From Candidatus Aminicenantota bacterium (GTDB taxonomy: Bacteria; Acidobacteriota; Aminicenantia; Aminicenantales; Aminicenantaceae): a stretch of DNA of 64,000 nt. The DNA lies in NCBI GenBank assembly GCA_030603565.1, contig JAUVXM010000001.1, positions 47,328-111,327 of the forward strand, in the 5' to 3' direction. Shown here in pieces: positions 1-64,000 of the stretch (its first letter is position 1; the number at the start of each line of letters is the position of its first letter). The notes beneath the pieces were generated by a model. The model ran no database searches, had not been told where the DNA came from, and saw only the letters and a program-made list of their open reading frames with translations. The position numbers and the translations under genes are program-made.

Positions 1-281
1 TGCCCCTCAACATCCTCCCGATCAATCAGACGGTGGTGTTCATCGCACATCAGCATGAGGTTTGAGATGTCGGTTGCTAATTTAGGAGATAAGTCATTGT
101 TCCCCCTTGGTCCATTTGGTTCGACAGCGATGATATGGGCGATATAAGCTGTGTTCATTTGTAACAAAGTTAACTCATCTTGCCACAAAGGTTTGTTACA
201 TCCCTCATACTGACAGCGCCCTCCAGTAAGCACCCAGAGACGGGTTTTTATTTTTTCAGGTATGGTAGGTCGCCTACTCAT
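1..281 (-). CDS. HNH endonuclease, N-terminal part, truncated by window edge (probable HNH-SAVED CBASS-type effector)
   Basis: Manual minus-strand translation: MSRRPTIPEKIKTRLWVLTGGRCQYEGCNKPLWQDELTLLQMNTAYIAHIIAVEPNGPRGNNDLSPKLATDISNLMLMCDEHHRLIDREDVEG. Has the HNH pattern (CxxxxC, AHI, CDEHHRLID). Absent from the ORF track because no stop lies in the window. ATG (281-279) overlaps the rhuM stop as ATGA. Confidence 0.8.
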   Translation of the reverse strand, partial: MSRRPTIPEKIKTRLWVLTGGRCQYEGCNKPLWQDELTLLQMNTAYIAHIIAVEPNGPRGNNDLSPKLATDISNLMLMCDEHHRLIDREDVEG

Positions 282-1390
282 TTCTTTTGCCTTTTGCTTT
301 TGTCAAGAATAAGACTTGCTGTTTTTTCAAGCTGTTTTGGGGTTTCCCCATTCCCAATGCCTTTCCTGCGATTTTCAGCCTCGATTTGTTTAATCATCCT
401 GTCAAAGTCGTTCTCAAAGAGTCGATCCTGCATAAAACGGAATTTTTCAAACTCACTTTCGGCAAAGTCTCCGGCGATTTCCGCTGTCACTTTGCCACTG
501 TCCTGCAAAATTTCCCGCTCGTCAAACTCCAGAAACAGGTCAAGCCGCTTTGCCCAATCTTCCATGGTCATGGGAATCTTTCGCCTTGCCCGGTCCTCGG
601 CAAGCTCCAGGTAGGCGTTGACAATCCGGCCCAGCGATTCAAGCTCTTCTTTTTTCAGATAATTCTTTGCCACGGCAACATCCGACTTCAGAATTTTCCC
701 GTTCGGACTGTTCTCCCAACTTGTGAGTCCTATATTTGGCTTTTCACTGTCCGCCCGCTTCATAATGAGTTCGGCGGCCGTATGCCCGTGAATAGCGTAA
801 TGCAGTTTGTTTTGAACCTTAGCAAAAAACTCCCTGGTTGTGGGTGCGTCCTTGTTGTAATCCACGCTGGTGGTATAAATATCAGTGATTTTCTGATAGA
901 AACGCCGCTCACTCAGCCGGATTTCACGGATTTCCTCGAGCAGGCGTTCAAAATAGTCTTCCCCGAGAAATGCCCCGTTTTCCAAACGCTTTCTGTCCAG
1001 CACATAGCCTTTGATGGCAAACTCCCGCAACACACGGGTTGCCCATTGACGGAACTGGGTGGCGCGTTTGGAGTTGACCCGATACCCTACGGAGATTATG
1101 GCGTCCAGATTATAGAAGTTGGTCATGTATTGCTTGCCGTCCGAGGCAGTTATTCGGAATTTCCTAATAACTGACTCTTGATCAAGCTCACCTCCTGCAA
1201 AAATGTTTTTCAGGTGCTCGTTGATCGTTGGCACTGTGACATCAAACAATGTCGCCATCAGCTTCTGCGTCAGCCAGATGGTTTCATCCTCGTAGCGGAC
1301 TTCGATACTTGCTTCCCCTGCTTGAGCGGTAAAAATCAGAAACTCCGCCGTGCTATTTCGGATGAGCTTTTTATGTTGTTCGCGGCTCAT
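278..1390 (-). CDS. RhuM family protein
   Basis: 370 aa ORF; N-terminus 'VRYEDETIWLTQKLMATLFDVTVPTINEHLKNIF' and 'NLDAIISVGYRVNSKRATQFRQWATRVLREFAIKGYVLD' typical of RhuM; ATGA overlap with hsdM. Confidence 0.92.
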   Translation of the reverse strand: MSREQHKKLIRNSTAEFLIFTAQAGEASIEVRYEDETIWLTQKLMATLFDVTVPTINEHLKNIFAGGELDQESVIRKFRITASDGKQYMTNFYNLDAIISVGYRVNSKRATQFRQWATRVLREFAIKGYVLDRKRLENGAFLGEDYFERLLEEIREIRLSERRFYQKITDIYTTSVDYNKDAPTTREFFAKVQNKLHYAIHGHTAAELIMKRADSEKPNIGLTSWENSPNGKILKSDVAVAKNYLKKEELESLGRIVNAYLELAEDRARRKIPMTMEDWAKRLDLFLEFDEREILQDSGKVTAEIAGDFAESEFEKFRFMQDRLFENDFDRMIKQIEAENRRKGIGNGETPKQLEKTASLILDKSKRQKK

Positions 1391-2907
1391 AACCCCAGAT
1401 CCTCCAGATACTTGTTCAGCTCCTTCTTCGTCTCAACTAGTTCCGTCTCTATTTTCTGAATCTCTTCTTGAACGGCAGGAATATCAACATCCTTTTCTTC
1501 TTCAAAAGTATCGACATATCGGGGGATATTCAGGTTGAATTCGGCCTCCTGAATCTCTTCTAATGTGGCTAAATGTGAATATTTTTCGATTTTCTTGAAT
1601 TCTCGGAACGTCAAAGCGATCTTTTCGATATCCTCATCTCGCAGGCGGTTTTGTTTCCTGCCATCCTCGAACTCCCGGCTTGCGTCAATGAAGAGAACCT
1701 GTTTGTCCCGATCACTCTTTGCTTCCTTCCAAGATTTCCGGCCCTTGTTGAAAACGAGAATTGCCGCCGGTATACCGGTGCCGTAGAAGAGTTGAGCTGG
1801 AAGCCCGATAACCGCCTCAAGAGTATTCTTCTCGGTGAAATGCTTGCGGATAAAACCTTCAGCTCCGCTGCGAAACAGGACACCATGAGGAACAATGACT
1901 CCCACTTTGCCTTCACCTTCAAGTGCTATTTCTACCATGTGACTGATAAAAGCGTAATCGCCCCGGCTTTTGGGAGGAATCCCTCGCCAAAAACGGTTGA
2001 AACGGTCGTGACTTGCATTTTCCTGCCCCCATTTATCCAGGGAGAAGGGAGGATTGGCAACTACGATATTGAACCGCATTAGTTCGTCGTTTTCGATCAA
2101 TCTGGGATTGTTAATGGTGTCGCACCATTCTATGCGGGCGGAGTCCATGGCGTGCAAGAACATATTCATCCGGCACAGGGACCAGGTGGAGCCGTTGGAC
2201 TCCTGCCCGAAAAGGGCAAAATTAGCACTTCCGACTTCCTGGCCTACCTTGATGAGTAGCGACCCGGAGCCGCAGGCGGGATCGCATATGCGGTCTCCGT
2301 TTTTTGGAGCGAGCAGTTTAGCAAGCAGAGTAGAAACTTCCGGTGGGGTGTAGAATTCACCGGCCTTTTTGCCGGCACCGGCTGCAAAACGGGCGATTAA
2401 ATATTCATAAACATCTCCGATCACATCACGATTTCCAATGCGTGATGGGCGGAGATCAAGCCGCTTGTCAGCAAAATCCTCGAGAAGATTTTTTAGGCGC
2501 CGGTTGCGTTCTTTGGTCTGCCCCAGTGCAGGTTCGCTGTTGAAATCAATATTACGAAAAACATTTTCGAGTTTTGACTTGTTGGCATCTTCGATTTTTT
2601 CAAGTGCGATATTAATGATCTCGCCGATATTGGGCTCATCCCGCTTGCTGTAGAGGGAATCAAAGTTTGATTTCGGAGGCATCACAAAACGTTCTCGGGC
2701 CAGTGCTCTTTCCACTCTGGGTGTATCACCATTATACTTATTCTCATATTCCTCTTTTTTATCTTTCCAAAGATCGCTCATATACTTGATGAAGAGCATA
2801 GTTAGGATATAATTTTTGTATTCCGATGGATCGACAGCACCCCTAAATGAATCACATGCCCGCCAGACAACATCATTGATTTCTTTTTTTGATACATGAG
2901 GATTCAT
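1387..2907 (-). CDS. hsdM: Type I restriction-modification DNA methyltransferase subunit M
   Basis: 506 aa; 'GEFYTPPEVSTLLAKLLAP', 'DPACGSGSLL', 'NPPF' motif IV. Confidence 0.96.
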   Translation of the reverse strand: MNPHVSKKEINDVVWRACDSFRGAVDPSEYKNYILTMLFIKYMSDLWKDKKEEYENKYNGDTPRVERALARERFVMPPKSNFDSLYSKRDEPNIGEIINIALEKIEDANKSKLENVFRNIDFNSEPALGQTKERNRRLKNLLEDFADKRLDLRPSRIGNRDVIGDVYEYLIARFAAGAGKKAGEFYTPPEVSTLLAKLLAPKNGDRICDPACGSGSLLIKVGQEVGSANFALFGQESNGSTWSLCRMNMFLHAMDSARIEWCDTINNPRLIENDELMRFNIVVANPPFSLDKWGQENASHDRFNRFWRGIPPKSRGDYAFISHMVEIALEGEGKVGVIVPHGVLFRSGAEGFIRKHFTEKNTLEAVIGLPAQLFYGTGIPAAILVFNKGRKSWKEAKSDRDKQVLFIDASREFEDGRKQNRLRDEDIEKIALTFREFKKIEKYSHLATLEEIQEAEFNLNIPRYVDTFEEEKDVDIPAVQEEIQKIETELVETKKELNKYLEDLGL

Positions 2908-2910
2908 TGT

Positions 2911-3501
2911 TTATTTCTCCTGTTCTTGGATTGCTTTTAAACAAAGCGCTTTGACAAGACGCGATCGTAAGGAAGATAACCTGTCCAGAAGGAATTGCTC
3001 ATGCTCGGCGAGAACTATAATTTTTACCACTTTTTTTTGAACAGAAAGCGGGGGGATCTGAACTTCCAGGCGGGAAAGTGTTCTTTTAGTAATAAATGAC
3101 ATCAGGGATCCCTGTGACTGTGATTGAAAGTAAGACTGAGTTTTCGGTTGATTAATCCACCACGAAAGATATTCAGGGAGCAGATTTTTGTTTTTAATGC
3201 TAATAATATAAAAAGAACCTGCGGCTACAGTATCTTTTAGATCTTTTTTGAGATAATAAGAAAAATGTTCCATGCCGCGTGCCTGAAAAAGAATATCTCC
3301 TTTATGGATAGAATAAGTTTCAGGTTTCCGGTCAGGGGAAAAGGAAATTAGGCCTTTAGGTCGCAAATGATGGAAAGAATCAAAATTTTTACTTTGAATA
3401 AGGCGGTGTGTACCTTGTGTGTTCTCCTGGATTCCAGTTTTAGCCTGGTATCCCACTCGGATGTCGGCAATTGTCTTTAAAAGATTTTTTGTTATTTTCA
3501 T
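2911..3501 (-). CDS. hsdS: Type I restriction-modification specificity subunit, half-size (single TRD)
   Basis: 196 aa; one TRD followed by a coiled-coil segment 'IPPLSVQKKVVKIIVLAEHEQFLLDRLSSLRSRLVKALCLKAI'; stop lies 3 nt before the hsdM start. Confidence 0.82.
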   Translation of the reverse strand: MKITKNLLKTIADIRVGYQAKTGIQENTQGTHRLIQSKNFDSFHHLRPKGLISFSPDRKPETYSIHKGDILFQARGMEHFSYYLKKDLKDTVAAGSFYIISIKNKNLLPEYLSWWINQPKTQSYFQSQSQGSLMSFITKRTLSRLEVQIPPLSVQKKVVKIIVLAEHEQFLLDRLSSLRSRLVKALCLKAIQEQEK

Positions 3502-3837
3502 TAGTTTATAATAGCGGTAGCAATGCTACTTATTATATAATATACGCATTATGTTGCGAATTGTCAAGGAAAAATTAAAGTATATCTTCTACTGATTCCA
3601 TCTTCTAAGCTTATATATCCACAGTAATACACAAAAAGAACATTTACTTCAATAAAAAATCTCTCCCGGCGGTGATTTCCATGCCAAAAATCCTGCTCGA
3701 TTTGATCTTCCCCAGACCAGTGTAATAAAATCAAACTAACACTCATAATGATGTTCCTTGGCAGACAACGGAAGAAGGAGAAGTAATAGATTATGAATCA
3801 GTATTCTATCGTACCCCGCCCTATTCAGTGAGAGATT

Positions 3838-4065
3838 ATGGTGACGATGATATTTAATAATATACGCAAATTCGCTGAATTCGAGAAGGATTTCAAGAAG
3901 CTTACCAAAAAATTCAGAACACTTAACGAAGATCTGAACGCCGGGGATGGGCGTGGCCGGTTTCAGAAGGACAAGGCGGTAAATGTATTCATACATCTGG
4001 GGATACTTGACGATATGGACACTCCGGGAAAAAGCCAAAACTGTCGGCCCTTTGAGTGGAACTGA
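3838..4065 (+). pseudogene. Degenerate RelE-like toxin remnant, overlapped by an antitoxin C-terminal remnant
   Basis: 'MIFNNIRKFAEFEKDFKKLTKKFRTLNEDL' resembles the N-terminus of a RelE-like toxin family, then diverges. Another frame just upstream (~3753-3857) reads 'WQTTEEGEVIDYESVFYRTPPYSVRDYGDDDI*' without a start codon and overlaps the toxin start. Confidence 0.35.
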
Positions 4066-4103
4066 AAAAATGATTGAGTTGACTATCCAGAAATGATTCG
4101 TCC

Positions 4104-4304
4104 CTACCCGCCACAGATCATATGAATTACATCAATTTTGGAATTATTGGGGACAATCACTTTTGAAAAATCTGATCTGAGGATAACTTTTTTATTAATT
4201 TTTACAACAACAAGGGGAAATGTGTATTTCATTCTTTTAAGCAGCTGTTTGATAGTTTCGTTTTCTTCCCAATCAATTTTTCTGGTGTTTACCTCAATAC
4301 TCAC
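4104..4304 (-). CDS. thiS: ThiS-like sulfur carrier protein
   Basis: 66 aa beta-grasp-like sequence ending in C-terminal GG; 4-nt overlap with thiF. Confidence 0.8.
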   Translation of the reverse strand: MSIEVNTRKIDWEENETIKQLLKRMKYTFPLVVVKINKKVILRSDFSKVIVPNNSKIDVIHMICGG

Positions 4305-4897
4305 TTGTCTTCACCCAATATAATCTCAAGCGCAAGATTTGCTTCCCAATTTGCCATAAGACAAACACGAGGTGCCATAAGTATGTCATTTTCACTCGAA
4401 AGGGCCTGCTCGTCATAGCACATATTTAGCTTGCCTAACCGTTTTGTTACTATCCGCTCAGAGTGTCCATAACCTGCGACCCCGGAGGCAGCTACAATAG
4501 GTTTTTCAGGGAGATTTAATAAGATTTCTTCAATAAATTCTGTTTTTGTTACAGCCTTATCCAGTGCTTCTATTACAACATCAACATCTTTGAACGGTTT
4601 AAACATTGACCCTCTTTCCAATCTAAGATCATAAGTTTCGACTTTAACATTGGGGTCGATTCTTCTTATGTTTTCCTTTATAACAGCTACTTTTTGTTTG
4701 CCGATTTGATCTAAAAAATAATATTGTCTGTCGAGATTGCTTTTCTCGATTTTGTCAAAATCAACCAGTACTAACCGCCCGATCCCGGCCCGAACAAGAG
4801 CAATAGCTGCATTAGAGCCAAGGCCTCCGATTCCAGCTATTCCAACACTTGCATTTTTAAGTTTTGTCTTTACCTTATCAAATTTATCTTTATTCAT
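4301..4897 (-). CDS. thiF: ThiF-family sulfur carrier adenylyltransferase (E1-like)
   Basis: 198 aa; 'VGIAGIGGLGSNAAIALVRAGIGRLVLVDFDKIEKSNLDRQYYF'. Confidence 0.88.
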   Translation of the reverse strand: MNKDKFDKVKTKLKNASVGIAGIGGLGSNAAIALVRAGIGRLVLVDFDKIEKSNLDRQYYFLDQIGKQKVAVIKENIRRIDPNVKVETYDLRLERGSMFKPFKDVDVVIEALDKAVTKTEFIEEILLNLPEKPIVAASGVAGYGHSERIVTKRLGKLNMCYDEQALSSENDILMAPRVCLMANWEANLALEIILGEDK

Positions 4898-4903
4898 TAA
4901 CTC

Positions 4904-5020
4904 TCCGGGCGAGCCGATCTTACCGCGTCTGCTTTGTTGCAGCGGATTCGCAGTTAAATACCACAGCTTTATCCTATGCGCCTCACATCTATGGCATCCT
5001 CGACTCGTGAATAATTCAGA
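4904..5020 (+). repeat. R1: intergenic repeat, module A only
   Basis: GGGCGAGCCGATCTTACCGC...CTCGACTCGTGAATAATTCAG, matches module A of R2, R5, R7 and R10. Confidence 0.85.
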
Positions 5021-5075
5021 TTAAACACTATTTTACCATTGTTAAGCAGTTAAGGTAAATTGCGGAGTTTTTAGC

Positions 5076-6260
5076 TTAACCGGACTTCAGTGATTTTTCA
5101 TATATAGTGAATGTCTTTGAAGGGACAGCACTCATCATCTCAATAATCCGGATAACCATTATGTTGTCATCCAGAACCCAACCCATATCACAGTATTGGT
5201 AACCTTTTTGCTGGCAGTATTGTTTTTGCTTCCACATTAGGATTCCTGCAAGTCCAAGCTTCCTGAATTTTTTCTTTACTCCTAAATATCCCAGACGAAT
5301 ACCCGTGGTCCTGCTTTTACCAAGTAACATCCGGATTGCGCGGAGTAATTCACAATTTCTGCAGTTGCGGATACGGGTTAATTTCTCAGTTACATTGGGA
5401 ACTCCCCCAATAAAGGCAGCCGGTTCATCATTGATGTAAAGGAAGATAAAAAGATTTTTATCCATGATCAATTGCATGTCATTTATAATTGTATTAAATT
5501 CTTCTGAGGTGAAGGGAACAAAGCCAAAATTATCATTCCAGGCATCATTGTATATTTCAAGCATCTCTTTTTTGCGGACATCAAGAGGACGTTCCTTCCA
5601 TAATTCAATTTTTATTCCATAGCGGTCGATCACTTTTTCAGAAATCTTGACCAGCTTTTCCTCCATTGGGTTCATAATAGAAACTTCCCAGGAGAAGACC
5701 TGTTTTACCGAATTAAATCCGGCTTTTTCCAGATGTTTGCAATAGTATGGTTTGTTATAATGGTAATACATCACCGGTCTGGTACCAAAACCTGCTGTCA
5801 TTACCCCGGGCGTAGCCTCATTTACCGGTAGATTTTGGGGGCCCCTGATCGTATCCATACCTTGCGCTTTTAACCACTCCGTGGCAACTTCAAGTAATTT
5901 ATCTGTTACTTTTTGGTCATCTATGGTCTCGAACTGGCCAAAAAATCCCACCTTATCATTCCATTGCTTGTTGTGATTAAAATTAACAAAAGCATTGCAG
6001 CGTCCGACTACCTGACCGTCACGTAAGGCTAAGAAAAAACGCATATCTGCATGTTTAAAAAAGATATTGTCAGGTTCAAAAAAGCCGTGAATTCCGAGCA
6101 ATTTAAATCCCAGGTATTCATAATCCAGCAGAGGTACATACTGGGGGTCATTGGCATAGTGGGTCCAGTGAAAATCTACAAACTGTTTAAGATGTTTTTT
6201 ATCCTGCTTTGTTTGGTTAGAAAAATCGATGATCTCAATATTATTTTTTGTAGTTATCAT
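5076..6260 (-). CDS. GNAT family N-acetyltransferase-like protein
   Basis: 394 aa; 'RIGYLGVKKKFRKLGLAGILMWKQKQY'-type acetyl-CoA binding region, 'DPQYVPLLDYEY' N-terminal signature. Confidence 0.7.
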   Translation of the reverse strand: MITTKNNIEIIDFSNQTKQDKKHLKQFVDFHWTHYANDPQYVPLLDYEYLGFKLLGIHGFFEPDNIFFKHADMRFFLALRDGQVVGRCNAFVNFNHNKQWNDKVGFFGQFETIDDQKVTDKLLEVATEWLKAQGMDTIRGPQNLPVNEATPGVMTAGFGTRPVMYYHYNKPYYCKHLEKAGFNSVKQVFSWEVSIMNPMEEKLVKISEKVIDRYGIKIELWKERPLDVRKKEMLEIYNDAWNDNFGFVPFTSEEFNTIINDMQLIMDKNLFIFLYINDEPAAFIGGVPNVTEKLTRIRNCRNCELLRAIRMLLGKSRTTGIRLGYLGVKKKFRKLGLAGILMWKQKQYCQQKGYQYCDMGWVLDDNIMVIRIIEMMSAVPSKTFTIYEKSLKSG

Positions 6261-6399
6261 CCGAGCTGATATAATGTATTTTATGGTAAAAATGTATATT
6301 CAGTCAATATTTAATATGATCTGGAGTTCCCCCATTTTTTCTACAGCTCTTTAGTCAAAAAATTGGAGAATAATCTTAATCTACTTTGCAATAACTTAA

Positions 6400-6652
6400 C
6401 CTGAACTATTCATAAAAAATGTCGATATGTATGATACCTCCTTTTAAGTCAATATGTTACATTGATTGCTGCCGATAGACAATTGGTCATTTTGTTTTCG
6501 ATGTAATCTATATTTATAATCGACATTTTTTCCCTTTCAGGCGGGCCGATTTTACCGCATCTACTTTGTTGCAGCGGATTCGCGGTGAAATACCACAGCT
6601 TCATCCCCTGCGCCTCGTATCTGCGGCAACCTTGGCTCGTGAATAAGTCAGG
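6400..6652 (+). repeat. R2: full-length MITE-like element, 253 bp
   Basis: CCTGAACTATTCATAAAAAATGTCGATA...TAATCGACATTTTTT...module A...GTGAATAAGTCAGG. Confidence 0.88.
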
Positions 6653-6677
6653 TTAATATGATAAAATAATTATAGTT

Positions 6678-7586
6678 ATGAAAAAAATCAGCAAAAAGCC
6701 TCCTTTCCGGTTTTCTCATTTTTCCATGGGGACGACTTTTGAAGTCATAATAGCCGGCTCTGATGAGATTTATGCCGGACAAGCCTCCCAGGCGGTATTT
6801 GCTGAGATTGACCGGATAGATAATCTCTTTAACCGCTTTAATCCCTCCAGTGAGGTCGGTCAGCTCAATCTTCTCAAAGCTGGAAAAAAATTAAAGATAG
6901 GGATCGAGCTTTTTGAGTGCCTAAAAACAGCCGCCCGGGTGCAGAAGGAAACCGGAGGAGCTTTTAATATTAACGTTGCTTCTCTCGTACAATATAAAAG
7001 GAAAGGCATAGAGTTTCCGGTGGAATTATCCTTACTGCCTGCAGGGTTTATGGCTAAAATTTTGGATAGATTGCCTGGTCAAAAAACGCATGGAGTAGAA
7101 TTCGACCTGGGAGGTATCGGAAAAGGATATGCTTTGGAAAAAGCCCAGGTGATTTGTTCTGATTGGGGTATAAAGCGGGTGCTGTTGCATGGAGGGACAA
7201 GTACGGCTCTGGCTGTAGGAGATGCCTCTTCTGGAAACGAGGGAAATACTGGCTGGCCGGTAGGAATTGGGGGGGACTGGGATTGCCCTAAGGCACCTGC
7301 GAGGTTTTTCCTCAAAAACCGGGCTTTAAGCGGTTCCGGGATTGAAGTTAAAGGAGAGCACATTATTGACCCTAAAACCTGGCAGCCTGCTAAGGGGCAT
7401 AAAGCTGTTTGGGTATCGCATACCTCTGCAGCTTGGGCTGATGCTTTATCCACGGCTTTTATGGTTATGACTACAGAGCAGGTTGAAGAATACTGCAGCC
7501 GGAATCCGGCTGTCTGGGCCATGGTTGTAAAAGATGCCGGGAAATGGAAAATATATAACCGTAAGGCAGTAAATGGTGAATGGTGA
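6678..7586 (+). CDS. apbE: FAD:protein FMN transferase
   Basis: 302 aa; 'MGTTFEVI', 'FDLGGIGKGYALEKA', 'WADALSTAFMVM'. Confidence 0.93.
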   Translation: MKKISKKPPFRFSHFSMGTTFEVIIAGSDEIYAGQASQAVFAEIDRIDNLFNRFNPSSEVGQLNLLKAGKKLKIGIELFECLKTAARVQKETGGAFNINVASLVQYKRKGIEFPVELSLLPAGFMAKILDRLPGQKTHGVEFDLGGIGKGYALEKAQVICSDWGIKRVLLHGGTSTALAVGDASSGNEGNTGWPVGIGGDWDCPKAPARFFLKNRALSGSGIEVKGEHIIDPKTWQPAKGHKAVWVSHTSAAWADALSTAFMVMTTEQVEEYCSRNPAVWAMVVKDAGKWKIYNRKAVNGEW

Positions 7587-7679
7587 ATGGTGAAAGCGGG
7601 AAGAGAAGAGGGGATTAGGAAAGATAAGGCTAAAAGTAGTGAATTGCGAAAAAAAAATAAAATGGAAAAGGAGCGTTGT

Positions 7680-8369
7680 ATGATTAAAAAAACATCAATA
7701 TTATTGGTCATTGTCTTTGGTGTGGCAATCTCTGCTTATGGAGTCGGAATAGATATGCGGGCAGAGTCACAAGAAAAAGTAGTGCTAAAACTCGAACTGC
7801 CCAAGCCTATGTTCATCGGCACACCTCGTAATATCCGTTCATCTAACCTGGAAAAAATAACCGGAAAAAAGAGAGGGGACTTTTATGTACTGGAAGGAAC
7901 AGAGTTTTTGTCTCTGGAAAAACCGGTTTCCGGAAGCGATATGGAACCGATAATAGGTGAAGTAGATTTTGTTACTGATGGAGAAAAGTCGGGCGAGGAT
8001 GGTTGTTATGTAGAATTCGGCCCGGGAGTCCAGTATGTACAGATAGACCTGGAACAGGTCTGTACTCTGCATGCTATCCTTATCTGGCATTATCACAGCC
8101 AGGCTCGAGTCTATCGGGATGTTATTGTCCAGGTTTCTGATGACTCAGACTTTATCACCGGAGTTCAAACTGTCTTTAATAATGACCATGATAATTCTGC
8201 CGGGCTGGGAATCGGCAGAGATAAAGAATATATTGAGACCAATGAGGGACGATTGATTGATCCACGTGGTGTTAAGGCCAGGTATATTCGTCTGTACTCA
8301 AATGGAAACACTTCAAATGATGTAAATCATTATGTTGAAGTGGAAATTTATGGTATGAAGGAAAAATGA
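7680..8369 (+). CDS. Secreted discoidin (F5/8 type C)-like domain protein
   Basis: Signal peptide from MIKKTSILLVIV; 'YVQIDLEQVCTLHAILIWHYHSQARVYRDVIVQVSDD...ARYIRLYSNG'. Start trimmed from the 7587 ORF. Confidence 0.65.
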   Translation: MIKKTSILLVIVFGVAISAYGVGIDMRAESQEKVVLKLELPKPMFIGTPRNIRSSNLEKITGKKRGDFYVLEGTEFLSLEKPVSGSDMEPIIGEVDFVTDGEKSGEDGCYVEFGPGVQYVQIDLEQVCTLHAILIWHYHSQARVYRDVIVQVSDDSDFITGVQTVFNNDHDNSAGLGIGRDKEYIETNEGRLIDPRGVKARYIRLYSNGNTSNDVNHYVEVEIYGMKEK

Positions 8370-9925
8370 ATAATAAGGCCTTTAAGGGCCTGTTTGTTTT
8401 AATCGTTTTTGGGGCCCTGGTTTTTCGTCTGGCCCAGTTAAACCTTCGGCCTCTGCATCATGATGAAGCCAACCAAGCGGTAAAATTCGGCGTCCTACTG
8501 GAAAAGGGCGAATACAGCTATGACCGCAATGACCACCATGGTCCTAGTCTATATTATCTTAGCCTTCCTTTTACTTGGATTTTTTCAGGCAAGGACTTTG
8601 CTTCTTTGCATGAAAAGACCTTGCGGCTTGTGCCTGCAATTTTCGGAGCCGGCTTGATCCTGTTTTTTCTTTTGCTTAAAGGGGGAATGAACCGTTGGGC
8701 AATCATATTATCCGGTTTATTTATGGCTGTGTCTCCGGTAATGGTCTTTTTCAGCCGGTTTTATATCCAGGAAATATTGTTGCTTTTTTTTATTGCAGGG
8801 ACAATCGGAGCGGGCTGGCGTTACTCCCAAAATCCGTCGACAGGCTGGGCCCTGGCAGCAGGACTAAGTGCGGGAATGATGTATACCACCAAGGAGACAT
8901 GCATAATAGTATTCGGGGCATTAGTCAGTGCCCTGGTCTTGACTAAACTTTTCCGAAGAAGAGGTGAATTTCAGAAAGATTCTTCTAATTCCCCGAAGGT
9001 AAAACATTTGTTTATCAGTATGGGAGCTGCCCTGCTGATTTCCGGGCTGTTTTATTCTTCATTTTTTAGAAACCCTGGCGGCCCTTTGGATTCTCTCCTG
9101 GCATTTGGGTCTTATTTCAGCCGGGCAGGGGAGGCCGGGATGCATGTCCATCCCTGGTATTACTATATTAAGATGTTGGCTTATTCTCGATACGGGCCCG
9201 GGCCGGTCTGGAGTGAAGCGCTTATTTTAATCCTGGCAGCTGGCGGATGTTTCTCTGCTTTTAAAGCCAGGAGAGAAAATGGTTCAGGTTATGTCTTTAT
9301 ACGGTTTGTTTTTTTCTATACGCTGCTCTCTACTATAATATTTTCCCTGATAGCATATAAAACCCCCTGGAATATTCTTCCTTTCTATATGGGAATGATC
9401 CTTCTGGCTGGTGAAGGGGTGGTTTTTTTAATCAGGAAAACACATAAAATCTGGACACGAGGAGTGGTTTTATTGCTGTTGGGCCTGGGGATATTCAATC
9501 TTGGAGCTCAGAGTTACCGGGCCAATTTTAAATACTTTGCAGACCCCCGTAACCCGTATGTATATGCTCATACTTCTACTGATTTTTTAAATCTTGTCCA
9601 ACGTATTGAGGATATAGCTCTTCTGCATCCGGACCATAAGCAGATGCTTATTAAAGTGATTACCGGCCCGTATGAAACCTGGCCTTTGCCCTGGTACTTG
9701 CGAAAATTCACCAGAGTAGGATACTGGCAGGAGGTTGGTGCGGCCGGTGAAATACCTGGTGTTCCTGTGATAATATCTTCAATTGATAAACTTGATAAAC
9801 TGCAGGTTCTTTTGGGGGATGATTATCAGTCTGAGTTTTACGGATTGCGTCCCGAAGTGCTGCTGGCTGTACATATTCGCCAGGACTTGTGGAATAAATT
9901 TTTACAGAAACAGGCAGAACGCTAA
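8366..9925 (+). CDS. TIGR03663-type multi-pass membrane glycosyltransferase (GT39-like)
   Basis: 519 aa; 'LNLRPLHHDEANQAVKFGVLLEKGEYSYDRNDHHGPSLYYLSLP', multi-TM. Confidence 0.85.
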   Translation: MNNKAFKGLFVLIVFGALVFRLAQLNLRPLHHDEANQAVKFGVLLEKGEYSYDRNDHHGPSLYYLSLPFTWIFSGKDFASLHEKTLRLVPAIFGAGLILFFLLLKGGMNRWAIILSGLFMAVSPVMVFFSRFYIQEILLLFFIAGTIGAGWRYSQNPSTGWALAAGLSAGMMYTTKETCIIVFGALVSALVLTKLFRRRGEFQKDSSNSPKVKHLFISMGAALLISGLFYSSFFRNPGGPLDSLLAFGSYFSRAGEAGMHVHPWYYYIKMLAYSRYGPGPVWSEALILILAAGGCFSAFKARRENGSGYVFIRFVFFYTLLSTIIFSLIAYKTPWNILPFYMGMILLAGEGVVFLIRKTHKIWTRGVVLLLLGLGIFNLGAQSYRANFKYFADPRNPYVYAHTSTDFLNLVQRIEDIALLHPDHKQMLIKVITGPYETWPLPWYLRKFTRVGYWQEVGAAGEIPGVPVIISSIDKLDKLQVLLGDDYQSEFYGLRPEVLLAVHIRQDLWNKFLQKQAER

Positions 9926-10647
9926 TGGATATTTCAATTGTAATCCCGGCCTTAAATGAGGCCCACAAGATTGGATATGATGTAGAAGCTGCTGCTTCAT
10001 TTTTCTGCGAGGCGGGTTTTAAGGGAGAGGTTATTGTAGTTGATGACGGCAGCACGGATAATACGGCTGAGACAGCGAGAAACACTCCTGTCCCTCAAAC
10101 TGTAGAGTGCAAGGTTATCTGCTTGGAGAGAAATTCAGGCAAGGGATTTGCGGTTAAAACAGGAGTTAAAGCTTCCCGGGGTGAGATAGTATTGTTTGCA
10201 GACAGCGGCACCTGTATTCCCTATAGAAATGCTTTGCCTTCTATCAGACGTATCCGTACCGGGAAACTGGATGTTGCTCTGGCTTCACGGCGGCTGAAAA
10301 AGACTGTAATCTGCAGGAACCGCCCTTTGAAGCGGCGGATATTATCATGGTTTTTTCTCAAGGCTGCAGTGTGGGTGGCAGGGCTTCCCAAGCAGGTCAC
10401 TGATTCTCAGTGCGGGTTTAAAATCTTTAGAGGAGAAATTGCTAAAAAGCTGTTTGCGGAATGTGAAACTATAGGTTTTCTGTTTGATATAGAGATTCTT
10501 ATGCGGGCCCTGCATAATGGTTATAGTATTGAGGAATTTCCGGTGGAATGGAGCTGCGACCTGGATACCAGGATGCGTCCGGGTTCGGATGCCCCTAGAA
10601 TGCTTAAAGGATTATTCAGGGTAAGAAGGATTATTAAAAAATTTTAA
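9925..10647 (+). CDS. Glycosyltransferase family 2 (dolichyl-phosphate glycosyltransferase-like)
   Basis: 240 aa; 'DISIVIPALNEAHKI...VIVVDDGSTDNTAE...LASRR...DSQCGFKIF'. Confidence 0.93.
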   Translation: MDISIVIPALNEAHKIGYDVEAAASFFCEAGFKGEVIVVDDGSTDNTAETARNTPVPQTVECKVICLERNSGKGFAVKTGVKASRGEIVLFADSGTCIPYRNALPSIRRIRTGKLDVALASRRLKKTVICRNRPLKRRILSWFFLKAAVWVAGLPKQVTDSQCGFKIFRGEIAKKLFAECETIGFLFDIEILMRALHNGYSIEEFPVEWSCDLDTRMRPGSDAPRMLKGLFRVRRIIKKF

Positions 10648-10704
10648 TCTTAATTTAATCTTAATTTAATATTTTTCTGCTATAATTCCTGAATAGAAAA
10701 ATAG

Positions 10705-10957
10705 CCTGGATTATTCACGAGTCGAGGTTGCTGTAGATGAGAGGAGTAGGGTATGAAGCTGTGGTTCTTCACCGCGAATGCCCTGCAACGAAGCAGATGC
10801 AGTAAGATTGGCTCGCCTGAAAGGTAAAAAAATGGCGATTAAAATTAAAAATAAAAACGAGAAAAAAGTTGCAATAATCATTCTCGAAAGAATCTCGTAT
10901 ATCATTGAAAAGAAAATATTAATAGCAACATCGCCATTTTTTTATGAATAGTTCAGG
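10705..10957 (-). repeat. R3: full-length MITE-like element, 253 bp (inverted orientation)
   Basis: CCTGGATTATTCACGAGTCGAGG...TTGGCTCGCC...AAAAAAATGGCGATT...ATCGCCATTTTTTTATGAATAGTTCAGG. Confidence 0.88.
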
Positions 10958-10976
10958 CTTAGAAAGGAGAGATAAC

Positions 10977-12266
10977 ATGAAGAGAAACTTCTTGTTCTAT
11001 GTTGTTATGCTGATCCTTGGATGTATTATTTGGAGTCCAAACATTTATTCAGAAAACAATGAAACAAACATCAATGAGTTAAAAGAAAATGCCCCCAAGG
11101 TATTTATTGATTGCTGGCGTTGCGACAGAGACTATATCCGGACAGAGATTACGTATGTCAATTATGTAAGAGACCGAAAGGATGCTGATATTCACCTAAT
11201 GGTAACAGACCAGGGGACAGGAAGCGGCGGTCGCGAATATACCCTGACGTTTATCGGTCTTAAAAAGTTTGACGGCATGAAAAATACTCTCATCTATGTT
11301 TCACATAAAACTGATACCAGGGATGAGATTCGTGAAGGAATGATTGAAGTTATAAAAAAAGGGCTGTTCCCATTTATTATGAAAACACCGATCGCAGAAC
11401 ATATTTCCATCCAATTTAAACAAAAGAAGATGGAACCTACAGCTGTAAAGGATAATTGGGATTTTTGGGTCTTTAACATAGGCGTGGATGGAGAATTAGG
11501 CGGGGAATCAAGCCAAACATCCCGGGAATTTGATTTGGATTTTTCTGCTAATAGAGTAACTCCTGACTTAAAAATTCAATTGGGTTCTTCCTTGGATTAT
11601 AATGAGAACAAATATGATTATGAGGATTATTCCATCACCAGTATTTCCAAGAGTAAAAATTTAAGGGGATTAGTAGTAAAAAGCATAAACGAGCACTGGT
11701 CTGCAGGAGGCTGGCTTGAAGCTTCTTCCTCGACTTACAGTAATATAAAGTCTCTGTATTCTTTTTCCCCTGCCCTTGAGTATAATTTTTTCCTCTATTC
11801 TCTATCTACCAGGAGACAACTGCGCTGTCTCTATAAGATTGGTTTTAATGATGTAAATTATATAGAAGAGACCGTCTATGAAAAAAAATCAGATAAACTG
11901 TATAATGAATCTCTTACTATAAGCCTGGAAATTAGAGAGCCCTGGGGAAGCGTATCAACTTCGCTGGAAGGATCGCATTATTTTCATGACTTTGAAAAGA
12001 ACCGGCTTAGGTTGAATGGTTTTTTTTCAGTTAGAATATTTAAAGGCCTGTCCTGGAATTTGCGCGGCAGATTTGAAAGGGTACACGACCAGCTTTCACT
12101 TCCCAGGGGAGAAACCTCTCTTGATGAGATTTTGTTAAAAAGAAAGGAGCTTGCTACCGAGTATGATTATAATATATCCATGGGGCTGAATTATACTTTC
12201 GGCTCTGTTTTTAGCAATGTTGTAAACCCGCGTTTTGGAGGTTCCAGACAGGGAAGGTATAGATAA
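10977..12266 (+). CDS. Secreted/outer-membrane beta-barrel-like hypothetical protein
   Basis: Signal peptide (MKRNFLFYVVMLILGCIIWS), C-terminal half rich in alternating beta strands ending 'NISMGLNYTFGSVFSNVVNPRFG'. Start trimmed because the upstream ATG lies in R3. Confidence 0.6.
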   Translation: MKRNFLFYVVMLILGCIIWSPNIYSENNETNINELKENAPKVFIDCWRCDRDYIRTEITYVNYVRDRKDADIHLMVTDQGTGSGGREYTLTFIGLKKFDGMKNTLIYVSHKTDTRDEIREGMIEVIKKGLFPFIMKTPIAEHISIQFKQKKMEPTAVKDNWDFWVFNIGVDGELGGESSQTSREFDLDFSANRVTPDLKIQLGSSLDYNENKYDYEDYSITSISKSKNLRGLVVKSINEHWSAGGWLEASSSTYSNIKSLYSFSPALEYNFFLYSLSTRRQLRCLYKIGFNDVNYIEETVYEKKSDKLYNESLTISLEIREPWGSVSTSLEGSHYFHDFEKNRLRLNGFFSVRIFKGLSWNLRGRFERVHDQLSLPRGETSLDEILLKRKELATEYDYNISMGLNYTFGSVFSNVVNPRFGGSRQGRYR

Positions 12267-12273
12267 AAGGCAT

Positions 12274-12954
12274 ATGAGGATTTTAGTAGTTGAGGATGAT
12301 AAAAAAGTAGGGCGCTTTTTAGAAAAAGGCCTGGGCGAAGAGCAATATGCTGTTGATATATGCAGAGATGGAGCAGATGCGCTTTATTTTGCTCAGACAA
12401 ATACTTATGATGTTATTATCCTTGATATCATGCTGCCGGGAAAGGACGGTTTTACAATCTGCCGGGAGATGAGGGAAAATTCTATTCTGACTCCGGTCAT
12501 CATGCTTACAGCAAAAGATACAGTGGAAGATAAAATAAGCGGCCTTTACGAGGGTGCTGACGACTATCTGACCAAACCGTTCTCTTTTGAAGAACTCCTT
12601 GCCCGCATCAGGGCTCTTTTACGCAGGAATCAGGATTATAAGACCAAAGTGTTAAAAGCCGGTGACTTGGAAATGGATCCTGTCCGGCGGCTTGTTACCA
12701 GGGCCGGCAAAAAGATCGTTCTGACCGGAAAAGAGTATGCCTTGCTGGAATACCTGCTGCGGAGTAAGGGAAGAATTGTTACTCCGGTTATGATCCTTGA
12801 GCATGTCTGGAATATGGATTACGATGGCATCAGTAATATTGTAAATGTTTATATCAATCACTTGAGAAATAAAGTCGATAAAGATTCAAGTGTAAAACTA
12901 ATAAAAACGATCAGAGGCCATGGGTATCAGATCGATGAAAATCAAAAAATTTAA
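12274..12954 (+). CDS. OmpR-family response regulator
   Basis: 'MRILVVEDDKKVGRFLEKGL...DVIILDIMLPGKDG...LTAKD...LTKPFSFEELLARIRALLRR' plus winged-helix C-terminus. Confidence 0.95.
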   Translation: MRILVVEDDKKVGRFLEKGLGEEQYAVDICRDGADALYFAQTNTYDVIILDIMLPGKDGFTICREMRENSILTPVIMLTAKDTVEDKISGLYEGADDYLTKPFSFEELLARIRALLRRNQDYKTKVLKAGDLEMDPVRRLVTRAGKKIVLTGKEYALLEYLLRSKGRIVTPVMILEHVWNMDYDGISNIVNVYINHLRNKVDKDSSVKLIKTIRGHGYQIDENQKI

Positions 12955-14371
12955 ATCCCTCAGTTTTAAACTAACCATATGGTATGTGGTGATACTGAGT
13001 ATTATCATCGGAATTGCTGGGGTTTTCCTCTATGAAACCTTTAAAGAAAGACTCATGGATGAGCTGGAACAGACACTGCTTGAGATCGCTAATGATGTTA
13101 ATGACGAATGGTACTGGAGACATGGAGTTACCTGGGAAGATGCCATCAATCGAATGGAAGACGAGTTTGGAAGCTATGATCCCTTTATTCAGATGGTAGA
13201 GATCAGAGAACGGAGAGACAAGGATTCTGATATCAGAGGTATTGATAAAATTATCCGCTCCAAAAAAATCCCGGAGGGCCTTTTTGTGCTTGATACCAGA
13301 TATTATTATAAAGCCGACAGGGCTGATATAGATGACCTGGTATATATAACTGTTACTGAGAAAAAACTCAGCTCCTATCCCCTACGTGTGGTCCTGTTTC
13401 CGGTTAGAGGCCCTAATATTGTTCAGGTAGGGATATCTCTGGAGGAAACAACAAATGCTTTAAAAGAGTTGTTGTTCATCCTGATCATCGGAGGACCGTT
13501 GCTGGTTTTATTTTCTTCATTAGGGGGTAGTTTTATTATCAGGAAGGCATTGCAGCCGGTTAAGAGTGTAGTCAGAACCGCAAATGAGATATCAGCGGAC
13601 GACCTTTCCCTGCGGATAGATTCCGGAAACCGTAAAGATGAGATCGGTGCCCTGGTGGACACTTTTAATGAGATGATCGCACGTCTGGAAAAATCAGTTA
13701 AGAAAATACGGCAGTTTTCTGGAGATGTCTCTCATGAACTGAGAACTCCTTTGACTATTATCCGCGGTGAAATCGAAGTTCTTCTGCGAAAAGAGAGAAA
13801 AAAAGAAGAGTATAAAGATATTTTAAAAAGTGTACTGGAAGAAACCCTGCAGATGGAAAAAATAATCGACGAGCTGCTTTTCCTTTCCCGGATAGAAACA
13901 TTAGATAAAAGGAAGTTAGATGCTTATCTCCACCTGGATGATGTCTTGCTTAAAGTCTTTGAGAGCCGCGAGCAGACGGCCGTAAGAAAGAAATTGGAGT
14001 TTGCTATTAAAGAGGTTACACCGGTATCGATTAAAGGAGACAAAGCTCTCCTAAAAAGGCTTATATCCAATATTATTGATAATGCTATTCGGTATACTCC
14101 TCCCAAAGGCAATGTTGAGGTCAGGCTGGAGAAAAAAGAGGGATATGCTCAGATCTGCATTCAGGATACTGGGATCGGAATTCCTAAAGAGTCGCTGCCT
14201 TTTATATTTGACCGTTTCTATGTGGTGGACAAATCCCGCAGCAAGGAAAGCGGGGGGTTTGGATTAGGACTTTCGATAGCAAAATGGGTGGCTGACATAC
14301 ACAGCGCCTCGATAGATGTGCAGAGTAAAATTAATCAGGGGACTATAGTAAAAATCCGTTTTCCCCTTTAA
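12935..14371 (+). CDS. HAMP domain sensor histidine kinase
   Basis: HAMP, 'FSGDVSHELRTPLTIIRGEIEVLL' H-box, 'NIIDNAIRYTPP', 'DTGIGIPKESLPFIFDRFY', 'GGFGLGLSIAKWV'; overlaps the response regulator. Confidence 0.96.
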   Translation: MKIKKFKSLSFKLTIWYVVILSIIIGIAGVFLYETFKERLMDELEQTLLEIANDVNDEWYWRHGVTWEDAINRMEDEFGSYDPFIQMVEIRERRDKDSDIRGIDKIIRSKKIPEGLFVLDTRYYYKADRADIDDLVYITVTEKKLSSYPLRVVLFPVRGPNIVQVGISLEETTNALKELLFILIIGGPLLVLFSSLGGSFIIRKALQPVKSVVRTANEISADDLSLRIDSGNRKDEIGALVDTFNEMIARLEKSVKKIRQFSGDVSHELRTPLTIIRGEIEVLLRKERKKEEYKDILKSVLEETLQMEKIIDELLFLSRIETLDKRKLDAYLHLDDVLLKVFESREQTAVRKKLEFAIKEVTPVSIKGDKALLKRLISNIIDNAIRYTPPKGNVEVRLEKKEGYAQICIQDTGIGIPKESLPFIFDRFYVVDKSRSKESGGFGLGLSIAKWVADIHSASIDVQSKINQGTIVKIRFPL

Positions 14372-14457
14372 CATATATTTAAAAATTCGCCTCACATCCC
14401 TTTTTTCATAAATAAATATAAGGTATAATAAAAGCACTTTTTTAAAAGAGGTGCTTT

Positions 14458-16548
14458 ATGAAATTGTTAAAACGCAGCTTAAGTATTATTTTTATCTCAA
14501 CTCTGCTTTTATTTGTATCGGGTGATTTTTCTTATTCCTCCCTGGATGAAGGAATGTGGACCTTTGATAACCACCCCAGTAAAATCCTTAAAGCAAAATA
14601 TGGGTTTGTTCCCTCCAAGGAATGGCTGGACCATGTCCGATTAGCCAGTGTCCGCTTTATGGATGGAGGGTCAGGTTCCTTTATTAGTCCCAACGGACTG
14701 GTATTGACTAACCACCATGTTGCTATGGGCCAGCTTCAAAAAATTTCAAGCGGAGAGGAAAATTATGTTAACACTGGATTTTTAGCCAACACTAAAGAGG
14801 AGGAGATAAAATGTCCTGACCTTGAACTGAATGTTTTAATTTTCACGGAAAATGTTACAGAAAGAGTAAGGGCTGCTGTTGAGAAAGACATGAGTGATGC
14901 GAAAGCTTTAAAAGCACGCCGGGCAGTGATGGCAAAGATTGAAAAGGAGAGCCTGGACAAAACCGGGTTGCGTTCTAATGTTATCGATCTATACCACGGC
15001 GGCGAATACTGGCTGTACCGCTATAAGAAATACACGGATGTTCGCTTAGTAATGGCTCCGGAACGCCAGGCAGCCTATTTCGGGGGAGATTCTGATAATT
15101 TCACTTATCCCCGCTATGACCTGGATATGGCTTTTTTCAGAGCGTATGAAAAAAACCAGCCGATCAAATCGCCGCATTTTCTTAAATGGAATTCAAAGGG
15201 GGCACAGGGTGGCGAACTTGTTTTTGTTTCAGGTAATCCCGGCTCAACCGATAGACTTTATACCTATGCTGAACTCGAAATGGCACGTGATTTCCGTTAC
15301 CCTTTGATATTAGAATATATAGATAAATATCTTAAAGCATTACGGGAATATGCAAAAAAAGGACAGGAGCAGCAGCGTCTTTCCTTAGGGATGATTTTCG
15401 GACTTGAAAATTCAAAAAAGGCGTTGACAGGGGAATACAACGGTTTATTAGACGAAGAACTTATGGCTAAGCGTAAAAAGAATGAAAAAGAATTCCGTCG
15501 CACCGTCAGTAAAAATCAGAATCTGAGTAAATCCTACAGCGATGCCTGGGATATTATTGAAAAAGTAGTCAAGGAAAATAGGAAAGTCGCTTTACTGCAG
15601 TTTTATCAGAATCTTAGAGGCTACCGCCTGCCTGGGATAGCGACCAGTATCGTCCGTTATGTCGTGGAAGTGAAAAAGCCGGATGCAGAGCGGTTGCCCG
15701 GGTATCATGAATCAGGATTAAATGAATTCAAATTCAGACTTTTTTCTCCCGCTCCAGTATTTAAAGATATGGAAGAAGCTGTTTTAAGCTTTACCCTGCA
15801 GCTGTCCCTTGATGGGCTGGGAAAAGGTGATGAATTTGTTAAACTCGTTCTTGCCGGTCACAGTCCGGATGAAGTGGCCAAAGAAGTGATCGGGGGGACA
15901 AAACTGGATGATCCGAAGTTTAGAAAAAAACTGATCGAAGGGGGGCAGGAAGCTGTTGCAAATTGTAAAGATCCCTTAATTGTCCTGGTGAGAAAGATAG
16001 ATCCTTTGTTAAGGAAAAAAGAGAAGTGGAACCGGGATAACGTAGAAAGTGTTATTGCCCAGGCTAGAGAAAAAATTGCTAAAGCCCGTTTTGCTGCTTA
16101 TGGCACGGATGCCTATCCCGATGCTACATTCACCCTGAGGCTTTCTTACGGAACCGTAAAGAGTTATCTCTATAATGGAACGCGGGCCCCCTGGAAAACC
16201 TCTCTGTATGGAGTTTTTGATCGGGCATCCAGTTTTGGTAATAAGGGGGAATATGCTCTACCTCAGCGGTTCTGGGACCGCAAAGATGAGCTGGATCTTT
16301 CCACCCCTGTTAATTTTGTCAGTACCTGCGATATTATTGGAGGAAATTCCGGTTCACCGGTTATTAATAGAAAAGCTGAGATTGTAGGATTGATCTTTGA
16401 CGGCAATATCGAGAGCTTATCTGGCCGTTTTATGTATGATGAGGTAAAAAGCAGAGCAGTTTCCGTGCATACAGCCTATATTATTGAAGGCCTACGCAAG
16501 CTATATGATGCTGGATTCATTGCGGATGAAATAGAGGGTAAGGAATAA
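14458..16548 (+). CDS. S46 family peptidase (DPP7/DPP11-like)
   Basis: 696 aa; 'DEGMWTFDNHPS', 'LVLTNHHVAMGQL', 'DIIGGNSGSPVINRKAEIVGLIFDGNIES'. Confidence 0.95.
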   Translation: MKLLKRSLSIIFISTLLLFVSGDFSYSSLDEGMWTFDNHPSKILKAKYGFVPSKEWLDHVRLASVRFMDGGSGSFISPNGLVLTNHHVAMGQLQKISSGEENYVNTGFLANTKEEEIKCPDLELNVLIFTENVTERVRAAVEKDMSDAKALKARRAVMAKIEKESLDKTGLRSNVIDLYHGGEYWLYRYKKYTDVRLVMAPERQAAYFGGDSDNFTYPRYDLDMAFFRAYEKNQPIKSPHFLKWNSKGAQGGELVFVSGNPGSTDRLYTYAELEMARDFRYPLILEYIDKYLKALREYAKKGQEQQRLSLGMIFGLENSKKALTGEYNGLLDEELMAKRKKNEKEFRRTVSKNQNLSKSYSDAWDIIEKVVKENRKVALLQFYQNLRGYRLPGIATSIVRYVVEVKKPDAERLPGYHESGLNEFKFRLFSPAPVFKDMEEAVLSFTLQLSLDGLGKGDEFVKLVLAGHSPDEVAKEVIGGTKLDDPKFRKKLIEGGQEAVANCKDPLIVLVRKIDPLLRKKEKWNRDNVESVIAQAREKIAKARFAAYGTDAYPDATFTLRLSYGTVKSYLYNGTRAPWKTSLYGVFDRASSFGNKGEYALPQRFWDRKDELDLSTPVNFVSTCDIIGGNSGSPVINRKAEIVGLIFDGNIESLSGRFMYDEVKSRAVSVHTAYIIEGLRKLYDAGFIADEIEGKE

Positions 16549-16602
16549 TCCGTATTAATAATCCGGTATAGGGATTTTCCCAAGCGTGGAAAATGGAAAA
16601 TT

Positions 16603-17256
16603 TTATCTCTGATTAATAGGTCTTTCTTTTTGGAGGCGTATATATTTCTCTTTCTGTTTTTCCGTCAGAATTTCTTGAATAGCCCGGTCTATTTCTTTGA
16701 TAAAAGTCCCGGGCCTCTGATCCCTGAGCCTGTTCTCTCCTCGTTTAGGATTTTGATCCGGGGAGTGCTTTGCCAGGATTTGTTTGATCTTTTCAGCCTG
16801 AACTTCAGTTAAAGACAATTCTTTTTTTAGAAAGCTAAGCCGGCTCTGGATAAAATTATTCTTTTGAGGGAGATTCCTTAACCTTTCTCCCCGCCTGAGA
16901 AATTGCCAGCGGTTAAAGGGGCCTCTATTGAGGCGGCTTTTTTGGGCCGGAGTTAAAAGGGGATAGAGCTTTGTTTTGAAGGATTCATTGGCAGCCAGCA
17001 TTTGCTCCTGGTAATTGTAACGGATTTTAGAAACTGTTAAGGCGTGTTTCTTTAGGATGGACCTTATTTTTTGAGTCTGTTCCACATTTGGGTCAAGTAT
17101 TCTTTCATAAAAAACCGGAAGGCGGTCAGGATTTCGATAGGAGAAAGTTTTTTTTATGTGATGCTGCAAGAGAGCCCGGTTGAGCATTGCTCCGATTGCA
17201 ATTCCTATTATCAGGGTGACTATTATGATGAAAGTTGTTTTAGTTTTTACATTCAT
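16603..17256 (-). CDS. Periplasmic Spy/CpxP-like heavy-metal-sensor-type protein
   Basis: N-terminal TM; repeated 'LSLTEVQAEKIKQILAKHSPDQ' and 'QEILTEKQKEKYIRLQKER' LTxxQ-type motifs; downstream of anti-sigma/ECF genes. Confidence 0.65.
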   Translation of the reverse strand: MNVKTKTTFIIIVTLIIGIAIGAMLNRALLQHHIKKTFSYRNPDRLPVFYERILDPNVEQTQKIRSILKKHALTVSKIRYNYQEQMLAANESFKTKLYPLLTPAQKSRLNRGPFNRWQFLRRGERLRNLPQKNNFIQSRLSFLKKELSLTEVQAEKIKQILAKHSPDQNPKRGENRLRDQRPGTFIKEIDRAIQEILTEKQKEKYIRLQKERPINQR

Positions 17257-17270
17257 GCTACTTTCTCCCT

Positions 17271-17705
17271 TTAAAACAAAGGCAGTTGTTGTAATTCTTC
17301 ATAGGTTAAATCTGAGGCATAAAAAGCTTCCTCCTGAGAAAAATTATCCCCGATGCCCAGGTTATAAGTTACCAAAATCAGCATAACGATGGCCCCAACA
17401 ACAGCAAATCGGCGGAATACGTGCTTAATCGCTTCGTAAAAAGCTTCCAAGCCGTTTTCTCTTTCTTTTTGGGATATGATCTGCTTGATGACCCGCTCTG
17501 CAAAGAAGGGTTTGAAAGACTGCCCTCCAGTGCCGGAAAGAGCTTTACGTTGAGTTGTGATCTGCTCTTTTTCTCGGCGAAGTTGAGCTGATTTTTTCAG
17601 AGCTATGTTTAGCTGGTTTTGCTCTTTTTCATTTAGCTTGCTGTCAAAAGAGCGGTAAAGCAATTTTAAAATATTTTTATTCATCTCCATCCCCTTTTTG
17701 TTCAT
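17271..17705 (-). CDS. Putative anti-sigma factor with single TM
   Basis: Overlaps the ECF sigma gene; soluble N-terminus followed by TM 'FAVVGAIVMLILVTYNLGIG'. True start may be MNKNILK. Confidence 0.6.
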   Translation of the reverse strand: MNKKGMEMNKNILKLLYRSFDSKLNEKEQNQLNIALKKSAQLRREKEQITTQRKALSGTGGQSFKPFFAERVIKQIISQKERENGLEAFYEAIKHVFRRFAVVGAIVMLILVTYNLGIGDNFSQEEAFYASDLTYEELQQLPLF

Positions 17706-18249
17706 TCTTTTCCCATAAAAGCGGAGCCAGTATTTTTTTAAGCTTTGCCTGTCCCCGGGCCAGCCGAGAGAGTACTGTTCCGATGGGAAGGTCTAATATC
17801 TCAGCGGTTTCTCTGCTGGTATATCCATTTATCGTTCGTAAAACAAGGACTGTGCGAAACTTAGGCTCCAATTTTTGCAGGCCCCATCGGACTAGATTTT
17901 TCAATTCATGGTGATTGCTTGACCCTTTTGGATCAGGCAAATTCGATATCTTTTCTTCCGATCTTGCATAAAAGAATTTTCTGTGGCGTTGGCGGCGTTT
18001 AAGTTCATTCAAACTCAGGTTGACCGCGATCCGGGTCAGATATGTGCCGGGGCTTGATTCCCCCCGGAATTTGTCCAGCGCTCTATAGAAACGGATAAAT
18101 GTTTCCTGTCCCACATCTTCTGCTTCAGGACCGTATCCTAACATACTGATCACTGTAGCTGCCACCTGGTTTTCATATTTTTTAATAAGCTTTTTAAAAG
18201 CATCATGATCACCGTTACGGGCATCTATTAGTAATTGTTTTTCTTTCAG
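17677..18249 (-). CDS. RNA polymerase ECF sigma factor
   Basis: 'EDVGQETFIRFYRALDKFRGESSPGTYLTRIAVNLSLNELKRR' and 'RTINGYTSRETAEILDLPIGTVLSRLARGQAKLKK'. The open frame continues upstream of the called ATG (18165) with sigma region 2-like 'LKEKQLLIDARNGDHDAFKKLIKKYENQVAATVISM', so the start is extended; exact start codon uncertain. Confidence 0.85.
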   Translation of the reverse strand: MKEKQLLIDARNGDHDAFKKLIKKYENQVAATVISMLGYGPEAEDVGQETFIRFYRALDKFRGESSPGTYLTRIAVNLSLNELKRRQRHRKFFYARSEEKISNLPDPKGSSNHHELKNLVRWGLQKLEPKFRTVLVLRTINGYTSRETAEILDLPIGTVLSRLARGQAKLKKILAPLLWEKNEQKGDGDE

Positions 18250-18317
18250 TTTAAGCCTCTTATTTAGGCGTATACTTGTATCATAGATTAGACATACAGT
18301 CTTGCCTTTTTATTCCA

Positions 18318-18640
18318 CATGAATAATTAAGGTTAGTTAAGAGCTGGCATAGACACAGGTAAGTCCCTTCGAAAGACAGGGATTTTCCCCAGCGGGGAAA
18401 TCCCTTCCTGTCCTCACAACGCTCTTCTCGAGATTCTCTCGAGGAACCATGCCCGCGTTGTTCCGGATGGCTTTCTCCGGGATTTACCAGTATCCAGGCC
18501 GGCTCGTAACCTTAATCATTCATAAGAAACGTCGGTATCATGTAATATTTAGATTATTAGCGGATTTAAAATGAAACAATTTACAATTTGAATTTTACTT
18601 TATATTATATATATCGACATTTTTAATGAATAATTCAGGT
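18318..18640 (+). repeat. R4: composite repeat (module C' plus AT-rich hairpin module)
   Basis: CATGAATAATTAAGG...GGGATTTTCCCCAGCGGGGAAATCCC...GAGATTCTCTCGAGGAACCATGCCCGCG...ATTCATAAGAAACGTCGGTAT...ATATCGACATTTTTAATGAATAATTCAGG; the C' part is inverted at 48326-48503. Confidence 0.8.
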
Positions 18641-18703
18641 TAGAATTTGTTACACTGACAATGTGTGCAAGGTAATTGAGAAAAAAAATCAGGGAGGATT
18701 TTT

Positions 18704-20458
18704 ATGCGCAAACTAATTATATGTCTGTTGCTTCTGTTCTGTATGTTAAATTTTTCTTGTGAAAAAGAGTTTAAATTATCTTCAAATACCGGGGAATTAT
18801 GCTCTCAGTACATTAAAGCCTGGAAATCATTTTATCCTTCACGGGCATATTCCCGGGGCTTTCTTGAGAGTATATTTCTTTTTGAAGATTACTCAGCAAA
18901 GCAAATTGACAAGTGGATATTCTTTAATCAGAATTTTTTAGAGAAAGTAAATGCTCTTGGGCCTGATCTGCCCCAGAGTGACAGGATAGATCTAAGATTG
19001 CTAAAGACTCAGATTAAACAGGAACTAAAAAAATGGGAAGAGGAAAAACCGCATATAAATTCTATTTCTTTTTATAGCCGGCTTGTCTCCCAGGCAATCC
19101 CCCGAATTCTAGAGTCTGAGCTTCTTTTACCTGATGAAAAATACAGGATCATCTCTAAACGCCTTGATGATGTGAGCAGGATTTGCGCAGCAGCTGAGCA
19201 GATGTTGGAAAATGGAAGCCCGAAAAGTATGGAAAGAAGCCTTGCGGGATTAGAGCGAGCTGCCGCTTATTACGGAGAAGAGGTTCCTGAAATTATGGAT
19301 ATTTTGGTTCCCTCTGCCCAGAAAAAAGAATTTGCTGCAGAATGCCACGATACCGCAGCCCGGATCCGGGGCTTGATATCCTATATTAAGGAAAACATTT
19401 TTCCAAACCTAACTTTATCTGACAGTCAGATATTGGGACGCGAAAAATATTCCGGAATGCTTAAACTTTACGCGGATATAGATTTGACTCCGGAACAGCT
19501 GGAAAAGATGGCCTTAGAAGAAATCCAGACGGTTAGGAAAATGATGGCCGACCTATCGTTGGAATATTTTAAGGAGGCTTATCCCGCACGCAAAGTCCCG
19601 GAGGATATTGATTCTCTAGTGAAGAGAGCACTTAGTGATATGGAGAAAAATCATCCTGCCGGTGAGCAGGAATATCTGCATCTACTTAGAGGATTTGCCA
19701 AAGAAGCGGAAGAGTTTGTAAGGGAAAAAAAGATCGCCACAATTCCTGCGCATCAGACTCTTAGCATAGAACTGGCCCCGGAAAGCTCAGGCCCTATGGC
19801 GCGTATAGGTTTTGTACAGCCTGCTCCTCCCTTTCACCCAAATCCTTGGACAACCTGGAACCTGGCGACTATACCGGACACTCATCCCCAAAAGGAAAGA
19901 GAGGAATTCTGGCGCTCTTTTAATAATCATTTTAAAAAATTTATTGTAATTCATGAACTATTTCCCGGACACTACATCCAGACCAAGATCGCCAGGGAGA
20001 ACCCGCATCATGTACGGGTTTTATTTCCTTATGGCCTCTATTCCGAGGGCTGGGCTACTCTTTGCGAACGGGTTGCCCTGGATGCGGGTTGGGATAATGG
20101 AAATAAACTTACCCGCCTGGCCCAACTACGGAAAAGATTGGAGAATGCCAACCGGGCCTATACCAGTGTGCAGGCCCACTGTAATGGCTGGGAAAAAGAA
20201 AAGATCTTGGATTTTTCCATTCAGACCTCTTTACTTGCACCCCAGTTTGCTAAAAGCCTTTGGGGCAGGTTGATGCGTTCACCTATGCAGATCACATCTT
20301 ATTTTTTGGGTAATCAGATGTTTACAGAGGTATATAAGGATGAGATGAAACGGCGCGGGGATGAATTTTGCACTCTGGAATTTATGGACACCATATTGCG
20401 CGCAGGGCCGATCCCCTTAGATGAATTCCCTGAATTATTTAAAGCAAAGCAGCATTGA
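18704..20458 (+). CDS. DUF885 family lipoprotein (putative carboxypeptidase-like)
   Basis: 584 aa, lipobox 'LLLFCMLNFSC', 'FIVIHELFPGHYIQTKIA' HExxxGH-like motif, 'YSEGWATLCERVALDAG'. Confidence 0.88.
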   Translation: MRKLIICLLLLFCMLNFSCEKEFKLSSNTGELCSQYIKAWKSFYPSRAYSRGFLESIFLFEDYSAKQIDKWIFFNQNFLEKVNALGPDLPQSDRIDLRLLKTQIKQELKKWEEEKPHINSISFYSRLVSQAIPRILESELLLPDEKYRIISKRLDDVSRICAAAEQMLENGSPKSMERSLAGLERAAAYYGEEVPEIMDILVPSAQKKEFAAECHDTAARIRGLISYIKENIFPNLTLSDSQILGREKYSGMLKLYADIDLTPEQLEKMALEEIQTVRKMMADLSLEYFKEAYPARKVPEDIDSLVKRALSDMEKNHPAGEQEYLHLLRGFAKEAEEFVREKKIATIPAHQTLSIELAPESSGPMARIGFVQPAPPFHPNPWTTWNLATIPDTHPQKEREEFWRSFNNHFKKFIVIHELFPGHYIQTKIARENPHHVRVLFPYGLYSEGWATLCERVALDAGWDNGNKLTRLAQLRKRLENANRAYTSVQAHCNGWEKEKILDFSIQTSLLAPQFAKSLWGRLMRSPMQITSYFLGNQMFTEVYKDEMKRRGDEFCTLEFMDTILRAGPIPLDEFPELFKAKQH

Positions 20459-20477
20459 TTAGGAAAATGGAATACAT

Positions 20478-20960
20478 TTGAAGTTTATCCGGAAAGCTAC
20501 CGAAATTGTGATCATAGTCCTGTTTTTTACTATGGTAGCTGTTGTTTTTCTGCAGGTAGTTGCCCGTTATGTTTTCAACAGCCCCCCCTCCTGGAGCGAA
20601 GAGCTAGCGCGTTACTGCCAGGTCTGGATCATAATCCTGGCTTCCTCAATCTGTATCCGTAAGGGTAGTCACCTGGCCGTCGATTATATCAGCCATAGAC
20701 TAACCTGGAAAATAAACCGAGGGATAGAAATTATTACAAACGTGTTAGTGGTCTTTTATGTTGCAGTTGTGGCCATATTCGGGGTAAGGCTTATGCTTGC
20801 CGGTCAGTATCAGGTCTCTGCTGCTATACAGATCAAAATGTCTTTAATTTATTTGGTCTTTCCCCTGGGGGGGCTGTTGATGTTGATTGAGGCAGTCTTA
20901 AAAACCGTAGAGTCGGTTAAAAAAATTTTCCGGAAAGATAAAGACTTTAAGACATGTTAG
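20478..20960 (+). CDS. TRAP transporter small permease (DctQ-like)
   Basis: 160 aa, 'VFLQVVARYVFNSPPSWSEELARYCQVWIIILASSICIRKGSHLAVDYI'. Confidence 0.93.
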   Translation: MKFIRKATEIVIIVLFFTMVAVVFLQVVARYVFNSPPSWSEELARYCQVWIIILASSICIRKGSHLAVDYISHRLTWKINRGIEIITNVLVVFYVAVVAIFGVRLMLAGQYQVSAAIQIKMSLIYLVFPLGGLLMLIEAVLKTVESVKKIFRKDKDFKTC

Positions 20961-22234
20961 TTCTATTTATTTCTTTGCTGGTTTTTTTCCTTATCGGAAT
21001 GCCGGTGGCTTTTGCCTTAGGGGTAGGCTCTCTGTTTGCTCTTATTGGGGACAATTCCCTGCCCCTGGTTTTAGTACCACAGAGGATGTTCACTGCCCTT
21101 GACTCATGGCCGCTTATGGCCTTACCACTTTTTATGCTGGCTGGAGCCTTAATGGACAGGGGAGGTATTTCGCAGCGGGTTGTTGATTTTGCCGGAGCAT
21201 GCTTTGGATTTATTCGAGGCAGTCTGGGAATGGTAACAGTTCTTGCTTCCATGGTGTTTGCCGGGATCTCCGGTTCTTCCACTGCAGACACAGCTGCAGT
21301 GGGGGCAATATTGCTGCCTGCCATGAAAGATAAAGGCTATGATATGCGTTTTGCAACAGCCCTACAGGCGGCAGCCGGTGCAATAGGACCGATAATACCT
21401 CCGAGTATTATGATGATCTTGATAGGATATGTAACGGATACATCAGTCGCGCGTCTATTTTTAGCGGGAATCATCCCCGGAGTCCTGATAGGAATCGGCT
21501 TAATGGTGGTATCATATCTGCATGCATTAAGAGGAGGTAGAGCATATCTGGCCGTAACAAAATTTCGTTTACGACGGGTTTTTAGGACTGGGAAAATAGC
21601 CCTTCCAGGCCTGGGGCTGCCATTTATTATTATAATTGGCATTTTAAGCGGAGTTTTCACTGCTACAGAAGCTGCTGTGGTAGCAGTAATCTATGGATTG
21701 GTGGTAGGGCTTTTTATTTATAAAGAAATATCCATTAAAGACCTACCGGAAATATTTCTAAAGTCTGCAGAGACTTCATGTAAGGTCATGTTTATTGCTG
21801 CAACTGCAATGCTTTTTGCCTGGCTGGTAACAGTAAAACACTTGCCTATGTTACTGGGAGATTTTCTCCAGGCAAACGTTGGGAGTAAGACGTTATTTTT
21901 AATTTTTCTTAATTTTATCCTTCTGCTAATCGGTATGTTTATGGAAAGTTTTTCAGCCATTATAGTTTTTATGCCTATTCTGTTTCCGGTTGCTGCGAGC
22001 TTTGGCATAAATCCTGTCCACTTCGGGATCATTGCTACTGTCAACCTGGCAATCGGATATATCACGCCGCCATATGGAGCTACTCTCTATGTTTCCTGCG
22101 GCCTTTCAGGTAAAACTATTAGGGAAGTCACTCCTAAAGTAATTCCTATAATCGCAGCTATGTTGATAATCCTCTTGATCGTAACTTACTTACCAGAGAC
22201 GTTTATGTGGATTCCGAATCAGCTTGGGAAATAA
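20954..22234 (+). CDS. TRAP transporter large permease (DctM-like)
   Basis: 426 aa, 'GMPVAFALG', 'AGISGSSTADTAAVGAILLPAM', 'GAIGPIIPPSIMMILIGYVTDTSV'. Confidence 0.96.
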   Translation: MLVLFISLLVFFLIGMPVAFALGVGSLFALIGDNSLPLVLVPQRMFTALDSWPLMALPLFMLAGALMDRGGISQRVVDFAGACFGFIRGSLGMVTVLASMVFAGISGSSTADTAAVGAILLPAMKDKGYDMRFATALQAAAGAIGPIIPPSIMMILIGYVTDTSVARLFLAGIIPGVLIGIGLMVVSYLHALRGGRAYLAVTKFRLRRVFRTGKIALPGLGLPFIIIIGILSGVFTATEAAVVAVIYGLVVGLFIYKEISIKDLPEIFLKSAETSCKVMFIAATAMLFAWLVTVKHLPMLLGDFLQANVGSKTLFLIFLNFILLLIGMFMESFSAIIVFMPILFPVAASFGINPVHFGIIATVNLAIGYITPPYGATLYVSCGLSGKTIREVTPKVIPIIAAMLIILLIVTYLPETFMWIPNQLGK

Positions 22235-22329
22235 TAGAAAGCAGAAAATAGTAAATAGAAAATGGAAAATCGGAAGAAAGTGAAATGTTAAATGGGGGGG
22301 GTAAAGTAGAAAATGGCAAATGGAGAAAA

Positions 22330-23337
22330 ATGCGTAAATTAAGGATCGCAGTTATCTTTGGAATGATTATTTTGGGGATTGGGTGCCGGATAGGAGAAAG
22401 GCATTTTGTGATAAAAGCCAGTCTTAGCCAGAATCCGGGAGAGCCTCAGGTAAGAGCTCTAAAACTGTTTAAAAAACTTGTTGAAGAAAAGTCAGCCGGA
22501 AAGCTTGTGGTAGAGATCTATCCCAACAATCAGTTGGGAAATCAGCGGGATGTAGTGGAAGGAATTCAACTTGGCACTATTCAAATGAGCAATATTGCTA
22601 GTGTAATGGCAAGTTTTGTTAAAGAAGTTAACATCTTTGAACTGCCTTTTCTCTTTGAGAATAGGAAACATTTTTATGCGGTTCTCGATTCTGAAATAGG
22701 GAAGGATTTGCGCCCAGCCTTTGCCCGGCGCGGATTTCATCTGCTGGGATATTTTGATGCTGGAGTTCGGCATATAATGACTGTGGATAAATCGATAGAT
22801 TCCATAAATGACCTTAAAGGTTTGAAGATAAGGACTATGGAGAATCCGCTTCATCTGGATGCGTTCAAAGCTTTTGGTGCCAATCCTTTGCCTATGGCTT
22901 ATGGGGAATTGTATACTGCCCTTGAACAGCATGTTATTGATGGGGCGGAAGCGGCTAATACCAATTATTATTCCAAGAAATTTTACGAACCTGCGCCTTA
23001 TTGGACTATGGCAGGTTGGATCCATTTGATAGAATATGTCATTATGAGCCGTTATTTTTACGAACGGCTGCCTCAGGAATATAAGCTAATAATTGATGAT
23101 GCGGCTGCAGTGATGATCGATAAAGAACGCCGCTGGTATCAGGAAAATGACCAGCTTGTGCTGGAAAAATTAAAAGATGCCGGTGTGAATATTACCTATC
23201 CGGACAGGAAGGATTTTTCAGGAGCTTCTATTGAGGTATATGAAAATTGGGCGAACAGAGTGGGGGGACTGGACCTTATTGAGCAGATTATTCATTTTGA
23301 CTACAAGCTAGAGAGCTCAAAATCTCCGAAAAATTGA
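22330..23337 (+). CDS. TRAP transporter substrate-binding lipoprotein (DctP-like)
   Basis: 'GEPQVRALKLFKKLVEEKSAGKLVVEIYPNNQLGNQRDVVEGIQLGTIQMSN', 'LKGLKIRTMENPLHLDAFKAFGANPLPMAYGELYTALEQHVIDGAE'; start trimmed. Confidence 0.95.
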   Translation: MRKLRIAVIFGMIILGIGCRIGERHFVIKASLSQNPGEPQVRALKLFKKLVEEKSAGKLVVEIYPNNQLGNQRDVVEGIQLGTIQMSNIASVMASFVKEVNIFELPFLFENRKHFYAVLDSEIGKDLRPAFARRGFHLLGYFDAGVRHIMTVDKSIDSINDLKGLKIRTMENPLHLDAFKAFGANPLPMAYGELYTALEQHVIDGAEAANTNYYSKKFYEPAPYWTMAGWIHLIEYVIMSRYFYERLPQEYKLIIDDAAAVMIDKERRWYQENDQLVLEKLKDAGVNITYPDRKDFSGASIEVYENWANRVGGLDLIEQIIHFDYKLESSKSPKN

Positions 23338-23458
23338 TTTTTTTATAGAAATATGTAAAAATAAATAAGCAATGAAGTTTTGATTCTTTTGATTTTTCAT
23401 AAATTCCCCTAAGGAATTATAAAGTAGAATTTGTTGCAAACTTTATGACTATGTCCGA

Positions 23459-25108
23459 ATGATGAGCAAAAAAATAAAAAGCAGAAAAAGTCAAAAACCT
23501 CAGCGAAACGAAAAAGAAGAGGTTCGTAAGCTTATTGCTAAGGGAAAAAAGCAGGGATATCTTTTACTGGATGATATTGTTGGAGTTTTTGAAGAAAGTG
23601 TAGGCTCAATAGATAAATGTAATAAATTTGTTGATTCCCTGCCAGAATATGGAATAACTATTTATCATACGAAAAGCAAGGCTGTCGCAAAAAGGAAGAA
23701 GGACGCTTCTCTTTTGGCTGAGGGGCTGGAACGCACATCAGACCCATTAAAGCTCTATATGAGGGAAATGGGAAGTATTCCTCTTCTTACACGAGAGGGT
23801 GAAATCACCATTGCCAAACAGATAGAAAAAAGCAATAAAAATACTGTTAAAACCCTAGCAAAAACAAAACTGATTGTTAATGAATTATTCTATTTGGCAG
23901 AAAGAATTAAGGAAGGAGATGTAAAGCTATATAACTATTTTGATATTAAAGAAAGCGATATTACAGAGAAAGAACAGGAGAGGATCAGAAAGCGGATTTT
24001 AAATAAGATAAGAAAGACAGAAGAACTGAATTCCCAGTTAGAGAATATCCCGGCAAATCGAAAGAATAGATTTTGTCGGGGACGTCTGGTTATAAAGATC
24101 GGGTATCTTTTAGATAACCTGAACATCCGCCCGGAGTTTGCAGAAGAAATCATTGAAGCTTTAAGCAGAAGAAGAATGATTATGGAGGAGCTTGAAGATG
24201 AAAAAGATGAACTGAAGTTATCACTTAAGCGTGCCCGCAAGGAAAAGACAAAAAGAGAAATAAGGCTGAAAATCAGGCGAAAAAATAAACAGATAAGAAA
24301 GCATAAAAAAGAGATCGGAGTTGATTTTCAAGGGCTTACAAAAATATTTCGAATTATTATTACAGAGAAGAAGATCGGCAATCAGGCAAAGAAAGAGCTT
24401 GTTGAAGCAAATCTTAGACTTGTAGTATCGATTGCCAAAAAACATACTAACCGGGGGCTTCCCTTTCTTGATTTGATCCAGGAAGGAAATACCGGTTTGA
24501 TGAAAGCGGTAGATAAATTTGAATATAGAAGAGGGTATAAATTCTCTACCTATGCGACCTGGTGGATAAGGCAGGCTATAACAAGAGCTGTCGCTGACCA
24601 AGCAAGAACGATTAGGATTCCAGTGCATATGATAGAAACCATAAATAAACTGAACAGGGTCTGCCGATCTCTTGTTCAGGAGAAAGGCAGGGAGCCGGCC
24701 CATATAGAGATATCAAAAAAGATGAACCTCCCGGTTTATAAAGTCAGAAAAATCATTAAAATTTCTCGTCAGCCCATTTCCCTTGAGACTCCTATCGGAG
24801 AAGAGGAGGATAGTCAGTTAGGAGATTTTATTGAAGATAAAAATATTCCTTCCCCTTCGGATACTGTTGTCAATATAAATCTAAGGGAAAATATTGAAGA
24901 AGCATTAAAGGGCCTTTCTGAGCGAGAAGCTAAAGTTTTAAAAATGAGATTCGGGTTAGGTGACGGCAATGAACATACACTGGAAGAAGTAGGGCAGCAG
25001 TTTAAGGTTACACGTGAGAGGATAAGGCAGATCGAAGCTAAAGCTATGCGAAAATTAAGACGTCCCAGCCGCAGACAGAAGCTGATATCATTTATTGATA
25101 AGAATTGA
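23459..25108 (+). CDS. rpoD: RNA polymerase primary-type sigma factor (sigma-70, RpoD-like)
   Basis: 549 aa; '[30 protein letters not shown]', '[56 protein letters not shown]', '[27 protein letters not shown]'. Confidence 0.95.
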
Positions 25109-25123
25109 GAAGGAGTCAGGAAG

Positions 25124-26602
25124 ATGAAGAGTAAAAAACCGGGCAAGCCTAATATCATCCTAATTGTAATTGATGCCTTACGGGCCAGAAATTTAGGCTG
25201 CTATGGAGGAGATCCAGGGGCAAGCCCTAATATTGATAAAATTGCAGGAAAAAGCGTCCTCTTTAAAAATGTTTACTCTTGTTGGAATACAACCGACCAA
25301 AGTCTGACTTCTATTCTTTCTGGAAGATATCCCAGAACCCATGGAATCATTCATCATGGGGACAAAATCAAACCGGAGGATATTAACACATATAAAAATC
25401 TGGATATAAAATTGCTTTCTCAGATTCTGCAGCAAAATGGTTATAAAACTTTTGCCATTGACTGGATGGATAGATGGTTTAATAAGGGATTTGATTATTA
25501 TGGCTATAAACCCGGGGGGAATTTTTTTAGAAAGTTTTTTTATTGTTTTATCACCCTACCATATGTCCATTTAAAATATATAGTTGCTAATTTTAGCCTG
25601 CTTAAAATTTATTCAAAAAAAAGGAAGTCTTCAGTACGTTCAAAGTGGAAAGGCCTTAGAGATGTGCTGCGGACATTTCGTTTTACCTTTGAACTGGCCA
25701 GAATTCAGGATGCAGGATATGTTACCGGGCTGGCCGAGGATATGATTCATAAAGCGATAAATGAAAATTTTTTTCTTTTTCTCCATTACTGGGATACACA
25801 TACTCCTTATAATTGTCCCAGGAAATATTATAAAAAGAAAAAGCAACGTGTTTCTCAAAAGGATATTTTAGAATCAAAATACTGTGGTGCTGTAAGTTAT
25901 ATTGACCAGCAGATGGGAAGGTTATTCGATATTTTAAAAAAAGAAGAACTTCTGGATGATACTTTGGTGATTATCACTTCTGACCATGGTGAAAGCTTGA
26001 GCGAACATGATATATTTTTTGACCACCACGGCCTCTATGAGGTGACGACTCATGTTCCCCTGCTTTTGTTTTGTTCTAAAACTTTTTCCCAGGCAAAGGA
26101 GGTGCCAGGGTTAGTCCAGCATATTGATTTAGCGCCGACTATCTGCGAGATGTTAAATATTGATTATAAAAATTTTGCTTTTGATGGTTTAAGCCTATTT
26201 CCATTGGTTAGAGGAGAGAAAGATGAAATCCGGGACTTTGTTTTTAATGAGGAGTCTTATGTCCAAAGAAAGGTCGGATTGAGGACGAAAAATTTTAAAT
26301 ATATTTATGCTCCGGATGGAGTTGGGATGTGTAATTATTGTCAAAAAGTCCATGCCGGAGTTGAGGAGTTGTATGAACTGGAAAAAGATCCTGGTGAAAA
26401 AAACAACATTGCAGACGAAAATAAAGAAAAAGCTGCTGAAATGAGACAGAGACTCGACGGCTTTATAAAAAAATTAGATAAAAAAAGAAATAGTATGCTG
26501 AAGCAGGGACATAGTAGAGGAGATATTTCCGAGGATAATATAAATTTCAAGGAAGATAAGAAGATCCGCAAGAAGCTTCGGAGTCTGGGATATATGGATT
26601 GA
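25124..26602 (+). CDS. Sulfatase / alkaline-phosphatase-superfamily hydrolase
   Basis: 492 aa; 'KPNIILIVIDALRARNLGCYGGDPGASPNIDKIA', 'LVIITSDHGESLSEHDIFFDHHGLYE'. Confidence 0.92.
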   Translation: MKSKKPGKPNIILIVIDALRARNLGCYGGDPGASPNIDKIAGKSVLFKNVYSCWNTTDQSLTSILSGRYPRTHGIIHHGDKIKPEDINTYKNLDIKLLSQILQQNGYKTFAIDWMDRWFNKGFDYYGYKPGGNFFRKFFYCFITLPYVHLKYIVANFSLLKIYSKKRKSSVRSKWKGLRDVLRTFRFTFELARIQDAGYVTGLAEDMIHKAINENFFLFLHYWDTHTPYNCPRKYYKKKKQRVSQKDILESKYCGAVSYIDQQMGRLFDILKKEELLDDTLVIITSDHGESLSEHDIFFDHHGLYEVTTHVPLLLFCSKTFSQAKEVPGLVQHIDLAPTICEMLNIDYKNFAFDGLSLFPLVRGEKDEIRDFVFNEESYVQRKVGLRTKNFKYIYAPDGVGMCNYCQKVHAGVEELYELEKDPGEKNNIADENKEKAAEMRQRLDGFIKKLDKKRNSMLKQGHSRGDISEDNINFKEDKKIRKKLRSLGYMD

Positions 26603-26603
26603 T

Positions 26604-27254
26604 ATGAAGAAAAGCGCTATACTTGCAGCAGGTGTTATTTTACTTGTGGCAGAACTTACGCTTTTTGTTTTTTTTGTTTTTACGAATTCCTATTTTGCTG
26701 CGATTATATCATCCATGGTGGGAGCAAATCACCTGGGGGGAAGGCTTGCGTTTATTGCAGTAGGATTGGAAAACGATCTCCCTTCTTATCTCGTGATTTT
26801 AATAATACTCTTTTATAATACTACTTATCTTTTATTGATGTATTCTTTGTTTGTGCTTTTTTCTGAGCGGATGAAAAGATTTAAGATCTTTAAGGGACCG
26901 ATTGAATCTTTGAAGAAGAAGGCAGAAAAGAAAAAGAAATTTTTAAAAAAATGGAACTGGTTTGGCATTTCTTTTTTTGTGTGGATACCTTTGCCCTGGA
27001 CTGGGGCAGTTATTGGCTCTTATATTGCCCATTTGGAAGGATATAACGCCAGGGAAACGTTGTTTATCGTCCTCCCTCCCATGTGGGTCGGAATAATCTC
27101 ATGGACCCTATGGTTTGATGAACTTTATGATTTTGTCGAACGTTTTGGAAAGGATAAAACGATTTTCCTCACCCTTTTTCTTGTGATGCTTCCGATATTG
27201 TTCTATTTAACCGATAGGATAAAAAAGGCAAGGGATACAGATCAAGTTAAGTAA
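26604..27254 (+). CDS. Small multidrug export-like membrane protein (COG2426-like)
   Basis: 216 aa, 'NWFGISFFVWIPLPWTGAVIGSYIAHLEGYNARETLFIVLPPMWVGI'. Confidence 0.75.
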   Translation: MKKSAILAAGVILLVAELTLFVFFVFTNSYFAAIISSMVGANHLGGRLAFIAVGLENDLPSYLVILIILFYNTTYLLLMYSLFVLFSERMKRFKIFKGPIESLKKKAEKKKKFLKKWNWFGISFFVWIPLPWTGAVIGSYIAHLEGYNARETLFIVLPPMWVGIISWTLWFDELYDFVERFGKDKTIFLTLFLVMLPILFYLTDRIKKARDTDQVK

Positions 27255-28516
27255 TCCCGGACATAGTCAACAATCTCATCTGGGTCAACACCTTCAAAAC
27301 ACCTTACTTTTGGGCATCTTTTGAATATTTTATTAATGCAGGTGATGTTTTTGCAGGGAGGATCCCCCTCGAATATCTTTGATGGAGCACTCTGGGCTGA
27401 AGCAACATAGTCAGGCAAATATGAATCGTATCCATAGATTTTTGCACTTGTAGCACCGAATATACCGATTATTGCAGTAGAATTATTAAAACTATTATTT
27501 GAATCTAATATATATTTTTTTGCAGCGGCAATATGTATCGGAGCTGTATCCCCGGTTATTAATATTCGCACATTGTCGACGAGACCAGTATATATGTCGA
27601 TCTCAGTGTCTCTTGGGATTATGGTTATTTTTTTTCTTAAATGGGATGGGATTTCTGCGAGCAGCTTTTTTTCAATTCCTTTAAAGGTGAAACCGCAGTT
27701 CATAAGCAGATGGTCGAGTTTTTTAAGCGATAGAATACCTTTTAATAACCTGACTTGAATAGAATGAGGTACTAAAGTGTAACGGGAAGAGGAATCCGGG
27801 TTATATAAGATGTTTGCCTTATCAGGGTAAATACTTAATTTATCCATGACTTTTATGGTTTTAAGATAGACCTGTTCGGTCAGAAAAAGCTGCCCTTTTG
27901 ACAGGTCCCTAGCCGGTCTGTTATTCAGTTCCTTATCTGAATCTATCTTTTTTAACAGACCGACAGAGAATTTGTTAAGACGAAATGTGATCTGAGCCTT
28001 CTGATTATGGGAGGAATAGGCTCTTATGATCTCTGCTATTAACCTGATCGGATAGATCACGGGAGCCTTGGCAGATCTAAAAGTATTTCTGGAAAAATAG
28101 GGGCAAAAATTAAAGATCAGGTCATAATCGTTACTTTCTACTATATTTTTCAGGTTTTCTAAGTCTTCCTCGGAGGGAAAGCCTGTGCTTTTAAAAATCG
28201 GATAATGGTTTTTTATTTCAGGGTTAGCTTTTATCAAAGGAAAAGACTTGGATTGGTAAGCATAGTTGATTTTTATATCTGGAAAACATTTTTTCAAGTT
28301 GGATAAAAAAGACTGCAATATGATTGCATCGCCGATATTAATATCTGGAATTACAAGTACATTTTCAAGTTTGTTAATTTTATTAAGGCGTCTTCTCTCT
28401 ACTGTCCGGAGAAAAGAATGAATACTTTTACTTCCGGCTATTTTTTTTATTGATAAGGCTACAGGTTCAGGGGAAATATTTAATACTAATCTTATCGCGT
28501 GTTCGATCGAGATCAT
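27242..28516 (-). CDS. Glycosyltransferase family 9 (heptosyltransferase-like)
   Basis: 424 aa; 'LENVLVIPDINIGDAIILQSFLSNLKKCFPDIKINYA', 'ILITGDTAPIHIAAA'. Confidence 0.8.
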   Translation of the reverse strand: MISIEHAIRLVLNISPEPVALSIKKIAGSKSIHSFLRTVERRRLNKINKLENVLVIPDINIGDAIILQSFLSNLKKCFPDIKINYAYQSKSFPLIKANPEIKNHYPIFKSTGFPSEEDLENLKNIVESNDYDLIFNFCPYFSRNTFRSAKAPVIYPIRLIAEIIRAYSSHNQKAQITFRLNKFSVGLLKKIDSDKELNNRPARDLSKGQLFLTEQVYLKTIKVMDKLSIYPDKANILYNPDSSSRYTLVPHSIQVRLLKGILSLKKLDHLLMNCGFTFKGIEKKLLAEIPSHLRKKITIIPRDTEIDIYTGLVDNVRILITGDTAPIHIAAAKKYILDSNNSFNNSTAIIGIFGATSAKIYGYDSYLPDYVASAQSAPSKIFEGDPPCKNITCINKIFKRCPKVRCFEGVDPDEIVDYVRDYLT

Positions 28517-29925
28517 GAGTGTTTCTTTATATATATGTTTTTTTGAATATATCGTCCAGTAAAAAAAATCAAGAAGGAAACAGATACACCAAAGACACTA
28601 GGCTGGATAGTTTCCTTATATCCGGTGTACATAAAGACTATTGTCGCCAGGGTGGAAAACAAAATGGTATAAAAAATTAAATTATTTAAGCGTTTTGATT
28701 TAAATTTTGAAAATACGCCATATATGACAGGTACAATGATTCCAGGTGCCCAGAGGTTGTAGGTTAATAGTAAAATGTCGATAATGTTAGGAAGAAGCAG
28801 TGCCAGTAGTATCCCCAGAGCGCCTAAAAATATCGAGCTGACCCGGGCGATCAAGAGTCCTTTTGTTTGTTTTTTTGGGGATTTGAAAAGGTATTTTTCA
28901 TAAAGATCTTTAACAAAGATCGCTGTTGATGAGTTTAGGATCGAATCAGCAGATGACATAACTGCACACATTAGGGCTGCTATAATTATCCCTCCTATAA
29001 ATGGATTATTTAATTTCATGATTGTCATAGGCAGTGCTTGTTCTGAATCAATGTTCGGGAAGTGTAGTCTGGCGTAAAGTGCAATAAAGAATAAAACTGC
29101 AGGAAATGTGAATGCAAGGAAAAAGCCTGCTCCAACAATGCCCTTTTTTGTCTCTTTGATGTTTTTCCCGACACAATACCTAGTTGCATAGCCAGGTGCG
29201 AATGCTTCGCCTAAGAGAAATGCCATAAAGGTAGTGATTAAAAACAGCCAACCCTTTCCTCCTTCTAACTTAAAAAAATCTGCTGGAACTGCTGCAGAGA
29301 TCTTGGCACCTTGAGAAAGTAGATCCGGCACACAAAGAGCAAGGGTAAGGGCAAATCCTATTATCAATATTATAAATTGATAAACATCAGTATGAATGAC
29401 TGCTAAAAGCCCACCAGCTGTACTGTAGGCGATTACTATTCCTCCTCCTATTATTACAGCCCACGTATAGGAAACCTCCGGTATCATTGTGGTAATAATT
29501 TTTCCAAAAGCTACCATTTGGGCGCCTAAAATACCTAAAGAGAAAAACAGCGACAGAAGAAATGCTAAGAAGCGGCTTCTCTCTCCAAAGCGATTCCCAA
29601 AATAGCCGGCAACAGTATAAAGTTTTTCTCTCCGGAAATATGGAGCAACATAAAGTCCTGAAAATATGAAATGAATATACCAGCCGGCCGAAACCACAAG
29701 CATGAGGATGCCCCATTCATAGGTTTTGCCGATCGCGCCGATGGAAGCTCCCCCCCCGATAACAGTTGCTCCCATAGTACAGAGAAGAAAAAACCACCCA
29801 ATACTCCGGCCTGCTACTAAAAAGTCATCACTTGAATCTATGTCTTTAGAATGGCGTAATCCTTTTACAACAATGAATACGAAATAAAGAAGGATGATTG
29901 TGTATTGAATCCAACGATGCTGCAT
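28513..29925 (-). CDS. Sodium:solute symporter family protein
   Basis: 470 aa; 'SSDDFLVAGRSIGWFFLLCTMGATVIGGGASIG', 'AALMCAVMSSADSILNSSTAIFVKDLYEKY'. Confidence 0.93.
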   Translation of the reverse strand: MQHRWIQYTIILLYFVFIVVKGLRHSKDIDSSDDFLVAGRSIGWFFLLCTMGATVIGGGASIGAIGKTYEWGILMLVVSAGWYIHFIFSGLYVAPYFRREKLYTVAGYFGNRFGERSRFLAFLLSLFFSLGILGAQMVAFGKIITTMIPEVSYTWAVIIGGGIVIAYSTAGGLLAVIHTDVYQFIILIIGFALTLALCVPDLLSQGAKISAAVPADFFKLEGGKGWLFLITTFMAFLLGEAFAPGYATRYCVGKNIKETKKGIVGAGFFLAFTFPAVLFFIALYARLHFPNIDSEQALPMTIMKLNNPFIGGIIIAALMCAVMSSADSILNSSTAIFVKDLYEKYLFKSPKKQTKGLLIARVSSIFLGALGILLALLLPNIIDILLLTYNLWAPGIIVPVIYGVFSKFKSKRLNNLIFYTILFSTLATIVFMYTGYKETIQPSVFGVSVSFLIFFTGRYIQKNIYIKKHS

Positions 29926-30995
29926 TAATTAAGCTGCCAGCGCTTAAATAAGTCTTTGAGAAGATTACCAGAGTCAAGGACTGATATTTGAGCAGGCTCG
30001 GCCCGCAATTTGTCTAAGCATTTTGTTTTAAAGTGATAGGTCTTTCCGCTCCAATGGGTTTTTATCCAATCGTCCATTTCTTTGAAACTATACCATTGGG
30101 ATTCATAGTCAGTGTGCGTGCGGATGTGGCCTGTTTCAATTACTTTAGCTGTCCTTTTAGGGTTTCTTCTTAAAATATAGTCTTTTTTTATAAGATTATT
30201 TTTGCGATCATAGATATCGACCAAAAGTTTTGGGTCCTTGCTGTAAGCACGAATATAATGTTTTGGCTTGTGCCGGAAACGTGAAGATGCATAAGTGTCA
30301 GGAACTATCCACCAGGGCTGGCCGGAAACATCGAGAGTGGATTCGTACTGCCCTAAGCCATAACTTTCTATGTATTCTTTTTGATAATTGGAGATAATTG
30401 CTATACCACCCGAGGTTTCAACTGATCTTCGCATTGATTTAAATAATTCAATAGCTCCCATGGGCCCCTGCATTGTGCTTATTGAATTCACAAGACTTAC
30501 AGCAACAGGAAGAGAGTTGCCTGATTGTTCTTCTAGTTCGAAGGCAGATCCCTGTTTGAAAATCAGGGGAATTGTTTTTGCTTCCGATAGTTGGGTGCTT
30601 TTTATTTTCTTCTTTGCCAGATTCAGCATTCTTGAGGAGAAATCGATTCCCCAGACTTCTGATAAGCCTTTTTCCAGGGAAGGATCATATGCTAGTTCAG
30701 GATGGATTCTTTTCATATTTGTCAGTGCTGTTAATTGAGGTTTTTTTGAGCTATTAATGGTTTTTGTCCCATAGCGCAAATGCAGTCTTCCTGAACCGCA
30801 ACCGATATCCATAAGTTTTATGTGACGGTTCTGTTTTTCTATAAGGTAGATGAGCAGGCGGTCGAGAAAATCTTCTTCAAATTTTTCGAACGCATTAATA
30901 TCCGGGTGGCCGCTAACTATTTGCCTTTCGTATGTTTCAGCACAATCATCCCAGGCAAGATTATCTTTTTTGTATTTTTCCTTTAAATCATTCAT
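29925..30995 (-). CDS. SAM-dependent methyltransferase
   Basis: 'IKLMDIGCGSGRLHLRYG', 'GIDFSSRMLNLAKKKI'; likely start MNDLKEKY at 30995, overlapping the racemase gene. Confidence 0.85.
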   Translation of the reverse strand: MNDLKEKYKKDNLAWDDCAETYERQIVSGHPDINAFEKFEEDFLDRLLIYLIEKQNRHIKLMDIGCGSGRLHLRYGTKTINSSKKPQLTALTNMKRIHPELAYDPSLEKGLSEVWGIDFSSRMLNLAKKKIKSTQLSEAKTIPLIFKQGSAFELEEQSGNSLPVAVSLVNSISTMQGPMGAIELFKSMRRSVETSGGIAIISNYQKEYIESYGLGQYESTLDVSGQPWWIVPDTYASSRFRHKPKHYIRAYSKDPKLLVDIYDRKNNLIKKDYILRRNPKRTAKVIETGHIRTHTDYESQWYSFKEMDDWIKTHWSGKTYHFKTKCLDKLRAEPAQISVLDSGNLLKDLFKRWQLN

Positions 30996-32667
30996 TGGTG
31001 TTTTCCTTTTCTTCAATAAGACGCATTTCTAAATAATCATCCTTAAAGCCTAATTTTTTATATAATTTAATAGCCGGGTTTGATTTTTCTACATGTAATT
31101 TAATTGAACCTTCAGCACATGTGATAGCCTCACGGGTGAGCCGTTCTCCTATTCCTTTACCGCGATAGTTGCGGTGCACACAAAGATAAATCAGAATATT
31201 TTCGGGGATAAATCCGGAGGTGTTTGTCTGAACACAGACCACTGCTCCTAAGAGTTTTCTTTTTGAGGTAGCCAATATTACAAACCCCTTACCTCGCGGA
31301 TTGGAAGAAAGGGCATAATCCAGAGAAGCATTAATTTCGTCTTCAGTGTCGCTATATGGCCCAAGATTCTCTTTTAAGAAATGAGTAAGATCATCATAAT
31401 TTATCCAGTCAGGCAATTCTTTAATTTTACGAGAAAAACGGATAGTGATATCTTCGTTTTTTTTTTGTTTAATAGTGAATTCAGTCAAGGATTCTTTCTC
31501 TGCAAGCTTGTAGGTCCTAATTATGCTTTTTCCAAAACGCATCATCAATTCAGCCCCTATTGTGCCTGAGTTTTCAGCCAAATCATTGACGCTTATTTCC
31601 TGATCTCCCTGCCTGCCGATAATAGTGATTTTATCTCCGATACTGGCATTAGGGATATTTGTAATATCAATTGTAGAGGAATTCATTGATATTGCTGACT
31701 TAAAATAAGCCTTTTCTTTACGAATTAGAACATATGATTTTTTTGTCATTTTTCGGTCTAACCCATGGTAGTATCCTAAAGGGATAATTCCTATTGTAGT
31801 ATCTTTTTCGGTTTTTTTCTGGGAATGATAACCAAGTCGGCTTCCTTTTGGCAGCTTTCGGATTTGTACTAATTTGGTCTCTAAACTCATGACCGGTTTT
31901 ATAGGTAGGTTACAGGAGTTGCCTTTGTATTGCTCGATAGGGAGAACACCGTAAAGCAGGATTCCCAGGCGCACACTCTCGTTTCTGGTTATCGGATGGG
32001 CTAGAAAAGTCGTACTGTTTGCAAAGTGGAAGTAATCCACGCTTAATCCATGGGGTTTTAATTTATTGAAGCTTTCTTTCAGGAGCATGAATGCATCTAA
32101 AGCTGTCTCAGGTGTTCTTGGTTGCCCGAAGATAGCCTTTAATTTTAAATGTGGTTTTAATGATATTTCTTTTGCAATTGACAGGAGCTTGGAGGGAGCA
32201 ATGCCAAGCCGATTAAGTCCGACATTTACATTCAGATGGATAGAACATGTTTCCCCAAATGACTTAGCAGCTTCTTCCAATGGTTGTATAATTGATGGAT
32301 GTATAACAGAAACACTCAGGTCATGACGAACTGAAAGCTCTGCCATCCATTCTGGTATGGGATTTAATAAAAGAATCTCTCCTTTTATCCCTTCGTTTCG
32401 GAGCCGGATTCCTTCCTGGGGGGATTCGACTGCGAAATGTCTGCATCCTGACTGGAATAGGATTTTTGCTGTTTCTCTTATCCCATGTCCATATGCATCA
32501 GCTTTTACAACTGCGAAAAAGGGTGCCTTTTGTGGGATTTTAGAGCGCAATAGCCTATAATTATATCTGAGGGAATTAAGGTCGACCTGGAGGATATTCC
32601 AAGGCTCTTCAAATGATTGTTCAATTTGAGGAGGGGAAAGTCTACTTGAGTTTGTAATACTTGTCAT
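30988..32667 (-). CDS. Alanine racemase-like domain fused to C-terminal GNAT acetyltransferase
   Basis: 559 aa; PLP motif 'FFAVVKADAYGHGIRETAKILFQSG'; C-terminal 'ILIYLCVHRNYRGKGIGERLTREAI...LHVEKSNPAIKLYKKLGF'. Confidence 0.93.
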   Translation of the reverse strand: MTSITNSSRLSPPQIEQSFEEPWNILQVDLNSLRYNYRLLRSKIPQKAPFFAVVKADAYGHGIRETAKILFQSGCRHFAVESPQEGIRLRNEGIKGEILLLNPIPEWMAELSVRHDLSVSVIHPSIIQPLEEAAKSFGETCSIHLNVNVGLNRLGIAPSKLLSIAKEISLKPHLKLKAIFGQPRTPETALDAFMLLKESFNKLKPHGLSVDYFHFANSTTFLAHPITRNESVRLGILLYGVLPIEQYKGNSCNLPIKPVMSLETKLVQIRKLPKGSRLGYHSQKKTEKDTTIGIIPLGYYHGLDRKMTKKSYVLIRKEKAYFKSAISMNSSTIDITNIPNASIGDKITIIGRQGDQEISVNDLAENSGTIGAELMMRFGKSIIRTYKLAEKESLTEFTIKQKKNEDITIRFSRKIKELPDWINYDDLTHFLKENLGPYSDTEDEINASLDYALSSNPRGKGFVILATSKRKLLGAVVCVQTNTSGFIPENILIYLCVHRNYRGKGIGERLTREAITCAEGSIKLHVEKSNPAIKLYKKLGFKDDYLEMRLIEEKENTNE

Positions 32668-32836
32668 TTTATTATTATGAAATTAGATAAATGTTTATAA
32701 AGCAACAAACATAATTTTGTTTCATAGCAGCGAATATTTCTACTAAGGGATTTTTTCGATTAAAAGTTGATGCTTTTTTTTTGGCCATGCGTGGTAAAAA
32801 CATATCACAGGGAAAAACATAAGTCAAAAATATTTA

Positions 32837-33205
32837 ATGAAACTTTTTTTTCCAATATCTATTATAATATTCAGAGATCATATGCTTGAATTTAAAAATG
32901 CAGGTCATGATTCTGAATTGAAAAGAAAGGGATTCTGTTTTCTTCTTTCTGTTTTAGTCCACGCGATATTTATTCTACTGTGTTTTATTTTTATTTCGCC
33001 CCAGAGAGTTAATATTTATTACCGGAAAGTAGCGGATGTTATCATTGTTCCATCAGATAAAATTTTTATTCCTGAAGCATATATAGATCGGCTGGTGTCA
33101 AGTGATCTTTTAAATGAGTCGGGGCAGGCTAAGGAAAAGATGTCGTCCGGCAGTAGTACTGACCTTAAAAGTCCAGGGAGTGATTCTAAGGTCTATACCG
33201 GTTAA
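32837..33205 (+). CDS. TonB-N-terminus-like membrane-anchored hypothetical protein
   Basis: Single TM 'FCFLLSVLVHAIFILLCFIFI' similar to TonB/TolA-type N-termini; likely start at MLEFKNAG. Confidence 0.4.
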   Translation: MKLFFPISIIIFRDHMLEFKNAGHDSELKRKGFCFLLSVLVHAIFILLCFIFISPQRVNIYYRKVADVIIVPSDKIFIPEAYIDRLVSSDLLNESGQAKEKMSSGSSTDLKSPGSDSKVYTG

Positions 33206-33212
33206 GATCAGG

Positions 33213-33479
33213 ATGCCTGAAATGCCGCAAAATATGAAGGCTTTTGATCCAGCAGACAGGGATGATCCTGCAGCAAATTCTTTTTCCATAATCAGTGTGG
33301 TGGCATTAGCCTATAAGCTAGCCAGAGAAATTAAAAATAGTACTTCCCGGGCGAAATATGTCTATAATTTTCGTAAAAAGAAGGTGATTATAACTGATTT
33401 TATGAGAAAGGAGCCATCAGGGGAGGAGCAGGAAGTTACTGCTGTACTAAGGCTGTCCATAAAGGACGAGAAACTGTAG
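33213..33479 (+). CDS. Hypothetical protein (possible displaced continuation of the preceding ORF)
   Basis: ORF in frame +1 relative to 32837..33205 beginning 8 nt after its stop: MPEMPQNMKAFDPADRDDPAANSFSIISVVALAYKLAREI... Confidence 0.4.
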   Translation: MPEMPQNMKAFDPADRDDPAANSFSIISVVALAYKLAREIKNSTSRAKYVYNFRKKKVIITDFMRKEPSGEEQEVTAVLRLSIKDEKL

Positions 33480-33678
33480 GATTTCCTTAATATTTTCACC
33501 TTTCACTATTTCCTATTTATCGATTTTAATGGTTAAGCAGTGATTCCTCAATTTCGTATCAATTAACCTGATTCTTGCATACTTTCTTGATTGACCATTG
33601 GTTTTAGCTGTGATATAAGCATTAAAAAAGATGGCGGTTACTTGATTGGGTATTTTAATTATCCGCCAGGGAGGAAAC

Positions 33679-34401
33679 ATGGCAGAAGAAGAAAAATCTG
33701 TAAAAGATATAGGGGCTTTGGGCAGGATTATTGGAATTTTTACTTCACCCGGGGAGACTTTTAAGAGTATTGACCAAAAGTCCATGTGGCTTGTGCCTTT
33801 TCTTATTACCGTAATTCTTATGATCGGTTTGGGTTTTTATACTATGGATATTGTAATGCAAGACCAGATTGCCGGACTGGAAGCAAGGGATCTTCCTGAG
33901 GAGCAAATGGAGGCAGCGCTCTCCCTGATGCAGGGCCCTATGAAATACTTCGGTATTATCATAAATATTGTCTTTATTCTTATTAGTTGGCTTGTTTTCG
34001 CAGGAATTTTACTTTTTGGCTGCAATACAATACTGGGTGGAGAGGGTAAATTTAAAAATGTATTTTCTGTAGTTGCCTGGAGTTACCTGGTAATGATGTT
34101 GGGAGGGGTGATAAAAACATTTCTTATCGTTTCCAAGGGGACAAGCCAGGGAGTTACTACCAGTCTGGCCCTTCTCCTTCCAATGCCGGGAATTGTGGAA
34201 AAAGCGTCGCTTTTATATAGGTTTTTATCGAGATTGGATATATTTACAATCTGGCAGATAGTGTTATGGATCATTGGATTGGCAGTTGTGTACAGGTTTT
34301 CTACTAAGAAAATCGCTAATTTTGTGCTTTCCCTCTGGGCTCTTTATATAGTGATAGCCGTACTCATAGGAAGTATATTGGGGCCGTCCTTGGGAGGGTA
34401 A
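33679..34401 (+). CDS. YIP1 family membrane protein
   Basis: 'GRIIGIFTSPGETFKSIDQKSMWLVPFLITVILMIGLGFYTMD', multi-TM; RBS GGGAGGAAAC upstream of the 33679 ATG. Confidence 0.85.
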   Translation: MAEEEKSVKDIGALGRIIGIFTSPGETFKSIDQKSMWLVPFLITVILMIGLGFYTMDIVMQDQIAGLEARDLPEEQMEAALSLMQGPMKYFGIIINIVFILISWLVFAGILLFGCNTILGGEGKFKNVFSVVAWSYLVMMLGGVIKTFLIVSKGTSQGVTTSLALLLPMPGIVEKASLLYRFLSRLDIFTIWQIVLWIIGLAVVYRFSTKKIANFVLSLWALYIVIAVLIGSILGPSLGG

Positions 34402-34410
34402 GGAGGAAAT

Positions 34411-34515
34411 ATGTTCGGGGCTGTTCTTGTTTTAATCGTGCTTCCTTTTCTAATTATTGTGATGTCATTTATTGTATTTAATTTTTCCGGGAAGAGGAAC
34501 AAGGAAGAAAAGTAA
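34411..34515 (+). CDS. 34-aa single-TM microprotein between YIP1 and the symporter
   Basis: AGGAGGAAAT RBS then MFGAVLVLIVLPFLIIVMSFIVFNFSGKRNKEEK*; stop is immediately followed by the symporter's TTG start. Not in the ORF track (length cutoff). Confidence 0.7.
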   Translation: MFGAVLVLIVLPFLIIVMSFIVFNFSGKRNKEEK

Positions 34516-36003
34516 TTGGATATTTATGATAAGCTAAGCAACCCGGTTGCTCTTATCATATTTCTTTTAACCCTTTTCCTTCCTGTTTTCATAGGTTTTT
34601 TAACTCTAGGGAAAACAAAAACCCAGTCTGATTTTTTTATCGGCGGCCGGGCCATGAATAAATTCGTGGTTGCTTTATCCGCTGTCTCTTCCGGAAGATC
34701 TTCCTGGCTGGTCTTGGGTGTAAGCGGTATGGCATATACCCTGGGAACGGGAGCAGTCTGGGCAATTGTAGGTTACATAACAGCCGAGATGTTTCAATTT
34801 GTCTATATTGGCAGAAAGCTGCGCATAGAGACAGAGAATTTAAAATCACTTACTCTGCTTGATTATTTTGAATCGAAGTTTAATGATAAAAAACATCTCA
34901 TTAGAATAACCGGCTCGCTCATCATTACTATCTTTATTACTGCTTATGTAGCCGCACAATTTAATGCAGGGGCAAAATCTCTTAGCACCGCTCTGGATAT
35001 CCCTATTTTGATATCCTTAGCCATATCAGGATTTTTGGTTTTGCTCTATATGGTTTTAGGGGGATATATCGCTGTTGCTTACAATGATGTAGTTAGGGCG
35101 GTTATCCTGATTCTTGGGTTGGTTATTTTTCCCGCGTATGGTCTGATCAGAATCGGTGGATTTAAACTGATGCTCCAAGCTTTGGCTCAGTTGAATCCGG
35201 CTCTTATCGACCCCTTTTCTTTAAGTGTCGGGGCTATAATTGGTTTTCTGGGGATTGGGTTGGGCTCACCCGGGCAGCCTCATATCGTTGTAAGATATAT
35301 GTCTATTGATGACCCGGAGAAATTGCGGTTTTCCGCTGTGATAGGAACAATATGGAATGTAGTGCTGGGGTGGGGAGCAGTATTTATCGGCCTGTTGGGT
35401 AGGATCATGGTTCCAGCAGTGGGCAGTTTGCCTGATAAAGATCCGGAGATGATCTACCTTGTGCTCTCTTCTGATTATTTTGGTCCAGTGCTTTACGGTT
35501 TGATCATTGGGGGGATCTTTGCGGCCATTTTGTCAACCGCCGATTCCCAGCTTTTGGTAGTATCCTCTACATTTGTACGGGATGTGTATGAGAAGATAAT
35601 AAAAAAAGGTTCAGGAATTGTGGAGTCTCAGAGACTGAAGCTGAGCCGTCTTGTTGTGATACTCTCCGGGCTTTTAGCTTTGGTTGTTGCTTATCTGGCG
35701 CAAGAAATGGTATTCTGGCTGGTTCTTTTTGCCTGGGGAGGGCTGGGAGCTTCCTTTGGGACTGCCCTGATCTTTACTCTCTACTGGAAGAAGACTAATA
35801 AGTACGGAATCGTTTTCGGAATGGTCACAGGGACACTGGTGACCATTTTTTGGAAATTGTTTTTAACAGATCCTACTGGGATCTATGAGCTTATCCCTGC
35901 TTTTATCTGTTCTTCTCTGGCTATAATCGCTTGCGGTCTTGTTTCAACAGATGCGAAAAAGCGAAAAATAGAAAATGGAGAGTGCAAGAATCAGGTCAGT
36001 TGA
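34516..36003 (+). CDS. Sodium:solute symporter (PutP-like)
   Basis: 495 aa; 'SDFFIGGRAMNKFVVALSAVSSGRSSWLVLGVSGMAY', 'GGIFAAILSTADSQLLVVSSTFVRDVYEKI'; TTG start. Confidence 0.93.
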   Translation: MDIYDKLSNPVALIIFLLTLFLPVFIGFLTLGKTKTQSDFFIGGRAMNKFVVALSAVSSGRSSWLVLGVSGMAYTLGTGAVWAIVGYITAEMFQFVYIGRKLRIETENLKSLTLLDYFESKFNDKKHLIRITGSLIITIFITAYVAAQFNAGAKSLSTALDIPILISLAISGFLVLLYMVLGGYIAVAYNDVVRAVILILGLVIFPAYGLIRIGGFKLMLQALAQLNPALIDPFSLSVGAIIGFLGIGLGSPGQPHIVVRYMSIDDPEKLRFSAVIGTIWNVVLGWGAVFIGLLGRIMVPAVGSLPDKDPEMIYLVLSSDYFGPVLYGLIIGGIFAAILSTADSQLLVVSSTFVRDVYEKIIKKGSGIVESQRLKLSRLVVILSGLLALVVAYLAQEMVFWLVLFAWGGLGASFGTALIFTLYWKKTNKYGIVFGMVTGTLVTIFWKLFLTDPTGIYELIPAFICSSLAIIACGLVSTDAKKRKIENGECKNQVS

Positions 36004-36332
36004 TACGAAAACACGCGAATTTTCCCCAGCGTGGAAAATACGCTCGGATACAGTCTTCGCTCTCTTCTCCTTATGGAGAAGAACCATGCCCGCTCATCCT
36101 TGCTAACGGCTTTCTTAATCATCCTGAACTATTCATAAAAATTACCGATGTCATATTTAAAAAAACCAAACTTATTTTATCATCGGCACTTTTTACCCTC
36201 CGGGCGAGCCGATCTCACCGCATCTGCTTTGTTGCAGCGGATTCGCGGTGAAATACCACAGCTTCATCCCCTGCGCCTCGCATCTACGGCAACCTCGACT
36301 CGTGAATAATTCAGGCAAATTAACCTGATTCT
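35987..36332 (+). repeat. R5: composite repeat, module C with nested inner element
   Basis: Outer ends AGAATCAGGTCAGTTG / CAAATTAACCTGATTCT inverted; inner element 36123..36315 has CCTGAACTATTCAT...GTGAATAATTCAGG ends. Confidence 0.85.
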
Positions 36333-36383
36333 TTTTACCGCTCTTTTAGCAAAAAATTGCTTTCCACCAAAAGACAAGCCCCT

Positions 36384-36592
36384 GATGAAATTCTGATGTG
36401 GCTGAAGCGACATTGAAGATTTAGCCTTCTGATGAGTATTTTCGAGGGAATCCGACGTAGTCGGACGTTGAGCATGTCTGACCCACGGACGGGGGGAGTT
36501 GCGCAGACGCCAAGAAAACCGAAGAAGAATGGCGTTAAAAATCTGAAGCGAGCAAAAGCCACACCCGAATTTCATCTTTTATGAATAGTTCA
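36384..36592 (+). repeat. R6: module D repeat
   Basis: TGAAATTCTGATGTGGCTGAAGCGACATTGAAGATTTAGCC...CACACCCGAATTTCAT...ATGAATAGTTCA; inverted copy at 48492-48702. Confidence 0.85.
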
Positions 36593-37339
36593 AAGTTTGC
36601 GTATCCAGATGTTCCGGTAACGTACCGGATTGCCGTGGTCCTGTAGAGAGATAGGTAGTTTGTCCGGGTGGAATTTGTAAGGAGGGCGTTTTTTCCAGGC
36701 GGTAGGACCTGTCAGTTCTGCATTATCCTGGATCAGGACTCCATTGTGTAGTATTGACATAAGAGCAGGTTGAGTCAGGCTGCCCTTATTATCAAAGAGG
36801 GGCCTGTGAAAAATAATATCAAAACTCTGCCATTTTCCGGGGGGGCGGCAGGCATTGACCAGGGGGGGGTGCTGCCCGTAAATTGCTCCGGCCATACCAT
36901 CAGCATATGTCTGGTTGTTATAGCAGTCAAGCACCTGGACTTCATACAGATCCATTAGAAAGACGCCGCTGTTACCGCGGGCCTGTCCCTTCCCTAAAGC
37001 CGGAAGAGGAGTAGACCATTCTATATGAAGCTGGCAGTCTCCGAATTTCCGGATTGTGCGGATAGAGCCTGTCTTTTTAACCACTTCCATATAATCGTTT
37101 TTTACCTTCCAGCGGGCCGGTTTGCCTTTGCTGTCTTCCCACTGAGACAGGTTTTTTCCATTAAAAAGGACAATAGCATCTGCAGGCGGAAGTGCCGGCC
37201 CGCTGCCTGTCCCAGGCTTTATCACCGGTGGTAGCGAGCGGTCTTTATCGTGGATTTTCCATTTCCCCTGGAAGGCCCCGGCTGCAGTTACAATAAAAAC
37301 CATGACCGGAACGAGTATCATTGGTGGGATATTTTTCAT
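36590..37339 (-). CDS. DUF1080 (3-keto-disaccharide hydrolase-like) secreted protein
   Basis: 249 aa; 'IVLFNGKNLSQWEDSKGKPARWKVKNDYMEVVKKTGSIRT...FGDCQLHIEW...NSGVFLMDLYEVQVLD'. Confidence 0.93.
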   Translation of the reverse strand: MKNIPPMILVPVMVFIVTAAGAFQGKWKIHDKDRSLPPVIKPGTGSGPALPPADAIVLFNGKNLSQWEDSKGKPARWKVKNDYMEVVKKTGSIRTIRKFGDCQLHIEWSTPLPALGKGQARGNSGVFLMDLYEVQVLDCYNNQTYADGMAGAIYGQHPPLVNACRPPGKWQSFDIIFHRPLFDNKGSLTQPALMSILHNGVLIQDNAELTGPTAWKKRPPYKFHPDKLPISLQDHGNPVRYRNIWIRKL

Positions 37340-37350
37340 ATTTAATTCGC

Positions 37351-38742
37351 TTACAGGGACCAGCCGGAACGGTATTCCTTGTGGATGTATTGGTTAGCCT
37401 CAGGCAGATTGGTGAATTCCATTTTATCTCCGTTCCATTCCAGCTTGGTTTTATGTTTCTGCATCCTGACTGCAATATTTCCGAGCAGCATGACTTCTGT
37501 CAAGGTCCCGGAATAAGAGAAGTCTGAGGTTGATTTTTTTCCGTTTTTTATAGCTTCTATCCATTCTGCGTGGATACCGGGTGAGCGCGGGATTGTTTTT
37601 TCCGGGCGTTGGTATTCCTGCATTTTTGTTTCAGGAATAATACGGGGATGCTGCCCGTATGTGCTGAACATAAGTTTACCTTTATCGCCAAAAAAAAGAC
37701 CCCCACCGCCTGCATCCCCCATCATACGGCCGTCTTCCAGTTCAGCAGGCCTGGGGGGCATAATCCCGCCGTCATACCAGGTAAGTTTGACTGGGGGCAT
37801 CTTGCCTCTAGCGGGGAATTCATATGTCAGGACTTCTGCCAGCGGGTAAGAGTCTTTTGTGAATTTGCTCGAACTTGCTTGAACAGAAGTGGGATGTCCA
37901 AGTTTTAGGGCCCAGAAAGGGTGGTCTAAGATGTGAGCGCCCATGTCACCTATGGCTCCGGTCCCGAAATCCCACCATCCCCGCCAGCTGAAAGGAGCAT
38001 AAGCCGGATGATAAGGGCGGAAAGGTGCCGGTCCCAGCCAGAGGTTCCAATCTAAACTTGAAGGAACAGAGGGGATTTCTATAGGAGCATTGATTCCCTG
38101 GGGCCAGATGGGGCGGTTTGTCCAAGTATGGACTTCGCGTACATCACCGATAGCTCCGTCCCATATCCATTCATTTATAAGGCGACCACCTTCGCCTGCA
38201 TGCCCTTGATTTCCCATTTGCGACACTATGTCTGCCTCTTTCGCTGCTTTTGCCAGCATACGGGCTTCTTTTATAGTGTGGGTAAGCGGCTTCTGGACGT
38301 AAACATGCTTTCCCATTTTAATGGCCGTCATGGCAACAACTGTATGGTTATGATCGGGAATTGAGACAGTAATAGCATCTATGCCTTTTTCTTTTTCCAG
38401 CATGGTGCGGAAATTGCGGTATTTATTTGCCTTTTCATACATCTTCTTGGCCTGAGGTTCGATGCGGTCGGATTTTAATAATTTTGCCATCATGGTATCG
38501 TCAACATCACATAAAGCAACGATATTTTCAGAACTGACATTACGGACATCGGAAAAACCCTGCCCGCCGACACCTACACCCCCGACGTTTAATGTGTCGC
38601 TCGGAGGGGAATAGCCTTTTCCTCCTAGTACATGCCTGGGGATTATCATAAATCCGGCTGCAGCAGTTGTAGACCGGCTGATAAATTCCCGCCTGGTTAT
38701 GCCGTTTGATTGTTTTTTTGAGTCTTTTTGCTTTGTTTTCAT
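37351..38742 (-). CDS. Gfo/Idh/MocA family oxidoreductase with Tat-like leader
   Basis: 463 aa; 'GITRREFISRSTTAAAGFMI', 'DAITVSIPDHNHTVVAMTAIKMGKHVYVQKPLTHTIKEARML'. Confidence 0.96.
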   Translation of the reverse strand: MKTKQKDSKKQSNGITRREFISRSTTAAAGFMIIPRHVLGGKGYSPPSDTLNVGGVGVGGQGFSDVRNVSSENIVALCDVDDTMMAKLLKSDRIEPQAKKMYEKANKYRNFRTMLEKEKGIDAITVSIPDHNHTVVAMTAIKMGKHVYVQKPLTHTIKEARMLAKAAKEADIVSQMGNQGHAGEGGRLINEWIWDGAIGDVREVHTWTNRPIWPQGINAPIEIPSVPSSLDWNLWLGPAPFRPYHPAYAPFSWRGWWDFGTGAIGDMGAHILDHPFWALKLGHPTSVQASSSKFTKDSYPLAEVLTYEFPARGKMPPVKLTWYDGGIMPPRPAELEDGRMMGDAGGGGLFFGDKGKLMFSTYGQHPRIIPETKMQEYQRPEKTIPRSPGIHAEWIEAIKNGKKSTSDFSYSGTLTEVMLLGNIAVRMQKHKTKLEWNGDKMEFTNLPEANQYIHKEYRSGWSL

Positions 38743-38880
38743 ATGCGAATCGTTCCCTATTTAAATTTTGGTATAATTATTTTTCCCAGTTCTTAATATA
38801 TACATTTATTATAAGTGCAGTCAACAGGAGATTAAGGCTGGAGTTCCCCCAATTTTTTCTAAGCTTTAGAGCCTTAAGCA

Positions 38881-39228
38881 AGAATCAGGTCAGTTGATAC
38901 GAAAACACGCGGATTTTCCCCAGCGTGGAAAATCCGCTCGGATACAGTCTTCGCTCTCTTCTCCTTAAGGGAGAAGAACCATGCCCGCTCATCCTTGCTA
39001 ACGGCTTTCTTAATCATCCTGAATCATTCATAAAAATTGCCGATGTCGTATTCAAAAAAACAATAACTTATTTTATCATCGGCACTTTTTACCCTCCAGG
39101 CGAGCCGATCTTGCCGCATCTACTTCGTTACAGGGCATTCGCGGTGAAGGACCACAGCTTCATCCCCTGCGCCTCGTATCTGCGGCAACCTCAACTCGTG
39201 AATAATCCAGGCAAGTTGACCTGATTCT
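38881..39228 (+). repeat. R7: composite repeat, module C with nested inner element
   Basis: Same architecture as R5 (348 bp vs 346 bp); stem TGCCGATG...CATCGGCA in the inner element 39018..39211. Confidence 0.87.
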
Positions 39229-39378
39229 TATTACCGCTCTTTTATCAAAAAATAAGAGAGAACTCCAAGGAAAGAGAAGAGGATAAGATTAATATTAACT
39301 GTGATTCAGGGCATCCTCTAAAGGTCTTGCTTTTACTGCCTTTTCTGGCGTTTCTGGTTTCTCTGTCCTTCCTGTTTT

Positions 39379-39936
39379 TTAGTCTGGGGTTTTTAGGGAG
39401 GCTTTTTTGATGATGACCGGGATTTTGGGTTTGTGGACTGCAATTTTTTTGTCCGGTCCTATCCATTTTTCATCGACTTCTACATTCCCGATTTTTTCCA
39501 ATACATCAAGGCCTTCGATAAGCTGTCCGAAGACAGTGTATTTCCCGTCCAGATGGGGTCTGGGGGCAAGGCAGATGTAAAATTCGCTGCTCCCGCTGTA
39601 GATATCTTCGGTCCTTCCCAGACCGACTGTGCCAACAAGGTGGGGATTGTCATTAAATTCAGGTGGGACTGTCTCACCTCCGCCTCCTGCTTGGATAACA
39701 TGGCCTTTGACCACGCGGTAGAAGTCTTTTCCGTTGTAATAGCCGGCTTGGACCAGTTCTTGAAAATTTTTGCAGGTTTCGGGAGCATCTTCTTCAAAAA
39801 AACGAAAAACCATTGTTCCAAGGTTTGTTTCCAGAACACATAGCTTCTCTTTGGACGATTGTGTTTCAGAAACAGACTCCTGTTGACCGCAAGAAAATAA
39901 TGATAAAATCAGGATTACGGCAATTAGATATCTCAT
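39379..39936 (-). CDS. Peptidylprolyl isomerase (cyclophilin type) lipoprotein
   Basis: 185 aa; 'LETNLGTMVFRFFEEDAPETCKNFQELVQAGYYNGKDFYRVVKGHVIQAGG'; lipobox 'LILSLFSC'. Confidence 0.93.
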   Translation of the reverse strand: MRYLIAVILILSLFSCGQQESVSETQSSKEKLCVLETNLGTMVFRFFEEDAPETCKNFQELVQAGYYNGKDFYRVVKGHVIQAGGGGETVPPEFNDNPHLVGTVGLGRTEDIYSGSSEFYICLAPRPHLDGKYTVFGQLIEGLDVLEKIGNVEVDEKWIGPDKKIAVHKPKIPVIIKKASLKTPD

Positions 39937-39963
39937 GTTTTTTTCCTTTTTCTAAACTTGATT

Positions 39964-40986
39964 TTATTCTGTACGTTTTCCCTGGATGAACTGTTCAGCA
40001 ATTTTTACATCATCTTCACTGCCGATGATAAGCGGTATTCGCTGGTGAAGCTCTAAGGGTTTGATATCTAAGATCCTTTTTTGTCCATCCGAGGCTCTTC
40101 CACCGGCTTGTTCTACGATAAATGCCATAGGATTAGCTTCATACAGGAGGCGTAGTTTCCCCTTTTTTCGGTTGGGGGATTTATTATCAGCAGGGTAGAG
40201 AAAAATTCCTCCATAAAGCAGATTCCGATGGAAATCAGCTACTAAAGACCCGATGTAGCGTGAGCTTAAAGGCCGTCCGTCTTCAGGGACAGCTTTTTTG
40301 GCCCAGCGGACGTAATTTTTCATTCCCTCATCCCAGTAATCGAAATAACTCTCATTTACACTGTAGATCTTGCCCTTCTTAGGGGTTTTGATGTTGTCGT
40401 GGGACAGAACAAAAGCCCCGAAAGTCGGATCCAGGGTGAAACCATAAACTCCGCTTCCGGTAGTGTAAACCATCATAGTGGATGATCCATATATAACATA
40501 TCCGGCACAGATCTGTTTATATCCCGGCTGTAGCAGGTCTTCCTCTGTGCCCGGATGTCCGGCTGGTGTTATGCGGGTATAAATGCTGAAAATAGTCCCG
40601 ATACTAACATTTGCTTCGATGTTGGATGAGCCGTCAAGGGGATCGAAACAGCAGACATATTTTCCGAGCGGGTATTTTTGGGGGACAGGTATAATATCTG
40701 GATTTTCTTCTGAGGCTAAAACACATAAGTTGCCGCCGTGTACAAGGGCTTTTATCATTATTTCATCGGAAAAAAGGTCTAACTTCTGCTGGCTTTCCCC
40801 ATGGATGTTAGTCGTTCCTGCTTTCCCCACGATATTGATTAGCCCGGCCTTGTTGACGTTATAAGAAATTATTTTTGCTGCTAAAGATATGTCGGTTAAA
40901 AGGGATGTAAAGGCTCCTGTTGCTTCAGGATGATTTCTTTCCTGATCGACAATATGTCGGTCAAGGGTTATGGCAAAACCTGACAT
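39964..40986 (-). CDS. fbp: Fructose-1,6-bisphosphatase class I
   Basis: 340 aa; 'CCFDPLDGSSNIEANVSIGTIFSIY', 'LLYEANPMAFIVEQAGGRASDGQKRILDI'. Confidence 0.97.
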   Translation of the reverse strand: MSGFAITLDRHIVDQERNHPEATGAFTSLLTDISLAAKIISYNVNKAGLINIVGKAGTTNIHGESQQKLDLFSDEIMIKALVHGGNLCVLASEENPDIIPVPQKYPLGKYVCCFDPLDGSSNIEANVSIGTIFSIYTRITPAGHPGTEEDLLQPGYKQICAGYVIYGSSTMMVYTTGSGVYGFTLDPTFGAFVLSHDNIKTPKKGKIYSVNESYFDYWDEGMKNYVRWAKKAVPEDGRPLSSRYIGSLVADFHRNLLYGGIFLYPADNKSPNRKKGKLRLLYEANPMAFIVEQAGGRASDGQKRILDIKPLELHQRIPLIIGSEDDVKIAEQFIQGKRTE

Positions 40987-41018
40987 GATACACCTCCATT
41001 CGTGAATAATCTAGGTTT

Positions 41019-41152
41019 CCTGGACTATTCATAAAAAATGTCAATACATATAATATTAAGCAAAATGCAAATTGTAAATTTTATCATAAATACCACAGCT
41101 TCATCCCCTGCGCCTCGTATCTACGGCAACCTCGACTCGTGAATAATCCAGG
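41019..41152 (+). repeat. R8: internally deleted repeat (134 bp), both TIRs retained
   Basis: CCTGGACTATTCATAAAAAATGTCAATAC... joins directly to ...ACCACAGCTTCATCCCCTGCGCCTC...GTGAATAATCCAGG. Confidence 0.85.
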
Positions 41153-41308
41153 ACAATTATTTTTCATTAATGATGCTGACATCAGTCTATTATTGCACTA
41201 TATACTTTAAATAATGTAAAGTATAAATTCAATCTTGCAGTTTCATGCTTTTAATTATGATATAAATATTTTAACATTAATAAAGATAAAATAAAAAAGG
41301 AAAAAAAT

Positions 41309-42421
41309 ATGAAGATAGAAAAATTTGAAATGGAGCGGATGCAGTCTTGCTGGGAAAATGTGGTCGAATATGATATGAGCGAAAGCGGTATTCGGGCCGT
41401 TACCCTTAAGGAACTTTGTGAAATGGGCTTTAACCTGAATGCAGTAATGGATATGCCGCTGGGCTACAGCCAGTCAAACGGAACGATCGAACTGCGTGAG
41501 CTTCTGTCTCAGCATTATCCCGGAGCTTCTATAGATAATATCGAAGTTACGAATGGAACTTCAGAGGCAAATTATATGCTTTCCTTGGTAACCCTAAAAG
41601 CTGGAGATGAAATGGCGCTTGAGGTTCCCAATTATATGCAGTTATGGGGAGTGCCCAGGAGCTTGGGTGCTAAGATCAACCGATTTTCCTTGGATTTTTC
41701 CCGAAATTGGGAACCGAGCTGGGATGAATTTGAAGCTGCTGTAAATGAGAAGACAAGCCTGGTTTATGTTTCAAATCCAAACAATCCGGGTGGAGCGGTC
41801 TTGTCTGAATCTGCTATGAAAAGGATAGTATCGCGCTGTGAGGAAGTGGGGGCCTACCTGCTAGCGGATGAAGTTTATATTGGGGCTGAGAGGGACTGTG
41901 AGTGGACAAAAAGTTTTTGGGGTATGAGTGACAAAGTAATTGTGACAAGCGGTCTTTCTAAAGCCTATGGTATACCCGGGATTCGGATCGGCTGGATAGT
42001 AGGACCTGAAGATGTTGTAGCTGAATGCTGGTCCCAGCATGATTATATTACCATAGGGCCTAATATTCTTTCTGACATTATAACCCGGACTGCAGTAAAG
42101 GCTGAAAATAGGGAAAAGCTTTATGCAAGGACACGGAAAATCCTGGAAAAGAATTACCCGATAATGCAGGAATGGCTGAATAGTTATGGGGATTTATTAA
42201 CGTTTAATCCTCATGTGGCCGGGGCTTTCTGGTTTGTAAAATATAATACTGATTTGTCCAGTGAGGAACTCTGTCAGCGGATAATGAAGAATCAGAGTAC
42301 TTTGGTGGTGCCAGGTATCCATCTGGGGATGGAAGGTTTTCTTCGTATCTGGATGGGAGCAAAGCCTGAATTTTTAAGGGAAGGACTGCGTCGTATTGGA
42401 GAAGAAATCAAAGCGATGTAA
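41309..42421 (+). CDS. PLP-dependent aminotransferase class I/II
   Basis: 370 aa; 'VTNGTSEANYMLSLV', 'LVYVSNPNNPGGAVLSE', 'VTSGLSKAYGIPGIRIGWIVG'. Confidence 0.93.
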   Translation: MKIEKFEMERMQSCWENVVEYDMSESGIRAVTLKELCEMGFNLNAVMDMPLGYSQSNGTIELRELLSQHYPGASIDNIEVTNGTSEANYMLSLVTLKAGDEMALEVPNYMQLWGVPRSLGAKINRFSLDFSRNWEPSWDEFEAAVNEKTSLVYVSNPNNPGGAVLSESAMKRIVSRCEEVGAYLLADEVYIGAERDCEWTKSFWGMSDKVIVTSGLSKAYGIPGIRIGWIVGPEDVVAECWSQHDYITIGPNILSDIITRTAVKAENREKLYARTRKILEKNYPIMQEWLNSYGDLLTFNPHVAGAFWFVKYNTDLSSEELCQRIMKNQSTLVVPGIHLGMEGFLRIWMGAKPEFLREGLRRIGEEIKAM

Positions 42422-42428
42422 GTAAACT

Positions 42429-42474
42429 GGGGATCAAGTCTTGTTTTCTGCGCAAAAAACAAGACCTGATCCCC
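42429..42474 (+). repeat. Long near-perfect palindrome (19-bp arms)
   Basis: GGGGATCAAGTCTTGTTTT-CTGCGCAA-AAAACAAGACCTGATCCCC; one mismatch in 19 bp, located between aminotransferase stop and S9 peptidase start. Confidence 0.9.
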
Positions 42475-42492
42475 GAATTTAGGAGGATATTA

Positions 42493-45363
42493 ATGTGTAA
42501 AACCATCAGGGTTTTTGGGCTATTTTTTCTGATTATTTTTTTAGTTCAATCAAGTTACCTGTTAGGTGTAGATCGAGCTGGGAATACAAAACAGCCGTTA
42601 TCCCATGCTGATTATGATTCATGGAAGTCGATTTATCGTCCTGCAATATCTGACGACGGCAAGTGGGCTTTATATCTTGAAACTCCTCAGGATGGCGAGG
42701 CAGAGCTTGTAGTAATAAATTTGAAAAACAGAGATGAGTATAGACATACTATCGGATATTCAGGAGAAGGAACGGATGCTGAGAAAGCTGCCCGGGCTGA
42801 GTTTAACAGCGACGCGACTAAGGTTTTATTTTTAATCTCCCCCTCGCAAGCAGAGGTCAAAGAAGCCAAAAAAGAAAAGATAACGAAAGATAAGGACAAA
42901 CCCAAGAAGAAATTGGGAATTATGGACTCATCTTCCGGCAAAGTGATTGTTATTGACCGTGTAAAAAGTTTTCTACTCCCCGAAGATGCCCCAAACTGGG
43001 TTGCCTATTTAAAGGAAGCCCTGCCTGAAGCTGAGAAAAAAGAGGAGGAAAAAGAAGAGAAAAAGGCTGAGGAAAAAGAAGAAGAGAAAGAAGATAAGAA
43101 AAAAGATAAAAAACGAAAATATGGGACTTCCCTGATTTTGCGCTCTTTTAAAGACGGAACTGAAACTGAGTTCACTGATGTGCTTGCGTATTATTTTTAT
43201 AAAAATGAAAAAAAACTCTTTTATATTGTTTCAAGTAAAGATAAACCTGAAACAGATGGAGTGTATATGGTCGAGCCCGGTCAGGGCAGAAGCGTTCCTT
43301 TATTAAGCGGGAAAGGAATTTATAGTAAGTTTGCTCTGAATGAAAATGAGACCTGTATTGCCTTTCTAACTGACAGGGATGATCAGGAGTCAAAGAAGCC
43401 GTATTTTAATCTTTATGGATGGGAAGAAGGCGAAGCCAAAGCTTCTTTATGGGTGTCCCATACGCTCCAATCAAATTTCCCGGAAGGAATGGCTGTCAGC
43501 GATAAATCCGATATCTCTTTTTGCGAGGATGGCAGGGTTGTGATGATTGGCATAAAGGATATCCCTGCTCCCAAGAATGAGGAAGATGAGGGTGAAGAAG
43601 AGGAGAAGGCTAAGTTTGACCTGTGGCACTGGAATGACCCTTATCCTCAACCACAGCAGAAATTAATGGCAGACGAGGTGCGTGATAACACTTGGGAATC
43701 TGTTTACCACCTCAGAAGTAAATCCTTTGTAAAGCTCGCTGACAAGGAAATACCGGACGTCCAGCTTTCAGATAATGGGAAAGTAGCTTTTGCCCGGACC
43801 ACTTGGCCTTATGCAAAGCGGGTCGCATATTACGGGGCATACTATGATGTTTATGTGATCAATCCTCAAACAGGCAAGAAGACCCTGGTCAAAAAAGAAC
43901 TTTACGGCCGGGCCAGTCTTTCACCTGGCGGAAAATATGTATATTGGTTTCTGAAAGGGGGTTGGTTTGTTTATGATATTGCCTCCGGAAAAACAAAAAA
44001 CATCACAGAATCAATCGATATTGATTTTGAACAATATGACTGGGACCGCCCCAATCCCAAAGGCAGTTATGGGATTGCCGGCTGGACGGACAGTGACGCA
44101 GCAATCCTGCTCAATGACCGTTATGATATCTGGGAGATTAGTCCGGATGGTTCCAGCGCCCGCATGATAACAGAAGGTTACGGCCGCTCTCATGACCTAT
44201 CTATGCGCTATGTGAGATTAGACCCGGATGAGAAGACAATAAACCCGAAGGAATCCATATTGCTTAAAGCTGTAGACCAGAATACTATGGCAGAAGGATT
44301 TTTCCGGGACAGAGTAGACGGTAATAAAAAACCAGTAAAGCTTATGATGCTGGATAGGACGATCCGGCCGTTTATCAAAGCTAAAAAGGAAGACAGATTT
44401 CTTTATGCCCGCTCGACTTTTGAGGAATATCCAGATCTCTGGACCTGTGATGCTGATTTTCGCAAACCGGAAAAGATCACAGACCTTGGCCGGCAGATGG
44501 AACCTTTTATCTGGGGAAAATCTGAGATACGTGACTTTCTCAGCGCTGACGGGAAACCGCTTAAGGGTATCCTTATCAAACCGGAAAATTTTAATCCAAA
44601 TAAGAAATATCCCCTGATGGTGTATATTTATGAAACCCTTCATCAGGGAAGACACAACTATCGCCACCCTTCACCAGGGTCCTCTATCAATCCGCCTTAT
44701 TATGTTAGTAACGGCTATATACTCTGGATGCCTGATATTGAATATGATACCGGATATCCCGGCCGGGATGCCTTAAAATGTGTATTGCCGGGTATTCATA
44801 TGCTCATCCGGGAGGGATATGTCGACCCTGAGGCGATCGGTATTCAAGGTCATTCCTGGGGGGGCTACCAGATTGCTTATATGATTACCCAGACAAATAT
44901 TTTTGCCGCCTCTGTAGCCGGCGCTCCGGTATCGAATATGACCAGCGCCTATGGCGGTATCCGTTGGGGAAGCGGTATGGTACGCCAGTTTCAGTATGAA
45001 CGCACCCAAAGCCGGCTGGGTGATACGCTCTGGAAGGTACCTATGCGTTATATTGAAAATTCACCGGTTTTCTGGGCGGATAAGATCCAGACTCCCGTGA
45101 TGTATATGCATAATGATGAGGACGGGGCTGTCCCTTGGTACCAGGGAATCGAATTCATTATGGCTCTCCGCCGCCTGGAAAGAGAAGCGTATATGTTTAA
45201 TTATAATGGCGAAGCTCATGGTTTGCGTAAACGTGTCAACCAGGAGGACTGGACTATACGCATGGCGGAATTTTTTGATCATCATTTAAAAGGCGCCCCT
45301 ATGCCGGATTGGATGAAATTAGGAATTAAAGCCTGGGAAAAAGAAAAAAATGAAGTCAAATAA
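42493..45363 (+). CDS. S9 family prolyl oligopeptidase-type peptidase
   Basis: 956 aa; 'GIQGHSWGGYQIAYMITQT' (GxSxGG), 'MYMHNDEDGAVPWYQGIEF', 'NGEAHGLRKR'; K/E-rich low-complexity insert near residue 180. Confidence 0.95.
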   Translation: MCKTIRVFGLFFLIIFLVQSSYLLGVDRAGNTKQPLSHADYDSWKSIYRPAISDDGKWALYLETPQDGEAELVVINLKNRDEYRHTIGYSGEGTDAEKAARAEFNSDATKVLFLISPSQAEVKEAKKEKITKDKDKPKKKLGIMDSSSGKVIVIDRVKSFLLPEDAPNWVAYLKEALPEAEKKEEEKEEKKAEEKEEEKEDKKKDKKRKYGTSLILRSFKDGTETEFTDVLAYYFYKNEKKLFYIVSSKDKPETDGVYMVEPGQGRSVPLLSGKGIYSKFALNENETCIAFLTDRDDQESKKPYFNLYGWEEGEAKASLWVSHTLQSNFPEGMAVSDKSDISFCEDGRVVMIGIKDIPAPKNEEDEGEEEEKAKFDLWHWNDPYPQPQQKLMADEVRDNTWESVYHLRSKSFVKLADKEIPDVQLSDNGKVAFARTTWPYAKRVAYYGAYYDVYVINPQTGKKTLVKKELYGRASLSPGGKYVYWFLKGGWFVYDIASGKTKNITESIDIDFEQYDWDRPNPKGSYGIAGWTDSDAAILLNDRYDIWEISPDGSSARMITEGYGRSHDLSMRYVRLDPDEKTINPKESILLKAVDQNTMAEGFFRDRVDGNKKPVKLMMLDRTIRPFIKAKKEDRFLYARSTFEEYPDLWTCDADFRKPEKITDLGRQMEPFIWGKSEIRDFLSADGKPLKGILIKPENFNPNKKYPLMVYIYETLHQGRHNYRHPSPGSSINPPYYVSNGYILWMPDIEYDTGYPGRDALKCVLPGIHMLIREGYVDPEAIGIQGHSWGGYQIAYMITQTNIFAASVAGAPVSNMTSAYGGIRWGSGMVRQFQYERTQSRLGDTLWKVPMRYIENSPVFWADKIQTPVMYMHNDEDGAVPWYQGIEFIMALRRLEREAYMFNYNGEAHGLRKRVNQEDWTIRMAEFFDHHLKGAPMPDWMKLGIKAWEKEKNEVK

Positions 45364-45691
45364 AAAACTTGGTATTATCTTTATGCTTATTCTCTGGATA
45401 GTAACGGCCTGGCTTCTCTATCCTCTTGTAGTGCTTGATTCTGTTGATATGGATAGTGCTAAGGAGTACTTTTACCGTTCAGCTATAGGGATTGCTATTA
45501 TGATTATTCTGTTTGGCAAGACTGCCTTTGATCTTTTTTTCCCGCAAGTAGTGAGCAAAAAAGTGCCGCTCATTAATACGATCTTTCTCACTCTATATTC
45601 CCTGCTTATAGCCGGGGGGGTAATTTTTATGGTATCCCGCATGATAATGCTCTATATCAACAACCAGGAGAGTACCGGAATTTTGTTTTAA
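45350..45691 (+). CDS. Hypothetical small multi-TM protein
   Basis: 113 aa, three predicted TM segments, overlaps the S9 gene by 14 nt. Confidence 0.6.
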   Translation: MKSNKKLGIIFMLILWIVTAWLLYPLVVLDSVDMDSAKEYFYRSAIGIAIMIILFGKTAFDLFFPQVVSKKVPLINTIFLTLYSLLIAGGVIFMVSRMIMLYINNQESTGILF

Positions 45692-45846
45692 CTAAAATAT
45701 AAAGCTCAGAGTTCAGATTCAGATTTTTCTTTCTACTCATGTACGGATTATTGTGATTAACCAGAGCGTAAAAGATGCAACACATCCGGCAAAAGCAAGG
45801 TTTTCTATATTGGAAGGAATATTTTCTTCTTTTCTTTGTATATAGT

Positions 45847-46098
45847 ATGGGTTATTCACGAGCCGAGATTGCTGCAGATGCAAGGCACAGGGTATGAAGC
45901 TGTGGTCCTTCACCGCGAATACCCTGTAACAAAGCAGGTGCAGTGAGATCGGCTCGCCTGTAAGGTAAAAAAATGGCGATTAAAATTAAAAATAAAAGCA
46001 AGAAAAAAGTTTTAATAATCATTCTTGAAAAAATTTTGCATATCATTAAAAAGAAAAAAATAATAAAAACATCGCCATTTTTTTATGAATAAGTCAGA
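45847..46098 (-). repeat. R9: full-length MITE-like element (~252 bp, inverted orientation)
   Basis: GGTTATTCACGAGCCGAGATT...GATCGGCTCGCC...AAAAAAATGGCGATT...ATCGCCATTTTTTTATGAATAAGTCAG. Confidence 0.87.
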
Positions 46099-46116
46099 AT
46101 AGATATGGAGGCTAGA

Positions 46117-48027
46117 ATGTCAAAAAAAACAATAATCGGGATTTTAATTTCAATGTTCTTTTTTGGAGCTGCTTTATTATCAGGAATGTCCTGGGCTGCA
46201 GGTCATGTTTCTTTAAAGGGATTAGTAACGGATTCTCAGGGAAATGTCCTGCCCGGGGTTAAGATCATAGCCACAAATACAGCCACTAATGTTCAATATG
46301 ACACTGTAAGCGACAGCAAGGGACATTTCTTTTTTCAAGAGCTTCCCGCCGGTTTTTATGATATCAAAGTGGGAATGGCAGGATTTAAGACAGTGCTCAG
46401 GAAAAATATCCGGATTGGGGAGGCAAAGACAGTTACATTGGAGTTTAAGCTTAAAATGTTAGGCTCTCTGGAGGATATTACTTTGGTAGCGCTTGAAGAA
46501 GCTAAAACCGGAGGAGTGCTTGGAGGAGTTGTAGGTGGAGTTCGAAAAAAGGAGGCTTATTGGCAGCCTGTAGCCCCGTATCCGTCTGCATATCCTAAGC
46601 ATGATACTGAGGAATACGACCGTATATATGAGAATAGATACTTGGATGCTCTGAATAATCCGCTTTCAACTTTCTCTATTGATGTTGACACAGCCTCGTA
46701 TTCGAATATTCGGCGTTTTATAAAAAACAATCAGTTTCCTCTAAAGGATGCTGTCCGTATTGAAGAGATGATAAATTATTTTAGTTATGATTATCTCCTT
46801 CCCAAAAAGAAGTACCCATTTTCCATCAATACTGAGATTTCTTCCTGCCCTTGGAATCAAGAGCATCACCTGGTCCATATAGGTTTGCAGGGGAAGAAAC
46901 TTGAGACCAAACAGCTTCCTCCCAGTAACCTGGTTTTTCTCCTTGATGTTTCAGGCTCCATGCAATCACCCAACAAGCTTCCTCTGCTGCGGACAGCATT
47001 TAAACTACTGGTTAGAGAGCTGGGAGAAAACGACAGGGTTTCTATTGCAGTCTATGCCGGGGCAGCCGGCCTGGTATTGCCTTCGACTTCTGCCCGTCAG
47101 AAGGATAAGATCATCGAAGCTATAGACAAACTTCGGGCCGGAGGTTCCACGGCCGGAGGAGCCGGCATTAAACTTGCCTACAAAGTGGCAGAGGATAACT
47201 TCATTGAAAATGGAAACAACCGCATAATCTTAGCGACCGATGGTGATTTTAATATCGGGGTTTCCAGTACTTCCGCCCTGGTACGTTTGGTAGAGGAAAA
47301 GCGCAAAAAAGGAATATTTCTGACCACTCTCGGTTTTGGCATGGGAAATTACAAGGACGGCAGGATGGAGCAGTTAGCTGATAAAGGAAATGGAAATTAT
47401 TATTATATCGATAATCTACTTGAAGCTAAAAAGGTATTTATCGATGATATGCGGGGGACTCTCTTTACAATTGCTAAAGATGTGAAGATCCAGATCGAGT
47501 TTAATCCTGCTAAAGTTAAGGCGTATAGACTTATAGGGTATGAAAACCGGATGTTAGAGAAAGAGGATTTTGCAGACGATACCAAGGATGCCGGCGAATT
47601 GGGCGCAGGCCATACTGTAACTGCACTTTATGAAATAATTCCTTATGGCTCTAAAGAGGATATTCCGGGAATCGATAAACTGAAATATCAGGAAACCACA
47701 ATTAGTCCGCAAGCCTTTAAAAGTAAAGAGCTTATGACTGTGAAGCTGCGGTACAAGGAACCGGACGGCGAGAAGAGCAAGTTGATAGAACATCCTCTGG
47801 TAGATAAACACGTTAAGCTGGATGCTGCTTCTGAAAATTATAAATTCTCCGCAGCAGTTGCTGCGTTCGGTATGCTGCTTCGGGATTCGGATTATAAAGG
47901 CGACTCGACTTTTGAGAGTGTATTAAAGCTGGCCCGGGAAGGCAAAGGAAAAGATTTTCACGGCTATCGGGCAGAGTTTATCAAGCTTGTGGAAATGTGC
48001 AGCTTGCTGAAGGATATTAATAAATAA
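46117..48027 (+). CDS. YfbK-like von Willebrand factor A domain protein with N-terminal carboxypeptidase-regulatory-like domain
   Basis: 'GHVSLKGLVTDSQGNVLPGVKIIATNTATN', 'NPLSTFSIDVDTASYSNIRRFI', 'LVFLLDVSGSMQSPNKLPLLRTAFKLL'; RBS GGAGG upstream of the 46117 ATG. Confidence 0.93.
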   Translation: MSKKTIIGILISMFFFGAALLSGMSWAAGHVSLKGLVTDSQGNVLPGVKIIATNTATNVQYDTVSDSKGHFFFQELPAGFYDIKVGMAGFKTVLRKNIRIGEAKTVTLEFKLKMLGSLEDITLVALEEAKTGGVLGGVVGGVRKKEAYWQPVAPYPSAYPKHDTEEYDRIYENRYLDALNNPLSTFSIDVDTASYSNIRRFIKNNQFPLKDAVRIEEMINYFSYDYLLPKKKYPFSINTEISSCPWNQEHHLVHIGLQGKKLETKQLPPSNLVFLLDVSGSMQSPNKLPLLRTAFKLLVRELGENDRVSIAVYAGAAGLVLPSTSARQKDKIIEAIDKLRAGGSTAGGAGIKLAYKVAEDNFIENGNNRIILATDGDFNIGVSSTSALVRLVEEKRKKGIFLTTLGFGMGNYKDGRMEQLADKGNGNYYYIDNLLEAKKVFIDDMRGTLFTIAKDVKIQIEFNPAKVKAYRLIGYENRMLEKEDFADDTKDAGELGAGHTVTALYEIIPYGSKEDIPGIDKLKYQETTISPQAFKSKELMTVKLRYKEPDGEKSKLIEHPLVDKHVKLDAASENYKFSAAVAAFGMLLRDSDYKGDSTFESVLKLAREGKGKDFHGYRAEFIKLVEMCSLLKDINK

Positions 48028-48035
48028 TCCACTAA

Positions 48036-48287
48036 CCTGAATATTCATAAAAAAATGGCGATGTTTTTATTATTAAATTCTCTTCAGTGATATGCAAGAT
48101 TTTTTCGAAAATGATTATTTCAACGATTTTTGTGTTTTTATTTTTAATTTTAATCGCCATTTTTTTACCTTTCAGGCGAGTCGATCTCCCCGCATCTGCT
48201 TTGTTACAGGGTACTCGCGGTGAAGTACCACAGCTTCGCACCCTGTGCCTTGCATCTACGGCAACCTCGACTCGTGAATAATCCAGG
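48036..48287 (+). repeat. R10: full-length MITE-like element, 252 bp
   Basis: CCTGAATATTCATAAAAAAATGGCGATG...AATCGCCATTTTTTTACC...CGAGTCGA...TCGACTCGTGAATAATCCAGG. Confidence 0.88.
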
Positions 48288-48325
48288 TTAGATAGAAAAC
48301 TTTTAGTGATTAATATAGGAAAAAG

Positions 48326-48503
48326 CTAGCATGGATACTGGTAAATCCTGGAGAAAGCCATCCGGAACAACGCGGGCATGGTTCCCCGAGAGAATCTCGA
48401 GGAGAGCGTTGTGAGGACAGGAAGGGATTTCCCCGCTGGGGGAAATCCCTGTCTTTCGTAGGGACTTACCGGTATCCATACCAGCTCTTAGCCTGAACTA
48501 TTC
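48326..48503 (-). repeat. R11: module C' repeat, inverted relative to R4
   Basis: GGATACTGGTAAATCCTGGAGAAAGCCATCCGGAACAACGCGGGCATGGTTC...GGACAGGAAGGGATTTCCCCGCTGGGGGAAATCCCTGTCTTTCG. Confidence 0.83.
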
Positions 48504-48702
48504 ATAAAAAATGAAATTCAGGTGTGGCTTATGCTCGCTTCAGATTTTTAACGCCATTCCTCTTCGTTTTTCTCGGCGCTTGCGTAACTCCCCCCGTCCG
48601 TGGGTCAAACATACTCGACGTCCGACTACGTCGGATTCCCTCGAAAATCCTCATCAGAAGGCTAAATCTTCAATGTCGCTTCAGCCACATCAGAATTTCA
48701 TA
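48492..48702 (-). repeat. R12: module D repeat, inverted relative to R6
   Basis: CCTGAACTATTCATAAAAAATGAAATTCAGGTGTGGCTTATGCTCGCTTCAGATTTTTAACGCC...GCTTCAGCCACATCAGAATTTCA. Confidence 0.85.
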
Positions 48703-48777
48703 AGATTTAAGACTTTTAACTAAAATTTCAAATTTTGCTGCCTTTCCTGTTTTTCCTGTTTTTTCTGCTTTTTCGTA

Positions 48778-48892
48778 CCTACGGCAACCTCGATTCGTGA
48801 ATAATCCAGGTTAATTAATTCAGAGCAGATTTTCCACGCTGGGGAAAATTCGCGTGTTTTCGTATCAACTGACCTGATTCTTTTTGCTGCAA
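48778..48892 (-). repeat. R13: truncated composite repeat (end of module A plus inverted module C end)
   Basis: CTACGGCAACCTCGATTCGTGAATAATCCAGG then AGATTTTCCACGCTGGGGAAAATTCGCGTGTTTTCGTATCAACTGACCTGATTCT. Confidence 0.8.
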
Positions 48893-48968
48893 TCTTTGGA
48901 AAACAGTTTAAACTTGGCATTTATTCTGGATTTCTGTAAAATTATCAAGATAGCTATTTTAGAAGACA

Positions 48969-50201
48969 ATGGGAGGTATAGTTATGGTTGAAAAAAAGAA
49001 TATTAAAAGACGGAATTTTATCAAACTTGGCCTGACCGGCCTGGCTGGGATAGGCGCGGCTCCTGCGGTTTTAAAGGGAAAGGATAAGGTTTCTGTTTAT
49101 GCTCAAAAAAAAGACCGCAAGTTTATCTACCGCACTCTGGGCAAAACAGGCATTAAACTTCCCATTGTTAACATGGGAGTGATGAATGCCGACAATCCCA
49201 ATCTGGTAGCTGCTGCCCTGGATGCGGGGATTGTTTATTTGGATACAGCTTGGGGATATCAAAGGGGCAGGAATGAAGAGATGATCGGTAGTGTTATTAA
49301 AGGCCGGCCGCGTGATTCCTATGTAATCGGCACTAAAGTACCGGGAATGCCCCGGGAAAGAAAAACAGGTTACCTGACAGCGGAAACTGACCCGAAAAAT
49401 TTCCCTAAACTTTTTGATGAATGCCTGAAGCGTTTAGGTCTAGAATATGTAGATATACTTTATCTCCACAATATAAAACGCGGACGGGATGCCCAATTTG
49501 AACCTCTTTTAAAAGCACTTGAGAAAGAAAAAAAGCGGGGAAGGGCAAAATTTATTGGAGTTACTGCTCATACTCACGAACCTGAAGTAATAAGAGCCGC
49601 TCTAGAGACCGAGGTCTATGATGTGTTTTTAACCGGATATAATTTTAAGAAAGATTACCAAGAAGAACTTAAAGCAGCCGTTGCAGAAGCAGCCGAAGCC
49701 GGTTTGGGGATTGTAGCAATGAAGACTCAGGCTGGAGTTTATTGGGATAGAGAAAAGACCGATCCTATTAATATGAAAGCAGCCTTAAAATGGGTGCTGA
49801 ATGACCCCAATATTCACACTGCTATTCCCGGTTTTACCACCTTTGACCAGATGGAGCTTGACCTGTCTGTAATGGAAGATCTTACTTTAACCGCCCAGGA
49901 AATAAAAGACCTGCGCCTGGAAACCAAAACCGGAGGCCTTTACTGTCAGCAGTGTGAGCAGTGTCTCCCCCAGTGTAAACAAAGTCTTCCGATCCCGGAC
50001 CTGATGCGCAGTTACATGTATGCCTATGGGTACAATAACCTTGAAGCTGCCCATGAACTTGTGACCTCTTTTGATCTGCCGGATAATCCCTGCGGAGACT
50101 GCAGCGACTGTGTTGTGAGCTGTGCGAAGGAGTTCAATGTTAAAGAGAGAATTACAGATATTTCCCGGCTGAAAAACCTCCCTGCTGATTTTTTTGTTTA
50201 A
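48969..50201 (+). CDS. Aldo/keto reductase with Tat-like leader and C-terminal Cys-rich region
   Basis: 410 aa; 'KRRNFIKLGLTGLAGIGAAPAVLKG', 'YLDTAWGYQRGRNEEMIGSVIKGRPRDSYVIGTKV', 'LYCQQCEQCLPQCKQSLPIPDLMR'. Confidence 0.95.
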   Translation: MGGIVMVEKKNIKRRNFIKLGLTGLAGIGAAPAVLKGKDKVSVYAQKKDRKFIYRTLGKTGIKLPIVNMGVMNADNPNLVAAALDAGIVYLDTAWGYQRGRNEEMIGSVIKGRPRDSYVIGTKVPGMPRERKTGYLTAETDPKNFPKLFDECLKRLGLEYVDILYLHNIKRGRDAQFEPLLKALEKEKKRGRAKFIGVTAHTHEPEVIRAALETEVYDVFLTGYNFKKDYQEELKAAVAEAAEAGLGIVAMKTQAGVYWDREKTDPINMKAALKWVLNDPNIHTAIPGFTTFDQMELDLSVMEDLTLTAQEIKDLRLETKTGGLYCQQCEQCLPQCKQSLPIPDLMRSYMYAYGYNNLEAAHELVTSFDLPDNPCGDCSDCVVSCAKEFNVKERITDISRLKNLPADFFV

Positions 50202-50272
50202 ATTAATCAAGTTATTATTAGAAAAGAGATGAGCTAAGGATATATCCGTGCGGATTCAACAAAGGAGAAATC

Positions 50273-53200
50273 ATGAGTAAAGAGAGCAAAGTATATAAAC
50301 CCAAACACCATATCCGGGTGGTTACCGCAACCTCCTTGTTCGATGGACATGATGCTTCCATTAATATTATCCGCCGGATCCTGCAGAGAACCGGGGTGGA
50401 AGTTATCCATATAGGGCACAACCGTTCGGTGCATGAGATTGTAAATGCTGCTGTTGAGGAAGGGGTGCAGGGTATAGCGGTTTCTTCTTATCAGGGAGGC
50501 CACATCGAGTTTTTCAAATATATGATAGACCTGCTAAAGGAAAAAGGAGCTGAGGATATAAAAGTTTTCGGAGGCGGAGGCGGAGTGATCGTGCCTGAGG
50601 AGATAAAAGAGCTTGAAGACTATGGTGTGATAAAGATATATTCACCAGAGGATGGGACCCGTCTTGGCCTGCAGGGAATCATCAATCATATGGTAAGTCT
50701 TCTGGATTTTTCTCCGCTTAAAAACAGCGATTTTGATTTAAAACAGCTTTCTTTTAAAAACAAACTCCAGGTGGCCCGGTTGATAACTGCAGTAGAGTTG
50801 GCTCAGGATGAGGAAGGTAAAAACCTGTCCTCTCTTAAAAACAAGATAAAAAATAGGGCTGCGAAGAAGACAATCCCTGTGATCGGGATGACAGGAACCG
50901 GAGGTGCCGGAAAATCATCTCTTGCAGATGAACTGATTTTACGCCTGCTCCGGGATATCAAAGATATCCATATTGCTGTGATAAGCTGTGATCCTTCGCG
51001 CAGAAAAACCGGGGGCGCTCTTTTGGGAGATAGAATACGCATGAATGCCATCGACAGTCCCAGAGTATATATGCGGTCCCTGGCGACACGGAGCTCTCTT
51101 ACTGAAATCCCAGCTGTTATGCCTGATGTGATCGGGGTGGTCAAGGCTGCCGGGTTTGATCTTGTCATTGCAGAGACAGCCGGTATCGGGCAGGGTGACT
51201 CCAGTGTTATTGATCTGGTGGATTTATCCATCTATGTCATGACCAGTGAGTTTGGCGCTGCTTCCCAGCTGGAAAAGATCGACATGCTTGATTTTGCAGA
51301 CCTTGTGGTTGTCAATAAGTTCGAAAAACCGGGAGGAGAGGATGCAGTCCGTGATGTGCGTAAACAAGTGCAGTGCAACCGGGATGAATTTGAGAAAAAG
51401 TTAGAAGACATGCCGGTCTTCGGGACTATCGCCTCCAAATTCAATGATGACGGAGTTACCTCTCTTTATCAAAAAACACTTGATGTTATAACCCGGAAAA
51501 CCGGAGTTGAGTTTAAAGCAAAACTTCCCCCGCTTGAAAACAAAACCTCAACCTCAAAGACAATAATTATACCTCCCGAAAGGACCCGTTATCTGGCTGA
51601 AATCGCTGACACGCTGAGGACTTACCACAAACATACCGAAAATCAGGCTGATGCTGTGCGTAAAGCCTGGCACCTGAGAGAAGCTGCCGGGGTTTTAAGT
51701 CAGAATGAACCGGAAAACAATTTCTCTAAAGCAGTCTCCCGCCTTAAACAAGAAGTTGCTAAAGCTGAGGAGAGGCTGGATATAGAAACCACCTCTCTTC
51801 TTGAACAGTGGGAGAAGATAAAACAGATTTATGCACAGGATGAACTGGTCTATAAAGTGCGTAACCGGGAGATCCGCCTGCCACTTTACTCGGAATCTCT
51901 TGCTCACAAAAAAATCCCCAAGCTTTCTCTCCCCGGATTCAAAGATCCCGGTGAGATCTACCGCTGGATACGGCAGGAAAACCTCCCGGGATATTTTCCC
52001 TTTACTGCCGGTGTTTTTCCGCTAAAGCGAAAGGGGGAAGATCCCACCCGTATGTTTGCAGGAGAAGGCGACCCGGCCCGGACCAACCGGAGGTTCAAGT
52101 TGTTATCAGAAAACTATGAAGCGAAGCGTCTTTCTACCGCTTTTGATTCTGTAACACTTTATGGATGTGATCCTGAAAAGCGTCCGGATGTATATGGAAA
52201 AGTAGGAACCTCCGGCGTAAATATTTGCAGCCTGGATGATGTCAAAGTACTTTATGATGGTTTTGACCTGTGTGCTCCAAACAACTCTGTTTCCATGACT
52301 ATAAACGGCCCTGCTCCCATGCTGCTGGCAATGTTTTTAAATACTGCAATTGACCAGCAGGAAGAAAAGTTTAAAAAGAAAAATGAAAAAAAACCTTCCC
52401 CTGAGCAGTATCAGAATATCCGTAATCATGCCCTTTCCCAGGTACGCGGCACAGTTCAGGCGGATATATTAAAAGAGGACCAGGGACAGAACACCTGTAT
52501 ATTCTCCACAGCTTTCGCCCTTAAAATGATGGGAGATATTCAGGAATATTTTGGGGAGAAAAATGTCCGGAATTTTTATTCTGTCTCAATTTCCGGCTAC
52601 CATATCGCTGAAGCCGGAGCCAATCCTATCACCCAGCTTGCCTTGACTTTATCCAATGGATTTACCTATGTGGAATATTACCTTTCCCGGGGCATGCCGC
52701 TTGACAGTTTCGGCCCCAATCTTTCTTTTTTCTTTTCCAATGGGATGGATCCTGAATATACTGTCATCGGGCGGGTGGCCCGCCGCATCTGGTCGATTGC
52801 CATGCGCGAAAAGTATGGTGCTTCGAAGCGTTCCCAGATGCTTAAATACCACATCCAGACATCAGGTCGTTCTCTCCACAGTCAGGAGATCCAGTTTAAT
52901 GATATCCGCACCACTCTGCAGGCTTTGTGTGCTGTTTATGACAACTGTAACAGCCTGCATACCAATGCCTATGATGAAGCCATAACCACTCCCAGTGCTG
53001 AATCTGTGCGAAGGGCCCTGGCCATTCAGCAGATAATTAACCGGGAATGGGGGCTGGCTAAAAATGAGAATATGAACCAGGGTAGTTTTATCGTTGAAGA
53101 GTTGACTCAACTGATCGAAGAAGCAGTACTAATGGAATTTGACCGAATTGCCGAGCGGGGGGGAGTGCTTGGTGCTATGGAGACAGGCTTTCAGCGCAGC

Positions 53201-53560
53201 AAGATCCAGGAAGAATCCATGCACTATGAGCTGCAAAAGCATACAGGAGAGCTTCCCATAATCGGAGTCAATACTTTTTGTGATCCGGAGACAGAGCAGT
53301 CCCATATTGCTACCGCCGGAAGTTGTATTCCACTTTCCCGGGCGACCGAGAAAGAAAAGCAATCCCAGCTTAAGCGCTTGGCGGAATTCAAGCAGAGAAA
53401 TAAAAAGGAAGCCCCGGAAGCCCTTAAGCATCTGCAAAAGACCGCCCTTGCCGGAGAAAACATATTCGCCGAACTGATGGATACTGTGAGAGTTTGTTCT
53501 CTGGGTCAGATAACCCAGGCCCTCTATGAAGTAGGGGGGCAGTACCGGCGGAATATGTGA
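50273..53560 (+). CDS. icmF: Fused acyl-CoA mutase (isobutyryl-CoA mutase-type, B12-binding + G-protein chaperone + mutase)
   Basis: 1095 aa; N-terminal B12 domain '[17 protein letters not shown]', central GTPase '[22 protein letters not shown]', C-terminal mutase '[23 protein letters not shown]'. Confidence 0.95.
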
Positions 53561-53581
53561 GCTGCCTTTACTTTCGGCTTT

Positions 53582-55846
53582 CTATTTCTTCACATAGTTT
53601 TTAATCAGAGATTTCCAGAGGATATAACCGTCTCCTGTAAGATGAAGCCCGTCGTTTGTATATTTGGGATTAAGTTTATCTGCGCCATTTGTAAAGGCTG
53701 AATAGAGATCTATATAGACTACTCCATATTTCTCAGCCACTTTTGTTAGCCTGGTGTTTATAATAAGCACTCCCTGAGTTTTATCTGTGTACTTAGGAAA
53801 CATGCCGAGGTCTCTGTTTACAGGCAGAAGGCTCTGCAGATAGATTTTAGTATGAGGGGATGCATTCAGGATTTTTTTTACAATCCTGCTGATATTATTG
53901 ACTACATACTCTTCTGATTTGCCGGCTGCCAGGTCGTTTATTCCTATCATTAAAAAGACTTTATCTGGTTTTGAACTTGTCACTTCTGCAAGCCTTTCCA
54001 AGACACCATCTGTTACATCTCCACTTATGCCGCGGTTTTTTATCCTGAGATTCTGGAACATCTCTATCCAATTACCTCCATCGGTAATGCTGTCGCCCAG
54101 AAATATTATCTCATGAGCTGTATCGGGTAGTTTTTCGAACAGTGTTTTTTTCTGATAGTAAAAGGGATGGTACTCTGTTATATCCAAAGCCATATCTGCA
54201 TCTCGCTTGAGTTTGAATTCGCTGCCTTCTTTCCAGTTGGGGAATGTGGATTCCCCGCTCAAGTGCCATCCGATCGTAAAATACATATGCAGATCGTCCA
54301 GCATACCGCTCAGATCCCAATTGGAATCAAACTCATCAGAAGGTTTATGGTATTTTTCTCTGATATATTTTTCTTTTTGGGCCATTCCCCATTGCTCTCC
54401 TTTCTCCAGATGCTGAATGCCTGAGCCGGCACTTAAAGCCGGCACGCCCTGTTTGGCAAAAGGAAAATGGTCGGAGCGGAAAAAAGAGCCTTTTTCTGGC
54501 GTAGGATTGGGCAAAACCACTCTTCCCACTTCCTCTGCATAGGCTTTAACATAATCATCCAATTCTGACTGTCCGTAACCAACAATCCGGATATCTTTCA
54601 TGCGGCCATAGATGTTGAGGCTATCCATATTAATGACGGCAACGGTTTTTGTTAACGGATAGATGGGATGGGTGGCATAATAATCTGAGCCTAGCAATCC
54701 CTGCTCCTCAGCTGTAACTGCCATAAATAAAATAGATCTTTGGGGAGGAGAGCCGAGTTGCTGAAAGGCCTCAGCCAGTTCAATCAGAGCAGATGTGCCA
54801 GTGGCATTGTCCAGGGCGCCATTATAGATTTGGTCGCCTTCCAGATCAGGATCCCTGCCGAAATGATCCCAATGGGCGGTGTAAATGATATACTCATCCG
54901 CCCTCTCAGTACCGGGAAGGAGTCCGATAACGTTGTTGGATAGGGAATTTTTGATGCTGTTTTCCAAACTAAGGCTGGCTTTTAACCCTAGAGGGCTGGC
55001 TTTGAATCCGGGTTTTTCGGCAGATTTTTTCAAGTCATTATAATTTTTCCCGGCGGCGTCAAAAATTGTCCGGGTTGCTTCTAAGGTTATCCAGGACTCT
55101 GCGGCACATCTTGAGGCATTGCCGTCATTGGAGACAAGACTGAAATTAGGGCCTGTCCAGCCATTTCTGACAACATCCCAACCATAAGCGGCTGGTGCGG
55201 TTTCATGGATTATTACGGCACATGCCGCCCCCTGTCGGGCTGCTTCTTCATACTTATAAGTCCAGCGGCCATAATAGGTCATGGCCCGCCCATTAAAAAG
55301 TTCTGGATCTTGAGTGGCAAAACCAGGATCATTAATTAGCATGACTACGGTTTTCCCCTTGGCATCAATCCCCTCATAATCATTCCATTGATATTCAGGG
55401 GCAACAATGCCGTAGCCGACAAATATCATCTCGGAATTCTCAACAGTCACCTCTTTTTGAACCTGCAAGGTCACAGCCACAAAATCATCTTTGAAAACAA
55501 ATTCCAGAGGCTTTTTCCCTCCTGTTATTATAAAGTCGGTCTGAGGGCTGGTAGTGATCTCAACCAGCGGGACTTCTTGGAAAAAACTATCAACATTTCC
55601 GGGTTTTAGCCCCACTTTTTCAAACTCTTCCTTTAAAAAATTAATAGTTTTCTCTTCGCCAGGGGAAGCGGGAAAACGGCCTTCAAAATCATCCGCGCTG
55701 AGAATCTCCACATCATAAGCAAGTTCGTCTGTATTTAAACTGGCCAAAGCGGCTTCAATATCATTAGCTTTGCGGCTGCACGATAAGAAAACAAACATAG
55801 ATAAAGTAATAATCAGAAAATTGAAAATGAATTTTTTAATCATCAA
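53582..55846 (-). CDS. M28 family metallopeptidase fused to C-terminal SGNH/GDSL hydrolase
   Basis: 754 aa; 'YTAHWDHFGRD', 'NGALDNATGTSALIELAEAF', 'TAEEQGLLGSDYYA' then 'IIFLGDSITDGGNW', 'NRGISGD', 'LMIGINDL', 'NDGLHLTGDGY'. Confidence 0.93.
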   Translation of the reverse strand: MMIKKFIFNFLIITLSMFVFLSCSRKANDIEAALASLNTDELAYDVEILSADDFEGRFPASPGEEKTINFLKEEFEKVGLKPGNVDSFFQEVPLVEITTSPQTDFIITGGKKPLEFVFKDDFVAVTLQVQKEVTVENSEMIFVGYGIVAPEYQWNDYEGIDAKGKTVVMLINDPGFATQDPELFNGRAMTYYGRWTYKYEEAARQGAACAVIIHETAPAAYGWDVVRNGWTGPNFSLVSNDGNASRCAAESWITLEATRTIFDAAGKNYNDLKKSAEKPGFKASPLGLKASLSLENSIKNSLSNNVIGLLPGTERADEYIIYTAHWDHFGRDPDLEGDQIYNGALDNATGTSALIELAEAFQQLGSPPQRSILFMAVTAEEQGLLGSDYYATHPIYPLTKTVAVINMDSLNIYGRMKDIRIVGYGQSELDDYVKAYAEEVGRVVLPNPTPEKGSFFRSDHFPFAKQGVPALSAGSGIQHLEKGEQWGMAQKEKYIREKYHKPSDEFDSNWDLSGMLDDLHMYFTIGWHLSGESTFPNWKEGSEFKLKRDADMALDITEYHPFYYQKKTLFEKLPDTAHEIIFLGDSITDGGNWIEMFQNLRIKNRGISGDVTDGVLERLAEVTSSKPDKVFLMIGINDLAAGKSEEYVVNNISRIVKKILNASPHTKIYLQSLLPVNRDLGMFPKYTDKTQGVLIINTRLTKVAEKYGVVYIDLYSAFTNGADKLNPKYTNDGLHLTGDGYILWKSLIKNYVKK

Positions 55847-55927
55847 AAACTCCTTTACGTAAGAAATATATGCAGCTGAATATTTATGAATATATAAGAA
55901 AAAGTCAATGCTTAACCGTTTTTTTGT

Positions 55928-56209
55928 TTATCTGCTTTTTATATGGCTTTTAAGATCTCTGTAATAATTTTCATGAGGCCCGATCATAATAAGTTCTAGG
56001 TTTTCTCCTTTAAATCTATAGGCCAAAAGATATTGGAGTGTATAAATTTTGAATTTATGGACGAAAACTCCCCGAAGGTCACCTTTCTTAGCAGAGCCAA
56101 TGGAAGGATTCTCTATGATTTTTTGTATCTCTTCGTCTAACTTATTTTTTTGAGCTTTTGTAAATTTCTTAACTTTATGTTTAAAGGAGCGAGATTGTAA
56201 TATTTTCAT
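55928..56209 (-). CDS. Type II toxin, RelE/YafQ-like mRNA interferase
   Basis: 93 aa; 'FKHKVKKFTKAQKNKLDEEIQKIIENPSIGSAKKGDLRGVFVHKFKIYTLQYLLAYRF'. Confidence 0.88.
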   Translation of the reverse strand: MKILQSRSFKHKVKKFTKAQKNKLDEEIQKIIENPSIGSAKKGDLRGVFVHKFKIYTLQYLLAYRFKGENLELIMIGPHENYYRDLKSHIKSR

Positions 56210-56215
56210 GGGTCA

Positions 56216-56434
56216 TTATCCGAATGGATATTCTGAAAATTCACCCTCCTCCAGTTCTATAAGGCCAATCAAAATTTCTTTTATTAAGCTATAGGTCAAA
56301 TCAGGGTTTTCTTCTGCGCATTTGCCAATCCGCGCCCAATGTTCAATCTGACCGGTTATAGATCTTTTGTCAATCTTACTGAATAGTTTTGCCTCCCTGA
56401 CCAAGTCTTCGGAAACTCTGACAGCATTAGTCAT
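56216..56434 (-). CDS. Type II antitoxin (ParD/TraY-like RHH)
   Basis: 72 aa; 'TNAVRVSEDLVREAKLFSKIDKRSITGQIEHWARIGKCAEENPDLTY'; immediately upstream of the toxin. Confidence 0.85.
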   Translation of the reverse strand: MTNAVRVSEDLVREAKLFSKIDKRSITGQIEHWARIGKCAEENPDLTYSLIKEILIGLIELEEGEFSEYPFG

Positions 56435-56619
56435 TTTTTCGCCTCCTGCAATGCGTGATTGTCTTCATTATAAGACATATCGTTGCGATTTGCAATAAAT
56501 TGTTTGATATTGTATAATCAAGTTCTATGACACGCTAGAATCATTTCTTAAGAGTTTAGAGGATAAAAATCAGCTTAACATTGCAGCTGTGGATAGACTT
56601 TATTTCACATTGAATGCTG

Positions 56620-58284
56620 TTACCTGCCGGCCATCATGGCTTCTATATCTTCCCGAACTGTGCCGATGGGTTTGATATTGAATTTTTCCACCAGGACATT
56701 GACTACAGTTGGGGAAAGAAAAGCCGGCAAGGTAGGTCCCAAGCGGATGCCCTGAACACCGAGGAAGAGAAGGGCTAGCAGGACTGCGACTGCCTTTTGC
56801 TCGTACCAAGCGATGTCGTATGAGATGGGCAGCTTGTTGATATCGTCAAGCCCGAAGACTTCTTTCAGTTTCAAGGCAATGACCACAAGAGAGTATGAAT
56901 CGTTGCACTGGCCTGCATCGAGCACGCGGGGAATGCCGCCGATGTCGCCAAGATTAAGTTTGTTGTAACGGTATTTCGCACAGCCGGCTGTGAGAATCAC
57001 TGTATCGTCGGGCAGATTTTCCGCTACTTCCGTATAGTAGCTTCTTGTTTTCTGGCGGCCGTCGCATCCGGCCATAACGATAAAGCGCTTGATCGCCCCG
57101 GATTTGACTGCTTCGACTACTTTGTCCGCCAAGGCAAGAACCTGATTGTGGGCGAATCCGCCGACGATCTTGCCTTTTTCAATTTCGGTTGGGGGATTAC
57201 ATTTTTTGGCCAATTCGATGATTTCAGAGAAATCTTTGGCCGCGTCTTTGGCCCTGTCGGGTATATGCTTTGCCCCGGTATAGCCGACCAAGCCCGTTGT
57301 AAACAGCCGATTTAAGTAGGTATTGTTTTTTCTTAAAGGAACAAGACAATTGGTAGTCAGAAGAATCGGTCCGTTGAATGTCTCGAATTCCTTGTTCTGA
57401 TGGAACCAGGAGCTGCCATAATTGCCTACAAAATGATCGTACTTTTTAAAAGACGGATAGTAATTAGCCGGAAGCATCTCCCCGTGGGTGTAGACATCGA
57501 TACCCGTGCCTTTGGTCTGGTTAAGCAGTTCTTCCATGTCTTTTAAGTCATGGCCACTGATCAGAATTCCCGAATTATTACGAACGCCGATGTTCACTTC
57601 GGTGATTTCCGGATGACCGAAGGCGGAGGTGTTAGCCTCATCCAACAGCGCCATGGTATTAACCGACGTTTCTCCGGCTTTCATGACCAGCCCCACCATC
57701 TTGTCCACTGACAGGTCCTTTGTGGTTGAAGCCAGGGCCTCCATCATAAAATCGTAGACCTCATCTTTTTCAAATCCCAGGATCGCGGCATGATCTGCAT
57801 AAGCGGCAATTCCCTTCAGGCCGATGATCAGAAGCTCCCGTAGGGAACGGACATCTTCGTTTCCGGTTGCCAGAACGCCGACTGACTTGGCTTTTTCTTT
57901 AAATGCGGCCGCATCATCTGAAAACCAGGTGGCGGAATCGTGTAATGGCTCGTCAAAATCCTTGCCGTCCTTTTCTTTGTAGGCGGCCATAAACCTATCC
58001 CTCAACTGATTCCGCTGCCAAAGGCCTTCCCTGATCATGGCAATGAACCGCTCATTGTCCCAGTTTGCGTTTGTGATGGTTGCAAACAAGCCTTTGGTCA
58101 CAAACAGGGCTGCCTCCCTATCTGTAATTCCGAACTTTTTGAGTCTCTCGCCATAAACGGCAATCCCTTTTAATACATATATTAAAAGGTCCTGAAGATT
58201 GGCGGTATCTTCCGGTTTACCGCAAACACCCTTGACTGTGCAGCCTTCGTTTTTGGCTGTCTCTTGACATTGAAAACAGAACAT
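56620..58284 (-). CDS. hcp: Hydroxylamine reductase / hybrid cluster protein
   Basis: '[48 protein letters not shown]', '[33 protein letters not shown]', '[23 protein letters not shown]'; start trimmed to MFCFQC. Confidence 0.97.
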
Positions 58285-58383
58285 TGAAATCCTCCTTTTT
58301 GAGTTACAGGTTTTATTTATCGAACTACGGAGCTTGATAAAGGCAAGGGCCTTTCGCAAACAACGCGGCCTTTAAAGCGTGTT

Positions 58384-59562
58384 TTATATGAAACCATGCT
58401 CTCTATGCTTTTCCGCAACATTAGCAGCCAGGTCGCTTAATGCCTTGAAATCCTCCCCTAATGGCGCCCCCTTGCTGAGGACAGGTTCTAAGAGCTCTAC
58501 CTTGAGATTGGGGATCATTCCCGCGAGTGTTTCTACTGCTTTCCCACCCCATCCATAGGAACCAATAATTGAAAGGAATTTTACTTTTGGCCGCAGTGCA
58601 TTTGCCAAAAAGGCGCTATTAGCAGCGTAAGGATGGGGGCCTGCCAGGACTGTGGGTGTGCCAATCACGATTGTGGCCGCGTCAACCAAGGCCATAGCGA
58701 GTTTCCCAATGTCGGTTACGGCAAGGTTGAACTGTTCCACCCTTACACCTTTTTCCACAAGGGCCGAGACAAAATAATCTACCATCTGTTTTGTGCTTCC
58801 ATGCATTGATACGTACGGCAGAACTACCGAGTTTCGGGGAGGGCTTAATATCCAGTCATGATAGGCATCAATAATGAAGGATGGGCGGGGATATATTGCC
58901 CCATGACTGGGGGCGATCATATCTATCTCATAAGGCTTGAGTTTCTCCAAATTTTTTTTGATCATATTCCGGAAGGGCATCATGATCTCGGCAAAGTAGC
59001 GCTTTGCCGCTTCATAGACGCGCCCTTCATCTGTGACATAGAGATCGGTTGTTGCCATATGAGAACCGAGAAAATCACAACTGAAAAGAATTCTGTCTTC
59101 TTTCAGATAGGTCACCATGGTCTCCGGCCAATGAACCCAGGGAGTGTGGATAAATCTCAAAGTCTTATCCCCGAGAGACAGAGTCTCTCCATCTTCGACA
59201 GTTAGGAAAGACTCCGCGGGTATTTGAAGAAGATCGATAAGCATTCCCTTTGCTTTGGGGGTTGAGATCAGCTTGGCGCTGGGGTATTTTTTGAGAATCT
59301 GCGGGATTGTGCCAGAGTGATCCTGCTCGGCATGCTGTGAAATAATGTAATCGATTTCAGGGACGCCCTCAAGCTGGGCCAGAAGCTCATCGGCCATGGG
59401 AGGATCAACCGAATCCAGCAAGGCAGTCTTCTCACTTCCTTCAATAAGATAGACGTTATAGCTGGTTCCATCCGGGAGAGGGATAAGAGAATCGAACAGA
59501 CGGCTGTCCCAATCCACGGCCCCCATCCAGTAAATGCGGTCCTTGATTTTTCTTGCTTTCAT
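58384..59562 (-). CDS. FprA-family A-type flavodiiron protein
   Basis: 'SQHAEQDHSGTIPQIL' diiron ligands, 'HTPWVHWPETMVTYL', 'FSCDFLGSH', flavodoxin domain 'VSMHGSTKQMVDYF', 'PTVLAGPHPYA'. Confidence 0.96.
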   Translation of the reverse strand: MKARKIKDRIYWMGAVDWDSRLFDSLIPLPDGTSYNVYLIEGSEKTALLDSVDPPMADELLAQLEGVPEIDYIISQHAEQDHSGTIPQILKKYPSAKLISTPKAKGMLIDLLQIPAESFLTVEDGETLSLGDKTLRFIHTPWVHWPETMVTYLKEDRILFSCDFLGSHMATTDLYVTDEGRVYEAAKRYFAEIMMPFRNMIKKNLEKLKPYEIDMIAPSHGAIYPRPSFIIDAYHDWILSPPRNSVVLPYVSMHGSTKQMVDYFVSALVEKGVRVEQFNLAVTDIGKLAMALVDAATIVIGTPTVLAGPHPYAANSAFLANALRPKVKFLSIIGSYGWGGKAVETLAGMIPNLKVELLEPVLSKGAPLGEDFKALSDLAANVAEKHREHGFI

Positions 59563-59881
59563 AGCTGTTCCTCCTTTTGCATAGGTTTCCATATGTTATG
59601 CTCCATTGTTGGGGCTTTTGGGGATTGCCACTTCCTCAGTAATAGCCCGATAAAATAGTGGCCAGACGGTTTTTCTGTGATAGACCATGTAATATCAAAA
59701 TGTAACATTGTTTGAGCCATATGTAAAGAATCAGGCTGACTTTGAAGTCAGATTGGGTAAAGAACCTTGATCCCTGTGAATGTGCTGGAGCAATCCCTGG
59801 GGATTCCGACCAAAAAATTGTACATAAAAGCCTTAGAATCCCGCTTCTATTTGCTAACAGGTCAAGATATGGGTAAATAAT

Positions 59882-61090
59882 TCAATAGTCCAGGTTAGCA
59901 GATGCCTGCTTTTTTTTATCCTTTACAAATATGAATAGTCCCATTGAAATTATCGACAAGGCAAATCCATAAACAAACGTTGATTCCGGACTAATTTTTT
60001 CCCAAAGCGAGCCAGCAATAAATCCACCCGGAAGTGCGACCAGCCCTATTGCTGTATGAAATATTCCTAATGAAGTTGCTTTTAGGTGCTTTGGTGCTAA
60101 ATCTACTACAAATGCTCTTTGAACACCATCGATCATCGCATAGAATATCCCATAAGTAACAAAAAATAACAGGATTGTAAAATTATTTGAAGTAAATATT
60201 AGGCCAATGGAAGTTATTGCATATACTAAATAGCCCGTTATCAAAATTGGCTTTCTGCCGATTTTATCGGATAATATTCCAAAAGGTATTATGCAAATAG
60301 TATAAACGATATAAAATAGAACATAGAGAAGTATTGCCATATTATCAGCTAATCCTATGTTTTGGGCCCTTAACAATAAAAAGGCATAGCCAAAATGCCC
60401 TAAGGCAAATATTGAAGATACAATTATAAATAGTCTTAAATTTGGAGGTAATTCCTTAAAACTTAGCTTAATTTGTGCTTCTTTTGCTTCTATTTTTATA
60501 GGGGCATTTTTTTCTTGGATAAATAAAATGGCAAATACAGCGATTATTGAAGGAATAAAAGCAAATAGGAAGATATTTCGGTATCCAAAAGTTGGCAGGA
60601 GGATAAAAGCTAAAATAGCTCCTAATACTGAACCAATACCATCCATAGCTCTCTGAAAACCATAAGCCTTCCCTCTAACGCTTTCGTCACAGGATTCAGC
60701 TAAAAGTGCATCTCTTGGCGCGCTTCTTAAACCTTTGCCAATTCTTTCTATTACCCTGATAAAAAGAACAAAAGACCAAGCATTGGCAAAAGCAAATAAT
60801 GGTTTTGTTATAGATGACAGAGAATAGCCAAATAAAAGAAAACGTTTCCTTTTATTTATTTTGTCAGACCAATAGCCAGATAAAACTTTCAATAAAGAAG
60901 CTGTTGTTTCTGCGGCCCCTTCAACAATACCCACTACATGAGCGCCGGCACTCAAGACGGTGGTCAAGAATAAAGGAATTAAAGGAAAGACCATCTGGCT
61001 ACTGAGGTCAGTAAATAAACTAACTAATCCCAAAATAAATATATTTTTAGAAATACCTTTGAATATTTGAATTTGTTTATCCTTCTTCAT
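59882..61090 (-). CDS. MFS transporter
   Basis: 402 aa, 12-TM-like; 'LFTDLSSQMVFPLIPLFLTTVL', 'SGYWSDKINKRKRFLLFGY', 'RIGKGLRSAPRDALLAES'. Confidence 0.93.
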   Translation of the reverse strand: MKKDKQIQIFKGISKNIFILGLVSLFTDLSSQMVFPLIPLFLTTVLSAGAHVVGIVEGAAETTASLLKVLSGYWSDKINKRKRFLLFGYSLSSITKPLFAFANAWSFVLFIRVIERIGKGLRSAPRDALLAESCDESVRGKAYGFQRAMDGIGSVLGAILAFILLPTFGYRNIFLFAFIPSIIAVFAILFIQEKNAPIKIEAKEAQIKLSFKELPPNLRLFIIVSSIFALGHFGYAFLLLRAQNIGLADNMAILLYVLFYIVYTICIIPFGILSDKIGRKPILITGYLVYAITSIGLIFTSNNFTILLFFVTYGIFYAMIDGVQRAFVVDLAPKHLKATSLGIFHTAIGLVALPGGFIAGSLWEKISPESTFVYGFALSIISMGLFIFVKDKKKQASANLDY

Positions 61091-61245
61091 TTTTATCTAT
61101 CTATAGTGTATAACAATTACTATACTGGATGCTGTATTTTGCTCAAAATGTGACGTACAGTATAGTAATTATTAGGCATAAAATCAAAAAATGAAATATT
61201 CGGTTCAGAAAAGGATTGGGCGACATCCTATATAAGGATTTGGAA

Positions 61246-62700
61246 ATGAAAAAATATATTTTTTTTACAATACTGATATTATTTTATTCTTGGTCAGTAT
61301 TTGCTCATTCAGGCAAGTTAAAAGATCATGTAATTATTGATACAGATGCAGCGGCTGATGATTTACGTGCTATTTGTCTATTATTAGCTTCTGATGAAAT
61401 AGAAGTAATTGCCATAACAACATCCGATGGCGCCTTAAATCCGGATAATGGGTTATTAAGAGTTAGGGATTTACTCAAAAGTTTCGGTCATGAAGGAATC
61501 CTTACAGCTTCCGGTGAAATCCTCCAAACAAATCCACCGCCATGGAGAAGATTTTCTCAAAAAATAAACTGGGGAGATGGAGGTTTTGTTGAAACAAATA
61601 GAGATAGAAATGCTGCGGATTTAATCATTTCCTCAATTGAAGCAGAAAAAAAACTTGTAACAGTAGTCTGTTTAAGTTCATTAACTAATATTTCAAATGC
61701 TTTCCGCATTAAACCGGAAATAAAAAAAGGCATAGAAAAAATTGTTTGGTATAATGATAATATTCATCCAAACTCAGGAACAAATTATGAAATTGACAAA
61801 GCAGCAGCTGATCATATTTTGAGTATGGATATTACAATAAATGTTGTGAGCAATTTAAATAATAAATCAATTGGATTTACTGAAAAGTTATTACAATCAA
61901 TAGAAAATATCAAAACACCTTATGCTCAAAAAATTGCAAAATCTCACCGCCAGAATGAAGTTTTTCAAAAAATCAAAATTAATCACTTAAAACTTTGGGA
62001 TGATTTAGTTGCGTTATATCTGCTACATCCAAAATTGTTTAAGACAAAAATAATCGAAAAGTATCCCAATCAGAGTATCAGCCGTGTTTTAAAATCAAAC
62101 AAAATTGAAGAAAAAATTATTGAAATATTATCTTGCCATAACGAAGAACGGAGTATTGTTTTTAAACAATTTCCTAGCGATTCAAATTTATTCAGAGAAG
62201 ATATCAGCCAATTTATGAATCAAATAATTGAAAGGTACGGAAAAGAAGAATGGAAAATTGTTATTTTAACAAATGAATTTCACGACCATTTAGGAATTTA
62301 CTCAATTATTGGCGCAAAAATGGGACTGAGAGCAAGAGAATACTTTAAGGTTGGACTTGATGAATTATTAGTACTTTCTTATGCTGGCAGTCAGCCGCCT
62401 ATCAGTTGCCTTAATGATGGTTTGCAAGTAAGTACAGGAGCAACTCTTGGGCATGGTACTATTTCTATGATAAAAGATTTGCCTCAATTACCGAAGGCAC
62501 TTTTTACTTTTAAAAACACCACAATAAGTCTTCAACTAAAGCAAGATTATTGGGAAATAGTTAAAAAAGATATAAAACAAGGGATTAAACAATATGGGTT
62601 TTTGACTAATAATTATTGGTTTTTTATTCGTGAACTTGCAATCAGATATTGGCTGGATTGGAATAGAAAAGATATTTTTAATATAGAAATAATAGATTAA
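61246..62700 (+). CDS. Nucleoside hydrolase-like domain fused to C-terminal FmdE-like domain, secreted
   Basis: Signal peptide; 'HVIIDTDAAADDLRAICLLLASDEIEVIAITTSDG'; C-terminal 'HDHLGIYSIIGAKMGLRAREYFKVGLDELLVLSYAGSQPPISCLNDGLQVSTGATLGHGTI'. Confidence 0.85.
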   Translation: MKKYIFFTILILFYSWSVFAHSGKLKDHVIIDTDAAADDLRAICLLLASDEIEVIAITTSDGALNPDNGLLRVRDLLKSFGHEGILTASGEILQTNPPPWRRFSQKINWGDGGFVETNRDRNAADLIISSIEAEKKLVTVVCLSSLTNISNAFRIKPEIKKGIEKIVWYNDNIHPNSGTNYEIDKAAADHILSMDITINVVSNLNNKSIGFTEKLLQSIENIKTPYAQKIAKSHRQNEVFQKIKINHLKLWDDLVALYLLHPKLFKTKIIEKYPNQSISRVLKSNKIEEKIIEILSCHNEERSIVFKQFPSDSNLFREDISQFMNQIIERYGKEEWKIVILTNEFHDHLGIYSIIGAKMGLRAREYFKVGLDELLVLSYAGSQPPISCLNDGLQVSTGATLGHGTISMIKDLPQLPKALFTFKNTTISLQLKQDYWEIVKKDIKQGIKQYGFLTNNYWFFIRELAIRYWLDWNRKDIFNIEIID

Positions 62701-62912
62701 TGGCATATGTATTCTTAATCATAATATCTCTTCTTTCTATAATCATAGTCTGTGCTTCAAATGGATTATTTTTTCTTTTTGCATTTAATGAAGACAAATG
62801 GAATGAAAATAAATTTGGTCCAGTTGTTAAAAATCAACAAGGTGCTTTTCTATTTCAGGATAAATTTTATCTATTTTTTCTTGAATTTTTATGGTTTTAC
62901 TTAAGGCAGTAA
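62700..62912 (+). pseudogene. Truncated hypothetical membrane protein; 3' part is antisense to the ISP fragment
   Basis: First ~46 codons read like a TM protein directly after the nucleoside hydrolase stop; the remainder overlaps the opposite-strand gene end at 62827. Confidence 0.45.
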
Positions 62913-63294
62913 CGATACGGCAATACCGCGGCGCATCGTCCATTATTCTGCCTTTTCGATCTTTCAGATATTTATGCAAGACCTGATAACCGCCGATATG
63001 ATAATTCCAGACTTCCGGCGCAATACCTTCAAAATATTTATCTTTATTGATGTAAACGCGCTGTTCATCTTCTTGGTAGATTAATTTTTCAATGCGGTCG
63101 TTCTCGCCGGAGCCTTGAAATTTAGCAACCGGCGGATTGAGAGCCGGACTTTTTAGTAGATGCAAGTCAGCCAGTTCTTTGCCAAGCTCATCTTTAACAG
63201 TTGCAAAATATAAGTTATTTAAATAAAGCAAGATACAAGCAGCAAAAAAGTTCTTGGCACTACCAATTTCTTTTTTTCTTTGATGTAAGCTCAT
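62827..63294 (-). pseudogene. C-terminal remnant of type ISP restriction-modification enzyme (specificity domain)
   Basis: 'KELADLHLLKSPALNPPVAKFQGSGENDRIEKLIYQEDEQRVYINKDKYFEGIAPEVWNYHIGGYQVLHKYLKDRKGR' matches the ISP C-terminal domain; the methylase part is absent and replaced by a transposase. Confidence 0.82.
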
Positions 63295-64000
63295 AATTCC
63301 CTAATCGTAGGAGGAAGAGCAACTCCTACAGCCTGGAATATCTTTCCGCATGTTCCCAGACATTGGCTGCGGACTGCCAGGCGTTTTGAGTTCTCTTGTA
63401 TAACTGTTTCTTGAAGAGCCTTTAAATCCTGTTTAATGTCAGACCATTCAAAGCTTAATCCTGCCTCCTGGAGACGACGATTCAACTCTTTTCTCAGGAC
63501 AAGAGCCAAAAAGCTACAGAACACATGCCCCCGGATTGTTTCATCCCGTTGATGAAAGACGGGTCGAGTTTCCAATATGGACTTTATATCTCTGAAAACC
63601 TGTTCCACCTGCCAGAGCTCTTTATACTTGAGTGCGACCTGCTCGGAAGCAAGATTGGTATTGGTCCTCAGCACCCATTTGCCATCGAATCTTGAGGCAG
63701 CTTCTATCTTGCTTTGATCAATCCTAACAGCATTACGATCGAATTTGAGATACTTGCGGTATCCCTTGTTGCCAATCAATTGTTTTGGATTTTTTGCGAC
63801 TCTATCTTTTAAAGACTCTACAATAGCCTGGCGATCGGAAGCATCTTTTCTGGCCTGCTTGGTGTTAAGACAGACAATGTAGCGATTCTCTGAAACCCAG
63901 ACTTCCTTTACCTTAAGCGGGGCTGGGTCCTTTAAGCTCTGACCCTCGGGTGAAACTTCCTTATAACGCCCTCTCCGAGATAAAACATCTCGTTTAATCT
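63291..64000 (-). mobile_element. IS4/IS1634-like transposase, truncated by window edge
   Basis: 'GNKGYRKYLKFDRNAVRIDQSKIEAASRFDGKWVLRTNTNLASEQVALKYKELWQVEQVFRDIKSILETRPVFHQRDETIRGHVFCSFLALVL'; the open frame continues to the edge as IKRDVLSRRGRYKEVSPEGQSLKDPAPLKVKEVWVSENRYIVCLNTKQARKDASDRQAIVESLKD. Confidence 0.9.

What the first reader, a model, noticed from the sequence alone, without database searches (positions are those of the whole stretch)
1..281. Unannotated HNH (probable HNH-SAVED) effector hidden at the left edge, translationally coupled to a type I R-M operon
The minus-strand frame running off the edge encodes an N-terminus I recognise from HNH nucleases fused to SAVED sensors (Cap5-type CBASS effectors). 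Its ATG overlaps the rhuM stop (ATGA), so it is the fourth member of an hsdS-hsdM-rhuM-HNH transcription unit. If SAVED and a CD-NTase follow, cyclic-oligonucleotide signalling would be physically coupled to type I modification. That would be an unusual hybrid defense locus.
Basis: partly seen in the sequence, partly recalled or inferred. Interest (0 to 1): 0.75.

Follow-up and report, generated by a model that had tools for sequence, protein, structure and literature searches.

The report
CBASS immunity nested in restriction operon
A complete bacterial 'alarm-and-suicide' anti-virus system (CBASS) sits inside the operon of a type I DNA restriction system, and the same nesting recurs in unrelated bacteria, so two lines of defence are genetically wired together and probably switched on as a unit.

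Summary
The 93-codon fragment at the window's left edge is real. The contig continues 47 kb to the left, so I could read the rest. The fragment is the start of a full HNH-SAVED effector (Cap5, 382 aa). It is followed by a CdnG-type cyclic-dinucleotide synthase, an E2-like protein, a full-length hsdS, TIGR04141/DUF6119, hsdR and a YgjP peptidase. All ten genes are on one strand. Successive gaps run from -10 to +24 bp, apart from a doubtful hsdR start.

It is not a one-off. The R-M subfamily has a backbone S(half)-M-[slot 1]-S-[slot 2]-R-YgjP. CBASS lies inside a type I R-M operon in 17 loci including this one (13 of the backbone subfamily), in several CBASS types, and with a patatin effector replacing Cap5 in two. 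By HsdM search alone, 3 of 13 complete backbones carry CBASS; the others carry Fic, Abi_2, RhuM and similar genes.

Best reading: a modular restriction operon that carries a swappable abortive-infection module as its second line of defence. Direct signalling between the Hsd complex and the cyclase is not shown. Embedding in R-M is known (PrrC, DarTG2); I found no report for CBASS in the library searched.

The parts
1..281 (-). 5' part of cap5: HNH nuclease fused to SAVED (382 aa in all; gene continues to C139:46460 = L005:9133). Further downstream on the same strand, outside the window: cdnG L005:7951-9129 (C139:45278-46456), E2 7189-7947, hsdS2 5870-7198, TIGR04141/DUF6119 4218-5867, hsdR 965-4318, ygjP 200-940 (window position = L005 position - 10000)
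   Evidence: ORFs; families, solved structures; invariant HNH/zinc residues C23, C28, H49, N74, C79, H82, H83
278..1390 (-). rhuM (370 aa), accessory gene in slot 1 between hsdM and cap5; overlaps both neighbours by 4 bp
   Evidence: PF13310 E 2.6e-111; PADLOC candidate PDC-S05 E 8.5e-160; junctions
1387..2907 (-). hsdM, type I N6-adenine methyltransferase (506 aa), motifs DPACGSG and NPPF intact
   Evidence: PF02384 E 3.4e-103, TIGR00497 above cut-off; motifs
2911..3501 (-). hsdS1, half-length specificity-type protein (196 aa), first gene of the operon; a half-length S1 is conserved at this place in all backbone loci whose 5' end is present
   Evidence: PF01420 E 6.1e-9; conserved
3539..3567 (-). 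candidate promoter (TTGACA-17-TATATT, 11 of 12) 38 bp upstream of hsdS1; equal-best sigma-70-like site in the scanned 14.5 kb and the best on the minus strand
   Evidence: consensus match only, not proof

Best explanation
The fragment is the 5' end of cap5 in a type II-short CBASS (Cap5, CdnG, E2) that sits, together with rhuM, in 'slot 1' of a type I restriction-modification operon with the backbone S1(half)-M-[slot 1]-S2-[slot 2]-R-YgjP. Shown from sequence: all genes are intact, in one direction, and overlapping or nearly so; the catalytic motifs of HsdM, HsdR, the cyclase, Cap5 and E2 are present. Inferred from the families: the Hsd complex methylates host sites and cuts unmodified incoming DNA as the first line. 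If phage replication is nevertheless sensed, CdnG (controlled through its E2 partner and its C-terminal KPW tail) makes a cyclic dinucleotide, probably 3',2'-cGAMP. That ligand joins the SAVED domains and switches on the HNH nuclease, which destroys DNA and aborts the infection. Inferred from the comparison: the restriction operon is a platform whose slots accept interchangeable accessory defence genes, CBASS being one recurrent choice. Co-expression and co-transfer, rather than a demonstrated biochemical link, hold the two systems together.
For: Anatomy and families. E2: PADLOC E2 model E 2.7e-79; AF2 model pLDDT 93.8 whose best solved-structure matches are almost all E2/UEV folds (probability 1.00 at best, E about 1e-3); invariant H83 and C91 plus a SEC-C-like zinc motif. 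Cyclase: solved homologues 9woo and SmCdnG 8hsb; invariant GS and DxD motif. Recurrence: 17 loci including this one with CBASS among hsd genes on one strand, 13 of them on this backbone, the others M-S-Cap5-CdnG-R. Of 36 Cap5-CBASS loci with at least 3 kb on both sides, 6 are nested between same-strand hsd genes, none has same-strand hsd on one side only, and 3 have opposite-strand hsd on one side, so this is not mere island clustering. Unbiased HsdM search: 3 of 13 complete backbones carry CBASS. Cargo exchange: L190 has HsdM 89% identical to the window and cyclase/E2 68/77% identical, but a patatin effector in the place of Cap5. At least 5 changes of CBASS presence on the HsdM tree and 12 changes of nested/not nested on the cyclase tree. 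Horizontal transfer: HsdM/HsdR 87/83% identical to G401 while rpoB is 56%. Cap5 activated by 3',2'-cGAMP for DNA degradation: PMC8568899. Second-line logic of R-M-embedded toxins: PMC3710099, PMC12707154, DarTG2 between hsdS and hsdR: PMC12255303.
Against: No expression, methylation or phage data. The cyclase ends in KPWRT, not in the Ala/Gly typical of type II cyclases with full Cap2 (PMC11153139), although most E2-linked relatives here have a similar tail. Slot 1 also holds quite different genes in sister loci (RhuM, Fic, Abi_2, Bro-N), which argues against a dedicated R-M-CBASS machine. TIGR04141 has a much lower G+C (34.7%) than its neighbours, so parts of the operon are recent arrivals. 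The best sigma-70-like site is only a consensus match. Some counts rest on metagenome contigs of limited length, and the Cap5 hit lists (best 80 of at least 497 in metagenomes) are not a random sample.
Confidence: 0.8

Rival explanations
1. Guard (PrrC-like) hybrid: the type I complex itself holds CdnG or Cap5 inactive, or reports on phage DNA, so that anti-restriction proteins or failed restriction trigger cyclic-nucleotide signalling. R-M and CBASS would then be one machine.
For: Precise nesting with overlapping genes, several times gained, and no case of same-strand one-sided adjacency in 36 loci. PrrC in EcoprrI is a proven precedent of an R-M-embedded effector held silent by the R-M complex (PMC3710099; PMC12707154).
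Against: The cyclases and effectors in the slot belong to different subfamilies (E2/KPW-tail type, AGS_C-fused type, short-E2 type; Cap5 or patatin), and unrelated cargo uses the same slot. That is easier to square with co-regulation than with specific protein contacts. Close relatives of the same cyclase and Cap5 also occur outside R-M operons.
Confidence: 0.15
2. Passive cargo: the slots are recombination hot spots in a mobile R-M locus, and CBASS is there by chance of defence-island recombination, without functional or regulatory benefit.
For: Many kinds of cargo in the same two slots; clear horizontal transfer of the whole locus; uneven G+C across the genes.
Against: Insertions repeatedly preserve reading direction and near-overlapping starts and stops (roughly -10 to +50 bp at the outer junctions of most slot-1 cases), and hardly any cargo seen is a housekeeping gene; a random insertion would often break or reverse the operon. 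One-sided same-strand adjacency was not seen.
Confidence: 0.2
3. Standalone HNH protein or a decayed fragment at the contig edge.
For: Only 93 codons are visible inside the window.
Against: The contig continues and the gene is intact, with SAVED fused and a CD-NTase next to it.
Confidence: 0.01

Closest known systems
CdnG-Cap5 type II (short) CBASS of Asticcacaulis sp. / Lactococcus lactis (PMC8568899; I take PDB 7rwk to be one of its Cap5 structures)
   Same: HNH-SAVED effector, CdnG-type cyclase and a third gene without a Pfam family in one operon; Cap5 aligns over nearly its full length, E 5e-97.
   Different: Here the set is inside a type I R-M operon, behind rhuM, and is followed without a gap by hsdS. 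The paper's text, as searched, does not describe an R-M context.
PrrC in the EcoprrI type Ic R-M locus
   Same: An abortive-infection effector encoded among hsd genes of one operon (PMC3710099, PMC12707154).
   Different: PrrC is a single anticodon nuclease physically held by the Hsd complex. Here a whole second-messenger system is nested and no contact with Hsd is known.
DarTG2 between hsdS and hsdR of an EPEC type I system, with repressor RptR (PMC12255303)
   Same: A complete abortive-infection module between hsd genes of one defence operon.
   Different: Different module (toxin-antitoxin), different slot, and a dedicated small repressor as first gene. I saw no RptR-like gene here; the first gene is a half-length hsdS.
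Embedded defence genes in general (Payne et al. 2024 preprint, 10.1101/2024.01.29.577857)
   Same: Concept of defence genes embedded in other defence systems; the window's RhuM matches a PADLOC 'PDC' candidate family.
   Different: The preprint is not held here, so I could not check whether CBASS in type I R-M is listed in it.

Membership tests
Type II-short CBASS (CdnG-Cap5-E2) | CD-NTase with GS...DxD catalytic motif | tested here: met
   PADLOC cyclase E 1.4e-145, DncV-like PF21654, solved homologues 9woo and 8hsb; GS(59-60) and D77/D79 invariant
Type II-short CBASS (CdnG-Cap5-E2) | Effector with HNH nuclease fused to SAVED | tested here: met
   full-length match to Cap5 7rwk and to PADLOC SAVED_HNH; HNH and zinc residues invariant in 8 relatives
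Type II-short CBASS (CdnG-Cap5-E2) | E2-like protein without E1 (Cap2) or JAB (Cap3) in the operon | tested here: met
   PADLOC E2 model, AF2/Foldseek E2 fold, catalytic-type Cys91. The only E1-like gene nearby is a ThiS-ThiF pair of the thiamine type 0.6 kb upstream of the operon
Type II-short CBASS (CdnG-Cap5-E2) | Cyclase C-terminus ending in Gly/Ala, as in type II with Cap2 | tested here: inconclusive
   ends KPWRT; most E2-linked cyclases here end in KPW or a near variant plus a few residues, most relatives without this E2 do not. May be the tail of this E2 class; maturation unknown
Type II-short CBASS (CdnG-Cap5-E2) | 3',2'-cGAMP made and sensed | not testable with these tools
   inferred from PMC8568899 only
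Type I restriction-modification system | HsdM with N6-MTase motifs | tested here: met
   TIGR00497 above cut-off; DPACGSG, NPPF
Type I restriction-modification system | HsdR with nuclease and SF2 motor motifs | tested here: met
   TIGR00348 above cut-off; ECK, QGSGKS, DEGH
Type I restriction-modification system | HsdS with two target recognition domains | tested here: met
   hsdS2, 442 aa, two PF01420 stretches; hsdS1 is a half-length extra
R-M-embedded abortive-infection module (PrrC / DarTG2 kind) | module lies between hsd genes, same strand, operon spacing | tested here: met
   recurrence
R-M-embedded abortive-infection module (PrrC / DarTG2 kind) | functional dependence on the R-M complex or its failure | not testable with these tools
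   needs phage assays with hsd deletions

The most novel reading that the evidence does not exclude
The R-M complex and CBASS form one functional unit: the Hsd complex (or its inhibition by phage anti-restriction proteins) gates the cyclase, so that this operon is a restriction-triggered second-messenger system, with effector and cyclase exchangeable as cassettes.
Probability: 0.15. Interest if true: 0.85.

Novelty: new variant of a known kind. Interest (0 to 1): 0.55.

Why it matters
Single effectors and toxin-antitoxin pairs embedded in restriction operons are known. A whole second-messenger immune system nested there, repeatedly and with swapped effectors, shows that layered immunity can be built at the level of one operon. 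It makes a long-standing question testable in a single natural locus: do abortive systems guard restriction systems, that is, does blocking restriction raise cyclic-nucleotide signalling? It also gives a defined backbone (S-half, M, slot 1, S, slot 2, R, YgjP) whose slots can be mined for unknown defence genes.

Tried and rejected
Standalone HNH or contig-edge artefact: rejected by extension. Recent chance insertion unique to this genome: rejected by recurrence. CBASS in islands simply lying near R-M: not favoured, since nesting (6 of 36) exceeded one-sided adjacency (3 of 36, all on the opposite strand). A nearby ThiF acting as E1 for the E2: considered; the pair is ThiS-ThiF above the thiamine cut-offs and outside the operon, so not counted as part. 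Pfam gave no hit for the E2 and single-sequence search of solved structures was marginal; resolved by profile and fold. Literature: nine searches found no paper in the library describing CBASS inside type I R-M. The Payne 2024 preprint and the paper I looked for on E2-only CBASS are not held. The organism's name was not determined.

Full report
OBSERVATION. The minus-strand frame at 281..3 is real. It starts with ATG overlapping the rhuM stop as ATGA, and rhuM in turn overlaps hsdM by 4 bp.

WHAT FOLLOWS. On the same strand, in order (L005 coordinates; window position = L005 - 10000): hsdS1 12911-13501 (196 aa, half length), hsdM 11387-12907, rhuM 10278-11390, cap5 9133-10281, cdnG 7951-9129, E2 7189-7947, hsdS2 5870-7198, TIGR04141/DUF6119 4218-5867, hsdR 965-4318, ygjP 200-940. 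Gaps are 3, -4, -4, 3, 3, -10, 2, (about -101, most likely a late true start of hsdR) and 24 bp. Cap5: SAVED E 2.9e-54, solved Cap5 7rwk E 5e-97 over nearly the whole length, with HNH and zinc residues invariant in eight relatives. Cyclase: DncV-like/SMODS, PADLOC cyclase E 1.4e-145, solved CdnG homologues 9woo and 8hsb. E2: no Pfam family, but PADLOC E2 E 2.7e-79; an AF2 model of mean pLDDT 93.8 finds E2 and UEV folds almost throughout its best solved-structure matches. H83 and C91 are invariant in 25 relatives, and a C-terminal CPCGSG...CHG motif resembles SEC-C zinc sites. The SAVED match of Cap5 is the only one in the genome.

TRANSCRIPTION. The best minus-strand sigma-70-like site of the region (TTGACA-17-TATATT, 11 of 12; equal-best overall) lies 38 bp upstream of hsdS1. 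Apart from an overlapping site beside it, no minus-strand site of 10 or more matches lies between it and the end of hsdR, and there is no minus-strand terminator-like site between hsdS1 and the start of hsdR. This fits one operon but is only consensus matching.

THE BACKBONE. Loci found through Cap5 and, independently, through HsdM show a conserved R-M subfamily: S1(half, usually 185-245 aa)-M-[slot 1]-S2-[slot 2]-R-YgjP. CBASS-free members carry Fic, RhuM, Bro-N, Abi_2, Schlafen/AlbA_2, PD-(D/E)XK, HAD and other genes, mostly in the slots, or nothing.

CBASS IN THE BACKBONE. Cap5 CBASS is in slot 1 in the window, L007/L203 (Desulfobulbaceae), L192, L069, L072, L080, L130, and in the shorter contigs L062 and L077. 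It straddles S2 in two copies of one Chitinophagaceae genome (L022, L202). A patatin-effector CBASS (PADLOC phospholipase effector) is in slot 1 of L190 and slot 2 of L197. Other M-S-Cap5-CdnG-R operons, mostly of other type I families, hold CBASS between S and R (L065, L109, L114, L119). In total 17 loci including the window's. Among loci taken by HsdM alone, 3 of 13 complete backbones hold CBASS. Among 36 Cap5-CBASS loci with at least 3 kb on both sides, 6 are nested between same-strand hsd genes; in none are same-strand hsd genes on one side only, and 3 have opposite-strand hsd on one side.

CASSETTE EXCHANGE. HsdM of L190 is 89% identical to the window's and its cyclase and E2 are 68% and 77% identical, but the effector is a patatin in the place of Cap5. 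L189 (HsdM 89%) starts rhuM-patatin before its contig ends. Three cyclase kinds occur: with this E2 and a KPW tail; fused to AGS_C; with the short E2 family. CBASS presence changes at least 5 times on the HsdM tree. The nested state changes 12 times on the cyclase tree when only informative loci are counted. HsdM and HsdR are 87% and 83% identical to those of G401 (the Desulfobulbaceae genome), while rpoB is 56%, lower than to the same-phylum genome G239 (61%). So the locus moves between distant bacteria.

CYCLASE TAIL. In most cyclases followed by this E2 the protein ends in KPW or a close variant plus a few residues. Pro and Trp of the tail are invariant in a 15-sequence alignment; relatives without this E2, with rare exceptions (L099, L117, where the E2 is cut off or lies further away), end otherwise. 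The solved 9woo cyclase also ends in KPW plus three residues. This covariation suggests, but does not show, that the tail is what the E2 acts on. Published type II cyclases with full Cap2 end in Ala or Gly (PMC11153139); [quoted passage not shown]

MECHANISM. Established for the families: type I R-M cuts unmodified DNA; CdnG makes 3',2'-cGAMP, which activates Cap5 to degrade DNA (PMC8568899). Inferred here: one operon supplies a non-abortive first line and an abortive second line, with RhuM and TIGR04141 as further accessory genes. Earlier comparative work proposed multi-level defence for R-M operons that carry RhuM- or DOC-like toxins (PMC3710099), and DarTG2 in a type I operon is an experimental parallel (PMC12255303). 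Whether the Hsd complex gates CBASS, as EcoprrI gates PrrC, is open.

NOVELTY. CBASS of this type, type I R-M, and embedding of abortive genes in R-M are each known. Nested CBASS as a recurrent, exchangeable module of a defined R-M backbone was not found in the library searched. The 2024 preprint on embedded defences could not be read.

Noticed in passing
window 2911-3501 (hsdS1) and all backbone loci: A half-length hsdS (usually about 185-245 aa) precedes hsdM in every backbone locus whose 5' end is present, in addition to a full hsdS downstream. Its role (alternative specificity, assembly or regulation) is unknown.
   Followed up: partly
L005:7951-9129 and E2-linked relatives: The cyclase C-terminus carries a KPW-plus-few-residues tail that goes with the presence of the adjacent E2 and is absent from most relatives with fused AGS_C or the short E2 family.
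   Followed up: partly
L059: Metagenome contig with Cap5 85% identical to the window's shows cdn-E2-cap5-cdn in tandem: apparently two CBASS units in a row.
   Followed up: no
L022 and L202 (one Chitinophagaceae genome): Two copies of the same R-M backbone in one genome, both with hsdS2 lying between the cyclase/E2 and Cap5, so CBASS and R-M genes interleave.
   Followed up: partly
L005:4218-5867: TIGR04141/DUF6119 in slot 2 has 34.7% G+C against 43-51% for most neighbours: a likely recent arrival of unknown function.
   Followed up: no
L203:7025-10807, L201:6851-10588, L069:11257-12540, L080:13325-14155: Slot 2 of several backbone loci holds large or small proteins with no informative Pfam match; candidates for unknown defence genes.
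   Followed up: partly
window 4104-4897: ThiS-ThiF pair on the same strand 0.6 kb upstream of the operon; thiamine type by NCBIfam, judged unrelated to the E2.
   Followed up: yes

Follow-up and report, generated by a model that had tools for sequence, protein, structure and literature searches.

The 64,000-nt stretch of Candidatus Aminicenantota DNA analysed here (the window) carries several copies of a repeat with an AT-rich hairpin, and the two arms of this hairpin appear to differ in matched fashion from copy to copy. Do these matched differences reflect selection on pairing, and if so pairing of RNA or of DNA, or are they a by-product of duplication? Repeat finding and reading of the intergenic regions revealed that the repeats are dispersed elements of 130-260 bp, and that the hairpin forms the inner portion of a MITE's left half. 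The repeats are non-autonomous IS1380-type MITE copies of one family of Candidatus Aminicenantes.

Most of the analysed copies are composites, which run from a left terminal inverted repeat (TIR) through an A-rich stem-loop (P2) and a 113-bp GC-rich palindromic module (P3) to a right TIR; the TIRs are the CCTGAACTATTCAT / ATGAATARTTCAGG ends. An intact copy begins with CCTGAACTATTCAT-AAAAAA and continues with TGNCGAT-spacer-ATCGNCA-TTTTTT. A simple MITE ends directly after TTTTTT with ATGAATAGTTCAGG (~140 bp, no module), and a composite adds the 113-bp module, which ends in CTCGTGAATAATCCAGG, for a total of ~194 or ~250 bp. Copies belong to subfamilies A, B and C, each with its own spacer. The window holds the following copies and fragments.

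4908-5020, plus strand: module-only (P3) copy, no recognisable P2 or left TIR.
6400-6652, plus strand: composite, subfamily A; left TIR 6400-6413, arms 6420-6426 TGTCGAT and 6519-6525 ATCGACA, P3 6540-6652 including the right TIR.
10705-10957, minus strand: composite, subfamily B; left TIR 10944-10957, arms 10930-10936 TGGCGAT and 10833-10839, module 10705-10817.
18510-18639, strand not assigned: simple MITE with palindromic ends and without a module; arms degenerate, GTCGGTA and ATATCGAC.
36123-36315, plus strand: composite, subfamily C; arms 36143-36150 TACCGATG (one mismatch) and 36181-36188 CATCGGCA, module 36203-36315.
39018-39211, plus strand: composite, subfamily C; perfect arms 39038-39045 TGCCGATG and 39077-39084 CATCGGCA, module 39099-39211.
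41019-41152, plus strand: composite with an internal deletion; the left TIR and arm are fused to the module's right half, no right arm.
45846-46098, minus strand: composite, subfamily B; arms 46071-46077 TGGCGAT and 45974-45980, module up to 45958.
48036-48287, plus strand: composite, subfamily B; arms 48056-48062 TGGCGAT and 48153-48159, module 48175-48287.
48773-48812, plus strand: right-end fragment of the P3 module, within a nest of other repeat modules.

This map amends several details of the sequence-only reading from which we started. The arms lie ~30 nt (copies at 36123 and 39018) or 90-93 nt apart, not 50-120 nt. The perfect TGCCGATG pair is that of the copy at 39018; at 36123 TACCGATG faces CATCGGCA with one mismatch. 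The GTCG/CGAC pair exists, but in another type of element, the simple MITE at 18510-18639. The copies at 10705, 45846 and 48036, all three with GGCGAT, are ~86% identical over 250 bp, and thus represent one subfamily in one state and not three independent changes.

More dispersed repeat modules occur in the window, at 18338-18504 and 48324-48490 (167 nt), 36382-36592 and 48494-48704 (211 nt), and 35984-36076 and 38878-38970 (93 nt). These are 93-97% alike and adjoin or nest with MITE elements, and the similar CCTG..ATTCAT ends of some of them suggest a larger modular MITE system. A strong 20-bp hairpin lies at 42429-42474, just past the end of an aminotransferase gene (41309-42421). Subfamily B copies contain a 39-codon minus-strand open reading frame (e.g., 10830-10957 and 45972-46098) with a Shine-Dalgarno-like GGAGAGTAAAAAAATG in front, which is complete or almost complete in roughly half of them; a coding role was rejected, as the frame showed no purifying selection (synonymous share 17% vs 22% expected).

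Across the 3.14-Mb host genome (149 contigs), we found more than 1,100 TIR-like sites (up to two mismatches); a shuffled control gave ~150. TIR pairs that face inward showed spacing peaks at ~140, ~190 and ~250 bp. This genome yielded 142 composites and 24 simple copies that could be used. The target duplication is 4 bp with the consensus YTAR: identical 4-bp duplications numbered 30 vs 9 expected in the 250-bp class and 8 vs 2 in the 140-bp class, and no other length was clearly enriched. The end pattern was present in 24 of the 61 genomes searched, all from the same family as the host, and was absent from the genomes of other families of the order among these 61. Named records with the pattern were Candidatus Aminicenantes MAGs and two MAG contigs labelled Deltaproteobacteria/Syntrophaceae (L010 and L063); the 27-bp end is exact in these two, which reflects either mis-binning or horizontal transfer. 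At 49 of the 157 full module copies in the host genome, one flank had no called gene and a contig edge lay there, so the repeats appear to interrupt the assembly of this MAG.

IS1380 elements produce target duplications of 4-5 bp. In a relative (G034, locus L158), we identified an intact IS1380-family element with the ends CCTGAATAATTCATAAAAAAA and CCTGATTTATTCATAAA, whose transposase (a 454-codon frame matching NF033539 at E=2e-119) lies between matching TIRs; the MITE-rich genome G022 carries IS1380 fragments with similar ends. The outer TIR CCTGAATTATTCATAAA and a 4-bp target duplication are common to the MITE and the IS1380 family, whereas the MITE has no transposase gene and the IS ends have no P2 stem (TGNCGAT). 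The inner stem thus goes beyond the IS ends, since the common stretch breaks off ahead of TGNCGAT. No autonomous IS1380 with the MITE TIR was found in the host genome, where TIR pairs 0.47-2.1 kb apart enclose only ordinary genes. Searches with PF13701, PF01609 and PF13358 revealed only the IS1380 elements of L158, G022 and host contig C5, the last of which (C5:345-2062, L001) is a further IS1380-type element whose 18-bp ends differ (CCCAAATAATCGG; CCCAAATAATCGGATAAG). In the proposed scheme, the MITE copies would be spread by an IS1380 transposase supplied in trans.

To measure covariation of the P2 arms, we cut the arms by outside anchors alone (the left TIR, and the module start or right TIR), so that pairing played no part in their alignment. 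The null was R-scape-like: substitutions were placed by parsimony on a FastTree tree, and those of each branch were randomly reassigned to columns. The statistic was stem-level and APC-corrected, with 200 simulations. Seven kinds of perfectly matched 7-bp core occurred in 177 of 238 copies from the host genome and relatives (TGTCGAT 99, TGGCGAT 34, TGCCGAT 23, TGCCAAT 9, TGCCGCT 9, TTGCGAT 2 and TGCCGAC 1). The stem statistic was 814 for all copies (null maximum 298) and 460 for host-genome composites (null maximum 145 in 200 simulations), which bears out the original observation that both arms change together. New loci from other genera alone gave 436 (null maximum 229; off-register versions stayed below 90), and a topology built from module columns only gave 1036 (null maximum 240). 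Within subfamilies, the statistic was 119 for C against a null maximum of 32; the observed value was reached by 2/200 simulations for A and by 18/200 for B, which is not significant. In an all-by-all test, single pairs were not significant (best P2 pairs in subfamily C, E ~0.4-2.6; P3 pairs, E>10). These weak values arise because subfamily branches link many columns, and we therefore claim covariation for the declared stem as a whole and not for each pair. These results confirm that P2 pairing covaries far beyond chance in the host genome and independently in other genera.

What decides the matter is evidence from across the genome, above all from within subfamily C. The contrast seen in the window lies mostly between subfamilies with different spacers, whose differences could be old, and by itself does not prove compensation. 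Three subfamily C cores (CCGATG/CATCGG, CCAATG/CATTGG and CCGCTG/CAGCGG), however, have a common spacer and module. At one pair of this stem 26 copies are G-C and 10 are A-T, with 2 exceptions, and at the next pair 24 are A-T and 11 are C-G, with 3 exceptions. Similarly, AAGAAATG/CATTTCTT varies on a common background in subfamily A. The host genome has no simple (terminal-arm) copies of subfamily C, so the double changes most likely arose in composites, in which the right arm is internal.

Matching of terminal ends by the transposase was rejected as the cause of P2 covariation. The related IS1380 shares only the outer TIR and its ends lack TGNCGAT; furthermore, the outer TIRs of composites did not covary, and the right arm of subfamily C is internal.

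The P3 module is a quasi-palindrome that also covaries as a stem (384, null maximum 131), and whole copies are predicted to fold, on one strand, into a three-way junction of the TIR helix, P3 and P2. Fold z scores for the plus and minus strands were -4.6 and -7.7 (copy at 39018), -5.8 and -5.9 (6400), and -5.3 and -8.2 (48036). Against Rfam covariance models, the window yielded no hit at the gathering threshold and 36100-41200 yielded none at E<=1, and a scan of 36000-49000 for intrinsic terminators found none at P2 stems.

Which strand, and which nucleic acid, would carry this fold? The minus (module-first) strand of the module folded better in 134/134 host-genome modules (-47.6 vs -32.2 kcal/mol, a difference of ~15 kcal/mol) and in 88/99 modules from other genera; only 1.5% of simulations of symmetric decay reached the observed strand difference. 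RNA of the plus strand was rejected, as minus is the better-folding strand. Internal-branch mismatches in P3, given in plus-strand terms, were A.C (G.U on the minus strand) in 63 cases and G.T in 21, against an A.C share of 0.46 expected from unpaired sites; this asymmetry is modest by a per-pair sign test (16:5, p=0.03). Of 61 host-genome copies that lie between co-directional genes, 46 had the minus strand as the transcribed one and 15 had the other orientation (p=9e-5, from crude ORF calls); in a same-genus relative, the minus strand was the transcribed one for 10 of 14 copies once shared insertions were removed. This 3:1 bias is not general: it was absent in other genera (13 vs 13 of 26) and thus did not replicate there. 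P2 mismatches (G.T 18, A.C 38) showed no preference for plus-strand wobble, and a wobble asymmetry on internal branches of P2 (~14:2) was set aside because its events came largely from mis-extracted copies. Three weaker asymmetries, in module folding, P3 G·U-type mismatches and transcription orientation in the host genome, thus point to minus-strand RNA, and the choice between RNA and a cruciform is tilted that way by indirect evidence.

We give roughly even chances to the explanation that the repeat is an IS1380-type MITE in which a folded element is preserved among the copies that spread, most likely in minus-strand transcripts. In spreading copies, substitutions that break P2 or P3 would be selected against unless compensated, and the folded element would be preserved most likely within transcripts of the module-first strand; one-sided changes would mostly represent later decay of inactive copies. 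Transitions made up a larger share of double than of one-sided changes (47:20 vs 74:72, p 0.003-0.011), as expected from two-step compensation. Their enrichment on internal branches varied with the tree used (p=0.04 vs 0.75). A stronger version, which we advance tentatively, is that the repeat may be a mobile structured RNA, driven by IS1380, whose minus-strand transcript is a conserved three-way junction under selection. If so, many transcripts would acquire a defined RNA fold through the spread of a selfish repeat.

The main competitor is template switching (quasipalindrome correction), which would write a change in one arm into its partner and thereby produce covariation without any selection on the fold. 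This process can create multibase compensatory changes and maintain hairpins (PMC8794818), and would account for the several branches on which 2-5 pairs changed at once and for the lack of G.T or A.C intermediates at pair 10 among the 38 subfamily C copies. We nevertheless consider it somewhat unlikely as the sole cause. A T/C mismatch within the subfamily C stem is kept in 36/38 copies, though it is the type of defect that such correction removes, and inverted loops were seen in only 2/142 composites. Furthermore, the excess of transitions among double changes is more readily explained by two steps than by a single copying event, and the strand asymmetries are not predicted. The original proposal, that selection on pairing and not homogenised duplication explains the pattern, is partly supported: the covariation is statistically real and more than homogenised duplication; selection on the fold is favoured over template switching and is not proven.

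Selection could instead act on DNA, if fold-back of single strands or cruciform extrusion during transposition or replication were needed for efficient spread. All modules are palindromic in design, P2 lacks a plus-strand wobble preference, and in REPINs the replicative unit is a doublet that forms a hairpin and in which compensatory changes are reported to be common (PMC3116915). A DNA fold predicts strand symmetry, but folding is much better on the minus strand, where the wobble-type P3 mismatches also lie; this makes selection on DNA an unlikely reading. Independent subfamilies, born with matched arms by separate inverted duplications of one end so that nothing was ever compensated, would suit the different spacers of A, B and C and are compatible with the window alone, but they are very improbable given the three subfamily C cores on one background, the variation within subfamily A and the tree-aware tests in other genera; alignment of the genomic copies did not resolve into such subfamilies without supported covariation.

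The element can be compared with several known systems; a literature search on Aminicenantes repeats found nothing relevant among the papers covered. Prokaryotic MITEs derived from insertion sequences have been reviewed (PMC10969869). Like these, the Aminicenantes element is short, mostly intergenic and present in high copy number, has AT-rich ends, TIRs, short target duplications and no selected ORF, and folds strongly when treated as a transcript. It differs from them in being a composite of two palindromic modules and in an inverted repeat that extends beyond the transposase-type TIR to include a covarying stem. REPINs, which are doublets of REP sequences (PMC3116915), are likewise hairpin units scattered between genes, and compensatory changes are common in them. 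REPINs go with RAYT tyrosine transposases, whereas the Aminicenantes element has an IS1380-type TIR and a 4-bp target duplication, and a target duplication of fixed length argues against membership of the REPIN/RAYT group. BOX elements of Streptococcus pneumoniae (PMC3049150) are also modular interspersed repeats with predicted RNA folding. Compared by design, they consist of boxA, an array of boxB and boxC, and the Aminicenantes element of one P2 and one P3 module; the text of the BOX paper uses neither "compensatory" nor "covariation". Modular folding repeats and hairpin repeats with compensatory changes are thus already known, and what the Aminicenantes case adds is unusually good comparative evidence. 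Its hundreds of copies and numerous matched stem types within a single family make it a natural experiment on the long-standing question of fold selection versus hairpin-templated mutation, and it indicates that a MITE can have conserved structure beyond the ends common to its presumed parent IS. Together, these data show that the two halves of a stem change together over hundreds of copies in several genera, and it is apparently the fold that is conserved, most likely in RNA from a single strand.
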